Source: Scenedesmus sp. ARA3 (taxonomy: Eukaryota > Chlorophyta > Chlorophyceae > Sphaeropleales > Scenedesmaceae). From it: a DNA stretch of 64,000 bases. The stretch spans positions 9,313-73,312 of the forward strand of contig RWJK01001210.1 of assembly GCA_004335835.1 (NCBI GenBank), written 5' to 3'. The position numbers were made by a program, and so were the translations under genes. Positions 1 through 64,000 of the stretch are shown here, piece by piece. Under the pieces are notes generated by a model. The model was not told where the DNA came from and did not search any database. It saw nothing but the letters and a program-made list of their open reading frames with translations. Position 1 is the stretch's first letter. Each line of letters starts with the position of its first letter.

Positions 1-1
1 C

Positions 2-1010
2 TGGAAGGACTGCAGCAGCGACCCTGCTGCCAGCTGGAGCTTCACAGTGCCCTGCTGCAACGGTGTGGCCAAGCTGTCTGTGCCTGTGCCAGCGAGCGTG
101 GTTGCTGGCTGGCTGGCAAACAATGGCAGCGCTAACTACGGCCTTCTCATGAGGTAGGGTTTGCAGCATGTGTGTTACTGGCCGCCATGATGTAGGATGC
201 ACGCTGTGTATAGTATAGATGCTGCATCTGCTCAAAGCATTGTCAGCAGCGCACCAGCCCCACGCTTTCAGGGTTTAGAAACCCTAAACCCAAACCCTAA
301 ACCCTAAACTGCGGCCTGCTGATGAGGTGGGGCTTGATGGAGGCTTGCAGAGGCCCCTTCTGCATGCTCATCACATCTCGGCAATGCATGTATGCGGGTT
401 GGAGGCTGGCGAAGCAGCATCTGTTGCCCAACAAAGTTGCTTCAGCTTGCTGCATACAGCCAGAGCAGCAGCATGCATGACAGTGCAGCAGCGTACCAGG
501 CCCCACCATCCATGGTGCAGCTGCAGCATACTGCTTTCATGCAACAAATGTACTGCAGCACTCTCTGTGCACAGCTCTGCTCTGACGCTGCTGCTGTCTG
601 CTTGCGGCTGCTTACTGCCACAGGGGTGCCAGCACACCCTGTTTCAGCGGCCGATTATCCTGAGCTTTTCGCATCTTGAGATTGATCAAATGAAAAGGAC
701 ACACTCAAAACCAAACACCTATATGGATAATTGCTCGTGCTGCCGCAGGGGCGCCAGCACACCCGTCACGATCCGCCTCAGCCAGCACAGCGACACCAAC
801 AGCCGCCCAGCCTTGGACATCACCTACACCGACACACAATCTTCCGCAATGGGTTTGAGCCAGACCACCACCACCACCAAGAGCAAGACACAGCCCAGCC
901 CTGACCGCAAGCCCCACCACCCTGCTGCCTCACCTAAGCCCAAGCGTAGTCCCCGTGTCTCACCACGCCCGCTGCGCTCCCCTCATGCCTGGCGCAGCCC
1001 CAAGCCCTGA
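2..1010 (+). CDS. 3' end of a gene with a CBM96/DNRLRE-like carbohydrate-binding module (5' part outside window)
   Basis: Two exons fit in phase. Exon 2-153 ends ATG AG|gtaggg, and exon 749-1010 begins after cag and ends with a TGA stop. The joined protein (about 138 visible residues) has the pattern VPVPASVVAGWLANNGSANY-GLLMR followed by VTIRLSQHSDTNSRPALDITY. This resembles the last strands of DNRLRE/CBM96-type modules, where a 'V..W......N.GLLLR' segment precedes 'F.SR......RP.L.VTY'. A basic, Pro/Ser/Lys/Arg-rich tail of about 55 residues follows. Such modules occur in secreted carbohydrate-active or cell-wall proteins, so an extracellular role is inferred. The 595-base intron holds degenerate copies of both exon edges and a telomere-like run. 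The family call rests on motif memory and is moderate; the splice model is firmer. Confidence 0.5.
271..310. repeat. Interstitial telomere-like repeat (CCCTAAA)n
   Basis: About four units of CCCTAAA/CCCAAA, preceded by an inverted half unit (GGGTTTA). This is the Arabidopsis-type telomere motif. The run sits inside an intron, directly before a degenerate copy of the upstream exon's 3' end. Confidence 0.75.
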
Positions 1011-4000
1011 TCAAGGCCTTTGATGGAGGGTTTTGGGTGGAAGTTTGACTGGTGTTTGGTATAGTGTGTGTTGCGTGGGGTTTGATGCTACTGCTGGCAG
1101 TGTGCCAGGAGCTGCTCCGGTTGGCGGGCTTGGACTGTGAAAAGCAGCAGCACCAGCACCAGCACCAGCAGCAGCAGCAGCAGCAGCGCTGTGAGCTGAA
1201 GCTGCTGCTGGAACTTATTTTGGTGCAAGACGGCAGCTGTTCAGCTGTTGGGGGGAAATTTTTGGATATTCCTGAGCCTCTTTGGTGTATATTCTCACCG
1301 TGTGCATGAGGCTGGCTTCTGTGGACATCATTGGCCCTGCACCCTGTTGCACTGGTCTCGCGAAGCTGGGCTTTCCATCCTCCAGCAGATGCACACCCGT
1401 TGGGGGACATTCATTATGATTCATGAGCCTGTTTTTATGATCTCACCGTGTGCATGAGGCTGACTGCTGTTGAAAGCATTGGCCGTGCATTTCCAGCAGA
1501 TGGACACCCGTTGGGCCTGCTGGCCTCATTCCATCAGTCGTGACTAATTTGGTCGGGTTGAGTTGTCATGATCTGCACAGGGTTGAGTCACAGGCTGGTC
1601 ATGCTGTGCCGTCAATTGTGGCATGACCTACAGTCCAAGGTTGTGGGCAGCACTCATGGTTGCTGTGCCGCTCTGTGACACCCATGGTTTGTTTTGGTGT
1701 GGAAATGTGTTGGCCTTGCAAACTGCTCGCATGCCGACACCACAACAGTCCCAGGCGCTGTCGCATGCACAGGCAGTGGCCTTCAGGCTCTGTTGAATTG
1801 CACTCATGCGAATGTTCTCTTGGCAGCATCATATGAATATTGAATAGCCCCTTTCCGCAGCTTATACTCCGCTAAGCAGTGCTGCGCTGCGCAGCCGCCT
1901 GCTGCTGGCAATGCCACGATGCTTCAACACTTCCTAGTTGTGTTGCTTCACACCCATCGACTGAGCTGCCTGCTGCTCAGAGTTCGAATGCATTTGACTC
2001 AGTGCGCTGTCTGCCCACCACCATTTTGATGATGTCTGCTGTGATCCCGGGTCGTTTTTTCTGTTGTTTTCCTTGACACCTCTATCGATTGTTTGTTGCC
2101 TTGAGCTTGTCCTGGTTGGTGCATTTCATTGCGCTTTTTCCATAGAGTTCAGGAGGATGGCGCTTGTCCAGGTTGGTGCAGTTGCGCTTTGCTGTCAGCC
2201 ACTGGCATGTGATGTACGCATGCCATGTGATGGTATAGTCTGCTTTTCCCGGCAGTGCATTCCACATTGCACTGTCAGTAGCAGCTCCGCTTATCTGCAT
2301 GTGTTGGAGCTTGCCCCGCCCAGCGCTGTGCGCGCGCGGCCCCAACGTTGTGCCGCAGAGACCATTCGGTGCACGCAACACGCTTGCAGTGTACTCAAAT
2401 CTCTGTATGCAGTATGCAGCAGACAGTCAGCCAATCACAGCTTGAGCTACCACTTCCCTTTCCTTGTTGTTGGGTGTCCCGGCATGGTGCCAGCAGGTGC
2501 CAGAATCCTTGTTTTGACCGTCCTGTTTCCTTGAATTTGCATACATGCACGAGCAACATGAGCACGGGCACCGTACACATCACATATGCATGCGCATTGT
2601 CTTCACAAGCGCATGTCGCACAGGCAGGTTGTGATGTAACTGCACTGCTGCAGCTGCATTCACCCTGCATGAGCAGTACTAGTTGTTGCTGCCACTGCTG
2701 GCACGCCCCCCTGGTTTGATGCGCTGCTGTCACTTGTCTTCTCACTTGCACTTGCTGTCCTTCTAGCTTCTGCACCAGTATTCTTTGCAGCATACTTGCA
2801 TACTTGTGTCTGTTGTCTTTGATACCTGCATGGATGCTGCTTCAGCTCGGCTGGTGTACGATGGCAACGATCCTCATTCTCACTTTTCTTTCACACATTT
2901 TAGTGGCAGCATGGGCCAAGCAGCGGTTCCATTGAGGCCTCGGCGCCCCATTGCTGTGGGGTGTACAAATGCACCAGCTTATGTGTCAGACTCTGCATGT
3001 AGTGCGCTCACTTGCTGTCAATGCGGCGTGCCCATGCAGACTCCCTAACTCCACTGAGTGGGTATGTCTGTCTGCCAGTGCATTGCGAGAGGAAGCAACC
3101 TCGCTTGCAAGTGCCACTCCTGTGAAGATGGCCTGTTGGCCTGTTCTTGGCATGTAGTCACAGCATTTGCACATCACTCTTCTGCGTCGCAGCGCTGCTG
3201 GTTGGTACGGCAGCAATGACCGATGGCTGTATCATTACTGCTCTGCCGAGGCACGCCATGTGAGTCACATGAGTCAAGTATCCAGTATGGATAGGCTTGT
3301 GACACCATATCATATGGCACGTGCAGTGCGCAGCACTCCCTTGGCATCTCACCAACGTGGCCGAGTTGCTGCATTTGCATTTGTTGTTCACTGCAGGGTA
3401 AATCGCAGCATGGTTTATAGTTGCTGCTGCCCAGATTGCTGGTTGTTTTGCTGTGCCTGCATGAGCGGAGCTACTGTTTATTAAAGTAGCTACTGCTGAT
3501 CACTGCAACTTGTGTTGCGTGTCAGTGGTCTCGCAAGCGTCATGCGATGTCCTGCTGGGCACCAGGATAATCACCAGGGTAATCACTCGCCTCAACCCTC
3601 TCGCCCAAACCCCCCAAACGCGACCAGTCCTTTTTTGAAAGGAAATCACTGATCGAGTCACGATCACTGATCACATGCCAGTGGCGTGTGCATGGCATCC
3701 TTTCATGGGTGATCTGACATCTGCGGCGCCATCCTCCAGTGGATTGTAACTGGCTCTTATTGCAGACCCCAAATCTGCTGTAGGCCAGGCCCTGTGCTTG
3801 ATAATCTTAACAATGTGCTGTGTACTGGAGCTAGTGGCCAGGTAGGTTGCTGCTGCCTGCACAGGCAAATCATCAGGGTGACAAATCAAGGAAAAGTAAA
3901 GCCAGCCAGTACAGTGTCTGTGATTGCTCTTATACCTGTTTCACCGCTTCAACACGTGAGGTTCTTGAACCACCAAAGGCGGGAGCTCTGGTGACACCTA

Positions 4001-4471
4001 TCAAATTATCTATCTATCTAACAACACGAAGCCCCCTGGGCTGTGCTGCCTGGCAAAGCCATGAGACATTTCGTATGACATTTTGCTCTTATACTAGGTA
4101 TCAAGGTCTGCTCCGATTCAAATCAATCGAAGGCAGTGAGGGCTCGTTCGATTGCTGTGTCTCGCCAGCGAAACCCTTATCACTTGTATACAACCATTAG
4201 AATGTTGAGGTAAGGAGTTTGGCTCGTTATGTCACGCAGTGTCACCCCTGGACCCAAGCCACACCAGCACAGCACAGTGCTAGTGCGTCTGCCCATGCCT
4301 GCAAGCACCTATGCAGCTGCGTTGCTGGACACAAATGATGCATATTATTATATGTCAATGCTTGATGACGCCTGCCTTGACACGCTGCGATTCCACTGCC
4401 CCTGTGCTGCTGCTGCTGCTGCACCTGCACACAGGCTTCAGCCCTGATTTGCAGCAATCTCTGCTGCAGCC
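1011..4471. other. Intergenic region without a recognisable gene
   Basis: About 3.5 kb with only short, uninformative open frames on both strands. It holds a diverged tandem duplication (1271-1516) and scattered CTG/CAG triplets. The last few hundred bases would contain the promoter of the polyGln/polyAla gene; no clear TATA element was identified. Confidence 0.5.
1271..1516. repeat. Diverged tandem duplication, two copies of about 100-137 bp
   Basis: Copy 1 (1271-1407) and copy 2 (1421-1516) share the blocks CTCACCGTGTGCATGAGGCT and CCAGCAGATG.ACACCCGTTG in the same order, separated by diverged sequence. They lie in intergenic DNA with no coding signal. Confidence 0.6.
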
Positions 4472-5074
4472 ATGGATCAGCTTGCAGCCCCTTTCCTCGA
4501 AGCTGCTCGGCCGACACTTGTTGACCTAGCTGCAGCTGTCATAGCAGCTGCAGCTGCTGCTCAACAGCAGCCAGACGGACCAGCAGCAGCAGGCGATGTG
4601 CCAGCACACACTGCAGCTGCTGCGCTGCAGGGCCTCGCAGCAGCTGGAGCAGCAGCAGAAGCACTTGCAGGACTGCCAGCTGCTGCTGTGTTCAAAAACA
4701 ATGCAGCAGCAGCTGCAGCAGAAGCAGCAGCAGCAGCGCCAGATGACTGCAATGGCTTGCAGGACAGGGACCCCCAGCTGCCTCTGCAGCTGGCTTCCCC
4801 CCCTGCAGCTGCACTTGCACCACCACCAGCAGCAGCAGCACCACCACCAGCACCGCCAGCACAGCAGCACATGGCAGCCGTAGACCAAGACACAGCAGCA
4901 GCAGCAGCAGCAGCAGCAGCACGGCAGCATGTGACCGTTGTAACCCAAGACACAGCGCAGGTACAAGCTGCAGTTGCACCACCGCCACCGCCGCCGCCAC
5001 CGCCACCAGCACAGCAGCACCCAGCAGCTTTGGTCCAAGGTGTAGCACAGGACATGACAGCCGTAGGGCAAGAC

Positions 5075-5170
<96 letters not shown>

Positions 5171-5828
5171 GCAGCAGCGGCAGCACAGCAGCACCCAGCA
5201 GCTTTAGGTCAAGATGCAGCACAGGCACCAGGTGCTGTCTGTGCACTGCCGAATGGCAGCAGCAAGGGTACTGGTATGCTTGCACAACCACCCCAACAGC
5301 AGCTGGAGCAGATACCCACTATCCCCAGCAGCAGCAAGGGTACTGGTATGCTTGCACCGCCACCTCAACAGCAGCAGCTGGAGCAGATACCCTCTATCCC
5401 CAGCAGCAGCAACAGCAGCAACAGCAGCCACCTCATTGCCTGGCAGGCTAGGTGGAGTGACTTGCAGGACGCAAAGCAGACGCTGCAGCTGCGCAGGCAG
5501 CAGCTGCTAAGAGAGCAGGAGCGCATTATGCAGCAGGAGCAGCTGCTGCAGCAGCAGGAGCGCGAGCTGATGCAGCAGATGCTGCCTGCAGTGGGGAATA
5601 ACACGTTAGTAACAGGGCAGCTGCAGCAGCAGCAGGCGACAGCCGCACACCCAGCGCTGCTGCCAGTGCCACCTGTGCAAGTGGCAGCAGGCCCTCCTGC
5701 TGCTGCTGCTGCTGCTGCTGCCACGCCTGGCCAGCTGTCATTCCAAGCACCTGGCGGCCTGCTTGATGCTGCCGCTGCTGCAGCCACTGCAGCTGCAGCA
5801 GCAGCAGGCGCAGCCGGCACAAATGCAT

Positions 5829-5869
<41 letters not shown>

Positions 5870-6136
5870 GTGGATGATGACGATGATGATGAGGCGACAA
5901 TCGCACAGCTTGTTGACAGCCTGCAGAATGACCCTCTGTGGCCCCGGCTGGCAGCAGCACTGCAGCTGCACAGCCTGCTGCCAGTTGCTGATGCGGCACC
6001 TGCTGCAGCACATGACCAGCAACAGCAGCAGCAGCAGGCTGCAGATGCAGGCGGGCAGCAACATGCTGCTGCGGGGTTGCTGTCAGGCGGTCAGCAGCAG
6101 CAGCAGCAGCAAGGAAAGGGGCAAGCGCCGTTGCAA

Positions 6137-6181
<45 letters not shown>

Positions 6182-6401
6182 GGGACAGAGGAGGACCCTG
6201 CAGCAGCACCAGCACCAGCTGCTGCTGTGGTTGATGCAGCCGTAGATCCTGCCTCAGCAGGTGTGCCGCCCCTAGCACCAGCAGCAGCAGCACGCGGGCA
6301 GCAGCAGCAGCAGCAATCTCGGCCGGCTGCTGAGGGCCATGGCGAGGCCGGCAAGCCTGACCGAGCTGAGCAGCTGGGGCTGCTGCAGCAGCAGCAGCCT
6401 G

Positions 6402-6432
<31 letters not shown>

Positions 6433-7061
6433 TGGCCAGCAGCAGCAGCAGCAGCAGCCTGGGCAGCAGCAGCAGCAGCAGCTCAGGCAGCAGTTGCTGC
6501 AGCCGCCGCCAGCAGCAAGCCCTGTGCAAGCTAGGCTGGCTGCGGCTGCTCGGGTGGCCACAGCAGCTGCTGAAGCTGAAGCAGCAGCAGCAGCAGCAGC
6601 GGCTGTTGTTGCTCGGACACAGCCAGCAAAGCAGACGAAACAGCGGGAGCCTATCCAGGCGGCTGCGAACCAGCAGAGGCGGTGCCATGGCACGCCAGAA
6701 GATGATCCAGCAGCAGCAGCAGCAGCAGCAGCAGCTGCTACTGGAGAGGACGTTGACGCAGGCAAGCGGCAGCGACTAGGGCGCAAAAGGAAACAGGGAG
6801 GGTCAGATGCAGCAGCAACAGCAGCAGCGCCTGGTGATGATGTGCCTGCAGCTAAGAGTGCCCGCAAGCTGCCAGCCAGGGAGCCAGCACAGCAGCAGCA
6901 GCAGCAGCAGCAACCAGAAGAGTCTGGTACAGCAGTTGCTGCTGCTGCTGCTGCTGCTGGCAGAATTGCACGTGCTTTGGGCAGGAACATTCAACGTGCT
7001 GCTGCTGCTTCTGCTGCTGAGACAACGGCAGTGCCTGTAGCTCGCAGCCGCAGCGGCAGCC

Positions 7062-7094
<33 letters not shown>

Positions 7095-7455
7095 CAGAAG
7101 ACCAAGGTGGCAGCCGAGGCAAGCAAGCAGCAGCAGCAGATCCACAGCCGCAGGCGCTTCGAGCGGCAGTGTCCCCACCGGCAGCAGCAACACCAGCAGC
7201 AGCAGCAGTGCTGGCAGCAGCAAGAGCAGCAGCAACAGCAATACGGGCAGCCGCCAACCCTCACACTGATGCGTACGAGTTCCCTTCAGATCCAGACTCG
7301 GATGAATATGACTACCAGATGGACCCTGTCAGCATTGCCGACAGCATCCAAGCAGCAGCAAGTGCTGCAGCTGCTGATGATGATGATGGCAGGCGTGCGG
7401 CTGCAGATGAAGCAGCAGTAGCGAGGCAAGGCATTGCACCAAGCAAGCCAGGCAG

Positions 7456-7486
<31 letters not shown>

Positions 7487-7654
7487 GCAAAGGATGCCAA
7501 CGAAGCGGCAGCAGCAGCAGCGGCGGGCGCGGTGGCTGCTGCGGTTGCTGCAGCGAGGCGCTCCGCTGACCCTGATGCATGGCAGGGCCAACAGATGGCA
7601 CTGCAGCAAGAGCAGCAGCAGCAGCAGCAGCGGCAGGCTCCTTCAGCAGAGCCA

Positions 7655-7696
<42 letters not shown>

Positions 7697-8671
7697 GTTG
7701 ACCTGTCTGCTGATGAGGCGCTTGCTGCGCAGCTGGCGGCTATGTACAACCCTGGGCCTCCGTCCACTCGCCGCAAAAGTCAAAGCACTCTTCCACAGCA
7801 GCAGCAGCAGCAGCAGCAGGCTGGCCCCCGGAGTGGAGCGTCAGGGCAAATACGGCCAGCAGCAGCTGATACAGCAGCAGCTACGCCAGGCAAGCTGGCA
7901 GCAGCAGCAGGAGCAGCAAGGCGCAAAGGCATCGCTCGCAGGCTATCTGCTGCTGCGCATGCTGTTGCTGCTGTTGGCATGGGCAGTGCAGACACGAGTA
8001 AGGCACCAGCAGGGCCAGCTGCAGCAAAGCAAATTGGCGATCAGCAGCAGCAGCAGCAGCAGCAGCACGGCATCATGGCACACATGAAGTGGCGGCGCCA
8101 GCGCAGCCTGAATGAGCTGTCAGGGCTCTCCGGCAGTCCACCCCCAAAGAAGCAGCAGCGGCAGCAGCCGCAATCTACAGAGCAGCAGGACGCGGAGGAT
8201 CCAGGCAGCGACACACAGCCGCAGCAGCCGCAGCAGCAGCACGATGAGGACGATGGTGCTGCAGCTGCTGCCTCCACCTCTTCTGCAGCAGCAGCAGCAG
8301 CAGCGTTTGATCTCACGCAGCCGCCAGCAGTTGGGCAGCGCATCGAGTTCTGGTGGGCCGTGCGCGTCAACCCCACCAAAAACAACTTCCAGGCAATCCG
8401 CTGGCAGGGCACGGTTGCCGCACTTCTGCCGCTGGAGCTGCCTGATCCCACCACACCTGCAAAAAAGCTAGCTTTCAAGGTCTCTGGTGACGTGCCGCGC
8501 ACTGCGGCACGCGTGCGCATGACTGATATTGCCGCGCAGCACCATACAAAGTTCCCGCTGGTGAAGCAGGCTGCTAAGGTGACGCTTCCTGCAAAGGTGA
8601 TTGAGCTGAGGGCGATGGCTTCAGACAGCACCTCCAGGAACGGTGCTTGGGGGCCGCCGCGGGCACAGTAG
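4472..8671 (+). CDS. Giant polyGln/polyAla low-complexity protein with a small conserved-looking C-terminal domain
   Basis: A single uninterrupted 1,399-residue frame. The start ATG lies in a good eukaryotic context (GCAGCCATGG). Nearly all of it is runs of Gln (CAG) and Ala (GCA) with short spacers. These include an Ala run of more than 30 residues near residues 203-238, many Gln runs of 8-14, an acidic DDDDDDE patch near residue 469, and basic clusters such as GRKRKQ near residue 770 that could serve in nuclear import. The only compositionally normal segment is roughly residues 1285-1399: WWAVRVNPTKNNFQAIRWQG, then a stretch with KKLAFKVSGDVPRTAARVRM. This could be a small beta-rich domain, but I do not recognise the family. 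A chromatin or transcription co-regulator role would be a guess. The terminal coding segment recurs, degenerate, after the stop. Confidence 0.6.
5078..5190 (+). repeat. Long (GCA)n trinucleotide tract, about 37 units
   Basis: Near-perfect GCA/CAG repeat inside the polyGln/polyAla gene, read in the Ala frame. It is among the longest uninterrupted triplet runs in the window and a candidate for length polymorphism. Confidence 0.85.
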
Positions 8672-9002
8672 CATCAGCAGTAGCAGCAGGTGCAGCTGCT
8701 GTAGCTGAACACCAGCAGCAGCTGTAGCTGCAGCTGCTGCGGCGGTGACGCTTCCCGCAAAGGTGCTGGAGCTGAACGCGGGGATGCCGCAAGATCTCTA
8801 GAGCAGGGTGTGCAGCAGCAGCAGCGGCGACTGCAGCAGCAGCAGCAACAGCAGCAGCAGTTGCTGTAGCTGTAGCTGAAACCCAGCAGCAGCTGCAGCT
8901 GCTGCGAGTGGTGCAGCTTCCTGCAGAGGTGCTGGAGCTCAAGGCGATAGCCTCAAGAGCACCTCCAGGAATGATGCGTGGGGGCTGCCGCGAGAACAGT
9001 AG
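8578..9002 (+). repeat. Three degenerate tandem copies of the 3' coding end of the polyGln/polyAla gene
   Basis: The segment from 'GTGACGCTTCCTGCAAAGGT' to just past the stop (8578-8672) recurs at 8744-8796 and 8910-9002. The shared words are CTTCC(C/T)GCA.AGGT, GAGCTGA/CA.GGCGAT, AGCACCTCCAGGAA and GGGGCTGCCGCG. CAG/CTG runs separate the copies. Only the first is in frame with the long gene; the others look like decayed 3' UTR duplicates. Confidence 0.75.
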
Positions 9003-9973
9003 CAGCAGCAGCAGCAGCAGCGCAGCTGGCGTAGCGAGCTACGGCCAACACCAGAAGAAGCAGCAGCTGGAGCTGCTGTGAGGGCTAGGCCGTGTATGGC
9101 GGCAGGGCTGGAGCAGCAACGTGCTTTGGGCCGTGGCGTTGCCGTGGGTAGATGTTGACGGAGGTGTTGGCAGGAAGTTGGGGAGTTGAACAGCTTGGCT
9201 TGCTGCACAGCCCTGCTGGTGTGCGGCAGCCACCATGGATTCAAACCATGTGGCTGGCCGGGTTTTGGAGGTGGCAGGCAGCACTTGAACATGTTGCTTT
9301 CGGCTGCTGTTGATGTTGATGTACCATGGGTTGTGCGTGAGGGTGTGTTTGGCGTACTTTGGCAAGCCTTGAGCTTCTGTTGCTTGAGTGCAGTGTTGCG
9401 GTGCGAAGTTTGGCTGTCGCAGCGTGCCGTTGATCCATCAGGCTTGCTCAAGGTGGTTGCAATGTTGATCGTTGAACCTGTGCAGCTGCCAGCAGTGCCT
9501 TGGTACGGACACTTGACATCTGGCGTCAATCAAACATCTGCGTGCTGACGCTGTTAAACAACTTGGAGCTTAGTCAGCGTCCTGTGCATCAAATTTTGCT
9601 CGTACCAAAGGCTTGCCATGTATCAATTGCCAATTGACTGCCGGGCAGTGCCGGGCAGTGGGTACTTAATGATTGACGGATTGCCTTGGTTCACATGCTG
9701 CACCTGGCTCTTGCGCATCAGTTGTTCTTTAACTTGAGTTGTGTCGTATGCTGTCATGTTATCGCATGTTGAAGCAGAGTTCCTGGCAATGCCGGTGCAC
9801 AACTGTTCCTGTCATCCGGTTTGAATTTGCCTACTGTGCCATGAACCCTGACCCTTTCCCCCGCAGCTCGCGCTAAACTCCGTCCACCCACCATAAACAA
9901 ACAATTTCGAAGGCTTCTGAATAATCTTGTATTGAGTAAGAGACAAGCACAGGCAGTACAGCAGATCACGATC
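8672..9973. other. Intergenic region upstream of ALADIN
   Basis: Contains the degenerate 3'-end copies to about 9002, then about 970 bases with no supported gene. Short frames on both strands look like CAG/CTG translations or chance frames. The ALADIN promoter should lie in the last few hundred bases. Confidence 0.5.
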
Positions 9974-12900
9974 ATGCCTGCACTGCCAGGTCGAGTGTGT
10001 GCAGTCCCGGTGCCTGATGCAGATGACGAGACGCTGTGCGAAGTCAGCTGCCGTTTAGGTAACATCTGCGGTGCTGTTGCAGCCCTGCTAGCCTAAGGAA
10101 GCAGACCTATAGCAGCAGCAGGAGCAGCAGACAGCAGTACCAACTGATGGCATATGTCTTTTGGCTGTGCAGTGGGCACCCGAGACGCCAGGAAGACTGG
10201 ATGCACGGTAAGGCTAACTTCTATCTGCCACAATTGCTCAAGCAGCTTTGCTGCATGGCATCTATGCTGCTGAGTACTGAACAGGGATTCTGCTTTCTTG
10301 CTGCCTTCTGCTGCTTTCTTTGGCTCTGGATGTGCGCGCAGAAAGGACTTACCCTGCCAAGTGTTCAGGTTGATGTTGCTGCACTGGATGCGGCCTTTGC
10401 GCCACATGTGCCGGTGGCAGATGTCAGCAAGCCAGCGGCCAATGGTAAGCAGGCAGCGAGAGCAGCTGTGCCTGGGTGAACTAGCACTTGTGAAAGCAAG
10501 GCACACAGCTGAATGCCATCAGAACACCTGCTTTGCCAACACTTTTCGTGAAGTCTAATTGCTCATGCGCAAGATCCATGCGTGAACCGGCCCCAGTGGG
10601 TGTTGTTGCAGCTGCTGACATGTGTGCCCCTTGCTGTTGCAGGCACAGCAGCAGGCACTGCAGGCCAGCAGCAGAGCAGGTGAGTGTCCTCCAAGCAGCC
10701 GCTGACAAGGCGCATTTGCCCACAGCACAATTCCAGACCATGTAACGATGTATACGTACAGATGCGCCGGCCTTGCATGATCCTTGAGGAAGTTTGCAAC
10801 TGGCCTCTGCAGTGTTTTTTGAGTGCAGCACCTGTGAATGTGCACCAGTGGGGTTTGCAGCATTTCAGCATCAGTGGGTCTTGCATGGCAGCTGCCTGCT
10901 CACAAGCTGCGGGCGGTTAAGCATTGCTACTAGACAGCAGGCTCAGCAATCCTATTTACTCTGCTCTATCCTGTCTTGTTGTGCGGTGCCCGCAGGAACA
11001 GCAGCCCAGCTGTGCAGTTGCTGATGGCCGGCGCTCAGTTTGTGCTCGAAACGTAGGCATGGACGCATGCAGCTGCAGCAGCAGAGCACTGTGTCAAGCC
11101 AATGCACGCCGCGCATGCCTGCACTGTTGCTGTTGTGGATTGGCTGTGTTGCTCAGCCTGTTTTGGCATGGCGTGCATTCCAATCTGTGCCAACGTTCAC
11201 TCGTTTACCCCCAGTTCACCCAACGCAGCAGCAGCACAGTGTGCCCACAACAGCACTTTGAACGAGCGTGGCTCATATGTGACAGCTAGTACAGCAGCTT
11301 CACACAGCACGTGCTTTACGCGCCGCTGCCATGACGCAGTAACCAACAACAGCAGCAACAACGGCTGCACTTGTCTCAGAACGAAAAGTGTTGCTGTCTG
11401 CTGTGCAGGCTGGGCCTGCCTAGTTTCCTGCAGCCAGCTGTCACCTCACAGAAACTGACAACAACAGCAACGAACTGCTGCACTCATCCGCTGTCTGCTG
11501 TGCAGGCTGGGCCTGCCAGGTTTCCTGCAGCCAGCTGCTGGCCCCTGCCCTCCCAAGCTGCTTGCCTGGCACTGCAACAAGCAGCAGCTTGCAGTCGGGC
11601 ACGCAGGCAGCGGCGCGGTGCTGCTGTATGATCTGTCTGCAGCAGCAGCAGCAGCAGCAGCAGCAGGTGATGGAGTGCTGAGTCAAGCGCAGCAGGTGCT
11701 AACACACCAGCTGCAGCAACAGGTGAGAGCAGCGTGAGGGCTGGGTGCTGCTTGTGCGCTGCTGATGCTCTGGTTGCTGTGACCTGCTTATGTTATTTTG
11801 TGTTCAGACACCATGAAGCAAAGGTTTGGGTGCCCTGCAGAGTGAGCGAAGTAACGCCCTGCCGCCCTGCACGTTGTCACCGCAGGCACCTTCTTGCTTT
11901 GTGTATGTATGTGGGGCCTGCGAGGGCATGGGGCAGTCACCCCGAGATTCGCAGTATCCGCATGCCATGGTATATATGCCATGGTATACATTCCATGGTA
12001 AGCTTGAGTTGTGGTGTAACAGAACAACACAATACAGCCATAAAATTTCACCGTACACCGATGTATCCTGTTGCTGCCCTGCTGTCACCGCAGGTGCGCT
12101 GCCTGGCATGGCGCCCCGTGCACTGCAGCAGCCTGGCTGTGGGCTGCCTGGGCGGCGTTGCGCTGTGGAGCCTGGGCAAAGCACCGCTGGCAGCAAGCAG
12201 CAGCCAGCACAGGGGCAGGGAGAACGGCGGCGGCGGCGCTGCTGCTGCTGCTGCTGCGCAGGGCGCCTGGGTGACGTTCCTGCAGTTTAAGCATGGCTGC
12301 AGGTGCGTGTGCGTGCATGATGGGCAGTTTGGCTGTTGGCGCGATGCGGCGGCTGGCTGAGACGTGGATGTGGCCTGCGGCAGTGGTCACCTGGCGGGAC
12401 TGTTTGCTGTGACATGCTGCGTAGGCAGCAGCTTTACAAACAGGAGGATGCTGTTGGTATTGCCAGACAAACTGAAGTAGGCTTTGCACTGATACACTGA
12501 GTTGCTCGTGATCTTGTGCCGTAGCTGCCTGCCTCATTCTCGTGTTGCACACAGCAGTGCTGCCCTGCCCCACACTACAACACCCTGTTATGTTGTGTTC
12601 ATACCATGTTAGGGGGCGGTTTGGTTGAAGCTGAGACACCCTGTTCATCTGTACGGGGGGNNNNNNNNNNNNNNNNNNNNNNNNNNNNNNNNNNNNNNNN
12701 NNNNNNNNNNCTGGCACACTGAGAAATGTGCCGCCCAGTGGGAAAGCCTACCAAGGAAAGGAGGGGGGGTCAGTGGCAAGCGATTTTTACCAGCATTTAG
12801 GCAGCAGCTGACCCCCGGTAAGTGGTTGTCACCCCTCCACAGATGAACAGGGTGTCTCAGCTTCAACTAAGCCGCCCCCTTAGTTTCTTGTTATTGTGTT

Positions 12901-13620
12901 ACTCCCAGGGTGTCGTCGCTGTCCTGGAGCCCGGATGGCCGGCTGCTGGCTGGCAGCAGCAGCGACTGCAGCCGCGTGATGGTGTGGGATGTGGCGCTAG
13001 GCGTGGGTGCTTCATTGCGGCTGGGCTTGCAGCCCATCACATGCCTGCAGTGGAGCCCAGATGGTGGCTACCTGTTTGCAGGTGGGTGAGAGAGGCAGCA
13101 AATGGAGATGGCTGGTCTGTGTTGCGTGTAGTGCTGCAGCATGCGATGTGGCCGATTCGTGGCAAGCCCCTGTAGTACAGTGCAGTGATGTTGGCCGGCA
13201 AATCAGCGTGTGTATATAGACCACAGGCGTGTGCTGGTTTGGGATGTGGTGCAAGCCTGCGGCTGGGCTTGCAGCCCATCACATGCCTGCAGTGGAGCCC
13301 AGATGGCGGCTACCTGTTTGCAGGTGGGCTCAGGGTTGGGGTTCTGGAGGTGAACCCTGGGCTCATGATGGACCAGATGCACCAGATCTAGCATGACGAA
13401 GTAGCTTGACAATGTGCATATAGTGTGATGCAGCACATGCAATGTGATGCGGCGGTCGCCACCTGGCTTGGTGGCAGGCAGCAGGCATGCCAGTGTGATC
13501 GAGCTGCTGCTGCTGCTGCCGCTGCTGCCGCCATGTTGATTGCAGCTGCGCGCTGCGGGCGCTTCTTCCTGTACGAGACAGCCACGTGGTCGCTGCGCTC
13601 CTGGGACACACCAGCAGGTG

Positions 13621-13657
<37 letters not shown>

Positions 13658-14364
13658 GTGCTAAATAAAGACGCCACGGTGTCTCTGCAACATCTGTTTG
13701 CATGTTGGTGCGGCGCACTTGCTGAAGTGCTGTAAGGGGTTGGGGCAGCTGCTGCTTGTTAGCCAACTCAAACCCCTGCACACACACTCCCTTGCAATCT
13801 CTTGTGCCTCCAGCTAACTGCTGAATTGCTCCTGCTGCTGCTGCTGTGCTTGCCGTCGTGCCTCTGCCTCACCGCCCGGCTGCAGGCAGTGCAGTCACAG
13901 CAGCAGCATGGGCGCCTGATGCGAGTGCAGTGCTGCTGGCTCTCAGCGGCAGCAGCCAGCTGGTGGCGCTGTATCTAGTGGGCCAGCCGCCAAACTTAAC
14001 TGAGCAGCTGCTGCCAGTGACCCTCCCGGGCGTGTCAGATGCGCAACAGTGAGTACTACTAGTAGCTGCCTCTGCTGCGCAGTGGGAATTGGTGTCAGCA
14101 GCATGCAGCGTGCCTGCTGTGGAAGGCTGCTGATATTGCTGTGCTGGGCTTTTGTAGCAGCAGCGACCACTGCACCTGGCGGGACAGCTGCCGCCGCGTG
14201 GTGATTCAAAAGCAGTGTCGGTTGTGCAGGAGTGATGTTTTGCCAGCCACCCAATTGACTGGCACTAGAGAGAGTTAGTTGCATGCAAAGCAGCAGAGTG
14301 CGCACCAAACATAGTTCCTGCCAACCAGCGCACGCTGAATCTACTACGCGTTGCTGGCCTCTGC

Positions 14365-14407
<43 letters not shown>

Positions 14408-14782
14408 AGGGACCAGCCGGGCGCCTCCTGCATTGCTGACCTGGCGTGGGACCCCCAGGGCAGCCGCCTGGCAGTTGCGCTGCAGCAGCCGCATGCAGCA
14501 GCAGGCACAGTGGCATTGTTCAGCACCACACACAAGCCAGTGGTGGAGTGCAGCTTGATCGGCTTTGTGCAGCCAGGAGCAGCAGCAGCAGCTGAGGGTG
14601 CAATGGGTAGTGCTGCGGAGGGCAGTACAGCAACAGTAGCAGGCGAGAAAGGCAGCAGCAGCAGTGTGCGGCTGCACACCGCCTTTGCGCCTGTTGCTGG
14701 CAAGGCAAAGGCCGTACTCACTGTGGGGCTTGCACAGGGTGGCAGTTGGCAGCTGCTGCGGAACATCCCCATGTTCTTTTGA
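9974..14782 (+). CDS. AAAS: Nucleoporin ALADIN (WD-repeat nuclear pore protein)
   Basis: ALADIN is a WD-repeat component of the cytoplasmic side of the nuclear pore. Eleven exons join in consistent phase: 9974-10058, 10173-10207, 10342-10444, 10643-10679, 10996-11052, 11506-11722, 12094-12302, 12909-13081, 13546-13617, 13886-14048 and 14410-14782, giving 1,524 nt and 507 residues (human 546, Arabidopsis about 450). Recognisable blocks are LLAWHCNKQQLAVG (about residue 120), VRCLAWRP, VSSLSWSPDGRLLAGSSSDC with VMVWD, ITCLQWSPDGGYLFA, RFFLYETATWSLRSW, AAWAPDASAVLLAL and CIADLAWDPQGSRLAVAL, then a tail like 'LLS.GWS.G....PL.F' of other ALADINs. The N-terminal exons are less conserved; their phases fit but the start is a prediction. 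An intron carries a MITE and an assembly gap. Two exon edges are duplicated in introns. Confidence 0.88.
11394..11537 (+). repeat. Duplicated 3' splice site and exon start of ALADIN exon 6
   Basis: The block CTGTCTGCTGTGCAGGCTGG through the exon start occurs at 11394-11440 and, with a few changes, at 11491-11537 (period about 97). The downstream copy is used in the model because its exon continues into the WD-repeat frame. The upstream copy keeps an AG acceptor, but its continuation does not read into the protein. Confidence 0.8.
12612..12879. mobile_element. MITE-like element with about 41-bp terminal inverted repeats and TTA target duplication (PIF/Harbinger Tourist-like)
   Basis: The left end begins GGGGGCGGTTTGGTTGAAGC and the right end is its reverse complement with two mismatches over about 41 bp. 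Both ends are flanked by TTA (12609-12611 and 12880-12882). A 3-bp TTA/TAA target duplication and a G-rich terminus ending in GTTTGG-like sequence are typical of PIF/Harbinger Tourist-type MITEs. The interior (part of it an N-gap at 12661-12710) has no coding capacity. The element lies wholly within an ALADIN intron, so it should be spliced out. Family assignment is inference from the ends. Confidence 0.75.
12661..12710. other. Assembly gap (50 N)
   Basis: A run of 50 undetermined bases inside the MITE-like element. The placement is consistent with assembly difficulty at inverted repeats. Confidence 0.99.
13010..13329 (+). repeat. Second copy of the 3' part of ALADIN exon 8 in the following intron
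   Basis: About 75 bp ending in the exon's GCAG|GTGGG donor (13010-13086) recur at 13254-13329 with very few changes. A weaker match to the upstream GT.TGGGATGTGG block extends the copy to about 13228. The exon model uses the first copy; the second keeps an intact donor. Confidence 0.85.
14368..14409 (+). repeat. (CTG)n tract forming the 3' splice site of the last ALADIN exon
   Basis: About 13 CTG units ending in CTGCAG, immediately followed by the first base of the last exon. The triplet run occupies the position of the polypyrimidine tract. Confidence 0.8.
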
Positions 14783-15928
14783 GGATGCACAGCTTGGCAG
14801 TTGCTGTGCGTGATTTGCAGCTGCAGGCATAGGCTGTGGCGCTTTGAAGGCATGCATGCGCTTGTAAGCACATGAGACAGAGTGGAATCACTGGTCAGGC
14901 TGTGTGCTGGAAGAATTTCAGTCAATCTTGCTCAGCTGGCTGTTGTGGTGAAGCAACTGCCTTGATCGTATGGTACGCATGCTTGGGAAGCACAGCTGTG
15001 CCGTACTGTTGGCAGGAGCATGCAATTGGTGGAGGTGATGCCTTGCCGCACTGCAAGCTGGTGTTGACGATACGTCAACGTGGCGATGCTGCGATCACAA
15101 TAGTGCCCCGATACAACTGCGACTGCGAAACGTCAAGTACAAATCCTACCAAGCAGTGCCGAGTGCTTCGAAATGCATGTGACTGTCATTGACAAGGTGT
15201 CACTCGCCCGCCACGACAGTCGCAAGAGTTTCAAGGAAGAGCAAGCGGTCTACTAGCCTCCAGTACTAGTTCTGTTAGCGAACACTTTTACCACCACGTC
15301 AGACACGACACAGAGCCGACTGCTTTCTGCAGTCTGCCGTAGCGGAGCTTACAAGGAGCTTCGCCCGCTTCCTTCACCCGTTTGTATACGGGTAGTGATC
15401 AGGTAAGATACTCCAAGATGCACCGCGGCAGCGTACCATGCTGGCTGCACTAGCAGCTACAGCAGCAGCTGGCAGCCCTGCCACTGTGCAGCAGCAGTTC
15501 TGCACGTCAGGCACGAGGATACATGCGCACTTCAACAGCGTTTTGCTTGGTTGTAGTTGAAGTTGAACGACGCTGTAGCAGCAGCTGCAGAATGGAGAGC
15601 AAAGTTGACTTGCAAGCAGTGGTGGCAGCAGCAGCGTGCTGCGCAGTGCCGCCAGCAGCAACACAGCAGCTTTGCAGAGCTCCTTCTGCTTCTATTGCAA
15701 GCAGTTACGTGAGCAGCAGCCGCACGCTACAACAGCATCCCTTCTCCTGCCTCTCAGCACCCTTTCATCACAGTCACACGCATTGTACAGCCAGCCCTTC
15801 TGCCCAAAATGCAACACCCCACCTGCCACTTGCCACTGACCTGTCAACCTGTTTTCAAACCCTTGTTCAAACCCCTTTCAACCCCGCAGCCAGTGAGGCC
15901 CCTCGCTGCCGCTCCAGAGCCAGCAAAC
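14783..15928. other. Intergenic region between ALADIN and SNU13
   Basis: About 1.1 kb with no supported gene. It should hold the ALADIN 3' UTR (TGTAA at 14863-14867) and the SNU13 promoter and 5' UTR. Pyrimidine-rich sequence precedes the SNU13 start. Confidence 0.5.
14863..14867 (+). terminator. TGTAA poly(A) signal candidate for ALADIN
   Basis: TGTAA about 80 bases after the ALADIN stop. TGTAA is the usual nuclear polyadenylation signal in chlorophyte algae; use here is inferred from position. Confidence 0.45.
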
Positions 15929-16582
15929 ATGGCCGAGGCTGTGAACCCAAAGGCCTACCCCCTGGCCGATGCAACGCTGACAAACACGATCATGGACATC
16001 GTGCAGCAGGCTGCTAACTACAAGCAGCTCAAGAAGGGTGCCAACGAGGCCACCAAGACCCTGAACCGCGGCATCAGCGAGTTTGTGGTCATGGCGGCAG
16101 ACACGGAGCCGATCGAGATCCTGCTGCACCTGCCGCTGCTGGCAGAGGACAAGAACGTGCCCTACGTGTTTGTGAGTAGCCACCACTGCCGCTTGCTGGT
16201 ATCATTATGACGTGCTGTTGCTGCTGCTTGCTGTTTTCAAGAAGGGTCGCTGGCTTCTGTAGCGGTAGGACATGCAGCAGGAATGCGGAAACATGCGTGC
16301 CATAGGATGGTGTGCCTGCTCCTCACAACAGACACCCAGCAATGCTGCAGTCCTTCAGCTGCACCGCGAGCCATCAACAGAACAGTGCTTCCATCATCAA
16401 ATGCTGACGTATGTCTGCTGCTGCTGCTGCTGCTGCTGTAGGTGCCTTCTAAGGCTGCGCTGGGCCGTGCCTGCGGCGTGTCGCGCCCCGTCATTGCTGC
16501 GTCAGTGACGACAAACGAGGGCAGCCAGCTCAAGAGCCAGATCCAGAGCCTCAAGGATGCGATTGAGAAGCTGCTGATCTGA
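15929..16582 (+). CDS. SNU13: SNU13 / 15.5K U4 snRNP and box C/D snoRNP protein (L7Ae family)
   Basis: SNU13 binds kink-turn RNA in U4 snRNA and box C/D snoRNAs, serving pre-mRNA splicing and rRNA modification in the nucleus and nucleolus. Exons 15929-16171 and 16442-16582 give 127 residues, the family's usual length. The protein is very close to known SNU13: [17 protein letters not shown] at the start, then [20 protein letters not shown] (the L7Ae RNA-binding signature), [31 protein letters not shown] and [16 protein letters not shown] near the end. The start is fixed by the conserved N-terminus. The single intron splits the protein after VPYVF and ends in a (CTG)n-TAG acceptor. It lacks the heavy homopolymers seen in neighbouring genes, as expected for a highly constrained protein. 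Confidence 0.97.
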
Positions 16583-17554
16583 TTTGATTCTGTGATTGGG
16601 ATCTTCTGGATCTATTCAGGATCTTTGTAGCGGGATCTGCACTGAAGTTGCGGAAGTTTGAACTTACTGGGATCCTGCATGGTGCACAAGCAGCAGTGCA
16701 GCTAGCGGCGGCGGCGGCCAAGCATTTTCATCTTCAATTGCCAGGCCTCCTCTGCATAGCATCCTTGCGGGGCATGTGGCGGGAGGAAGGTGGCTGTGCT
16801 GCATGTACATACGGGTGTGGGCCCTGCTGCTGCTGGTGGTGTGCAGTGCACATGGCGTCATGCCGTGGTGAGTCAGCATTGTGCTGAACATCTATGGCCC
16901 CTAGAGGTGTTGCCACAGCGCTTCTGTAACCTAATTCAGTCATCTTGATTGCTGTCTGCAAGCAGAACAGACTGCGTCGTCGTGAGAGGGCAACACGTTC
17001 TGCCTTGCTGCGTTGTGCTACTGCAATGTGTGTTGCCTGCAATTCTATATACTTCTACCAATTCTATATACTTGTACCAATTTTATACTTCTACCAGTGG
17101 CATGGTGATGCATGACATGCAGCAGTGCACAGCATGTCTGAGTCAACGGTAAAAAGCGCAGCAGCCAGCATGGGCGAGCTGTTGACACCCTTCTAGACAA
17201 CAATGGTGAAGCAGTCGTATTGCTATGGGCGGGGTTCCACGGTCGAGCCTGCGAGTTGCACATGCGTGGACAAGTGTCCACCTGCCAGGCTGGCCACCCA
17301 CCACAGTGCCGACACACCTCTTGCTGCACACACGACGATACTTGCTTGAAAGTGTCTGCGTTACAGCCTCGTATTACTGGAAACAGTTTCAGTTAAGAAC
17401 AGACCCTGGCATGCTCGCCAGATGACATTTCGTTAGTTTGTTTGCGGTGTGTCGTACCTGATCCCTGGAGAGCGCACAGCTCAACAGCTAGGCAGTCGCG
17501 TTCAATCAAGTGGTGTTGCATGGCTTCATTACAAGCAGCTGTGCTGCGCTCACC
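16583..17554. other. Intergenic region between SNU13 and the cyclophilin-like gene
   Basis: About 970 bases with no supported gene. Contains a TGTAA poly(A) candidate at 16925-16929 for SNU13 and a short imperfect repeat, TTCTATATACTT(C/G)TACCAA, around 17042-17095. Confidence 0.5.
16925..16929 (+). terminator. TGTAA poly(A) signal candidate for SNU13
   Basis: TGTAA about 340 bases after the SNU13 stop; assigned by motif and position only. Confidence 0.35.
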
Positions 17555-18938
17555 ATGGTGAAGGGCCATCCGCCCCCCGCGAAAATGCGTAGGGACGTGC
17601 TGATCACGACCGTGCTTGTTTCAGCAGGTTTCTGTGCTATCTTGTATGTCCAATACATGTTGTATGGGCAGTGCGCGGAGCCACTGGGGATCTCAACAGT
17701 AGAGCAGCTGCAGGAATACCTTCTTCGCTTTTCCTCTGTGCTGGATGGCGCTTCGCCAGAAGCAGAGGCCGCAAAGAGCGCCCATCAAGCATTAGCACAC
17801 ACTATACGGAATGCCACGCTGCTACCTTCCAAAGAAGCAGAGATTGCTAGGCTGACTGACAAGCTGACTGGGGTCCACCAGAAGTTCCTTGAAGCTGAAA
17901 GTAAGGCAAAGACAGCCGATGGACAGAAGGTGCAGCTAGAATCTCTCACCAACCAAGTCAAGGCGCTGGAAAAGGAAAAGACAGAGCTGCAGGAGGCAAA
18001 GCAGCAGAAGGAGCAGCTAGAAAAGGAGAAGGCAGAGCTGTTGCAGAAGCAGCAGCAGCTAGAAAAGGAGAAGCAGGAGCTAGAGCAGAAGCTGCAGCAA
18101 GCTGGTGGCAGCAGCAGCAGCAGCAGCAGCAGCGGTAACGGGACAGCCAGTGAAACAGAGCTGAACGCAGCAAAGATGCGGGCGCTTGCTGTGGCTGGCG
18201 ACATGTGCTACACCACACAGGACTACGAGTTCTGGTGGGTCAGCCTAGGAGCTGATGTGTGTTTGCCGTGCCATGCAGGACCCGATACATCTTACCAGCC
18301 CTACATTTTGTTGTTAGTAACAGAAGGGCATTCAACTGTGCGCAGTAGTGCTGGCTGGCGTGGTGCTCGTTGCTTTGGGTGTGGTGAGTGTAGTAAATGT
18401 TGATCTATCACTGTTGCTGCTGCTGCCGCTGCTGCTGCTGCTGCTGCTGCTGCTGCAGGTCGGACCCCATCCTCGTGTGGGGCTATGAGCACAGGGCAGT
18501 GGACGCTGCAGAGTGCTGCGCATCCTGCCATGCACAGAGGTAGGCATTCTTCACAGCACCGTGTCAGTTGCTTTGAATACGAACACGAACCAAAAAATAT
18601 TGCCAAGGGAAGCTCTGTGAGCGGCACTTCGTGGGGCAGTTCTACAGTTGTTGTAAGCAAGCAGCTCTGTAGCACCAGCACACCTTGGTCCCCGCTGCTG
18701 GTACCGCAGCTGCTCAAAACAGGACGTGTGCAAGGCTGCTGCTCTCAGCAGGAGCCTGCTGCTGCAGCACCAGCTGCGCCTGCAAGCCACCTGCACGTGC
18801 AGCAGCAAGCCCACCACGCGCTCTTGCTGCTGCTGTTCTGCTGCTGATGCTGCTGCTGCAGGTGCCTGCTCGAGCCGGCGGCACATCCGAGGGCCGCAAC
18901 GGCAGCGCCTGCAACACCAACAATGTCAACGTCCAGTT

Positions 18939-18998
<60 letters not shown>

Positions 18999-19076
18999 CC
19001 GCAGGCGGCTGCTCGAGCGCGGCGGCACACTCGAGGGCAGCAACGGCAGTGCCTGCAACACTAACAACGTCAAGTT

Positions 19077-19130
<54 letters not shown>

Positions 19131-19819
19131 CCGCAGGCGCCTGCTCGAGCGCGGCGGCACCGCCGAAGGCCGCAACGGCAGCGCCTGCAACACCTGGGCC
19201 TTCTGCGGGGACAGGGCCAAGTGCAAGGAGCGCTTTGGCGAGTGCTGGCTGAAGCGCAACAAGCAGCTGAATGAAACACGGCCGCCGGAGCTGCCGAAAG
19301 GCGCGTCCAAGTCTGAGGGGTGGATTTCAGGGGCGGTGTATGAAAACGACACGCATGTGAGTGGCAGAGGCACGGTGGCTGAGGCAGCTGAGATGTTCTG
19401 ATGCAGCTGCTGGCAGCGTCGTTGCTGTTGGTGGGGTGGCTACTGGCAGGGCAGTGTGCCAGCTGTGTGTTTGGTGTACGTGATCAAGTGCAGCTATGTA
19501 CTGCTGCCGCTGCTGCTGTGCTTGTGGGCGCTGCAGAGCACCAGCCATGCAGCTGGCGTTGACAGCAGCTTTGTACGCAGCGTGGATGCCTGGCCACGCC
19601 CCTCTTGGAGTCACATAGCCGGTGCAGCTGCACTACTCGCTGCGCGCCCCTCCGCACTACCGCTGCCTGTTGCATCCGCAGCGCAACAGCAATCATGCTA
19701 TAGATACACACACTCCAGCTGCTGCCACTGCCGCACTACTGCTGCCGCAGCTGCAGCAGTTTGCCGGCCACGAGCTCGTTTTCCACACGCAGCACTTTCC
19801 CTCTGACCCGTCCTCTTTT

Positions 19820-19870
<51 letters not shown>

Positions 19871-21461
19871 CATTACTGCTACCGCAGCTGCAGCAATTCT
19901 CCGGCCACGAGCTCGTTTTTCACACAAAGCATGGAGACATCGCCATGGCCCTCCTGCCAGACCTGGCCCCAAACTCAGTCGCCGAGCTGCGCCGCGCAGC
20001 ACTCATGCTGGCGCCTTACAATGGCTACTGCCAGAACTGCCGCATCTACAGGCCAGAAAAGAACTTCCTGGTGCAGGGTGTGATTGAGGCGCCCGGAGTG
20101 TATCCAGCAGTGCCGCGGCACCCCAGCCCGCCGCAGAAGATGGTCATGGAAAAAGGACTGGTGTGCTGGGCGGGCGGAAGCGGCGGGCCACACTGGTGTG
20201 TGTTATTTTGGTGTCACTTGTGTTATTTTGTGTGTGTAATTTGTCATGATCATGATGTTGGGTGCTGTCGGACGCAGAAAATGGTCATGGAGAAGGGGCT
20301 GGTGTGCTGGGCGGGCGGCAGCGGCGGGCCACACTGGTGCGTGCTATTTTGGTGTTATTTTTTGTTATTTTTGTGTGTTATTTGTCATGATCATGATGTT
20401 GGGTGCTGTCGGACGTAGAAGATGGTCATGGAGAAGGGGCTGGTGTGCTGGGCAGGCGGCACCGGCGGCCCACACTGGTGCGTGTTACTTTGGTGTTATT
20501 TTTTGTTATCGTTGTGTTATTTTAGTCATGATCATGATGTTGGGCGCTGTCGGACGCAGAAGATTGTCATAGGGATGGGCCTGGGTTGTTGGGCGGGCAG
20601 CACCGGCGGCCTGCACTGTTGGGTGTTGTGTTGTGTTCGGCCATTGAGTGTTGTTGATGTGTCAGGGCACAAGACTTCGAATGTGCCCTGCTGCTGCTGT
20701 TGCTGCTCCTCCTGCCCTGCACGTTTGTCAACATGATCGACCAGTCCGGCTTCAAGCACGACACGGTATTGTTGAACATCTGCTGCTACCGCTGCTGCTG
20801 CTGCTCCTCCTACCCTGCTGGTTTGTCAACATGGTGGACCAGAGCGGCTTCAAGGACGACCACCGTGTTGTTCAACATCTGCCGCTACCGCTGCTGCCGC
20901 TGCTGCTGCCGCCGTCGCCGCCACTGCTGCGCCGCAGGTTTGTCAACATGATCGACCAGTCTGGCTTCAAGGACGACCACCTGTGCTTCGCCAAGGGCAG
21001 CAACGCCTCCATGGCCGTGTTTGACAAGATATTGGAGCTGCCCATGAAGAACAAAACAAAGCCCAGCGACATGAACGGTGCGGCATGTGTGATGGTGATG
21101 CATACTCACATGCTTATTTTGGATGCACCGATAGCCTGCTTGCATACAACTGGCTACATCACCTCTGTCAACAACCATACCAATTTTAAGCTCAGTGTGT
21201 AGAACACCTCAGTGTGTGCTGCTTCTTGTTGTAGCACAGCCAGCCACAAACATCTTAACAGCGGGGCTAGATCTTGCCTGCAAACATTGTGGACCCGGCA
21301 ATAAATGTTGCGGGTGGTTCTGCTGGGGTGGCCGCTCCTGCACGCAAACCCTATCATGGCCATAGACCGGCGTTGCTGCCCTGCCCTGCTTGCTGCTGCA
21401 TGCTGCAGGCCTTCTTGAGCCCATCTTCTACAACATGACGCTGCGCAAGCCGCAGCGGTAG
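17555..21461 (+). CDS. Type II membrane protein: coiled coil, Cys-rich PAN-like segment and divergent cyclophilin-like domain
   Basis: Six exons (17555-18234, 18459-18539, 19137-19356, 19888-20195, 20938-21077, 21409-21461) give 493 residues, with every phase matching. A short basic N-terminus precedes one membrane segment (about residues 15-36). A Lys/Glu/Gln-rich coiled coil (about 85-190) and a Ser linker follow. Next is a Cys-rich stretch (about 212-300: AAECCASCHAQ, CNTWAFCGDRAKC, CWLKR) resembling a PAN/apple-like module. The C-terminal domain (about 330-490) has KHGDIAMALLPDLAPNSVAE, CRIYRPEKNFLVQG, GLVCWAGGSGGPHWFV, DDHLCFAK and FDKILELP. These match the order of the cyclophilin fold, but FHR and other catalytic motifs are altered, so isomerase activity is doubtful. 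Topology suggests an ER/Golgi luminal domain. The start at 17555 (CACCATGG) is preferred to the in-frame ATG at 17510. The introns are full of exon-edge copies. Confidence 0.72.
18415..18458 (+). repeat. (CTG)n tract forming the 3' splice site of exon 2 of the cyclophilin-like gene
   Basis: CTG/CCG triplets ending CTGCAG directly before the exon that starts G-TCG-GAC. Same arrangement as at several other acceptors in the window. Confidence 0.75.
18861..19202 (+). repeat. Three tandem copies of the exon-3 start of the cyclophilin-like gene, separated by (CTG)n
   Basis: Copies at 18861-18930, 19005-19074 and 19137-19202 share the blocks TGCTCGAGC..GGCGGCAC and GGCAGYGCCTGCAACAC. Copies 1 and 2 then run into CTG tracts of about 19 and 17 units (18939-18996, 19077-19128), each ending in a CACCGCAG acceptor. 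Only copy 3 continues into the Cys-rich coding exon. Confidence 0.9.
19751..19925 (+). repeat. Two copies of the exon-4 start of the cyclophilin-like gene flanking a (CTG)n tract
   Basis: CTGCAGCAGTTTGCCGGCCA at 19751 and its near-identical partner at 19888 both follow a CGCAG acceptor and continue CGAGCTCGTTTT.CACAC. A (CTG)n run of about 16 units (19822-19868) lies between. The second copy continues into the cyclophilin-like domain. Confidence 0.88.
20137..20620 (+). repeat. 141-bp tandem array, four copies of the exon-4 end plus following intron
   Basis: Units start at 20137, 20278, 20419 and 20560, exactly 141 bp apart. Each begins after CGCAG or CGTAG with AAGATGGTCATGG-like sequence. 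Units 1-3 contain a 59-nt exon-like block ending GGCC(C)ACACTG|GTG(C/T)GTG; unit 4 is more diverged (TGCACTG|TTGGGT). They then share TTATTTTGTG, TCATGATCATGATGTTGGG and GCTGTCGGACG. Unit 1 is the coding exon end; units 2 and 3 look like complete cassette exons bounded by AG and GT. Confidence 0.93.
20721..20975 (+). repeat. Three copies of the exon-5 start of the cyclophilin-like gene
   Basis: The block TTTGTCAACATG(A/G)T(C/G)GACCAG followed by GGCTTCAAG.ACGAC occurs near 20723, 20821 and 20938. The first two copies then decay into CTG/CCG-rich sequence. The third follows a strong GCCGCAG acceptor and continues as coding exon. Confidence 0.9.
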
Positions 21462-22810
21462 CACAGAGCCAGGCATTTGATGCGTCAAGTTTGGCGACTG
21501 TGACAGTGGTTCAGACGTACGCAGAGGAACACAATTGATGCAGGCGTGCCATGACAGCAGCCGTTTATCAGTTTTAGCAGTCGCAGCCGCAGCGCAGCAA
21601 TTTGGCGCCTGCTGCTAGCGTGTATATGTGGTCACACACAGTCGTGAGCTCCCGTGTTCAAGCATGATATGCAAGCTACAGTCTGCAAGTGCAGGTTTGT
21701 CAGTATGGGACTTGCTGCCCTCATGGCGTTGGTGTCTTGTGAGTCACCTGTTTGCTGCCACCCAACAGTACAGCATTCACACGTGTGCCTGTGCACAGGC
21801 TGCTGCAAGGGTGTTGCTTGTGTGCAGTAATGCACAGCACTGGCGCCGCGCTACGGTGTGATGGGCGTGGTTCATTCGTCAAGTTGTACATAAATGTTTC
21901 TGAGGCATTTGTAATGCATTGCATTCCAGCAGAAACCCGGGCAGCAGCAGCTGCTGGCCGCCACAGGCTGTAGATAGTGGTGTACAGTGGCGCTGCGGTG
22001 ACGCTCCTCTCAGGTTAAGTTTTATTGTTACTGTAACACAGCATTCAAAAGCGATGGTGTTGCTGCTCTTCAAGTGTATTATGAGTTGCAGTAAGACATT
22101 GCATTGAAGAATCATGCAGCGTAATGCGTACTCACATGGCTAGATGGCGCCCCCCAAAGCACCGTGGCTGAACCTCTGATAGTCATGTCTGCAGCTTCTC
22201 CTGCGCCAACCTGTTTCAGTGTTACCTGCAGATCAAAGAAAACCTGGTCAGCGCCGTCCCCAGGCCGCGATGCCCTGGGGGGCAAGTGCTGCCCTCATGC
22301 CGTGCTGCGTGTGCTGCCATGGCCTGTTAATACTGATTACTGCACACTAGACCGGCTGCCACCGCAGTAGAGAAGGACCGGGCGTACAACTGTACAGCAC
22401 CACAAGGCTAACTGTCGTACCTGCTACATATCATATGGCGGCCACCACAGTCAGCTGTCGAGAATAGTCAGCCTGAGCGAGGTAAACAGGCTTCCAGCTG
22501 GGAATCTCCAACGCATTGGTCTGCAGAGAAGCTTGAGGTGGCTTGTGGGTTTACAAAGATGGTGAAAACCGCTACTGCGCTGGTACCGGGCCGTTGCAGA
22601 GTAGCCTGAACACAGCAAAACACACAGCCTAACTGGCCACGACAGACATACTCTGCGCCTCTCGTGCTGCCCTTGCAGCAGCTGCTGCTGCTGCTGCTGC
22701 TGTCAAGTCTCAACAACACAAACTGTCATAATACACCCATCCCTGGCGGCAATGGCCACCAGCCAACACATTTTAACCCATCACACTGTCACATGACGTG
22801 TTATAACTAG
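21462..22810. other. Convergent intergenic region between the cyclophilin-like and SPOT1-like genes
   Basis: About 1.35 kb of 3' flanking sequence for two converging genes. No supported gene. A TTACA (minus-strand TGTAA) poly(A) candidate for the SPOT1-like gene lies at 22551-22555. Confidence 0.5.
22551..22555 (-). terminator. TGTAA poly(A) signal candidate for the SPOT1-like gene
   Basis: TTACA on the plus strand, which reads TGTAA on the minus strand, about 255 bases beyond the stop; assigned by motif and position only. Confidence 0.35.
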
Positions 22811-25645
22811 TTATAACGACCATGTGCCCAGCTTGCCCGAATACATCGGCAGCCCGTACGTGGGAAGCCCAGTGAGCTTCACCGCCTTTCTCCTTGCCAT
22901 GCGGGCACACAGCGCAATGCCAACAAGCGCGAAGAACACGCCTGCCCCGCCGGCACACGCCAGCATTGTCAGCAGCGCCTGACTGATCATGTTTGTACTG
23001 CCCATGTGGCAGCACTGCATGACCTCTTCTGCTGCATCGAGCTGCTGGTCGAGCTCCGTGCAGAGTGCTGCGACGGCTGGCAGCAGCCGGTTGCCTACGA
23101 TGTCATCTGCAGCCTTGAAGTCGTGCTGCGAACAGACAAAGCAGCAGCAGCAGCAGCAGCGCCGTAAACAAAACAGTCATGATAGGCGTCACCACACATT
23201 CGTCTATCACTGCTGCTGGCTGGGAAATCAAAATTCTTGGACGGACCTGACCCCACTGTGAACCAGCAACAGCGCAGCAGCTCACCTTGAACTGCTGCTG
23301 TGAACTTCAGATATTGCAGGTCGCGAATTCCCACAATAAGATTGCACAACCCGCGCCAGCTCACCGCGAACATGTCCATGGCCAGCTGCTGCATGCGAGC
23401 TGCTCTGGATCGCACAATCAGTAAGTTAAATGACACTGTGAAGCTCACTGTGAAGTTCAAAATATACCGATCAGCCAGCTCACCGTGAACATTTCCATGG
23501 CCAGCTCCTCCACCATGGTGCTGATGTTGGACAGCGATGACTCCAGCTGGTACACCACCTCCTTATTGAGCGTGCTGTTGTAGCCGTGGCGCGTGCTGCA
23601 GCACATGATGGCACAGGTACAGCACAGTAACAGCAGGTCAAAACCACAGCGCACAGCATCCGATGCATGGTGGCGTACTCTGCTGTTGAAGCCGTGGCGC
23701 GCGCTGCAGCAAGATGGCACAGACACAACAGCAGCAGGGCGCAGCCGTAGCGGGAGGAGGCGAGCGCAGCATGGGCATTTCAGCAAGGACGAGTTACAGC
23801 AAGGCTGCAATCCAGAATTGCAGAATCCATATTCATATATATCTCACCTGGCCACGGTGTCCAGCCAGTGCCGCCCGGAGTCCCCCAGCCCCGCTCCCGC
23901 CCAGGGCCCCTTGAAGTGGTGAGCAACAAACGCGTCCAGTGCATCCAGCTGCTGCTGCAGCTGCCGCAGCGCAGCACCCACGTGCGCCAGCAGCACGTTG
24001 CGCCGCGCCGCATTCTGCAGGACAGGGAAGAGGCAGCAGGATCGCACAGGCTGTGACGCTTGCGATGCCAGGTGTGGCTGGCATGACAGGGCAGCAGTCA
24101 TGGCTCTGTGCGCTCAGGTGAAATTCTAGTGCCTGCAGGGCGGGTTGTTTTGACGTAGGAAATTAGAGCTCGCGCCAGAGGAGTGCAGCTGAGACATGCC
24201 AGCAGCTTGCGACCTGTGCTGCAAACACGCTGCACCGTGCTGGATTGACCACACTTGCAACAAGCAGCACACATCTTATATGGTTAATCTGCTGACCTGA
24301 AAGCCGGCGGNNNNNNNNNNNNNNNNGGGGGGGGGGGCACGTTCTCCACCGACAGCAGCAGCATCACTTCTTGCTACATCTACAACGTATAACTAAATGC
24401 CGCTGACCTGCATGATCTCGCTGACCCCCTTGTGGTTGCTGTAGGTCTCCAGAGCAGATAATTTTGCTGTTCTGAACTTGACCACACTGGCATCTGGCAG
24501 CGCATACAAAACCAAACTGCTTGATCCCGCTGACCGCTGACCTCTGGCTAGATCAACCAGATATGTAAACAAACTTCGCTGACCTGCATGATCTCGCTGA
24601 CGCCTTCATAGTTGCTGTAGGGCCCGAAAGGCGTCGCGCCTGCCGCCCAGCGCCAGTCCACCTCCAGCTTGTCCAGCGAGGACTCAAAGTGCTGGTAGGG
24701 CGGCGTCACGCCTGCGGAAATGACAACAAATGTAACACATGTGTAACAACTAAGTAATAATCTTTGAAAAGTAGCTGTGAACGTGAACATAACACTAAGA
24801 ACACAACACAGCCGCCAATGCTTGGATTGAAACATTCATGCAGCACACACTAGTTATGTGTGCATGCAGTGTCCAGGGGTGTGGTTTAGGGCAGAGAACG
24901 CCCATCACACCAGCTGCCTGATCAATGCTGCCAGCAGCCGCAGCAGGCGCCGAGGTAGCGTTGAAGTCAGAGAACGTGCCAGAAGCGGCCGCAGAAACAG
25001 CCGCCGAACCGCATGTGTCGACGCCTGCGCCAGTCCCGCGATGACGTGGCATGCTGCTACTCGAAGTTGTTACACTTGCAAGCCGCACCTGTCAGTGCTT
25101 GTGCCAGTCCAGCGATGGCGTGGCATGCTGCTACTCGAAGTTGTTACACTTGCAAGCCGCACCTGTCAGTGCTTGCGCCAGTCCAGCGATGACGTGGCAT
25201 GCTGCTACTCGAAGTTGTTACACTTGTAAGCCGCACCTGTCAGTGCTTGCGCCAGTCCAGCGATGACGTGGCGTGTGCTCTTGGCGCCATCCAGCACCAC
25301 ACGCCGCCCATTGGCCATGTGCCCCGTGAAAAACTCGTCGGGGCCGCCCCACCTGGACATACATACGAGCAAACGTGCGCAGGCACAATATATAATAAGA
25401 GGTATGTGCGCGCCGCATCCGACAGAGAGCAGTACTATTACGGCTGATATGCGCACTCAATGCAGCAGAATGCATCAAAGAAGCGATGCCGACGATGTAA
25501 CTGCATGCGATTGTGAGTGTGCAACAGGCAAGTAGCACTGCTTTTAGACCTGGACGCACAATCTTACAGCGCACTCACTTGCTGCCATGGCGCAGCTGCA
25601 GCACCACCACGTTGTCATGGTCAGCAGCCATCAGCTCCCTGCAGG

Positions 25646-25685
<40 letters not shown>

Positions 25686-28600
25686 TGGTGTCCAAACACC
25701 CCACCACGCAAGGTCTTGGTCGGTGCAGCTCCGCTAACCATGAGCACCACCACCAGCCGTCCACCTGTGCAGCTGAGACGCAACATATATCACACGCCAG
25801 CTGCTTCACAAACTGGAACAACTTCACATCATGCTGTGTGTGCGGACTCACCTGTTGGACAGCACCACGTCCTCTGGGTGGTTCTGCAGCGCCAGCACAA
25901 ACACGGGCACCACGCGCGTGCCCTCGTGCCGCAGCTGCGCGATGTGGTGCTCCGCCTCCTTGCCCATGGTATGGGCAACAGCTGCAGCAGCGGCAGCAGC
26001 AGCAGCAACGGCGGTGGCATCAGCAGCAGCAGCGGCAAACATGCCAAGTGACTGGCATCATGCCTGTGTGTAGCATGTCATTTGGGTGCTTTTGCCGCCT
26101 TTAAACGCCGCCCTAAAAACCCTACCAAGCGCAACTGCAGCAACATAGCTGCAACCGAGTGGCTGCCAGACAACCATTGCTACACAGGAAAACAGAACTC
26201 AACGGTCTTTTGAAGCAAATATAAGCAATGACGCTTAGATCAGAAACAGCGCGCCACTCACTGACGAGGCCGTGTGTGAGCATATCCGCGCTCATCTCAA
26301 TCTCCTGCATCAGCACGTCCGGATCAATATAGGTGTGGCTGTGGCTGTGGATGCCCATGTCAGTGCCCTTGTAGTCCCGCGCTGCAGCCACATCCACAAC
26401 ACTCTCGCTGTGGCTGCGAGTGGCCTTATGTAGCGCAGCCGCCAGCTGCTTGTGCTTGTGGAGCTCATGGAAGGTTGTTATAACGACTCCTTCCTGGCCC
26501 TCGCTGAGGAGGTGAGCCAGCGCTGCCTCGACGTGTGTTACATTGATGCCGTAATAATTCTCCTGGGTTTGCGCGATGGACTCGTCTGCTGTCACGGGGT
26601 GGTCGGACAGCACCACTAGTGGCACCTGCAACGGCGGCGGCGGCAGCAGTAGCAGCAGCAGCAAAAGTTAAGTTTATGCCCCAATATTCTCCTGGATTTG
26701 CGTGACTGACTCATCTGCTGTCACGGGATGGTCGGACAGCACCACCAACGGCACCTGCAGCAGCAGCAGCAGTGAAAGCAGCAGGAGTTGGATGCAGGAG
26801 CTGGAAAGGTTGACGCTCAGTGGGCTACAGTGCAGCACTGCTTGCGGCATACTAACAGCAACAAGAGCAACGAAAGCATTGCCGGAGCATATTACCACCA
26901 GCACTGGCTTGGCCTGCTCAATGTGTTGGGAGGCCATGTTGAGCAGATACATGCAGCTGCTGATTGGCAAACAGAGATAGCACAACAGATGCTCACTAGG
27001 CTGTGTTGCCGTGCTCAATGTGCTGACTTGCCGTGTCAGGCACAAGCACGGCCCTGGCGCCAGCCGCCAGCAAAAGTAACATTGCAACATAGCATAACAC
27101 AACACACGTTCAGCGCATTTTGTCACCCAGCACTGTCTTGGCCTGCTCGATGTGCTGGGACGCCATGTCTGGCACAAACACGGCATTTTGTCAGCTGCAG
27201 CAAAAGTAACATAACATAACATAACATAGCATAACACAACACACTTTAAGCGCATTTTGCCTCACCAGCACTGTCTTGGCCTGCTCGATGTGCTGGCTCG
27301 CCATGTCAGGCACAAACGCAGCCTTGGTCCCCGCCGCCAGCAGCGCAGCCAGCCTCCCGGCCAGCAGCGTCACCAGGCCGTGCTCTGCTGCCTGCCGCGC
27401 AAACTCGCGCACCGTCTGCTGGTTGGGCACTGCCTTCAGCTGGTCAAGCAGCTGCTGGTATGTGTCCTGCAAATGAAATGTGCACACAGACACGGACAGC
27501 AGCAGCAGTAGGAGCAGCAGCAGTGCAGAGGGAGAGCTGAACATTGTGCTGGTCGGGCACTGCCTTGAGCCGGTCCAGCAGCTGCTTGTGAGTGTCCTGC
27601 ATCTTACAGGTTAACAAAAATGCAGCAGCAGCCGCAGCAGGAACGCAGCGTTTCTGTTGAGTTGCGCTGCACAAGCGCAAGGCAGGCTGACAGCTGGTGC
27701 GCGACACGTAAGAAAGCCTCTTCTGCTGCTGTGCCAGGTGCGCCTGCCGCTTGATGTAGGGTATGCAAGCAGCCAACCCAGCCAGCATCATCAAGGCTGC
27801 AGCCTGGGAAGACACCATACCGCTGCCGGTTGCTTATACACAGGCAATGGCCGGTTGACAGCAAATACACTGGTAGTCAAGTTGCTTGTGGTGGCGCACC
27901 TTTATCAATGGCAGCGCCTGCAGCGTGACAGCGCCCCCCTGGCCGCAGTGTTCAACACCCACATGTTGCTGTGCGCTAGTTCAGTCAATGCCCGGCTGTT
28001 AGCAAGCACACAGCCAGCGCACCTTGATTGATGGCAGCGCCTGCGGCGTGACAGCGCCCCCTTGGCTGACTAAGGGTCCATACGTGGAGGGCCCTGCAGA
28101 CAGGTCCACCACCATATAGTTCTTGCTGCTGTGCCAGATGGCAGTCTCTCCGACACCGTTGTACTGGTACCTGTGCAGCAGCACAGCTGCAGGCGTCAGT
28201 GCTACAAATGATATCACACGTGGTTAACATTGCACAGGCATTTAGTAGCATGTATTGGCAAAGGGATACAGTCTCCAGGTCTTGCCTGACAGCGGTATGC
28301 ATGGTGTCCTGCAACTGATAACATGGAGTTTTCAGAGTTTTTCAGCATGTGAAGCCTGGCGGGCTAGTTTTGTAGCATGTGCGCCTGTGATGGGTGGGCG
28401 GTTGCTGTGCAACCGCACGGGCATGCACGTAGCATTTGCACAAGCCGCCACGGCAGCAGCGGCCGTATTTCAGAACTGCAGGGCAAGGCAGGTATGCTTG
28501 CAGAAAGGCCTGCAGGAAGCCCTGCAGGATTTGCAGGCTCATGTGCAGGCAGCCTGGAAGCAACACCTCACCTGTAGATGTATCCCGCCTCCTCATCAGA

Positions 28601-31475
28601 AAGCTTGGCATCTTCATACTTGCCCCTGCAACACACATACACACACACCAGCAGTGCAGCGACACAGGCGTGAGCAGCAGAGCCTCACACATGCCGCAAC
28701 TATGCACAACGCAAGTGTTGTATCACGCCCTCGACATGAGCTCGTATCTGGTAGATGCACATCTTGCATAAAGGCAGGTAGAAGTACATCATGCATTCAA
28801 CACAGGCAGGCGTTTTGCAGTCACGTTCTACGCCTGCGTGCAGGTGTAAGCCGCTGCAAAAAGCCAACAGATCACGGATAGGCCACTCACTCCTGCCACA
28901 TGCGGATAAAGTCCGGAGGGTGGTGCGCAGCCGCCACCTCGGCTGCAGTCTCCGGGTTGATGCGCACCTGCTCAGCAGCAGCAGCAGCAGCCCAGCAGCA
29001 CCAGCAGCACCAGCACCAGCAGCAGCCGCGTCACATACACCAGCGCAGGTGATGGCTCATAGTTTGCCGGCGCCAGCTGCACCAAATGCGTCAAAGAAGC
29101 ATTTCAGCACGCCCGGCAGCATCTCGCACACAAACAACAAATACATGTAACAGGTTACATGTTACAGCTGACGCTGCTGTTGGCTGCACCCTTACCTTGC
29201 TGGGGTTTAGCACAAAGATGGCATTGTGCCTGTGCCATACATCTGGCCTGCCAGCGCGGCCCTTCTTGCTGCTGCCAACCACCACACTGCCAGTCCCTGT
29301 GGCCCCTCCTAGGCCAGCGTCCTGTGCTGTGCCGTCACCTGCGGTGTCACCACCTTGTGTCTGCAAGGGTGCGCGCAGCAGTGACGAGCAGCAGTAACCT
29401 GTCAGTGATGGCCCGTTCAAGCAGCCGATATGTATGCCAGGTGTTGCTGCCTGTGGGAAATTGAATTCGTCTTTGGCATCTGGCACTTGAAGTGAGAGGG
29501 GCGCGCGCAAGACACACCAGCTGTAAGTTAGCAGGCTGACACAGGAAGACCTGTACATGGCAATCAGGCGCCGCTGATGCTCACTCGCCACCAGCCACGT
29601 CACATTTGCACCAACTTGACAATGTAACGGATATATGACAAAACGATGCTAATCAGGTGAAACATGACTTCTCCTGTCAGCCTATCTTTTGCCTTTCACA
29701 AATGAAGGGATATCAACCGGGCGTCACAAAAACGACGTAGTTACACTGATCTAGTGGGATTAGCAATAGCCTGCTTGCATGCAACTGAATTAGATATCTC
29801 TGTCAATAACCTAACCCAGGGATCTACAGCCCACCTCATACAGGTGCTCCATGAATTCGTTGAGCAGCGGCTCCACCTCGGAGGCCTCCACAGTGAAGTA
29901 CTTGCGCTGCCCAGTGGCTGATGCAGCAGCAGCAGCAGCGGCGGCGGCGGCGGACAGCAGTCGGCAGCAACAGCACTGAGCCATTGACGATCTAATCATC
30001 TGTGTGCAAGTCCTTCGCTGATGCGATTGACCAGCAATGTTTGGCGGCGTCGTCCGCTGCTCATGTTTGTCAGGTGCCAATAGCCGCACTGCGGGAGCCC
30101 AGCCAAGGCTGCTGCTGCTGCTGCCACAGCTGCCAACAGTTGTTTGTGTGTGCATTGCTGGACAGCTTTGGCGGGGGCTCAGATGTGACTGCCCTCCCGG
30201 CTGCACCATACTGCTCTGCGCTGCTGTATTGCCCCACCTAAATCAGCTGCTGCTGCCGCTGCTGCTGCTGCTCACCGATGGTCTCGTCATACGCTGCATG
30301 CGACTGCTTCATGTTGGCCTTGAGGTGAGCCTCCAGCCTGTGCAGCAGCGTGCCAACCTGCAGCAGCAGCAGCAGCAGCAGCAGCACGGAGATGAATCGG
30401 ATAAGCATTCAGTGTTGCTGTGCATGCTGCTGGTAGGCACCAAGAGCATATGTTGAAAAAGCGCGGGCCATTGATGCTGGCTGGCTGGTGGGCATGTGCG
30501 TGCATTTCACTTCACAGCCATATCCTTGCAGCAGCATACCCGAGCTGCCATTTATGCTCCTGCTCGCGCCCATCCATGCTAGTGGCTCTGCTGCTGTGCA
30601 AGCCATTCGCCTAGGCGGCTTGTCTGGTGTCCCCGAAACTTGCTGGCAGCTGGCAAATGTTGCTGCCTTCTATGCCGCCGCTGCTGCTGCTGCTGGTGGT
30701 TATGCTGGGTCCCGGCCCAGCCATCTGGCATGTTTGCAGAGTCACTCTGCCCAGCTGCCAGCAAGTCGGGTGACACAGCTGTGCTGCTGCTGCTGCCGCG
30801 ATGCTGCCGCCGCCGCTGCTGCAACCGCTGCTGCTACCACTGCTCCTGCGAGCTGCTGCTTCATGCTGCCACACTGCTGCCCCGCTCATGCCCCTTACCT
30901 CTGGGTCTTCCTCATTGCTGACCACCTGGAAGTTCACGTGCATGCACACGCCCAGCTCCTCCTCTGTCTCCCAGCTGTATGGGCAGTACCACTGCAGGTG
31001 TGTAGCCAGCAGGTTGAGCAGCCTGTCTGGCTGCAGCTTGTAGCCGTACCCGCCATCGCCTGAGAACCCCACGAGGATGATGTCCACCTCAATCGGCACC
31101 ACCAGCTCCTGCAAGCAAATGCAAGTTTATATGTATATGTTGCAAATGTGTTTGTATTGAGATGGTCTGGCTCAGTCATTAGCTGCCAGGATACAGTCCA
31201 ACTGTTGGGTGTGGTGTTTGGCTGGCAGCAGCAGGCAGCAGCAGCAGTACACAAGCTGGTAGAGTGGCCAGGGCAGCTGCACTCACCGAGCTGGAGTCCT
31301 CCAGGTATTGTCTAGCTCCTGAGCGTGCTGTTATGCGCGATACTTCCGCGACACGCTTCCATTTCTTGGCATTGCTGCGTTTAAGCACTCTGTCATTTAT
31401 GGCTCCAGTGCACAGCAGCGACAGCAGCAGCAGTACCAGCAGCAAAACAGTTCTGCTGCCTTTGCTATTTATCAT
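22811..31475 (-). CDS. SPOT1-like (At5g58100/DUF7906-type) type I membrane protein
   Basis: Eighteen exons join in phase to 898 residues: 31287-31475, 30899-31108, 30276-30357, 29835-29917, 29196-29360, 28891-28967, 28572-28625, 28023-28170, 27708-27803, 27266-27466, 26262-26625, 25852-25981, 25579-25638, 25237-25352, 24584-24711, 23848-24014, 23484-23595 and 22811-23125. A signal peptide (about 1-25, VLLLVLLLLSLLCTGA) and one membrane segment near the C-terminus (about 844-868) imply a luminal or extracellular body and a short cytosolic tail. Conserved-looking blocks are VEVDI-like IEVDIILVGFSGDGGYGY, WHSSKNYMVVDLSAGP, VPLVVLSDHPVTADE, GTDMGIHSHSH, WGGPDEFFTGHMANGRR and DWRWAAGATPFGPYSN. This order and size fit the plant SPOT1 family of pollen-exine-related membrane proteins. 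I recall this family only in outline, so the name is moderate while the gene model is strong. Biochemical function is unknown. Confidence 0.65.
23350..23710 (-). repeat. Extra copies of both edges of SPOT1-like exon 17
   Basis: The exon end (CTGGCCATGGAAATGTTCACG|GTGAGC on minus) has a copy near 23355-23400 reading CTGGCCATGGACATGTTCGC before GTGAGC. The exon start (CACGCGCCACGGCTACAACA) has a partner near 23680-23705 (GCGCGCCACGGCTTCAACAG). Confidence 0.75.
24311..24326. other. Assembly gap (16 N)
   Basis: Sixteen undetermined bases followed by a G-run, in an intron of the SPOT1-like gene. A partial copy of the exon-15 end lies nearby at 24404-24449. Confidence 0.98.
25018..25265 (-). repeat. 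74-bp tandem array, three to four copies of the SPOT1-like exon-14 end
   Basis: The word ATGCTGCTACTCGAAGTTGT recurs at 25051, 25125 and 25199, exactly 74 bp apart. Each is followed by TTACACTTG.AAGCCGCACCT and GTCAGTGCTTG.GCCAGTCC. The member nearest the exon (25237 upward) is the real exon end with its donor (minus-strand CTGACAG|GTGCGG). The others repeat exon end, donor and intron start. Confidence 0.93.
25639..25683 (-). repeat. (CTG)n tract (minus strand) before SPOT1-like exon 13
   Basis: A run of AGC/CAG triplets on plus, read as CTG on minus, leading into the acceptor CACCTGCAG of exon 13. Confidence 0.75.
26683..27183 (-). repeat. Extra copies of SPOT1-like exon-10 end and exon-11 start filling one intron
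   Basis: The 641-base intron between exons 10 and 11 is built largely of copies. Exon-10-end copies lie near 27128-27183, 27005-27060 and 26895-26945 (shared minus-strand words CATCGAGCAGGCCAAG and TGCCTGACATGGC). One exon-11-start copy at about 26683-26755 has GTGGTGCTGTCCGACCA and GTGACAGCAGATGAGTC after a TGCAG acceptor. Confidence 0.85.
27897..28075 (-). repeat. Duplicated end of SPOT1-like exon 8
   Basis: The exon end (minus-strand GGGGGCGCTGTCACGCCGCA to AAG|GTGCGC) near 28019-28068 has a close copy at about 27897-27945, also followed by a GTG donor-like sequence. Confidence 0.8.
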
Positions 31476-31880
31476 GTTTGATGGTCGTCACAGTTTGGAG
31501 CTTGATCACACCGCTCCCATCTCTGCTGTCCCCGGTGCAACGGCTCTCAGCACCCCATGTGTTCCGACAACCTTCAACTTGAACGACGTCACGATCGGCA
31601 TACTGCATCTCCGTGATCACCACCTGACCTGGGACCTGTTCCATGGCAGTTACACCGGGGCTCTTGCCTGTGCCCCGTTGTGGCAGGCAACCCGCACCTG
31701 TGCCTACATTGGCATCGTCAAGTCGATCGTGCATTGTGTCTTGTGCACATCGTTCTCCACTGCCCCCAGTGGTCGTTCGTCTTGGTTGTTCTTCCCTGCT
31801 TCTTTCTTTTCTCTTGCTCGACCCCTGGCGTTGCTTTGCACTTACTGTATACCAGCAGTCTTTCAATCAGCTTAATTGCT
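31476..31880. promoter_or_regulatory. Short divergent (bidirectional) promoter region
   Basis: Only about 405 bases separate the SPOT1-like start (minus) from the F-box/WD start (plus), so both promoters and 5' UTRs must share this interval. It is free of CAG/CTG runs, unlike most flanking DNA. No clear TATA box was identified; the role is inferred from geometry. Confidence 0.5.
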
Positions 31881-34307
31881 ATGTCTGTGAACATTGGCCT
31901 TGAGGTGCTGTCCCTGGGCGATGCTGCTGAAGCAGCAGCAGAAGTGCTGCACAACGATGCGCTGCTCGCTCGCATCTTCTCGCACGCCGGAGACTTGCAA
32001 ACCCTGCTACAGTCTGCCTCGGTATGCAAGCTGTGGCGCTCGGTGCTGGAGTCTGATGACATTTGGCGCTCAGTGTACCTCACTCTGCTGCCTGAGCCAT
32101 TGGAGTATGAACGTGTTGCCAGGTAACACCCCTCTCCCAACACTTGCAGCAAGTTTGATTATTGTGTGATGGAATGTGCCTGTAGATGGGCCCTGCAGCG
32201 CGCCTGATCAACCAGCAGCGATTGAAAAACTATTTGCATGGATATGCCCCCTGCAGTGCCGCAGCTGCAGCAGGCCGCGGTGACTGACAGCAAGGTCTGC
32301 CTGCTGATGCTGCATGCATGCCAGTTTCTTGTTCGTAGTCTGTCGTAACAGCAACAACGCAGCTTGATTTGCGTGGTCTTGCAGCTGACTGCTGTTGGCA
32401 GCATGCAGCACGTACCACCACCCACAACAAGCCCCAGGGTGTCCTGCAAGCACCAGCACCATTGCACACAACATCAACGGCAAACAGGCTTGCCTGCTGC
32501 TCACATCATACCCCAACTACACACCCCAACTCACTGCCTTTTCTTTGCGTACCTCACCAATCCACATCCGTTTGCAGCTACCGGCAGCAGTTCCAGCGCC
32601 TGCACGGCCTGCAGCACGTGCCAGCCCCCCAGCAGGCCGCCCTGAAGGGCAGCGCCCTCTGCTTCAACAGCAGCAGCGGCAACCTCGTGAGCTTCAACAG
32701 CAGGCAGCGCATGGTGTCTGTGCAGGCGCCTGACGGCAGCATACGGAGCGAGATAACAGACGTGGCGGGCGCTGCCACGGCACACAAGCCGCTGCTGGCG
32801 AGTACGGGCAGTGAGCTGGTGGTGCTGGCGGCATTTGATGGACCCCTGCAGGTGAGCAGCAGCAGCAGCTGAGCGAAGCTTTCTGCAACTTTTGTCTGTG
32901 TTCATGTTTTTTGGTGGTGCTGATTGGCGCCTGCAGGTGAGCAGCAGCAGCAGCAGCAGGCAGGCAGGCAGCGTCTGCACGGTTAAGTGCGTGCAAGAGT
33001 CCTTCACTCGCCGCACGCCTCATCCCTGTCGCGCTTGCAACGCCTGCGCGCAGCTGCTGGGCGCCATGACCTGCCAGCCTTCAGGAATTCTAGGGACCGG
33101 TGTCACGCTGCTGACCTGTGCTGACCGTGTTGCTTTTGCGTCCTCCATCTTGCGCCTGCACTCCCTGCAGCTGTGGGACGCTGCCACCTGCCAGTCAGCT
33201 GGCATTTTAGGCTCTCACGCCTCATTCAATACCAGCCTTGATGCTAGCGGCAGCCTGTGGCCGCATGTTGCGCCTGCAACTCCTGCAGTCGTGGTTAGCC
33301 GCCACCTGCCAGCCTGCCCAACCTTCTGCTGGCCCTGCACTGACCTTCCGCTGACTCGCTGACCTGCTGTCCTTCTGCACTTCTATTTGGTGGTGTGGTG
33401 ACTGCGCACAGCTGTGGGACGCCGCCACCTGCCAGCCAGCCGGCATCCTAGGATCTCATGCCTCCTTCATCACCAGCCTTGATGCCAGCGGCAGCCTGGT
33501 GGCCTCCACCTGCAGTGCTGAGCTGCGGCTGTGGCAGCTGAAAGGGCGACAGTGCCTGTTCCAGGTGCCGATTGGGCTGCCCATGCCATCACCAGGTGGG
33601 CTTGGGGCGAAGGGATTAAATCACAGATTGCAGTGGTAGCCTGTCTGTGGTTACATGGTGGCATGCTATGCATAGGTTTTTTGTTTGGGAGTATGAGCTG
33701 TGGCGGGGTGGGGCGGCAGATGCATTGCATAGACGCCTGTGGCAGCTGAAGGGGCGGCAGTGCCTGTTCCAGGTGCCGATTGGGCTGCCGATGCCGTCCC
33801 CAGGTGGGCTAGAGACAAAGGCTTTCAATTACAGGATGCAGTGATAGCCTGTCTGTGCTTTGTGTAATGTTTCTCTTAGTGATGGTGGCATTGTATGCAT
33901 AGGTTTTATGTTTGGTGTCATGAGCTGGGGCGGCGTGGGGCGGCAGATCTTTAATGGATGCCTGTGGCAGCTGCAGGGCCGGCAGTGCCGGTCCAGGTGC
34001 CCATTGGGCTGCCCATGCCGTCATCAGGTGGGGTTGGGATGTATCAGACACTGCTGGTTTTTGATATAGGCAGGGGTTGTGGATGTAGTGTGGGTGGTCA
34101 TAGTACAGCATGCACTGATTGTATGTGGTGCAAATGTGGCACTGCAAGCGTGTGTGTGGTGCGGGTTTGGCACTGAAGGCGCGAGGGTGTGTGTCGTCAT
34201 GTACGCCAGTTACTACCATGCCTGTGGTGTTGCCTTGCACAGCATCATCCTGGGCCTGTTGTGTAAGGCGTGAGATGCAGCTGGGCCGAAGATATATTGT
34301 AACTCTG

Positions 34308-34361
<54 letters not shown>

Positions 34362-35918
34362 AGTGCTGGAGCCTCACGTGGCTGTGTGTGAGAGCCAGGG
34401 GCTGGTCACGCTGGCCAACTGCGCAGCACCCATGCCAAGCTCTGTTGTGAAAATCTACTCAACACAGCCTGCAGGCAGCAGCAGCAGCGGCGGCAGCAGC
34501 GGCGGCGGCGGCAGCAGCGGCGGCGGCGGCGGCAGCAGCAGCGCGCGGCCTATCAGGGCTGCACAGGGCACCCAGCAGCAGTCTCTGCCAGCTGGCAGCG
34601 TCACTGTTGGCAGCAGCAGCGCACCAGATGCAATGGGAGCTGTACTGCTGCGGGAGTTGCCGGTGAATGCTGCTGCCGACATGCTGCTGCTGCCGGGGCT
34701 GCTGCTGGTTGCCAGCTGCTTCCATGGCAGGGCCATCAGCAGCAACACCCCTTACAAGTCGGAGCGGCCGTTCACTGTGGTGGTGCACATTTGGGATACA
34801 CACACCTGGCAGCTCACGCGCCTGGTATCTCCAAGGTGCGTCGCCATCAAACTGTGTTCTGCTGTTGGACTGATGTGTCATTATGAGTAGCAGTGTGCTG
34901 TGGCATAGTCTAGGCAGGATCAGGTCTGCAGTTTCAATCATGTGTGCTTCTCCCCCTGCCTGCTTGCCTGCTTGCCTGCTTGCTAGCCTCCCCACCTGCC
35001 TGCCCTGCCACCCCACTTGAAATATACATCAACAATACATCTACAATTGCCAAAAGGATTCGTTTGGCAGGCTCTGGCCTGACTACCCTTTTATACCAGG
35101 CAAGGTGTAATGAACCCAACACTTTCCGCGTGCCTGCCTGCCTGCCTTGTCACAGGCTGTGGACCGACTACCCCATCTACACCATGCAGGGCACGCCCCT
35201 CATCTCCCTGAGCCAGGGCATGCTGCTGGTGGCCACGCTGCGCTCCGGCATCACGCGCCCCACACCCAGCTGCTGCATACACGCCTGGCAGCTGCCGCGC
35301 AGCCTGATGCTGCCCAGGAAACATGCGGCGCAGCAGCTAACAGACAGTGCTGCTGGTGGTGGTGCTGCAGCTGCTGGTGGCGGTGGGGAGGTGTGTAAGC
35401 TGTCAGTGAGCCCAAACAAGAAGAGCAGCATGGGCTTAGCTGCAGCAGCAGCAGCAGCAGGGGTGAGTGGTGGCAGCAGCGGCAGCGGCAGCAGCAGGGG
35501 TCCTGAGGCGTTTGGAGAAGGGGCGATGGCGCTCGGGCGCGCTACTGTGGCTGTTGCTGGTGGTGCTGGGCAGGTTGGGGTGTCATCCAGCAACACGGTT
35601 ATGCTTGCTGTGTCAGATCAGCAGAGGGATGCGTGGCAGCAGCTGGTTGAGGATACAGAGGGCAGGCTGACGGTGATGCTGACGACGCCAAACCAGCTGG
35701 TGATTGCTACGGACCTCGAGCGGGTGCTGAGCAGTCCGCTGCTGCCGGCAGCAGCAGCAGCTGCAGCAACAGGTGGTGTTGACTGCGGTGATGGGCAGCA
35801 GCAGCAGCAGCAGCAGGTGGGACAGCAAGAAGAAGGACAGCAGCAGGGCGGCTCATCTGCAGCAGCAGCAGCAGTTGCATCAGAGACTGACGGCCGTTTC
35901 ATCCACATAGATACCTGA
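31881..35918 (+). CDS. F-box protein with WD-repeat-like C-terminal region
   Basis: Five exons (31881-32122, 32578-32851, 33412-33595, 34364-34835, 35156-35918) join in phase to 644 residues. The N-terminus carries an F-box (about 22-70: HNDALLARIFSHAGDLQTLL, SVCKLWRSVLESDDIWRSVY), which binds SKP1 in SCF ubiquitin ligases. The rest reads like a partial beta-propeller: LWDAATCQPAGILGSHASFI, TSLDASGSLVASTCSAELRL with LWQLKGRQCLFQV, then LLVASCFHGRAI and LLVATLRSGITRP. Gly/Ser and Ala/Gln low-complexity inserts interrupt it (about 260-300 and 520-630). It is probably a substrate-recruiting F-box subunit, but the target cannot be read from sequence. Exon 3 has two extra copies of its start upstream and two of its end downstream. 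Confidence 0.75.
33050..33520 (+). repeat. Three copies of the F-box/WD exon-3 start
   Basis: CTG(C/T)TGGG(C/A)GC..CACCTGCCAG followed by GG(A/C)AT...TAGG occurs near 33054, 33170 and 33412, each after a CGCAG, TGCAG or CACAG acceptor. Only the third stays open through the exon. The second carries about 80 bp of close match before diverging. Confidence 0.85.
33525..34035 (+). repeat. Three copies of the F-box/WD exon-3 end
   Basis: GTGGCAGCTGAA.GGGCGRCA followed by TGCCTGTTCCAGGTGC, TTGGGCTGCC.ATGCC and CAG|GTGGG recurs near 33531-33600, 33739-33810 and 33964-34032. The first is the coding copy. The intron between exons 3 and 4 is largely made of these units. Confidence 0.88.
34309..34363 (+). 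repeat. (CTG)n tract forming the 3' splice site of F-box/WD exon 4
   Basis: About 17 CTG units ending CTGCAG directly before the exon start TG-CTG-GAG. Confidence 0.85.
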
Positions 35919-36190
35919 AGCGTTTATGCGCATGTGCTGCGTCCATAGTTGTACATGCGGTGCTGCATGTCTGACTCAGAGAGGCATGCAGCTGCTGCAG
36001 GCAGACCTGCTCTAATGGCACCTGGGGCATGTGATTCACATTTTCAAACGTATGAAACGCATGTTGCATTGGAGCATAGCCCGCTGAGGGGCCCAAGGGC
36101 CTGCGTCTGTGGTGCAGCATTGTTTTTGGTGAAGATGCATCCTGGTGCAGATGCAGCCTCATGAGATATGTGTGTCTGTACAGACATGTT

Positions 36191-36195
36191 TGTAA
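36191..36195 (+). terminator. TGTAA poly(A) signal candidate for the F-box/WD gene
   Basis: TGTAA about 270 bases after the stop; motif and position only. Confidence 0.4.
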
Positions 36196-36622
36196 CTGAA
36201 GTGGCCGCGTGTACATGAGTCTGCCCATGCTGCAGCTTGTGACAAGCTGGCTGTTTCCTATGGTTGGGTTGCTGTGCTACGCCCCGGTACCAGCGTTGCA
36301 GGTTGCGCAAATTCAACCTGCTCTGCAGACCAGCAGACCAGCAGTCGATCGCTTTCAGCTTCAGGCCTGTTCACCTGGATCTGGGAAAATTTCATGACAA
36401 TTCCGAAGGTATGATTGTGCCAGGCAGTTCGTGCAGTACAACAGGAAAGCAGCACTGGAGGAGAACCGTCAGCAACGTTTTTGACATAACACGTGCTGAA
36501 CGCTGTGCCACAGCGTCCAAATTGCATTTGGACAGTAGTACAGAGGTCAAGACAAGAATGTCAAGACATTTTTGTCCTGACTGGATTGTACAACACTACT
36601 ACTGCTGAAAGTACTAGTGATG

Positions 36623-36627
36623 TTACA
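36623..36627 (-). terminator. TGTAA poly(A) signal candidate for IBA57
   Basis: TTACA on plus, reading TGTAA on minus, about 150 bases beyond the IBA57 stop; motif and position only. Confidence 0.4.
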
Positions 36628-36776
36628 CCCGGCGGCAACATAACAAGAAACTATGCTCTTGTGCACAGATGAGCGCATTGCGTCACAGCCCGCGCATGCC
36701 ACAATCCCAAAGTTCCCTTTCAAGCCTTACTAGCAGGCAGCAGCTAGCCAGCACCACCACTATCATCAGCTGATGA

Positions 36777-39179
36777 TCAGCTGCTGCTGCTGCCTGCTGG
36801 TGGCCCCGCCTCCTCAATGCCCCACTCGGCAGGCCACCACTCCGGCCGCTGCGGCACCACCTGCTGCACTGCCCCGCCTTCTAGCTGCACCTGCAGCTGC
36901 GGACCCTTGTCACCCTTGCCAGCTGCTGCTGCTGCTGCCAGTGCAGGGGCCAGCTTTATGTAAGCCATGCCCATGTCACCGCAGTGGTTGGTGAGGGTGC
37001 CGATCTGACTACTCCTGCTGCTGCTCGGCGTGCTGCCGGCTGCTGCTGCTGCTGCTGCTGCTGCGGATGATACGATGGGCAGCGGGCACGGCAGGCCTGT
37101 TGCAGCACAGGAAGACAGATCGGCAGCGTAAAGGGTGTCAAGAATGACAGTTAGCAGGAGACATGCAGCACGTGCAACTGCCGGTTGCAGCCGGAGGCGC
37201 CTTGTGCTTTGCGCCAACAAGTAGCACTTGCGCTCCAGCACCTCCAGAGCAGGGCAAATCAAACTGCTGTCGCTGACGCTCAGGCAACTTACATCTGCAA
37301 AACCACAGGGCAGCAACCCGCTGCCACCTGCGTTTTCATGCATGCACGCATGCTGCCAGCACTGCAGCATTCATGTCATGTGCAGCAGCTACCGGCTAGC
37401 TTCTCTATCAACATCACTGCTGCAGCAGCAGCAGTCACGCGCTGATGCATCAAGCCCCGGCAGCGCCACAGGCATCAGCTGCTTGCGAATAATGCCCCTG
37501 AAGTGTGTGTGGCTGTTGGCGAATATGTTAAGCCGCACACACCCTGCTGTGGCTAGATCAGTGACATGATGGCCACGTATGCAGCATCACTCACGTGTGG
37601 AGGCATCCAGTCCCGGCAGCGCCACAGGCATGAGCCGCTTGCGTATGATGCCCCTGAAGTGTGTGTAGCTGTTGCGCTCCTGGCCGATGTAGCAGCCCTT
37701 GCTGTAGCTGATGCCTGCCAGCGCATCCAGATTACATTCCAGTGGGGCCACCTCGCCTGTAAGCAACAGAAGTGCAGCACAAAGGGGCACGACGTTTGTG
37801 AGAGCTTGTATATGTGTCTAGCTGTAGCTGATGCCTGCCAGCTCATAGTGGTTGCACTCCAGCGGCGCCACCTCGCCCAAGAGGTCAAGAAGGCAGCAGA
37901 CAGCACGCGTGTGAGAGCATGCGGTTGTAGCGTGCGCTGCAACTGATGCCCGCCAGGGGTAGGTTGTAGCGTGCGCTGCAGCTGATGCCCGCCAGGGGTA
38001 GGTTGTAGCGTGCGCTGCANNNNNNNNNNNNNNNNNNNNNNNNNNNNNNNNNNNNNNNNNNNNNNNNNNNNNNNNNNNNNNNNNNNNNNNNNNNNNNNCT
38101 GATGCCCGCCAGGGGTAGGTTGTAGCGTGCGCTGCAGCTGATGCCCGCCAGGGGTAGGTTGTAGCGTGCGCTGCAGCTGATGCCCGCCAGGGCGCCAAGG
38201 TTGCACTCCAGCGCCACCTCGCCCGAAAATCAACAACAGCACACAGCTGACGTGCAGGAGCGTATGTATAGGCATTGTTCACAGGTCGCTAGCCCGGCCG
38301 CATGCAAGGCTGCTACAGCCAAATGTTGCAAGGTTGCTGTAGCCAAAGGGCAGAGGCCAGCACGCAAGGTTGCCGCAGCCAAAGGGCAGAGGCCAACAGG
38401 AAGCTGGCAAAAGTGCTAAACACAATCAGCTACAGAGCAAGCACAGGCCCTCAATGACTTGCTCGCCCGCCATAGCTTAGAAACAAAGACAAAAAAACCA
38501 GGCCATTCACCTGTAGGTGTGTCTGTGTCCCCTTCTGCTACGAAACAGGGAAGTTACATGTGGGTCCTGGCACTTAACACGCTTAACACATGTTAGAAGG
38601 TATTCACCTGTGGGTATGTCGGTGTCCCCTTCTGCTATGCCCAGCATGTAGCGCCAGCGCTGGAAGTGATCCTCGCTGACAATGGACATGCCGGCAGCCT
38701 GCTGCTTCCTGCTGCTGCTGCCCGCTGCTGCGGGTGGCGGCGGCAGCTGCTGCGCATCAAAGATGCCTCTCAGGCCAAGCTGCGGCAAGCGCGGGTCTTG
38801 CCGCCACTGGCCTGCGGCAAGAAAACGAAAAAAAGCACAGCAGCTGGTGAATAGGATACTTGCGGATAAGGAGACTGCGCGTGTAGCGTAGGTTGCAGTC
38901 TGAGAGATACAGGCAGGCAAGACAGCAAGCAAGCAAGCAAGCAAGCAAGCCAGCCAGCCAGCCAGCCAGCACGCAAGCAAAGCATACACAAACGCAAGCA
39001 GCTGACGCTCACCTGCTCCGCCTGCTTGCAGCTGCCCATCAAATGCTGCCCACACGCTGTACTGCCTACTGGCATCAGTCAGCTGCAGCTTGCGCCGCAG
39101 CTTGTACTTGCCCAGCCACTGCAGAGCACTCTGTAGGCCAGCAGCATCAACGTCAAGCAGCAGCTCCGGGCTGTCACCT

Positions 39180-39212
<33 letters not shown>

Positions 39213-39442
39213 GCAGCAGCAGCAGCAGTTATATTGGAGGCATGGGTGGCAGCGACAGCAGCACTGCTGTGGCTGTCCAACAGAAGAAGTGACGAGTTCA
39301 CGCTGCAACTGTGTTAACGAGCGATGCAATGCTGTGTCCGACCAAACCTCTGTGCAAGGCAGCTGCATGACACACACATGCTGCTGCCTTCCATTCTACA
39401 CTGATCCCTGCACTGCTGTAGGCAGCGGTTGGCCCTGCAGCA

Positions 39443-39475
<33 letters not shown>

Positions 39476-40201
39476 AGACAGCATTGCATGCCACACACCT
39501 GGCGCTCTGTACGCAAACAGGTCGTGTAGGTACTTGCCCTTTGCTGTCAGCAGCATGGTATAGACTGGCCCGGCACCTGCAGAGTCGGCAGCAGCCCATC
39601 AGGATCTGCTGAAATTGCAATTGTGCGATGCACGCTGTGCTTCAAGCACCTGACAACTGCTAAAGCTGCACACAGCACTGCTGCAGGCATACAGGTGATG
39701 CTGACACGACACGAACATGAGACATCAGCTGTAGGTTATTTAAGCAGCAAACCTGGCTGCTCCAGTGGCCGTACATCATTGGTGGTCATCCCCTGCGAAG
39801 GATGACGCAGCAGGGAGCAGGACAGAGCATGTGGGCACAGCCGAGGGACGGTTGCACAGCGCTTTGCAGATTCTTCAGCACAATGCTTTATTGCTTGCTT
39901 CTGATTTAACAGCAGCACACAGTCCAGCACGGTGCTTCACGCTGCCTCAACTGCCTGTCATGCGGTTGCTGTTGCTGCTGCTGCTGCTCACCTGCAGAAA
40001 CTGCACACATTCCTCTCCCGCCAGGCTGATCACGCCACGGGATGCAAGTCGTGCTACATGGTACGTGCGTTGCCCAGCTGCTTGCGATGAAGCGGCTAGG
40101 GCTGCAGATGTGACAGCAAGGCCTGCTGCTGCTTGCAGCAGCGAGGAAGAGCTACTACAGCACGCCGGTGACAGCAGGCTCCGAAACGTCCCTGCCAACA
40201 T
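36777..40201 (-). CDS. IBA57: IBA57 iron-sulfur cluster assembly factor (GcvT/YgfZ-like folate-binding family)
   Basis: IBA57 acts with ISCA proteins in mitochondrial [4Fe-4S] cluster assembly. Seven exons (39992-40201, 39753-39792, 39499-39576, 39013-39177, 38608-38811, 37595-37756, 36777-37096) join in phase to 392 residues. The first about 45 residues are Ser/Ala-rich with few acidic residues and look like an organelle presequence. They precede [16 protein letters not shown] and [10 protein letters not shown], the family's substrate-binding start. The diagnostic motif KGCYIGQE (near residue 255) follows [13 protein letters not shown] and is followed by [16 protein letters not shown]. Low-complexity Ala, Ser and Pro inserts lie in exons 5 and 7. 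Mitochondrial targeting is inferred; a plastid homologue cannot be excluded. Introns contain copies of exon edges and a 39-bp minisatellite with an N-gap. Confidence 0.9.
37440..37680 (-). repeat. Duplicated end of IBA57 exon 6
   Basis: The exon end (plus-strand CCCGGCAGCGCCACAGGCAT with ATGCCCCTGAAGTGTGTGT) at about 37611-37670 has a near copy at about 37455-37515 in the downstream intron. Confidence 0.85.
37820..38225 (-). repeat. 39-bp minisatellite and extra copies of the IBA57 exon-6 start
   Basis: A 39-bp unit (plus-strand CTGATGCCCGCCAGGGGTAG plus GTTGTAGCGTGCGCTGCAG) is repeated at least four times between about 37945 and 38176, with an N-gap in the middle. The unit derives from the exon-6 start coding LAGIS. 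Fuller copies of that exon start flank it at about 37827-37880 and 38177-38222. None has a good AG acceptor. In the minus frame the unit would encode a 13-residue repeat, but it lies in the predicted intron. Confidence 0.88.
38020..38098. other. Assembly gap (79 N) inside the 39-bp minisatellite
   Basis: Seventy-nine undetermined bases. The flanks show that one G plus exactly two 39-bp units would fill the gap. Confidence 0.97.
38926..38978. repeat. (GCAA)n / (GCCA)n tetranucleotide repeat
   Basis: About seven GCAA units followed by about five GCCA units, in the intron between IBA57 exons 4 and 5. Confidence 0.9.
39178..39231 (-). repeat. (CTG)n tract (minus strand) forming the 3' splice site of IBA57 exon 4
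   Basis: About 17 CAG/CGG triplets on plus, read as CTG on minus, ending directly at the exon-4 acceptor CTGCAG. Confidence 0.8.
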
Positions 40202-40854
40202 GACACCGCCACTGATCTATTTAATTCCACAGAACACAGTAGTGCAGTGGTGACAATGCAAGAATTTGCAAATACCGATGTGGTCGAGCGATGCCTGAAG
40301 ACGCCTGTGTGCGGTTGAACATTTAATCCAGCCGTTCTCAAACTTGTTTGTAGTCGTGCATAATCGTCTGATGGTCACTTTTCTCGCTCCTAATGGCAGC
40401 AGTGATTGGCTAGGGCTTTGCTGGGACCGGTAGTGCTGTTGCTGCCAGAAGTGTGTGGCATTAGACCTGTGCCAGTGCAATTAAAGTCATCCTGTTAACG
40501 CCACTTAAAATATTGATGGCTGGTATGCGGCTGATTACTAGAGTCTTGAGGTCTGTGCACAAGTCCAAGGTCGCCAGAGACCTGTGCATCACCAGCCAGA
40601 GGCAATCACGGCAGAAGGTGCTGCTTCTGCACCAGACACATCCTCTTACATCGCAGCACCCACATGAGTTGCTGGACCTGGTGTGCTTGAAAACCAACAG
40701 CACAAGGCACAAAGTAAAAGGTGTAAAAGCAGGCCAATGCGGTCAATTGTCTAGTCACAATCCAGCCGCTTGTCATGATGACGTGTTGTGGCATGCTTGA
40801 CCACTGCTGCACCAGACAAAAGGCATTCAAATTTAGATCTGCACTTAGCATGCC
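40202..40854. other. Intergenic region between IBA57 and the GH5 gene
   Basis: About 650 bases. Includes the IBA57 promoter side and the GH5 3' flank, with a TTACA (minus TGTAA) at 40646-40650. No gene supported. Confidence 0.5.
40646..40650 (-). terminator. TGTAA poly(A) signal candidate for the GH5 gene
   Basis: TTACA on plus, reading TGTAA on minus, about 205 bases beyond the GH5 stop; motif and position only. Confidence 0.35.
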
Positions 40855-41290
40855 TCAGACTGGCTCCTCTTCTACAGTACCCTGCACTTCCAGCAGCAGA
40901 GCACTGCCAGCGTCCAGCAGCGACGCTGGCAAGTTTGCATGTGTGTCAACCAGCTGAGCAGGCGCAGCTGCCTTTGCGGCTTGGCTGTGTAGCTGGGTGC
41001 TACGCAGCTTGCTGCTGGTGGCTGCTGCAGGCGCTGCAGCTGAACTGCCGGCAGTGCTGGCAGCAGCAACACCTGCCACAATAGCTGGTGGTGGCTGCAC
41101 ATCAAACTGCACATACGATGCATCCGCTGTGTTAGCTTGCTGCACCGGCGCTGCTGCCTGTGCCGCCTGCTGCCCTGCAACACTCCCTGCTGGCTTTATT
41201 GCCTCATGGACATCAGCCAGCTGCGTCCGGCCCCCTGCAGCGGATACACTGCTGCTTGCTGCTGTAGCACCCGCCTTGCTGCCGGCCCCA

Positions 41291-41329
<39 letters not shown>

Positions 41330-42048
41330 ATGCTGCTGCTGCTGCTGCTAGCAGGGCCAACACTGTCACCCTCGCCCGCTGCTTTGACAGGTACCACAGT
41401 CTCTGTGATGGTTGTCAGATTGAGCGCTGGGTTGGCCGCAGCAGCAGCTGCTGCCGCTGCTGCCTCCTCAGCCGCCGCTGCATCTGCTGCAGCACGGGCC
41501 TTCACAGCGTCCTGCTGCTGCGCTGCAACGCTTGTGAGGAATGAATCCGTGTCGCTGTACCAGGGTTGCAGCCCGAAGTGCTTTTGCAGGAACTGGATCT
41601 TTGGCCAGGCAAACTCCTGCCAGTTGTCTGCCACAAGGCCTCCAGTAGCTGCAAGCAAGCAGCAGCAGCAGCAGCAACAGCAACAGCGCAGATGTCAAGG
41701 AAGCGCTGCTGCTGACCTGCTTGTATGATTAGCTTGGCGACAATGTTGATGATGTTGCAGGCACCAGTGGTGCCATCCTGCAGCCTATGCAGCCATGCTC
41801 TCACACAGAGCTGCACAGCTGCAGCAGAGCTACGGTATTTTGTGCATGAGCATGCGGCTCTTCATCGTTGATGCTTCGCATGTATTTGCAGCACATCACC
41901 ATGTAGAGCTACCACACCTGCGCTATTGGCGTTGTAGGCCCACCAGATCCAGCCAGCCAGCGGTGAATCGCGCTGCTGCGCAAGGCTGGCCACCGCGCTG
42001 TAGTACTCCAGCTCAGCACTGCTGCTCAGGCGGCTGCCCATCTCCCCT

Positions 42049-42098
<50 letters not shown>

Positions 42099-45000
42099 CA
42101 GAGGAGCATGAGCAAGTTCAGTATGCATCATTGGTCTGCGTGTTACACCAGCGCCTGTCAACGGCCTGCCTGCAGGGCCACAACACCTACGCGCACCTGC
42201 TCCCAGAGTGACGATCAACCTGTAGGCCTCTGCACGCCACGCCTGTGGCAACAAAGGTTTCATGGTGAGTCGCGCATGGGCTGGCCAGCCATCACAGCCA
42301 CAGCAACTTCACCCACCTACAACCACAGGCAGCCGTTAGCCATCATGACATCGTGTTTTGTGGCCTCCGACCATGCACTCACCCTGTTGTGGCTCACACC
42401 ATCTCTAATGGTGCCACGCCGCACACGTAACTATCCTCTCTCACAGCAACGCCACCCACCTACAACCACAGGCAGCCGCATGCAGTCCCTGCCATTGCAG
42501 TAGCCCTCCCGAGCCAGCCGCCCCCAGCTGCTGCTCAGCCGCGCCAGCACCTCCGCAGCTGGCGCAGCAGCAGCCCCGCCACTGTCTGGCCCATACAGGT
42601 GTGGCCCCAGCAGCACCCTGCTCCTGTATTCACGCTGCAGCAGCTCGTTGAAAAATGGCCTCGGGTCGCTCAGGTTGTGGCGCTGGATGGTGGCGGGGTC
42701 CGTCACAAATCCGTCACCTGCAGCACGCACAAAACAAGAGGTGTTGTGTGGCACAACAGCACAACGTACGCCCAAAACTGGACTGCTTAATGTTCTGCAG
42801 ACGAGCATGCAAGCAGCTTTTCCACGACAACCGCTGTAGCATCGTTACCTGACGACAGGCCGTAGCTGCTGCCGCTGGCAGACAGCGGCGAGCCCTGCAG
42901 CAGGTACAGCGCGTCTGCCGCCGTGATGTTCTCGATGGAGTCCATGGTGGTCAGGTACAGCTCATCAAGGCCTGGCAGGCCGTCACGCCTGCGCCGCAGC
43001 AGCCACGGAACAGCAAGCAGCATGCGTGTCAGGCAACAGCATATCTGCCGTGCTAGGGAGAGCAACGCCACCAGATGCCTGCATCAGGCCGCATGGCTGA
43101 GCACCAACGCATTGAAAGTCATCTGGCTGCTGCTGCTGCATAGAACCACCACACAATTGCAGTAGTGTGCTGCGAACTGTTCCTCTGCCATCAAGCCAAC
43201 CACGCCAGCGCCTCACCCGGCCCAGCCCAGCCCCACCCCTCCGGCCTTGTCCGGCTCGTTGAGCAGGTCCAGCAGGATGCGGCCGCGGATGTCTGACGCA
43301 AAGTTGGGCAGGCAGGTGATGGTGGCCCAGGTGTACATCCAGGCCCGCGCAAAGTCCTGGGCATCCAGCGGCGTGGCGTCACTTGCATCCGGGTGGTAGT
43401 CCAGCTGCGGTGAGGCGTGTGCGTTGCATGGGTACATACAAGTGCATGGGTACATACAAGTGCATGGGTACATACAAGTGCATGGGTACATACAAGTGCA
43501 GTGGTTGGATGAGTTGCGGCAACAGCAGCCGATGCAGGTAGCTAGCATGTTCATAGGTACTTAGTCGAGGCAGAGGCAGCTGGGTCTGTAAGCACCAACT
43601 GAAGCCGCAAGGCAGGTGCACTGCAGCTGCTGCCACAGGCATCAGCGCGCGCCGCTCACCACAACGTACAACCCGTGGCAACCAGGAACCCGCCCATTAG
43701 ATGCAGCAAGGCAGGTGCACTGCAGCTGCTACCAAACGCATCAGAGCCCCATCTGTTCCTGCAAGCCGCTCACCACAACGTAGAACCCGTTGGCAACCAG
43801 GAACTGCACCGTCCACAGCAGCCGCTGGATGACATGCTCCGTGTTCGGCGGCATGTAGGTGTTGCAGAGGCCCTGGTGGTAGCTTGCCACTGGCAGGCGG
43901 ATGGGTGGGTCTGGCACCAGGGAGAGGTCAGGCTGGGGGCTGGCGCTGGGGTCGGTGGCGTGCTGGGCCAGGCCGCGGGTGTCTGTGTGGTTGCACTTGA
44001 ACACCAGGTTGCTGCCGTGCGTCTGCAGCACGCAGGGAGTGTTCATTGAGGAAGGTTCCTTCACACGTGTGTGGATATGCAACAAGCACTGCATGGGACT
44101 GTGGTGGAGCGCGTTAGAGGGTGCAGATCTGGCAGCTGCCAGCTGTAAGGCAGGCATGAAGTTTGGCACTCTGAAAGCGGCACGGTATGTCTGGCGGCTT
44201 GCTGTTCAAGCAGTGCGTGCCAACTTACCCGCAATCCGTCAAATGTGAAAGAGAGTCTGATGGTGTTGAAGCCTGTGACAGCATCAGCAGCAGGAAGACA
44301 ACACATGTAACACAAGCAAGCAAACACGTGTTCAATGCGCAGCAATGCGTGCACCTCTGATACCAACATGCTGTGAAACTCTCAGCAGCTGCGAAATTGC
44401 AGACGCAAAATGCCTGCGCATAACACATGTTACATCTCAGGTGAATCTCTTGCTTTCAGAAGCAGCTCACCCAGCAGCTTCAGCTGGTAAGCAATGGCCC
44501 CAAAGTCTGTTGCTGCCTCACTGCCGCCAGCCCACAGCCCGTCCGGCCCGCCCTGCGCGTTGTTGAAGCCGAACCAGCTCACGCCACGCAGCACCAATGG
44601 CTTGTGGAACCATGCGTCGTACAGCTTGCCTGCCTTTGGGGCGAGCGGCGGTGCAGGGTAGCCCCTTGCCAGCGGCTCTGCAGGAATGATGAGATACAAT
44701 ACAGATGAAACAATATTGATTGATCTGATGAGTGCACCTGGCCCCAGGCGCTAGCACAGCAATGCACAGGCAACTTCGAGGTGCCACAGCATGTCATTTG
44801 AGCAGAGTAGCGCGGGTGGCGCAGGCAATAGCTGTCCTGCAAGCACAAAAAGCTGCTGGGGTGACTGACGTGGTGCACACAGGCATGCAATCTGCGCTGA
44901 TCGGTGTGCAAGGGGTTGTGGGACGCAGCTGTGTCGCAGGTGCCAGCGTGTCTAACTAGCATGGTCTCAATGCTGCTGCTGCTGCTGCTTACGGTCGCTG

Positions 45001-45496
45001 AACACCCGCGCGTTCTTCGGGCAGAAAGCATATGTGTTGTTGTTGTCATAGGCGTAGCCTTGGTCCTGGGCAAACATCTTGGCCAGGCTGCGGTTGTCCC
45101 CAATGCTCCAGCCGAGGAAGCGCTCCAGCAGCCAAGGCATAAGCCCACCAGCAGCCTGCATGCGTGTTGTGCAGACACGGCTGTGGGTTGAAAGGCCTGA
45201 CAGCAGCAATCATTGATGTGTTCCTGGTTGCTCGGCGTAATGGACTGCTGCGCCAGGCGGTGCTGCTGCAGAGCAAGGTTGAATCCAGCTGTACAATTGG
45301 TGGTGCCTGCTGCAATTGCTGGCATGCAGCTGCTGTTGCTGTCCTGCAAGCATAATGGCCGCCTGTAATGCTGCCGCTGCTGTCACGTGCAGCCACCGCT
45401 GTTGCATGGCGTGATGAGCTCTGTTGCCTTGCGTTCCTATATCATGCTGCATCAACCCACCATGCTCATGGTGATCATCAGCATGTACAGGGTGAC
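40855..45496 (-). CDS. Glycoside hydrolase family 5 (cellulase/mannanase-type), 5' end unresolved
   Basis: GH5 enzymes hydrolyse beta-1,4-glucans or mannans with two Glu residues. Visible exons are 44993-45155, 44471-44677, 44229-44272, 43774-44022, 43217-43404, 42849-42988, 42460-42717, 41918-42046 and 40855-41648, all in phase (723 residues). A 36-nt exon at 45461-45496 (VTLYMLMITMSM) also fits phase but is tentative. GH5 landmarks are PLVLRGVSWFGF, FNTIRLSFTFDGLR, FYVV|LDYHPDAS, RILLDLLNEPD (acid/base Glu), VLLGPHLYGPD and GEMGSR (nucleophile Glu), WIWWAYNANSAATGGLVADN and WPKIQFLQKHFGLQPW. About 230 Ala/Ser/Gln-rich residues form a tail with no recognisable carbohydrate-binding module. 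A secreted wall enzyme is inferred; the signal peptide was not located. Substrate cannot be read from sequence. Confidence 0.85.
41918..42099 (-). repeat. (CTG)n tract (minus strand) abutting the GH5 exon with the nucleophile
   Basis: About 17 CAG triplets on plus (42047-42099), read as CTG on minus, end at the acceptor of the exon coding GEMGSR. Confidence 0.8.
42310..42485 (-). repeat. Duplicated end of a GH5 exon with its donor
   Basis: ACCCACCTACAACCACAGGC (plus) occurs at about 42452-42474 as the real exon end and donor, and again at about 42311-42335 in the next intron. Confidence 0.8.
43426..43500. repeat. 18-bp tandem repeat, four units
   Basis: GCATGGGTACATACAAGT repeated four times without change, in a GH5 intron. 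Confidence 0.95.
43640..43805 (-). repeat. Duplicated exon end with donor in the GH5 gene (FYVV exon)
   Basis: GCCGCTCACCACAACGTA.AA with CCCGT.GGCAACCAGGAAC occurs at about 43767-43805 (real exon end) and again at about 43650-43690. Confidence 0.85.
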
Positions 45497-46682
45497 CTGC
45501 ACTGTCAACCGAGGAGTCCACTTGGTCTGCGGCACCCTGTATAGTGGTGCACAGCCTGCAGGCAAAACAGCCATGCATACGCAGCTGTCGAGCACTGCAA
45601 CGTCCTTCAAGCAGAGCCATACGTGCAGGTTTTACTCATGCCGTTTCATGTTTGTTCTATTACTAATGTCTGAAAAGGCATTTGACGCTGTGCCAGCTGC
45701 ACGAGCTGGTGCTGTATGTTGTGCTCCTGTGTCAATGCTGATGCACTGCATCTGTGCTGCCGCTGCTGCTGCTTGCCCATTGGCAGCCACAGCCACGCAC
45801 CAACAAGCCGCACAGTCCCGTCCTCATCGTGGATAGCTACCATTTAGCCAACACCGTTGCTGATGATGGGGGGCAGAAAAGGCGCCAAAAGGCGGGCAAC
45901 TTTCACGACGACATGGCAGCGTCACTACAGCTGTGTTTTGGCTGCTTCATTTCGTTTAAATCATGGTAGCAGCAAAATTTTATATCTTCTTCTCTAGGCT
46001 TTGCCTTGCCCGTTGCCTGACAGAATGTTCATTGCGCAGCTGCTGTTAGTATTCTCATGGTCATCGCGCTTCTTATACCACTCAGAAACATCATTACATC
46101 CACTTTAACGTCCATAGTGTTTGTTTCAGCGCATAAGCACAAGCCAGCGAACTTGTAGGTTCTCGTGTGCGTGGCCATCACCGCCGCTGTCTTCATCTGG
46201 TCGCCACAGCATTCAGCCAGCATTTGCGATAGTTTACGGTTTCCAGCAATTTTGTTAGTTGGTGAGTGCTGCAGCTGGCTGCGGTCAGCCTCTGGCCCAT
46301 AGCACTACAGAGCTGCTGATGGTGATGCACAGCAAGGAGATGTTCCAAGAGCGGGCACTGCACTGTGCTGTTTCAGTAGCAGTCACACCAGTTTACACAT
46401 GCGTATGTTCCAGGCTTCCTTGCGCTGTCATGCCCACCGCCGTCCACTAGTCAGCTACTGCTACTGCTGCAAATGATGTTGCAGGCAATGTTGGAACGCA
46501 GTATGCTACCGCTACAACAGCATGCCAGCTGGCTGTACTTCTGAAGCTTGTCACATGATGTTTCTGCAATAGCGTGACACGAGCTGCAGTGGCAGGAGCA
46601 GCAGAACAGCAGCCGCACAGCTGCACCAGGGCTACACCAGCACAGCAACAGGCGGCAACAGCAGCAGCAGCAGCGTGGCACC
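45497..46682. promoter_or_regulatory. Divergent intergenic region between the GH5 and GT2 synthase genes
   Basis: About 1.2 kb between two head-to-head genes. It probably contains unresolved 5' exon(s) of the GH5 gene as well as both promoters. CAG triplets precede the GT2 start. Only short uninformative frames were seen. Confidence 0.4.
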
Positions 46683-47210
46683 ATGATTTGGTACCTGGTC
46701 TTCACTGGGATGTTTGTGCTGTACCAGCTGGATGTGCTGGTATATTCATTTATTGCCCTGTGTGCAAAGGTCCAGGAGGTTTGGAACCCAGAGCCAGGAC
46801 ACCCGTGGTACTGGTGGTGGCACAAGGATGAGCTAGTGTCAGCACCAGATTGTGATGAGCAGGGCTACAGGATATGCACAGCAATAGACCCAGCATTACC
46901 AGATGCGGCGGATGCTGCTGCTGGAAAAGGCAGCGCCAAGCAGGAGGCAGCAACAGCGGACACAGCAGCAGCGACAGAGGCAGGAGCGGCCGCCCAAGGC
47001 AACCAGAACAGCTGGCAGATTGCTACAACCAACAGAGTCAGCATTAGCAGCCTCACCAGCAGCTGCCTGGCTGGCAGCAACGTGCCCTGCAGCAGTGGCA
47101 GCGGCAGCGTTCCCTCTGATTGCAGCGCAAGTGCTGCAGGGAGCTCCCACCCTAGCACCCCTCAAGCAGGGCAGGCCGGCTCACCAAAGGCCACGCTGCA
47201 GAGACTGCTG

Positions 47211-47250
<40 letters not shown>

Positions 47251-50200
47251 GCATATCGAGGTTGGAGACAGTGTACAGCATGCCGGATCAGGTGCCTGCA
47301 GACGCCCCAACGTCGCCGCACATGTCAGCAAAAGGGCTGCGCTGCAGGCACATAGCAGCAGAGGACGCTGCAGACACTCTGCTGCAGCAGCAGCAGCAGC
47401 AGCAGCAGCTAGACGGCGCAGCGTCGCCTTCCAGCATAGCAAATCTGCAGCAGCAAAGGCAGCAGCAACAGCAGCAGCAGCAGCTGGGGTGCCATGCAGG
47501 CGGCAAGGGGAGGCCAGGCATCAGTTTGCCGGCTGGTGGCGGCCACCCGCCCAGCAGCTGTGTGGTGCTTGGGCCGGATAAGGCATGCAGCCTTCCGGCA
47601 AGCCTGGTCTCTCTGTACGACTACTTCCCGGTTGTACTGGTGCAGGTGAGTACAAACACTACCGCTTTGAGTGGTGTTTACATCAGTGACTGCAGGTAGC
47701 GCTTGCAGGAGGCCAGCAGATGGTGTAAGAGTGCATGTCGATGGTTCTGCACCAGGCAGAGGTTTGTGCAGCATCAAGCAGTGTACAGTGGCGCTTGCAG
47801 CAGAGCAGCAGGTGGTGTGTGAGTTTCCGCAGTGAGTCCTGCAAGCTTCCTGCAGCTGCAGAGGTTTGTCCAGTGTAAGCATCGAGCACAGCAGATGGCG
47901 CTTGCAGGACAGCTGCAAGGGGCGCAGGCCATCTGTCCTGCAAGCTTCCTGCGCCACAGAGCTGTGCTGTTGTGCGTCATGCGGCTCCCTTGTGACTTTC
48001 TCTGAGTGCAACAACGCTTCCTTGGTACCTTCTGTGTGTGCTGCTGCTGCAGCTGCCCATGTATAATGAGGAGGCGCACTGCGAGGTGGTCATTGAGCGC
48101 GCCTGCAACATGATATGGCCACGGGACCGCATCATCATCCAGGTGGGGCAGCAGGCTGCACACGCACCCTTTAGCATTGACACTGGGCAAGCATGGCTCC
48201 AGCAATGCAACCAAAGTGCAGCAGCCTTTGTGCCCTGCTTGGTGCCCCTGCACTGCAGGCACAGCGACAGACGCACCGTGTACATGCAAGCCGGCGCTGG
48301 CGTTGCTGTTGTTGCTTGTGTTGTGTGCTGCAGGCGTGCGACGACTCCACGCGCGAGGACGTGAAGCTGCGCATTGATGCCAGGGTGGCGCAGATGCAGC
48401 AGCGCGGCCACCACTGCCTGGTCACGCGGCGCGCCGTCAACAAAGGCTTCAAGGCGGGCAACATGATCAACGGCATGAGCTTCCTCAATGAGGTGGGTAT
48501 TGTCGTTGTTGCTTGCTGAGCTGTACCAGCAGCTGGAGGCAGACTTGGCGTGGCAATAACTGAGCCATATAGTCTGCTGCAGTGGGTGGCTGTGATTGTA
48601 CAGCGTGTGCATGAGCTTCATCAGGGAGGTGTGGGTGTGGGTGTGGTGGCGATGGAGACAGCAGCAGCTGGGGGCGATCTCTAGAACAGACAGACACAGG
48701 GCCTTGCAAGGTTTGCTGCTGGATATGTTGGCACACATGGGATGCATGCAGGACATGTGCAACGAGCAAAGCATGCTGTGTAGCAGGCAACAATAGAGTG
48801 TGTGATGACTGCTGCTGCTGCTGCTGCTGCTGATGCTGATGCGCAGGTGCCGTGGGAGTTTGTGGCTGTGTTTGACGCCGACTTTGAGATGCCGCCGGAC
48901 TTCCTGTTCCAGACCATCTGGCACATGCAGCAGGACAGCCGGCTGGGCTTCGTGCAGGGCCGCTGGAGCTTCACCAACGGCTACGACAACATGCTGTGCT
49001 GGTGGGCGGTACTGGCTACAGCTGCTGGCTCGCGTGCGGCAGGACATGCAGCAGCAGGCTCGTGGCACAGCTCAGCAGCAGCCCACAACAGTCCACTTTG
49101 CGCTTGCGCAGTGTGTAGTTCAGTTCTGGTGCGCTGTTAATCTGCCTTGAGTTTGAGCCGCTGCCTCGTGCTCGCCTTCATCATGGCTGTGCTTGCCTAC
49201 CTGCTGTCCCACAGGATGCAGCAGGTGTGCCTGAACTACCACTTTGCGGTGGAGCAGCGCGCGCGCTCCTGGCTGCGCACCTTCTTCGGCTTCAACGGCA
49301 CGGCCGGCGTGTGGCGGCGCACCGCGATGGAGCAGGCGGGCGGCTGGAACATGGAAAGCACGGTGGAGGACATGGACCTGTCGCTGCGCGCCTACCTCAA
49401 CGGCTGGAAGTTCAAGTGAGCGCGCCTGCTTGTGTACCTGGCCGTGGAGCGGAGCGGGTGCGGTTCGCAGCTGCTGTGCTTGCCATCTAGCAGGCGCTTC
49501 TGTAAGACATGCTGAGCGCCGTTGCGCACCTGCAACTGCAACAGCGATTCAGAGCAAAACCATACGGTACACAATGATGATGATCATGTACGATCATACG
49601 ATGTGCTTGCTAACTGTGCAGGTACCTGCACTGGGTTGGCTGCCCCAACGAGCTGCCGCCCACCATGAGTGCGTACAAGACGCAGCAGTACCGCTGGAAC
49701 AGCGGGCCAATGGTGGTCATCAAGCAGCTGGTGGGGCACATCACAGTACAAGCACCCGCACCTGCGTGCAGGCAGCTGGACATGTTTGTTTTTCTTCGGC
49801 ACCTACATGGCTGCTTGCATATGCTGTTGTTAGTGCTTGCCTTTCGCCGGCATGGCAGGTGCGGGTGTCCTGCAAGCAAATGCATGTTCCCGTGCCGTGG
49901 CGCGTCTGGCAGTCAGTCAAACATGCTTCTCAATTGGGCCAGGTACCTGCTAGCGCCACTGGTTGGTGGGTGCTGACAATTATCTCCCTGCCTGTGTGCT
50001 GATTGCTGCTGCCAGGTCACGCGCATCTGGACCACAGATGCAGTCACCTTCTGGGACAGGATCAGCTGCAGCTACTTCTTCTTCAGGTGAGAGCCGTGCG
50101 CTGTGTACAGGGGACCGGATGCCAGAACTGAAAACGACAACACCAATATAGCTGGCATCAGCAGTATGTGGTCGGCCAAGGTGCTGAGGAGTCGGGGCGC

Positions 50201-51415
50201 AGTAGTGACCAGTACTGTAGATAGCAGCAAGCAACTTGCACAACTTGCAACGATGTTGGAAAGTACTGCTCCGCCGTCACTGCTACTGCTCTCGCAGGTT
50301 CATCTACAGCGCGTTCCTGACGGTCATCTGCCTGGTGTGCCCCGCCATTGTGATCTGGCTGGACCCCTGGTCCTGGACCTGGGCGCCCATGGCCTTCCTG
50401 GTGAGCCCAAAACCCCTGCAAAAAACAGCCTTGCGCATGCGACATGTGCAGCCCTGAACTGCGCTGGCAGCAATGCATAGGACAGGCCGCCATATGCACT
50501 GCGACGCGCCTGGCAGCTGCGCGTTTCAGCCTATCAGCAGCTGCACAGCAGCAGGGTATGGGAGACTCACCAGCGGGCTTTGCCTGTGCGGCCTCCCCTG
50601 CTGCAGCAGACGCTGCTATGCCTGCTAGGCCCTCCTCGCCAGCGACCTCTGTGCTGTGCTTCGGGTGCTACAATCAATCACCGCTGTCTGCCGCTACGCC
50701 TGGGTGTTGTGTGGCTGCTGCATGTGTCTGCTCCTTGCGCAGATCGCGGGCAACACCAGCGCGGCGTGCTTCGTGTGGTTTGCCGGGCTGCTGTTCTGGC
50801 CGTACTTCCTGATGCAGACCGGGGTGGGCTACTTCCGCGTGTACGCGATGCTCAACGGCCTGGCGGGCAGCAAGAAGAGCGGCACCTGGAAGGTGGGCGG
50901 CGCGTTGGACTGCAACACAGTATGCATGTGGAAAGCGATGCTGGATGTGTGCCCGTGTGCGCGTTGCTGCTGGCACGCATGCATTGCCCCATGGTATGTG
51001 AGAGTGCAGTAGAGCTGGCCGACAGCTGTACATTGCTTGCAGGAATGCCTACAGCAATGGGTAGCTGCTTGTGCTGCGACTGCCTGCCTGCTGCTGCCGC
51101 TTACTCTTGCCAAGAGTAGGTGCGGCACCTGACACCATCCCTGCTGTCGCTCGCCGGCTCTGCTGCTAATGCATTGCTCTATGCTCTGCCCGTCATGCGC
51201 ACTGCACATGCTGCCAGGTCACGAAGAAGTTTGGCAAGGGAGGCCTGGGCAACCGCGTGTACCACAAGCCCTACATGCTGGAGCTGGTCATGGCGCTGCT
51301 GTTCTTCGGCTACGCGTTTGCTGCGGTGTGGCACGGCGTGTACCTGCTGGGCAGCTTCTGCTGGGTGATGGCCTGGACCTTCGTGATGATCAGCTTCGGG
51401 GAGTACCTCTTCTGA
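46683..51415 (+). CDS. Cellulose-synthase-like GT2 glycosyltransferase (CSLA/CSLC type, mannan or glucan synthase)
   Basis: A membrane-bound processive beta-glycan synthase of family GT2, probably in the Golgi. Ten exons (46683-47645, 48053-48142, 48334-48492, 48847-49001, 49215-49415, 49622-49730, 50016-50086, 50298-50400, 50743-50892, 51218-51415) give 732 residues in phase. An N-terminal hydrophobic segment (about 1-30) is followed by a long Ser/Gln/Ala insert (about 70-300). The catalytic core runs FPVVLVQLPMYNE, CDDST, FVAVFDADFEMPPDFL (DxD), NGTAGVWRR, MESTVEDMDLSLRAYL (ED) and TQQYRW (QxxRW). Several C-terminal membrane segments follow, ending FGEYLF. CSLA/CSLC membership rests on VLVQ.PMYNE and the compact core without a plant CesA zinc domain; mannan versus glucan cannot be decided here. 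The exon-6 end is a choice between two in-phase donors. It diverges head-to-head from the GH5 gene. Confidence 0.9.
47700..47955 (+). repeat. Diverged tandem repeats in intron 1 of the GT2 gene
   Basis: Blocks of TGGCGCTTGCAG...CAGCAG(G/A)TGG and CCTGCAAGCTTCCTGC recur two to three times between about 47700 and 47955. They are not clearly derived from exon sequence. Confidence 0.55.
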
Positions 51416-53660
51416 GCTGATTGGATTGATGTGATCAGAAGTGTTGTGAGGCGCTAGTGGGTGTGTGGGCAGTTGGCATCTGTGTTGAACATAGGAGGTG
51501 GCTGGGTTTGTGTTGTCAGGCGCTGCTTGTCTGCAGGTAGCTGGCAGAGTGGGATGTGCTGTTCCAGCCTCAGCCCGTGCACGGCCAGGCGCAGGCACAG
51601 GAGCAGGAGCAGGGAAAATAAGGCATGGTGTTGTGGGAATCAGCTGTCTGCAGGTGCACTTGGAGGTGCTGTACATGCATGGTGTGTGACTTTTGGCTGC
51701 TTGGGCGTAAGTGTTTGCTGAGTGACATTTTTCATGCTGTTGGGTGCAGTAATCGCCAATCTGTGTCCGAGCAGCGCGTACAGTGACATGACGAAAGTAT
51801 GGTACGTATGCTGCAGCCTGATGACTGGGCACAGCTTGTTTGTTTTGAGCTTCAGCTGGTTTCTCTAACCTGCTTGTGTGAATAGTGTCACCACAAGTTT
51901 CACATGTCTTGATACAATTACAGCGCATAGGTTTGCAAATGGTATCAAGCCTCATGTCGCATTTACCTGAGATGGGTTTTCCTGTTGGTGTCTAGTGTTG
52001 GATTATGTTCTGGTGACAACACTGTTCTGGTGACACTGACTGCCAGTGCACTGGCAGCACCTGGGGAGTGGCATTCGGATGCGGTGGCGGCCTTCGCACG
52101 GCATATGCCTGCATGCATATGCATAACCTGCTAGGCTGTGTCCCAGTTGCAGGTTTGAAGTTCAGTCCCAACTTGAAAGACACTGGGAGGGCGGCTCCTG
52201 CCCCACGTGTGCCCAGCACGTCTGGCACTGGTGCAGCCTGCGCACTGTGGCCAGGCTGTACATGTACCATGGCCAGGCTGTACAGGGCTGTGCAGCGGCC
52301 AGACAGCATGCTGCCTATTGAACGGCAACTCTGCTGGCGTATGACCTGGCAGCTTGCTTGCTGATATTGGCGCGCAAAGGGGATGAACGCCTCATGCTAA
52401 GAGCCTATTGGCTTGATGATGCTGGCGTGCCATCTTGCGAGGGAGACAATTGAAGGATGGGAGAAACCACTCAGTGACTGCTTCAAGCAGTGAAGTTCAC
52501 GGCGGTCCAGCAAAGCTCAAACAGCCTTGGCAGCCATCAATCACACCGTGCAGCCGACATCCCCCTACAACAACATTGGATGCCATTATTAGGGCACTCG
52601 ATTACGTTACATGTCACATGCATCGAGCAGGCGCCACGTCTGTCACATCTGGACATATTGTACGCCTGAAGACCAAGGTTCCGCTGGCAGGTGCATACAT
52701 CGCCGCGCCACAACATCTCCGCCTCATCCACTTCATGCCAGGGGGACAGTGCGTGGCGAGCGGCACTGCTTCCGCCATCACAACTGCATCTCGCTCGCCA
52801 TTCCCGCTTCACCACCATCCACAGCAGCACCATGCCGGGTGCGCTCACAAGCCATTAGTTATCTAAGGATAGTTTGATAGTGTTGGTCTTGACGAACCGT
52901 GCTCTCTGTGCAGTGTCCACCAGATGGAGCACGACGTCATCGCTCACTTGCGTGCTGGGCACAGTCGTGCTTGCAACGCTTCTGGTAGACAAGGGTGGGT
53001 GATCGTAATCTGTTGGAGTTGTGCGTAGGGCAGCAACTTGCGCGCGGAGCAGCAAGGTTGCTGCAGTGCTACAGCTGACAGGTGTGCACTTGCACCCTCC
53101 TGCTCCTCGGCCAATGCAGGCGTGCTTAAGCTGCCCATGCCTCACCCAGCCCACGATTCATACATTCACCAATGGCCCAAAGAAGCTCCGTTCTTGCCGA
53201 CACCACCAGATGTGAGCTGACCAAGGGCAGCAGCAGCAGCATCAAAGCAACAGCAACAGCAACAGCAGCATCAAAGCATGCTTAGGTTAGGCTGGCGGCA
53301 AACCTGCAGCAAGTGGCCTCACACGTAATGAGTAACTGCCTTCAAGGCACTATGGATTTGAAGTCCAGCACACCATAGTATCAGCAGGATGTTTGCTGGC
53401 AGGGCAGTCGAGGTGCAACACTCCACTTGCCATGCAATCACTGCGTGACTCTAGGGGTATGTAGCAATGCAGCACGCTGGAGAGTACAGCAGCAGCTGCT
53501 GTTGATGTCGACTTCAGCACCAAGCCTTGTACGCCGTGTTTCAGTTGCCACCATTGAAGCTACTAAGCAAGGCATCTTGCAGGATACTGCAGCTGGGCGC
53601 CTGGCTCCAGACATGTAGATGTATATATCGCACAAGCACCTTACTTACTGCTGCTTTTCC
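51416..53660. other. Intergenic region between the GT2 and strictosidine-synthase-like genes
   Basis: About 2.2 kb without a supported gene. Open frames are short and lack recognisable domains. Unresolved upstream exons of the next gene could lie in the last few hundred bases. Confidence 0.45.
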
Positions 53661-54775
53661 ATGCAGGCCTCACTGCGGAACAGCTTGCTGCAGCAATATG
53701 CAGTCAGGCTGTTTGAGGGGCAGCTGCACAACGTAGGTGAGTACACTGCCAGCACTTCAGGTGCAGCTGAAAGCTCGATCAAGCACTTGTTTGTGAGCGA
53801 GCAGTGAGGCCAGCAGCTGGTGTGCATGAATGCGCTGGGAGCTGCTGGTTTGGTTTAGCCATATAGCTGGAATATCTGCAATCTCCTGCAGTGCGGTGTG
53901 CTGCAGCAGCCCCACGTTGACACCTCAAACCCAATGCACGCATGTGAACGTCAATACATGTATACGCACGTGATTGCTGCTGCTGCTGCTGCTGCTGCAG
54001 AGACGGTGACAGTGGAGGCCTCAACAGGCCGCTTGCTGCTGCCAGACAAGTGGGGAGATGTGCATGAGGCGCTGCAACTGGCTGACGGGTCTTACCAGCT
54101 CAACCCTAAACCGCTGGCCCAGCTAGGCCCTGGCAGGGTTTTGGGCAGCAAGCTGGATGCAGATGGGAACCTGGTCATGTGCGATGTGCTCAAGGTGCGC
54201 AGCAGCAGCAGCAGCAGCAGTAGGTGCAAGTGCAAAAGCTGGCACAGCAGCAGCAGCAGCTGCTGCAGCAGCAGCATCAGCATCTGCATTGTCAGAAGCA
54301 GCAACCTCTTGCATGTGGTCTGCCCTGCAGTGCTAGCCATCGTTGCAGTAGAACTCGCAGTTGAGCACATTACTTGCCATGCTGCCGTGTCATCACCAAC
54401 ACCATTGCAGGGCCTGCTGCGCCTCAACACCAGCAGCGGAGCCGTGCAGCAGCTGGCCTCACGCATCATCGTGCATCATCCGCATCACCGGCATCACGAC
54501 GCTGCTGTCTGATCCACCATGCAGGGCCTGCTGCGCCTCAACACCAGCAGCGGAGCCGTGCAGCAGCTGGCCTCACGCATCAGCACCAGCTCAGCAGAGG
54601 GCCCAGGAGAGCCCATCTTCTACGCAAACGGCTTGGATGTCGCCCCCAATGGATCTATCTACTTCAGCTCGTCCACGGATATTTTGCCTGCCAGGGCGCG
54701 CACCGGGAGCTATGACACCGGGTTTGCGTGGGCGCTGAACAGCTTCCGGGGCCTGCCTGCGTGAGTGTTGCTTGC

Positions 54776-54812
<37 letters not shown>

Positions 54813-55036
54813 CCTTGTGCAGCTGATGTTTTAGGCTTGCTATGACACTGGGTTTGCGTGGGCGCTGAACAGCTTCCGGGGCCTGCCTGCGTAAGTTGCT
54901 TGCGGCAGCACCAGCAGCAGCAGCAGCAGCAGCAACAGTAGCACCTTGTGCAGCTGATGGTTTAGGCTTGTTATGACACAGGGTTTGCGTGGGCGCTGAA
55001 CAGCTTCCGGGGCCTGCCTGCGTGAGCTGTTTTGCT

Positions 55037-55095
<59 letters not shown>

Positions 55096-55640
55096 TCGTG
55101 GGGTTTACACTTGTAGTTGGTAGCACTGCTGGGTCTGCTATTGCGATTGACAGGGTTGCCTCTGTCATGAGCAGCAGGCGCAGCGGCGGCAGCAGCAAAA
55201 GGCCAACCTCAGTTGACGACGCATAACTGGGGACACATGCGTTGGCAACGTGTTGTTATGCTGTGCAGTGGCCTCACGTTTGCTGGCTGTGCATGTGCTG
55301 TTGGCTGCCATTCAGCTTCTCCCTGCAGCAGCGCCAGCAGCAGCTGTTGCGTGTGGTGCATTCTGTTGGTCAACACTTGTGCTAAAGATTACACACATTG
55401 TACTGTGCCCCATGTATAGTCTTTGTGCAACTGCTCTGCTGCTGTGTGCAGTGGTCGCGTGCTGGTGTACCACCCCCAAACGCAGCAGACACACGTGGTG
55501 GCCTCAGGCTTCTATTACTCGGATGGCGTGCTGCTGGCTGATGACAGCAGCCACCTGCTGGTGGTGGAGACTGATGCACTGAGAGTGATGAAAGTGTGGC
55601 TGGCTGGGGACAAGGTGGGTGTGTTGTGGCAGCAGCAGTG

Positions 55641-55695
<55 letters not shown>

Positions 55696-55902
55696 GGGGT
55701 GATTACTTGGGGTCTCTTCACAGCGCAAAAGGATTACCGAGGGCTCTTGCCTTGTACACGTGGTGGCCTCAGGCTTTTATTTGTCGGATGGCGTGCTGCT
55801 GGCTGATGACGGCAGCCACCTGCTGGTGGTGGAGACTGATGCGCTGGGTGTGATGAAGGTTTGGATGACTGGGGAAAAGGTGGGTGAGTTGTGGCAGCAG
55901 CA

Positions 55903-55933
<31 letters not shown>

Positions 55934-58624
55934 TGGTGATGGTGGTGGTGGTGGTGGTGGTGATGGTGGTGTTGGTGGTGTACTGTGCATTGTGGAATTG
56001 TGGCTGGCTGGGGACAAGACGCGTGCATTGTAGCAGCAGTGGCAGCAGCAGCAGCAGCAGCAGTGATGATAGCACCAAGGGACAGTCTCATCAAGCGCAC
56101 TGGCATTCAACAGGCAGGTCATCGACACATACTTGCACCATGTCGCCACCGCAACACTGCTGATTGAGTTGCTCTGCTGCTGCTGCTGCCGGTGCTGCTG
56201 CTGCCGCTGCTGCAGGCTGGCCAGCGGGAGGTGCTGGTTGGCTCTCTGCCTGGGCTGCCTGCTGGCCTGTCTAGAGCCTCAGACGGGAACTACTGGGTCA
56301 GCATGACAGTGCCTGTGCCGCCAATCAGCAAGTGAGCCTGCTGCACCACGCGTGTGTTTGCAAGTCAGTGTCCTGGCAAGTGCGCTGGCAGGGCGCACGG
56401 CGTGCAGCGAGATTTGCATGGCAGCGTACACGTCGGCCTAGACCGCTACGTCTGAATGCAGTTGCTTGGTTGTATGCCTGCCTTCTTTCTCCCAGCTGCT
56501 GTTTTGCACTCCATCTGCTAGCAATTCCGTGCTGCATGCTGTCTGCGTCGTGTTGCATTGTCAGTTGCCGCTTTATCACAGTGCCTGGTATGCGTCCAGA
56601 AACTTGCGTGCTAATTTCACTAAATTGACAAGCCACTGTACGCTTGTCATGTGCCACCAGGTACCTCGGCTCTGTGCTGCTGCGGGCGCTGATCGCATGG
56701 TCACCACGCAGCTGGCGGCCACCGGTCAAGGTGTGGGGCGCGGTGCTCAAGGTGGGTGCGCTGTGTGTGCGAGAGAGTACAGCACTCAAAGGGCAAGGCT
56801 ATATGTTGAAGCGCATGGTTGCACGAGAATACCACATGTCGCAGCTCCAACCAACGTAAGCCTTATTTTGTGGAGTTATTATGTCTGTGGAGCATGCGCT
56901 GCTTACATGTTAGGGTGTTGCTGCCTCAGCCACCAGCATGCGGAGTGGGTGAGTGAAACGCTCATCGCGGCTGGCACCTGGAAACTTGTGTGTGCTGTGT
57001 GCTGCGTGCTGCGTGCGGTGTGCTGCTGCTGCTGGTGCCAGGTGTCTCCTGATGGCCGCATCCTGCAGCTGCTGCTTGACCCCACAGGGGCACGCGTTGC
57101 CACGGCAAGCGCTGCTACGGAGCACAACGGGCGGCTCTTTCTTGGGAGCATCATGGGAGGTGAGGGCAGCAGCCATCTCTAGGCACCAACATAACATGGC
57201 ACAACTGCAAAATCAACACACAAAATAACATATCAAGCCGAACACGTGCTGGTGCTGAGCAGCAGGTGCAAGAATGATTGTGCATGCAGAAATGATAATT
57301 AGGGAGTCTCAACTCCGTATCCCGGACGATGGTTTCCTTGCTTGTGTGCCAGACATGTCGCATGGGTTCACATGGGTGTTGCCTGTGATGCGTCATCCAA
57401 TGAAGCCCTCCGGCCCACCCCCCACCCCTCCCACCACTGCCAGAGACGGCCCTGCCCTTTAATGCTCTCCGCAAGTCAAGTGTCCACGGCACATGCTGAA
57501 ACGCATTCCAGAACCGGCAAATGAATTTGAACATGGTCAAAGGTGTTTTGGTTCTTGCAGCTAGCAAGATATTCAAGAGCTTCGTCAAAGTCCAGGTGTT
57601 CAATACCATAAACTGGTACAATACTATGGAAGAAAATTCAAGGCTTTCAAAACGAAGTATGCAAGGCATGCACGTGCAATGCACACACGCAAAAAGCAAC
57701 ACACGAAAGAATCCGACCAGCTGCGTGCACCAGGCAGTGATGTGCATCGAGGCGCAATAATGCCTCTGTAAAACGTATGTCTGACTTCTTCGTGAGTTGT
57801 TACGGTGAAACAACTGCACGCTACCTCTGGCAAAGTAACAACCCGCGTCTTCAAACACCTTCGGCTATTGAACCTGGCGAATAAGAGAAATAAGTTGTCT
57901 TACTTTGCCCAATTGTTGCAGCTTCATGTTATAAACATTATCAGGCATCTTTGATGGGCTGCTTCGACGTATTCAAGGACTGTTACGGCCCTTCGACGCT
58001 CTGCAATGCGGGCTCCTCGAGCGCTCAAAGTTCAGATATAAATTTGCATCTTGACGCAAACCCCTTTGGGCACACGTTCGTTGTCACAGCATCAAAGATA
58101 CCCGCGCAGTTTGAGGCGGAAGACCCAGGTGTAACAGTGTTATTTGGCGCCATATAAGGCCACAGTCTCCGACGATTTTCGGACATCTGTTTCCTGCTGC
58201 CAGACTTGTTTTTTGCCGCACTTGTTTGACACTTGATGCAGCGCAGCACGCATTCTGCGCAGGCACTGTTCTCTGGCAGCGGCAATGCGCCTGCGCTGCT
58301 ACCGTTCGTTGGTGTGTTGGCTGTGTGCTAGTTTCATCAGCTGTAGGAGCATCTATGCAAAGTTGCCACAATTGCAGGCTGAAATGATGACATCAACATC
58401 AATCTTCACGTCTAATGACAACTGTATGCTACGCTGTACATGCCGCAGGTCCTTTCATCAGCTATGTTAACTTGCAGGACATTGAGCAGCACCTTGCAGG
58501 AAAGGGCACGCCGCAAGACGCTGCTGCCAATGCCACTGACTGGCAAGCTGTAGGCGGCTGGAGCCTGCATGAGCAGAGTGACCTGTGGGACCAGAATGCA
58601 GCGGGCAGGGCGCGAAGGCTGTGA
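53661..58624 (+). CDS. Strictosidine-synthase-like / APMAP-family beta-propeller protein
   Basis: These six-bladed propellers are calcium-dependent-hydrolase-like; most plant members are not true strictosidine synthases. Eight exons (53661-53736, 54001-54194, 54525-54760, 55452-55614, 56216-56331, 56661-56751, 57042-57159, 58449-58624) join in phase to 389 residues. Family-like blocks are RLFEGQLHNVETV at the start, LGSKLDADGNLVMCDVLKGL, YANGLDVAPNGSIYFSSSTD, GRVLVYHPQTQQTHVV, FYYSDGVLLADDSSHLLVVE, LPGLPAGLSRASDGNYWVSM and HNGRLFLGSIMGG joined to PFISYVNL, as in APMAP ends. The ATG at 53661 overlaps a good acceptor (CCATGCAG), so an upstream exon with a membrane anchor may exist. The last intron (about 1.3 kb) is the longest and holds no recognised gene. 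Several exon edges are duplicated in introns. Confidence 0.82.
53974..54000 (+). repeat. (CTG)n tract forming the 3' splice site of strictosidine-synthase-like exon 2
   Basis: Nine CTG units ending CTGCAG directly before the exon starting AG-ACG-GTG. Confidence 0.8.
54411..54585 (+). repeat. Two copies of the strictosidine-synthase-like exon-3 start
   Basis: GGCCTGCTGCGCCTCAACAC through GGCCTCACGCATCA is present at 54411-54470 and, identical over about 59 bp, at 54525-54583. Both follow a TGCAG acceptor. Only the second stays open into the rest of the exon. Confidence 0.93.
54705..55093 (+). repeat. Three copies of the strictosidine-synthase-like exon-3 end, each followed by a CAG tract
   Basis: TATGACAC(C/T/A)GGGTTTGCGT through GGGGCCTGCCTGC|GT(G/A)AG occurs near 54709, 54839 and 54971 (spacing about 130). 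Each copy is followed by a CAG run (54778-54810, 54907-54935, 55038-55093). The first is the coding copy; all three keep a GT donor. Confidence 0.93.
55490..55885 (+). repeat. Two copies of most of strictosidine-synthase-like exon 4
   Basis: About 120 bp of exon 4 with its donor (GTGGTGGCCTCAGGCTTTTA to GGAAAAG|GTGGGT) recur at about 55761-55885 after a CAG tract (55641-55693). The copy keeps the reading frame through SDGVLLADDGSHLLVVETDA, so it is recent or constrained. It has no clear acceptor of its own. Confidence 0.9.
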
Positions 58625-59659
58625 AAACAGCGCTGTACATTGTGTGTATGTTATATATCATGTTATCTGCTTGCAACCATGATTGGTATTGTGCTGCGAT
58701 TGTATGGCTGCAACTTGGGTTGGAGGCTGGTGTGCATGCTCGGGAACAAGCAGCTGCACAGTAGTGTACATATACTTGGCTCTTTGCTGACTGTTCAGGC
58801 GAATTTGGCAGGAGAATGCGTGTACAGGGCATTATTTTGCGGCGTAGTTGGCGTAGGTGTGGGGTGTGGCAGCAGCTGCAACAACTGTTGCTGCATGGAG
58901 CGAAGAGAACGTGTAGGTTGGGTGTGTGCATATGCTTTTTGGCTTGAAATCTTTTGGAATCATCAGTGGCTGCTTGGAGACTCTGCAAGTTCCTCTCGTG
59001 TGCCACTCATCAGTGATGAGGCCCGGCCTCATCACTGAAGGCAGCCTCCAGTGACAAGAGTGTGGCGTTGCAGTGGGATGGTTGAGAGCACGTCATGTAA
59101 CGCCTTTCATGCGATGCTCAAGATGCTTCTGGAAACACCACTTCGCTGATTGCTGCGCCTCCTGCAGGGATGCCCGTGTGCGACGAATGCCAGGGGTAGG
59201 GGTCCAGACTAAACCCTAAACACCCTGTTTGGCGTAAACTCTGGACTTCATCTTTGCTGCCTGCATAGAACCCAATTTCACTGACATTTTTTGCATGTGA
59301 ATGCCGTCGGTCGATACGAACACGCCCGAGTGCCTTCAAACCGACACGCTAACGCCACTCGTCACCTCAAGCAGCAAAAAATGTTGACCCAATGAGACGA
59401 ACTAGAGGAGTACGAGATTATTCCGAGGTTCAACCGCCACGGCAGAGGCGCTGGATACAGAACCAAGGTGTCGAACCTTTGTGGAGACGCTGTTGCCTGA
59501 TGTGCGGCATACACACAGAACATACACGAATTTCAGGGTTGCACATAGGAACGTTAGATAAATAAAATGTGTCGATGCTACTTAGATATGCTCTGCATGA
59601 AAAACATATGCATGCTGACTGTGTTTGGCACTCACACTAGTACTGTCCGGTCTGTGCAG
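58625..59659. other. Intergenic region between the strictosidine-synthase-like and acidic-protein genes
   Basis: About 1.0 kb. Holds a perfect hairpin at 59011-59037 and a TGTAA at 59096-59100, both in the 3' flank of the upstream gene. The first exon(s) of the acidic-protein gene probably lie here but were not resolved. Confidence 0.45.
59011..59037. other. Perfect hairpin, 12-bp stem and 3-nt loop
   Basis: CAGTGATGAGGC and GCCTCATCACTG are exact reverse complements separated by CCG. It lies about 390 bases after the strictosidine-synthase-like stop, possibly in its 3' UTR. Confidence 0.9.
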
Positions 59660-61753
59660 AGCCAACACCATCGGCCGAAGAGCAGGATGCCAGTGACAGT
59701 GAAGAACGAGAGCCTGCTGCGCTGTGAGTAGGCTCGGGTCATGGCAGGCCCAGCCATGCCAAAAAGACAGGTGTCACCAGCAGCAGCATGTAGCACAGAG
59801 TGTTGCATTGCTGCTGTCGAGATTGCAGCTCCAGTGTGTGACATACCGTACTGTGCAAACGTGAATGTATAGGCGGCGCGTGATATACAGCAGCGGCCGC
59901 ATGCCATGCCTGGCCACGGCACTAGTCTGGTGCCTAAGGCAGCGACACATTCACAGCTGGGAGCATGTGGGCGATGGTGAAATTGCTACGTCCAATACGC
60001 GCAGATGATGTTCTTGCAGCTTTGCATGCACTTGTGCTGCAGTTGACATAGCTATCACGTAATGCTGCCGCTGCTGCTGCTGCTTCTGCTGCTGCTGCCG
60101 CTGCTGCTGCTGCTGCCAGGCTGGGCCAGAGGAGAAAGGTACCAGCAGCAGCGGCGCCTCGCAGTGTTGCTGCACGTGACAGTGGCACGCCGCAGGGCGC
60201 AGATGAAACAGCAGCGGAGGAGGGAGAGGATGAAGTGGGCGAGGCAGAGCAGGGGCCAGAAGCAGATGTAAACCTTGCAGATGATGACGAGGATGAGGAA
60301 GAAGAAGATGAAGATGAGGATGAAGAAGAGGATGAAGATGAAGATGAGGATGAATACGAGGAGGAAGATGAAGACGCGCTGTTCAGGGAACTGTATGGAA
60401 TTGACGATGTTGCAGACGATGAAGAGCAGGAGGAGGGGGAGGAGCAGGACCCATGGTTTGGAGATGGTGAGAAGGCAGGCTGTGATTGGTTTGGCTGCAT
60501 CGCCACATGTGCCTGTGCTGCCCTTCTGTGAGCCCAAGGGTCCGTGCGAACCAAAGGCTTCTGCCAGCAGCTCCAACAGTCATGCTACCAGCCACAGCAG
60601 CAGCTGGCTCTGCAGCATGCGGCTGCTGCTACACAACTGGACAGGCGCCCTTGCAGCAAGCTAGCATGAAATGACCTCAGACCCGCACAGCAAGCAGCAA
60701 TACATGCAGTGACAGCGGCGTTTTATCCAGGCAAAGCAGGATGCTGCTAGGTGCTGACTGTGCCATATTGTACATATGGTCAGCTTCCTGGCAAGCTGCT
60801 GACCCTGTTGCACCTCTAGCCGCCGCGTGCTGTCATAACCACCTGCTGTACCACCCGCTGTATATCTGCCAAACCATCTGCTTCCTGCACATGCAGGCAC
60901 GCCACCCGACTATGATGTATTCCTCGACTTTGCACCCCAGGGCCCCGAAGTGGCCCGCGGCACCGCACCGCAGCCGCAGCCAAGCGACCGCGCGCTCCCC
61001 AACGGCGTCTTCGCCCGCGAGCAGCCGGACGGCCGGCACTGCTTGTTCGGCGAGCCGCTGCGGCATGCGCCGAAGCTACTGCGCCGCATCTTCCGCATGC
61101 GGCAGCAGCCGGGGCAGCTGCTGTGGGCGAGTGAGCAGCCACTGGAAGCGGAGGCGTGGCAGTACCTGCAGGACGTGTTTGCGGCGCCGAGGATCCGGCC
61201 GCTGCTGACGCGGGGCCAGCGGGTGCTGAAGCCGCTGCCAGGTCCGTAGGGACTGCAGTGCACTTTGAAGGATGTGTTTGTGTTTGAACAGTTTGCAGCA
61301 CTCAGGATCTGGTTGCTGCTTATGCATGGCCAGCAGGTGCTGAAGCCGCTGCCAGGTCAGTATGTATCAAGTGCACTTTGCAGGATGTGTTTGTAGCAGC
61401 CAGGATCCGGCCGCTGCTGACGCGTGGCCAGCGGGTGCTGAAGCCGCTGCCAGGTGAGAAGGGACTCGAGCAAGCCACATGATTTGCAGGAAGCTTCAGG
61501 CTCAGTGCATGTGCTTAGCGGTGATCATCACAGTGCAATGCAGCTGTGCAATGCAGCTGGGTGGATAAGCTGTTTCTTTGTGCCGCAGCCGCTGCCAGGT
61601 CAATGGCCAGAAGACAATTTCGGCGCCTAGCAGTGCCTGCTGAACCCTGCCGGTTACTGCAGGCTGCACACATGTGTACAATGCGATGCACCATGAATGG
61701 CGCAACTCAGTGGACCAAGTGTTGTTGGCAGTGAGACTGTTGCGCTCCTGCTT

Positions 61754-61784
<31 letters not shown>

Positions 61785-62036
61785 CTCTGTGTGTCTGCAG
61801 ACCGCGCACTGCCCAGCTGCTTCCGGCTGTACGACGATGCTGGCCGCATGCTGCAGGGCCCTCGCGTGTCAGGCGCCACTGCCAAGCCCTGGAATGTGGG
61901 CCGGCAGTTCTTCTCCTCGTTTGGCGAGGGCCCAAACAGCTTCATTTGGGCAGACGGGGTCAGGGCAATGGAGCCGGAGGCCCAGGCTGACTTCAATGCG
62001 TACATGGGTGACAGTCTTGGGTGGATGGGCATGTGA
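59660..62036 (+). CDS. Unrecognised acidic protein with a conserved-looking C-terminal half (5' end unresolved)
   Basis: Four exons join in phase (59660-59723, 60120-60466, 60897-61241, 61801-62036), giving about 330 visible residues. The first visible exon needs an upstream partner that was not found. The N-terminal half is very acidic (about residues 65-130, long Asp/Glu runs ending DALFRELYGIDDVADDEEQE). The C-terminal half is compositionally normal: PPDYDVFLDFAPQGPEVARG, HAPKLLRRIFRMRQQPGQLL, AEAWQYLQDVFAAPRIRPLL, CFRLYDDAGRMLQGPRVS and SFIWADGVRAMEPEAQADFN, ending LGWMGM. I do not recognise the family. The acidic tract suggests a nuclear or chaperone-like role, but this is a guess. A small alternative last exon (61599-61630) would give a different C-terminus. 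Four tandem TGTAA signals follow at 62228. Confidence 0.55.
61176..61455 (+). repeat. Three copies of the exon-3 end of the acidic-protein gene
   Basis: The block from CAGGA(C/T)GTGTTTG to GGCCAGC(G/A)GGTGCTGAAG and CCGCTGCCAG|GT occurs near 61170-61241, 61268-61356 and 61379-61455. The copies end GTCCGT, GTCAGT and GTGAGA, so the best donor belongs to the third copy, although the reading frame uses the first. A short CCGCTGCCAGGT remnant is present again at 61589-61600. Confidence 0.88.
61747..61800 (+). repeat. (CTG)n tract upstream of the last acidic-protein exon
   Basis: About ten CTG units followed by GCGCTCTGTGTGTCTGCAG, the acceptor of the exon starting AC-CGC-GCA. Confidence 0.7.
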
Positions 62037-64000
62037 TTGCAATGATTTGTTGACAGACAATTTGCATTGTACATATGAGCAGTTGACCGATGCGGGCGTC
62101 AGATGTGACTGACTGGTGCAAACGCATGTCGTGCCACAGTGTGTTGCAACTGAGTCATTGTTTTTACCCCCCTATGAGCCTCTCGTTGGCTCCTGACTGG
62201 GGTTCCCACTCCTCGTTGAGTGGAGCATGTAATGTAATGTAATGTAAAGTTTTAGATGGCATGCAAGTGACCATGACTGGTTGACGCATGCCACTGGGAC
62301 TAGTCTGAACTGTGCGTTGGGCAGCGCATGGGGGCAAGCAATGCCCACAGCCTGCAGAGAGCTGTGTCACTGACAGTTAATAACAGTTGTTAACGGCTAT
62401 TAACAGTTGTCATGTTAACAGTAGAATGTATTTGCATGCTTGCATAATGGATAGCCTATCCTGCGGCAGTACGTCTTGAATGTTGCAGGTTGTTTGGGCA
62501 GCAAGTATCGCATGCACCAGTTGTATGCTTGTAGTGCTCGCAGCATGTGCTAACTCCTTACTGGGTGGGCTGGGACTTGTAGCCGCAATGGTGTTTTGTT
62601 CTTGTTTCATCACATCAGTACGGCAGGCGGCACAGCATGGCAAGTACGGCTTGCAACGATTGCTGGGTGCCTCTGTATGCAGATCATTTGCTGGAAAGTT
62701 GCAGTGTCACGTGACAATGGCAATCTAGGCTGCAGGATGCTCACAAGTTACAGTTCACTCTTGTTTGTGTACCTGTTGCAACAACCTCTTTCACCTATTA
62801 CTGCTGCATAATTGTATCGTTCTTGCCTTTCAATGGCTATGCAGCAGCTTGGGCATATCAGCCATCTGCAACGCCATGTGGATATGCCTATCGATGGTGC
62901 TGCAAATTTTCATTAAGTGCATATTCAGCTGCATCACATAAGTGCTTGCCACCCACACATGACTTTCAAAATCACTGATGGCAGACAATCAGCAGTAGCA
63001 GTATGGCCTGTGTGTGTCCTGATTGACCTGAGTTGAACGGGTTGTTGGTTGTCACCGTCATCATGGTGGTGGTGCTGATTATTACATTTTTAAGTGTGCT
63101 GCTTGGCAGCCGCAGCGCAGCGCTCATATTGCAGGGGTCACTCAATCAAGCACAAGTGCTACAGGCTCCAGTACTGACTTCCAGCGTGCCTTGTATTGTT
63201 GTTGACGTTCATCATGCCATGCAGTGCCGCGCGGCACTGCGGTGCCACCCCTGCGGTGCTGCTGTACAGCCCTGCCCTCAGCTGCTAGGCTAGCTGCCGG
63301 CTTCAGCACAATTTGAATGACACATATACCCGTCTAGATCTAGGAGCCTTGTGTCGTTTGCATCGTGTGCATGTCAAAGGGTGGCAGCACAGGGGTGCAT
63401 TTGTGTCGAGTCACTGGCAGTCAAACTGGGTGGCACCAACATTTTGGTGTTGGAAAAAGGCAATGCTGCTCAGAATTTTGGCAGCCAGCGAGATGCTGAT
63501 TAGGCAACCACTGGTTCCGTCAACACCACGCACTCAGTGCAGTGACTGCTGTACATGATTACTAGCGGCAGCCACTCGGAAGTCTTGGTCCCCGCTTTGC
63601 TCGGCAGGCTCTTTGGCAGCTTGGATATGGATAGTATACCACCACTTTTGTTTTGGAAGAGAAAGCTGCGGTGATGATGACATAAATGCCGCGCGTAGCC
63701 ATTTCTGTCACCGTGACAGAGCACCAGTCGCCAGGCATGCCTCAGCTCTGCCGACTCTTGAGCTGAGCAAGCGAGAGGCACAGGGAGAGCCTTAATGCTT
63801 CGATCCAAACTAAACTGCACCCTGATCAGCTATAGCTTAGCAGAAAGATTTGAAACGCACTGCCTCAGCAAACCGCCGCGACGCTTGGACTGCCATCGGA
63901 ATAGTGGCACATGACGCCGGAGGCACCCTGCCGACGATTGTCGTTGGTTTTATAGAAACATTCATTTAGCTCATAAAAACCGCAGGCTGGTGGCTCTCGT
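62037..64000. other. Terminal region without a recognisable gene
   Basis: About 2 kb. After the acidic-protein 3' flank only short frames without domains are seen. Contains a palindromic TTAATAACAG/TGTTAAC cluster at about 62375-62420. CAG/CTG runs are notably rare here. Confidence 0.5.
62228..62247 (+). terminator. Four back-to-back TGTAA poly(A) signals
   Basis: TGTAATGTAATGTAATGTAA: four consecutive 5-bp units, about 190 bases after the acidic-protein stop. TGTAA is the usual chlorophyte poly(A) signal, so this is a strong 3'-end candidate. Confidence 0.6.

Follow-up and report, generated by a model that had tools for sequence, protein, structure and literature searches.

The window, a 64-kb stretch of genomic DNA from Scenedesmus sp. 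ARA3, an alga related to Tetradesmus and probably at or near T. obliquus, contains 12 genes; in total, 307.8 kb of this genome were examined. Genes were modeled with a self-trained gene finder, whose predictions supply all exons outside the genes fixed by homology. Apart from the SPOT1-like gene (PF25483) and the F-box of the F-box/WD gene (PF12937 in its ortholog), the gene names are presumptive ones, taken from the initial annotation or from the look of the translations. Three genes have homology-defined exons, namely the SPOT1-like gene, CCT1 and CCT5, two of which were chosen because they show the copies described below. The SPOT1-like gene serves as the reference gene of the window, since its 17 exons are fixed by a spliced protein, apparently from the same species (P0001), with which they share 853 of 856 residues. 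Beside these exons, the adjoining introns of the gene contain diverged copies of exon ends and exon starts, none of which is present in P0001. These copies, together with those in other genes of the window, are as follows.

22814 to 31445, minus strand: SPOT1-like gene (PF25483), 17 exons
27261 to 27342, minus strand: SPOT1-like functional exon end with donor, unit 1 of a four-unit array; the exon ends at 27266
26896 to 27187, minus strand: SPOT1-like intronic copies of the exon end at 27266 (about 27127-27187, 26992-27072 and 26896-26939), spaced by about 100-140 bp
27547 to 27649, minus strand: SPOT1-like intronic copy of the acceptor edge 27417-27521, by alignment
26667 to 26784, minus strand: SPOT1-like intronic copy of the acceptor edge 26537-26661, by alignment
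25009 to 25206, minus strand: SPOT1-like array of 74 bp (3.4 units), further units with exon end and donor; functional unit 25231-25279, spacers also alike
24366 to 24445, minus strand: SPOT1-like intronic copy of the exon end 24540-24621, donor CAG/GTCAGC kept
23355 to 23393, minus strand: SPOT1-like intronic copy of the exon end 23474-23512, donor kept
23681 to 23738, minus strand: SPOT1-like intronic copy of the acceptor edge 23573-23637, by alignment
27894 to 27943, minus strand: SPOT1-like intronic copy of the exon end 28017-28066, donor AAG/GTGCGC identical
12969 to 13328, plus strand: ALADIN-like exon end with donor, at 12969-13086 and 13224-13328 by alignment; either may be the functional copy
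20132 to 20637, plus strand: cyclophilin-like, about 3.5 units of 141 bp that by eye look like a short exon flanked by splice sites; donor lost in the last
33146 to 34038, plus strand: F-box/WD acceptor-edge copies before 33412 and donor-edge copies after 33595; predicted exons, ortholog P0124
37425 to 38247, minus strand: IBA57-like copies of at least two exon edges, with an N run at 38020-38098 inside
54400 to 55075, plus strand: strictosidine-synthase-like acceptor-edge copy, 99% identical (54400-54468 and 54515-54582), and a 131-bp donor-edge array with spacers also alike
61167 to 61466, plus strand: acidic-protein gene, exon end copied with donor kept

The copy number near 37.9-38.2 kb is uncertain, as the N run there is flanked by an exact repeat of 77 bp.

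Self-comparison of the window at an E-value of 1e-3 gave 58 direct pairs with identities of 67-100%; 50 of these are separated by less than 3 kb, including 49 with offsets of 74-469 bp. When simple repeats were also masked, 36 direct and 2 inverted pairs were obtained, compared with none in one dinucleotide shuffle. Over the 307.8 kb, local direct pairs outnumber inverted ones by 208 to 6, and the offsets peak at 80-160 bp. Alignments printed at an E-value of 1e-2 (38 window pairs) show GT-bearing exon ends and AG-bearing exon starts repeated in the adjoining intron, and the presence of exon-edge copies with their splice sites in introns, as reported in the initial annotation, is confirmed. 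At least one pair lies wholly inside the gene interval in 9 of the 12 window genes (SPOT1-like, 12 pairs; IBA57, 6; cyclophilin-like and F-box/WD, 5 each; ALADIN-like, GH5 and strictosidine-synthase-like, 2 each; Q/A-rich and acidic protein, 1 each), whereas the CBM-like, SNU13 and CSL-type glycosyltransferase genes have none, so that the extension of the pattern to nearly every multi-exon gene was too broad. Copies do recur at individual edges, but the proposed range of one to three is exceeded by a CCT1 array of six units, the last of them partial. The absence of pairs from SNU13 is likewise as described; strong constraint is not a sufficient reason for it, however, because the chaperonin genes CCT1 and CCT5 are highly conserved as well, yet their loci contain 41 and 21 pairs, respectively. 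A scan of the proteasome family gave few overlapping matches. In the titles and beginnings of abstracts covered by the literature search, no exon-edge arrays in algae are described.

The repeats do favor exon edges, in agreement with the initial annotation, when compared with shifted positions. Among 146 pairs outside the two chosen loci, 116 lie at predicted exon edges versus 81.4 at shifted positions, and for the 56 young pairs (at least 88% identity) the corresponding values, again for predicted exons, are 45 and 27.9. The suggestion that introns grow by exon-edge duplication is also supported: in the three genes with homology-defined exons, 20 of 32 introns contain a copy, and introns with more copies are longer (Spearman 0.74; mean 740 versus 378 bp). 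The copies themselves make up much of the intron length, because the correlation is weak once the copy bases have been subtracted (0.24, p 0.18; 32 introns).

A surprising property, missed in the initial annotation, is that the copies in the closely studied genes, although they appear to be removed by splicing, are conserved like coding sequence, which is not explained by simple decay of duplicates. In the three genes with homology-defined exons, two of which were selected for showing copies, the exon-derived blocks contain 219 synonymous and 133 nonsynonymous changes, compared with an expected synonymous fraction of 0.41. Eight aligned CCT5 segments of doubtful fit were left out before counting, as was the F-box/WD gene, whose ortholog P0124 at 57% left one exon ambiguous. 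The excess is weak for the SPOT1-like gene alone (32:35, a fraction of 0.48) and smaller in an unselected sample with frames taken from the gene finder (289:277). Changes private to a single copy comprise 60 synonymous and 69 nonsynonymous ones, compared with 26% synonymous under neutrality (p 4e-7, treating sites as independent). The most synonymous copies are those with less than 10% exon divergence (0.68-0.69 of 69 changes), the fraction being 0.54-0.55 (153 changes) in more diverged copies. Frame-breaking gaps occur in 11 of 64 copies, and an in-frame stop in 1 of 56, where 5.7 would be expected if the copy is assumed to carry a certain share of the changes.

In SPOT1 and CCT1, ungapped identity is approximately 0.75-0.9 in the exon part but drops to 0.3-0.45 no more than 5-10 bp past the junction, and the splice sites are retained at an exon-like level (GT in 18 of 20 donor copies, AG in 14 of 18 acceptor copies). 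Beyond the exon edge, anchored extension with gaps shows intron flanks that resemble each other weakly in many cases and closely in a few, and some young copies are alike on both the exon and intron sides. A filter that required no more than 3% exon divergence over at least 30 bp and a splice site within the match was passed by four copies, from SPOT1, CCT1 (L028) and CCT5; in these, only 3-6 bases on the intron side are identical.

Several known systems share part of this pattern. As with mutually exclusive tandem exons, a few arrays (cyclophilin-like, CCT1 C-terminus) have units that comprise a large part of an exon together with its splice sites; most SPOT1 and CCT1 copies, in contrast, are single edges lacking the rest of the exon, rather than whole exons with both splice sites, with possible exceptions at window positions 20132-20637 and in L030, and P0001 gives no sign of their use. 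Minisatellite arrays undergoing concerted evolution are similarly local and periodic with several units, but average conservation in SPOT1 and CCT1 steps sharply at the splice junction rather than being even through the unit. Introner elements are also repetitive sequences associated with introns; here, however, the copies are local to their own exon, those of CCT1 being found only on its own contig among the matches listed, and near-identical copies dispersed among the introns of many genes were not found in the window or for CCT1. Duplications within genes are frequent, according to Gao and Lynch (2009) as cited in the excerpt of PMC4974935, whereas most of those seen here are fragments of exons that remain in introns, often as arrays, with coding-like conservation in the studied genes.

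Intron gain by tandem duplication of exon sequence that contains AGGT (Rogers model), as outlined in the same excerpt (PMC4974935), is similar in that exon sequence is locally duplicated along with its splice signals and the protein can stay unchanged. It was advanced in the initial annotation as one possible source of the copies, but it is existing introns that grow here, and the donor and acceptor contexts are not copies of each other: in none of 577 predicted introns do the two contexts reach a match of 60% (mean 0.268 versus 0.259 permuted). An apparent AGGT-born intron in CCT1 (L030 485/1032), the only candidate, is explained by a 50-N gap. Birth of introns by this route is therefore most improbable.

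A simpler account would be that tandem duplications, about 130 bp long and arising at random, are tolerated within an intron or across one exon edge and then decay, the edge pattern arising from geometry and from slower decay of the functional half. Geometry does favor edges at the median predicted intron length of about 220 bp, constraint acts on the functional exon, there are tandem arrays whose periods are clear and whose spacers are similar, and SPOT1 by itself departs only mildly in its synonymous fraction. However, when SPOT1 and CCT1 were simulated neutrally with the same detection steps (4 settings, 8 runs each), the synonymous fraction was 0.36-0.43, compared with 0.48 and 0.63 observed, and an intron-side extension score of at least 20 was reached by 0.57-0.77 of the copies, compared with 0.30 and 0.04 observed. 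Across SPOT1, CCT1 and CCT5, two of which were selected for showing copies, the exon and intron halves do not decay as neutrality predicts. The scarcity of in-frame stops and the richness of young pairs at edges also argue against neutral decay, which is accordingly considered quite unlikely. Selection could instead act directly on protein, if minor transcripts take up the copies as mini-exons or alternative exon ends. The retained splice sites are consistent with such use, as is a T. obliquus isoform, P0006, which equals the main CCT1 protein P0004 plus VLESGSVVP, a peptide encodable by the 27-nt mini-exon of CCT1 copy U4 (L028 8623-8649); P0006 may be a gene prediction only. Some arrays at the CCT1 C-terminus have internal AG/GT sites allowing protein-neutral splicing between units, and in the five copies whose sites of this type are strongest, synonymous and nonsynonymous changes stand at 17:4, versus 202:129 in the rest (Fisher p 0.10). 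Splicing of this kind was set aside as a general cause, as the 49 of 64 copies that lack AG/GT at homologous positions are nearly as synonymous (161:104 versus 58:29, Fisher p 0.37). Given also the frame-breaking gaps, the inability of most copies, as partial exons, simply to replace the real edge and their absence from P0001, direct use of the copies appears unlikely.

The main alternative raised in the initial annotation, that an assembler joined allelic haplotypes, is disfavored. Exon blocks that are alike beside introns that are unlike would be the look of alleles in a very diverse species, N runs lie inside some arrays, and the offset peak is near common short-read lengths. In addition, likely diploidy is reported for one relative, NREL 46B-D3, in the excerpt of PMC7955037. 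An interleaving of diverged haplotypes or strains in one contig is nevertheless difficult to reconcile with up to six fairly regularly spaced units per edge, with the wide range of identities, and with CCT1 matches of at least 71% identity that, among the 46 matches listed, all fall on one contig. Moreover, the T. obliquus isoform depends on the presence of copy U4, and its record sits on a 4.4-Mb contig rather than the 42.9-kb contig that carries the array here. An assembly artefact is thus improbable.

The explanation tentatively preferred, at somewhat less than an even chance, is that old exon-edge arrays lengthen introns and that recombination with functional exons, perhaps on diverged alleles, refreshes their exon blocks. 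Segments of about 75-190 bp straddling an exon edge were duplicated locally, as the aligned sequences show. Only the exon-proximal edge enters the main protein, leaving it unchanged, as shown by SPOT1 with P0001 and by CCT1, which is identical to the T. obliquus protein P0004 at 414 of 415 residues of the part tested. The remaining units stay in the intron and lengthen it, as shown by the correlation in the three genes. In most SPOT1 and CCT1 copies the intron side has diverged almost beyond recognition, the exon block keeping splice sites, amino acids and mostly the frame. Because that block would be the only homology left, it would bound recombination between units, which may keep rewriting the blocks from functional exons. 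The donors would often be diverged alleles, and many differences in the copies would thus have arisen while the sequence was still coding. The 3-6 identical intron bases in low-divergence copies are expected if an old copy is refreshed up to the splice site, and the higher synonymous fraction of the least diverged copies is expected if copies start synonymously diverged and then decay. Diverged donors are needed because gene conversion within one chromosome, set aside by this reasoning as sole cause, should give a synonymous fraction of at most about 0.41; none were seen, with one CCT1 locus found among the 46 matches listed. Against refreshment, partial conversion would leave clustered differences, and no clustering was found inside the exon blocks (mean rank 0.525, SE 0.042, 43 copies). 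Also, L030 units U1 and U4 have, by eye, an identical 53-bp spacer, and the spacers of arrays 25009-25279 and 54709-55075 are alike, indicating that some young units were duplicated with their intron side.

More broadly, though with a lesser chance of being right, exon-edge arrays may form a genome-wide class of intronic elements whose copies are left out of mRNA yet keep to coding sequence exactly as far as the splice junction. Either selection or a rewriting confined to the exon part, perhaps templated by RNA or by alleles, would maintain them, so that introns would grow from, and be continually reseeded by, their own exons. Many exon-edge copies were called as exons by the self-trained gene finder, and annotations in these algae may therefore contain spurious peptide repeats. 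If true, these arrays would offer a live system for intron lengthening and for the choice of the spliceosome among near-identical splice sites about 100 bases apart. Their numerous natural copies would also allow decay, gene conversion and selection to be distinguished.

Direct repeats that carry exon edges and their splice sites into the adjacent introns are found over much of the window. Aligned to itself at an E cut-off of 1e-3, it yields 58 direct pairs, of which 50 are less than 3 kb apart, and with simple repeats masked it contains 36 direct and 2 inverted pairs, versus 0 in one shuffle. Over 28 sequences (307.8 kb), including the CCT1 and CCT5 chaperonin loci that were chosen because they show copies, there are 208 direct versus 6 inverted pairs, with offsets peaking at 80-160 bp; 146 direct pairs remain once these two loci are left out. 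Pair density is uneven, ranging from 0 to 17 per 10 kb across the 25 sequences that are 5 kb or longer. The initial annotation placed copies in nearly every multi-exon gene of the window, which holds for 9 of 12 genes with at least one pair and fails for the CBM-like gene (0 pairs), which it had listed as a carrier, and for a glycosyltransferase gene; SNU13, described as free of copies, indeed has 0 pairs. CAG/CTG-type perfect runs of at least 5 units number 287 in the 307.8 kb plus L030, a CCT1 locus outside the window.

The proposed enrichment of copies at exon edges is borne out when the 146 pairs are shifted randomly along their own sequences: with exons taken from a gene finder, 116 pairs lie on exon edges versus 81.4 expected, an excess somewhat inflated because the gene finder tends to call copies as exons, while visual inspection shows several of the pairs confined to introns to be copies of copies, a bias in the opposite direction. 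Intron-only pairs number 19 versus 45.2 expected, wholly exonic pairs 3 versus 8.3 and intergenic pairs 8 versus 11.1, and among the 56 pairs of at least 88% identity, 45 are on edges (27.9 expected) and 5 are intron-only (20.8 expected). Geometry explains part of this pattern, the units being about 130 bp and the median intron about 220 bp. Copies are held by 20 of the 32 introns of SPOT1, CCT1 and CCT5 and cover 5,038 of their 19,340 bases. In agreement with the suggested intron growth, length correlates with copy number in these introns (0.74); with copy bases subtracted, the correlation is 0.24 and not significant.

The window corresponds to contig C871 of the 87.3-Mb assembly. The product of its SPOT1-like gene (22814..31445, minus strand) matches P0001, a spliced SPOT1-like protein from a source (label lgn) with contigs no longer than 2,877 bases, at about 100% or 100% in most exons, the second-best match being that of Scenedesmus sp. 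PABB004 (67%), and over the part tested, the CCT1 protein from locus L028 shares 414 of its 415 residues with the main Tetradesmus obliquus CCT1 protein, P0004. From the P0001 and P0004 matches we conclude that the DNA, judged by sequence, is from Scenedesmaceae, at or near T. obliquus. Best matches to the SPOT1-like and F-box/WD genes (window 22814-35918) are numbered consecutively in PABB004 (HT031_006759 and HT031_006760), and the gene pair is therefore probably syntenic. A self-trained gene finder recovers a strong splice consensus (CAG/GTGNG donor, TGCAG/ acceptor); its acceptor profile has a three-base rhythm 5' of TGCAG. Spliced alignment of P0001 yields 17 exons with 853 of 856 residues identical, the unit adjoining the exon body is the one used at duplicated edges, and the intronic copies are not found in P0001. 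Being spliced, P0001 is suggested to derive from RNA, and its identity points to the same species.

In the copies of SPOT1 and CCT1, conservation changes abruptly at the splice junction: without gaps, identity reaches about 0.75-0.9 over the exon side, is 0.80-0.84 across the five splice-site bases and drops to 0.3-0.45 beyond. On gapped extension, intron-side similarity is weak in many copies and strong in few, such as 56/60 in the window's 74-bp array. GT is retained in 18 of 20 donor copies and AG in 14 of 18 acceptor copies, approximately as expected at 10% neutral divergence and more than expected from intron-side divergence. The CCT1 array at L028 8021-9010 comprises six units (the last partial) with a common exon block of about 84 bp and poorly aligning spacers, and a second array is similar. 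Both sides are sometimes copied together: in the L030 array, three units (U1, U4 and U5) differ little from one another, and the first two of these have a common spacer as well. At window 54469-54514, a 46-bp unmatched spacer, by eye resembling filler with recurring CGCATCA-like words, separates 99%-identical exon-edge copies.

Copies differ from the functional exon in a coding-like manner. SPOT1 and CCT1 show 130 synonymous and 92 nonsynonymous changes (0.586; cluster bootstrap 0.51-0.65), versus 0.41 synonymous expected for a neutral copy and an exon changing only synonymously; by gene, the counts are 32:35 (SPOT1), 98:57 (CCT1) and 62:33 (CCT5). Addition of the C-terminal CCT1 locus gives 219:133 over 64 copies, with a stop in 1 and a frame-breaking gap in 11. 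Changes found in one copy alone number 60:69 (26% synonymous if neutral) and those private to the functional exon 16:2; with the two chosen loci left out, the sample, in gene-finder frames, shows a smaller synonymous excess (289:277). Differences are not clustered inside the exon blocks of 43 copies, and partial conversion tracts are therefore not visible.

Intron birth by tandem duplication of AGGT-bearing exon sequence (Rogers, 1989; see also Hellsten, 2011; both as cited in PMC4974935, which also cites Gao and Lynch, 2009, on internal gene duplication), which the initial annotation had also raised, predicts donor-acceptor homology, and this reaches at least 60% in 0 of 577 predicted introns; one apparent case in CCT1 spans a 50-N gap. 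Runs of N in the window lie at 12661-12710, 24311-24326 and 38020-38098, and since identical 77-bp repeats flank the last, copy number there is unsure, as it is wherever arrays contain gaps. Gaps within arrays suggest an assembler meeting real near-identical repeats that it failed to join. Random tandem duplication with neutral decay, simulated through the same detection for SPOT1 and CCT1 with eight runs at each of four settings (assuming an ancestral intron of 220 bp and an indel rate, with total time set to 0.15 or 0.3 substitutions per site), fails to give the low intron-side similarity and misses the synonymous fraction, especially in CCT1. Internal AG/GT sites, through which a unit could join the transcript with the protein unchanged, are present in 15 of 64 copies and fail to account for the pattern. 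At L030 485, coding GGGCAG/GTGGGG has the score of a strong donor (7.2) in 5 of 6 CCT1 array units, and this place also scores as an acceptor in 6 of 6.

Counted over all sequence, the telomere-like words TTTAGGG/CCCTAAA are present 30 times versus 8.3 when shuffled; predicted introns contain 27 of these and L028 contains 13. Composition may explain the excess, because two control words have counts of 3 and 44. One Scenedesmus acutus gene is reported to be alternatively spliced (PMC12899622, in whose accessible part 'duplicat' is not found), and 'intron' is not found in the accessible part of a relative's genome paper (PMC7955037).

The T. obliquus CCT1 isoform P0006 equals P0004 plus VLESGSVVP. 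This block has five exact copies in L028, of which only U4 is preceded by the needed AG, and U4 would yield a 27-nt mini-exon encoding it. Two facts call for explanation, namely that many exon blocks appear younger than their flanks and that synonymous sites account for most of the change. The former would follow from recombination, bounded by the exon, with a functional exon, and the latter would arise from a synonymously diverged donor (another allele), hypothetical because only one CCT1 locus is found in the assembly, or from direct use of the copies, for which the annotated isoform P0006 would be one supporting case.
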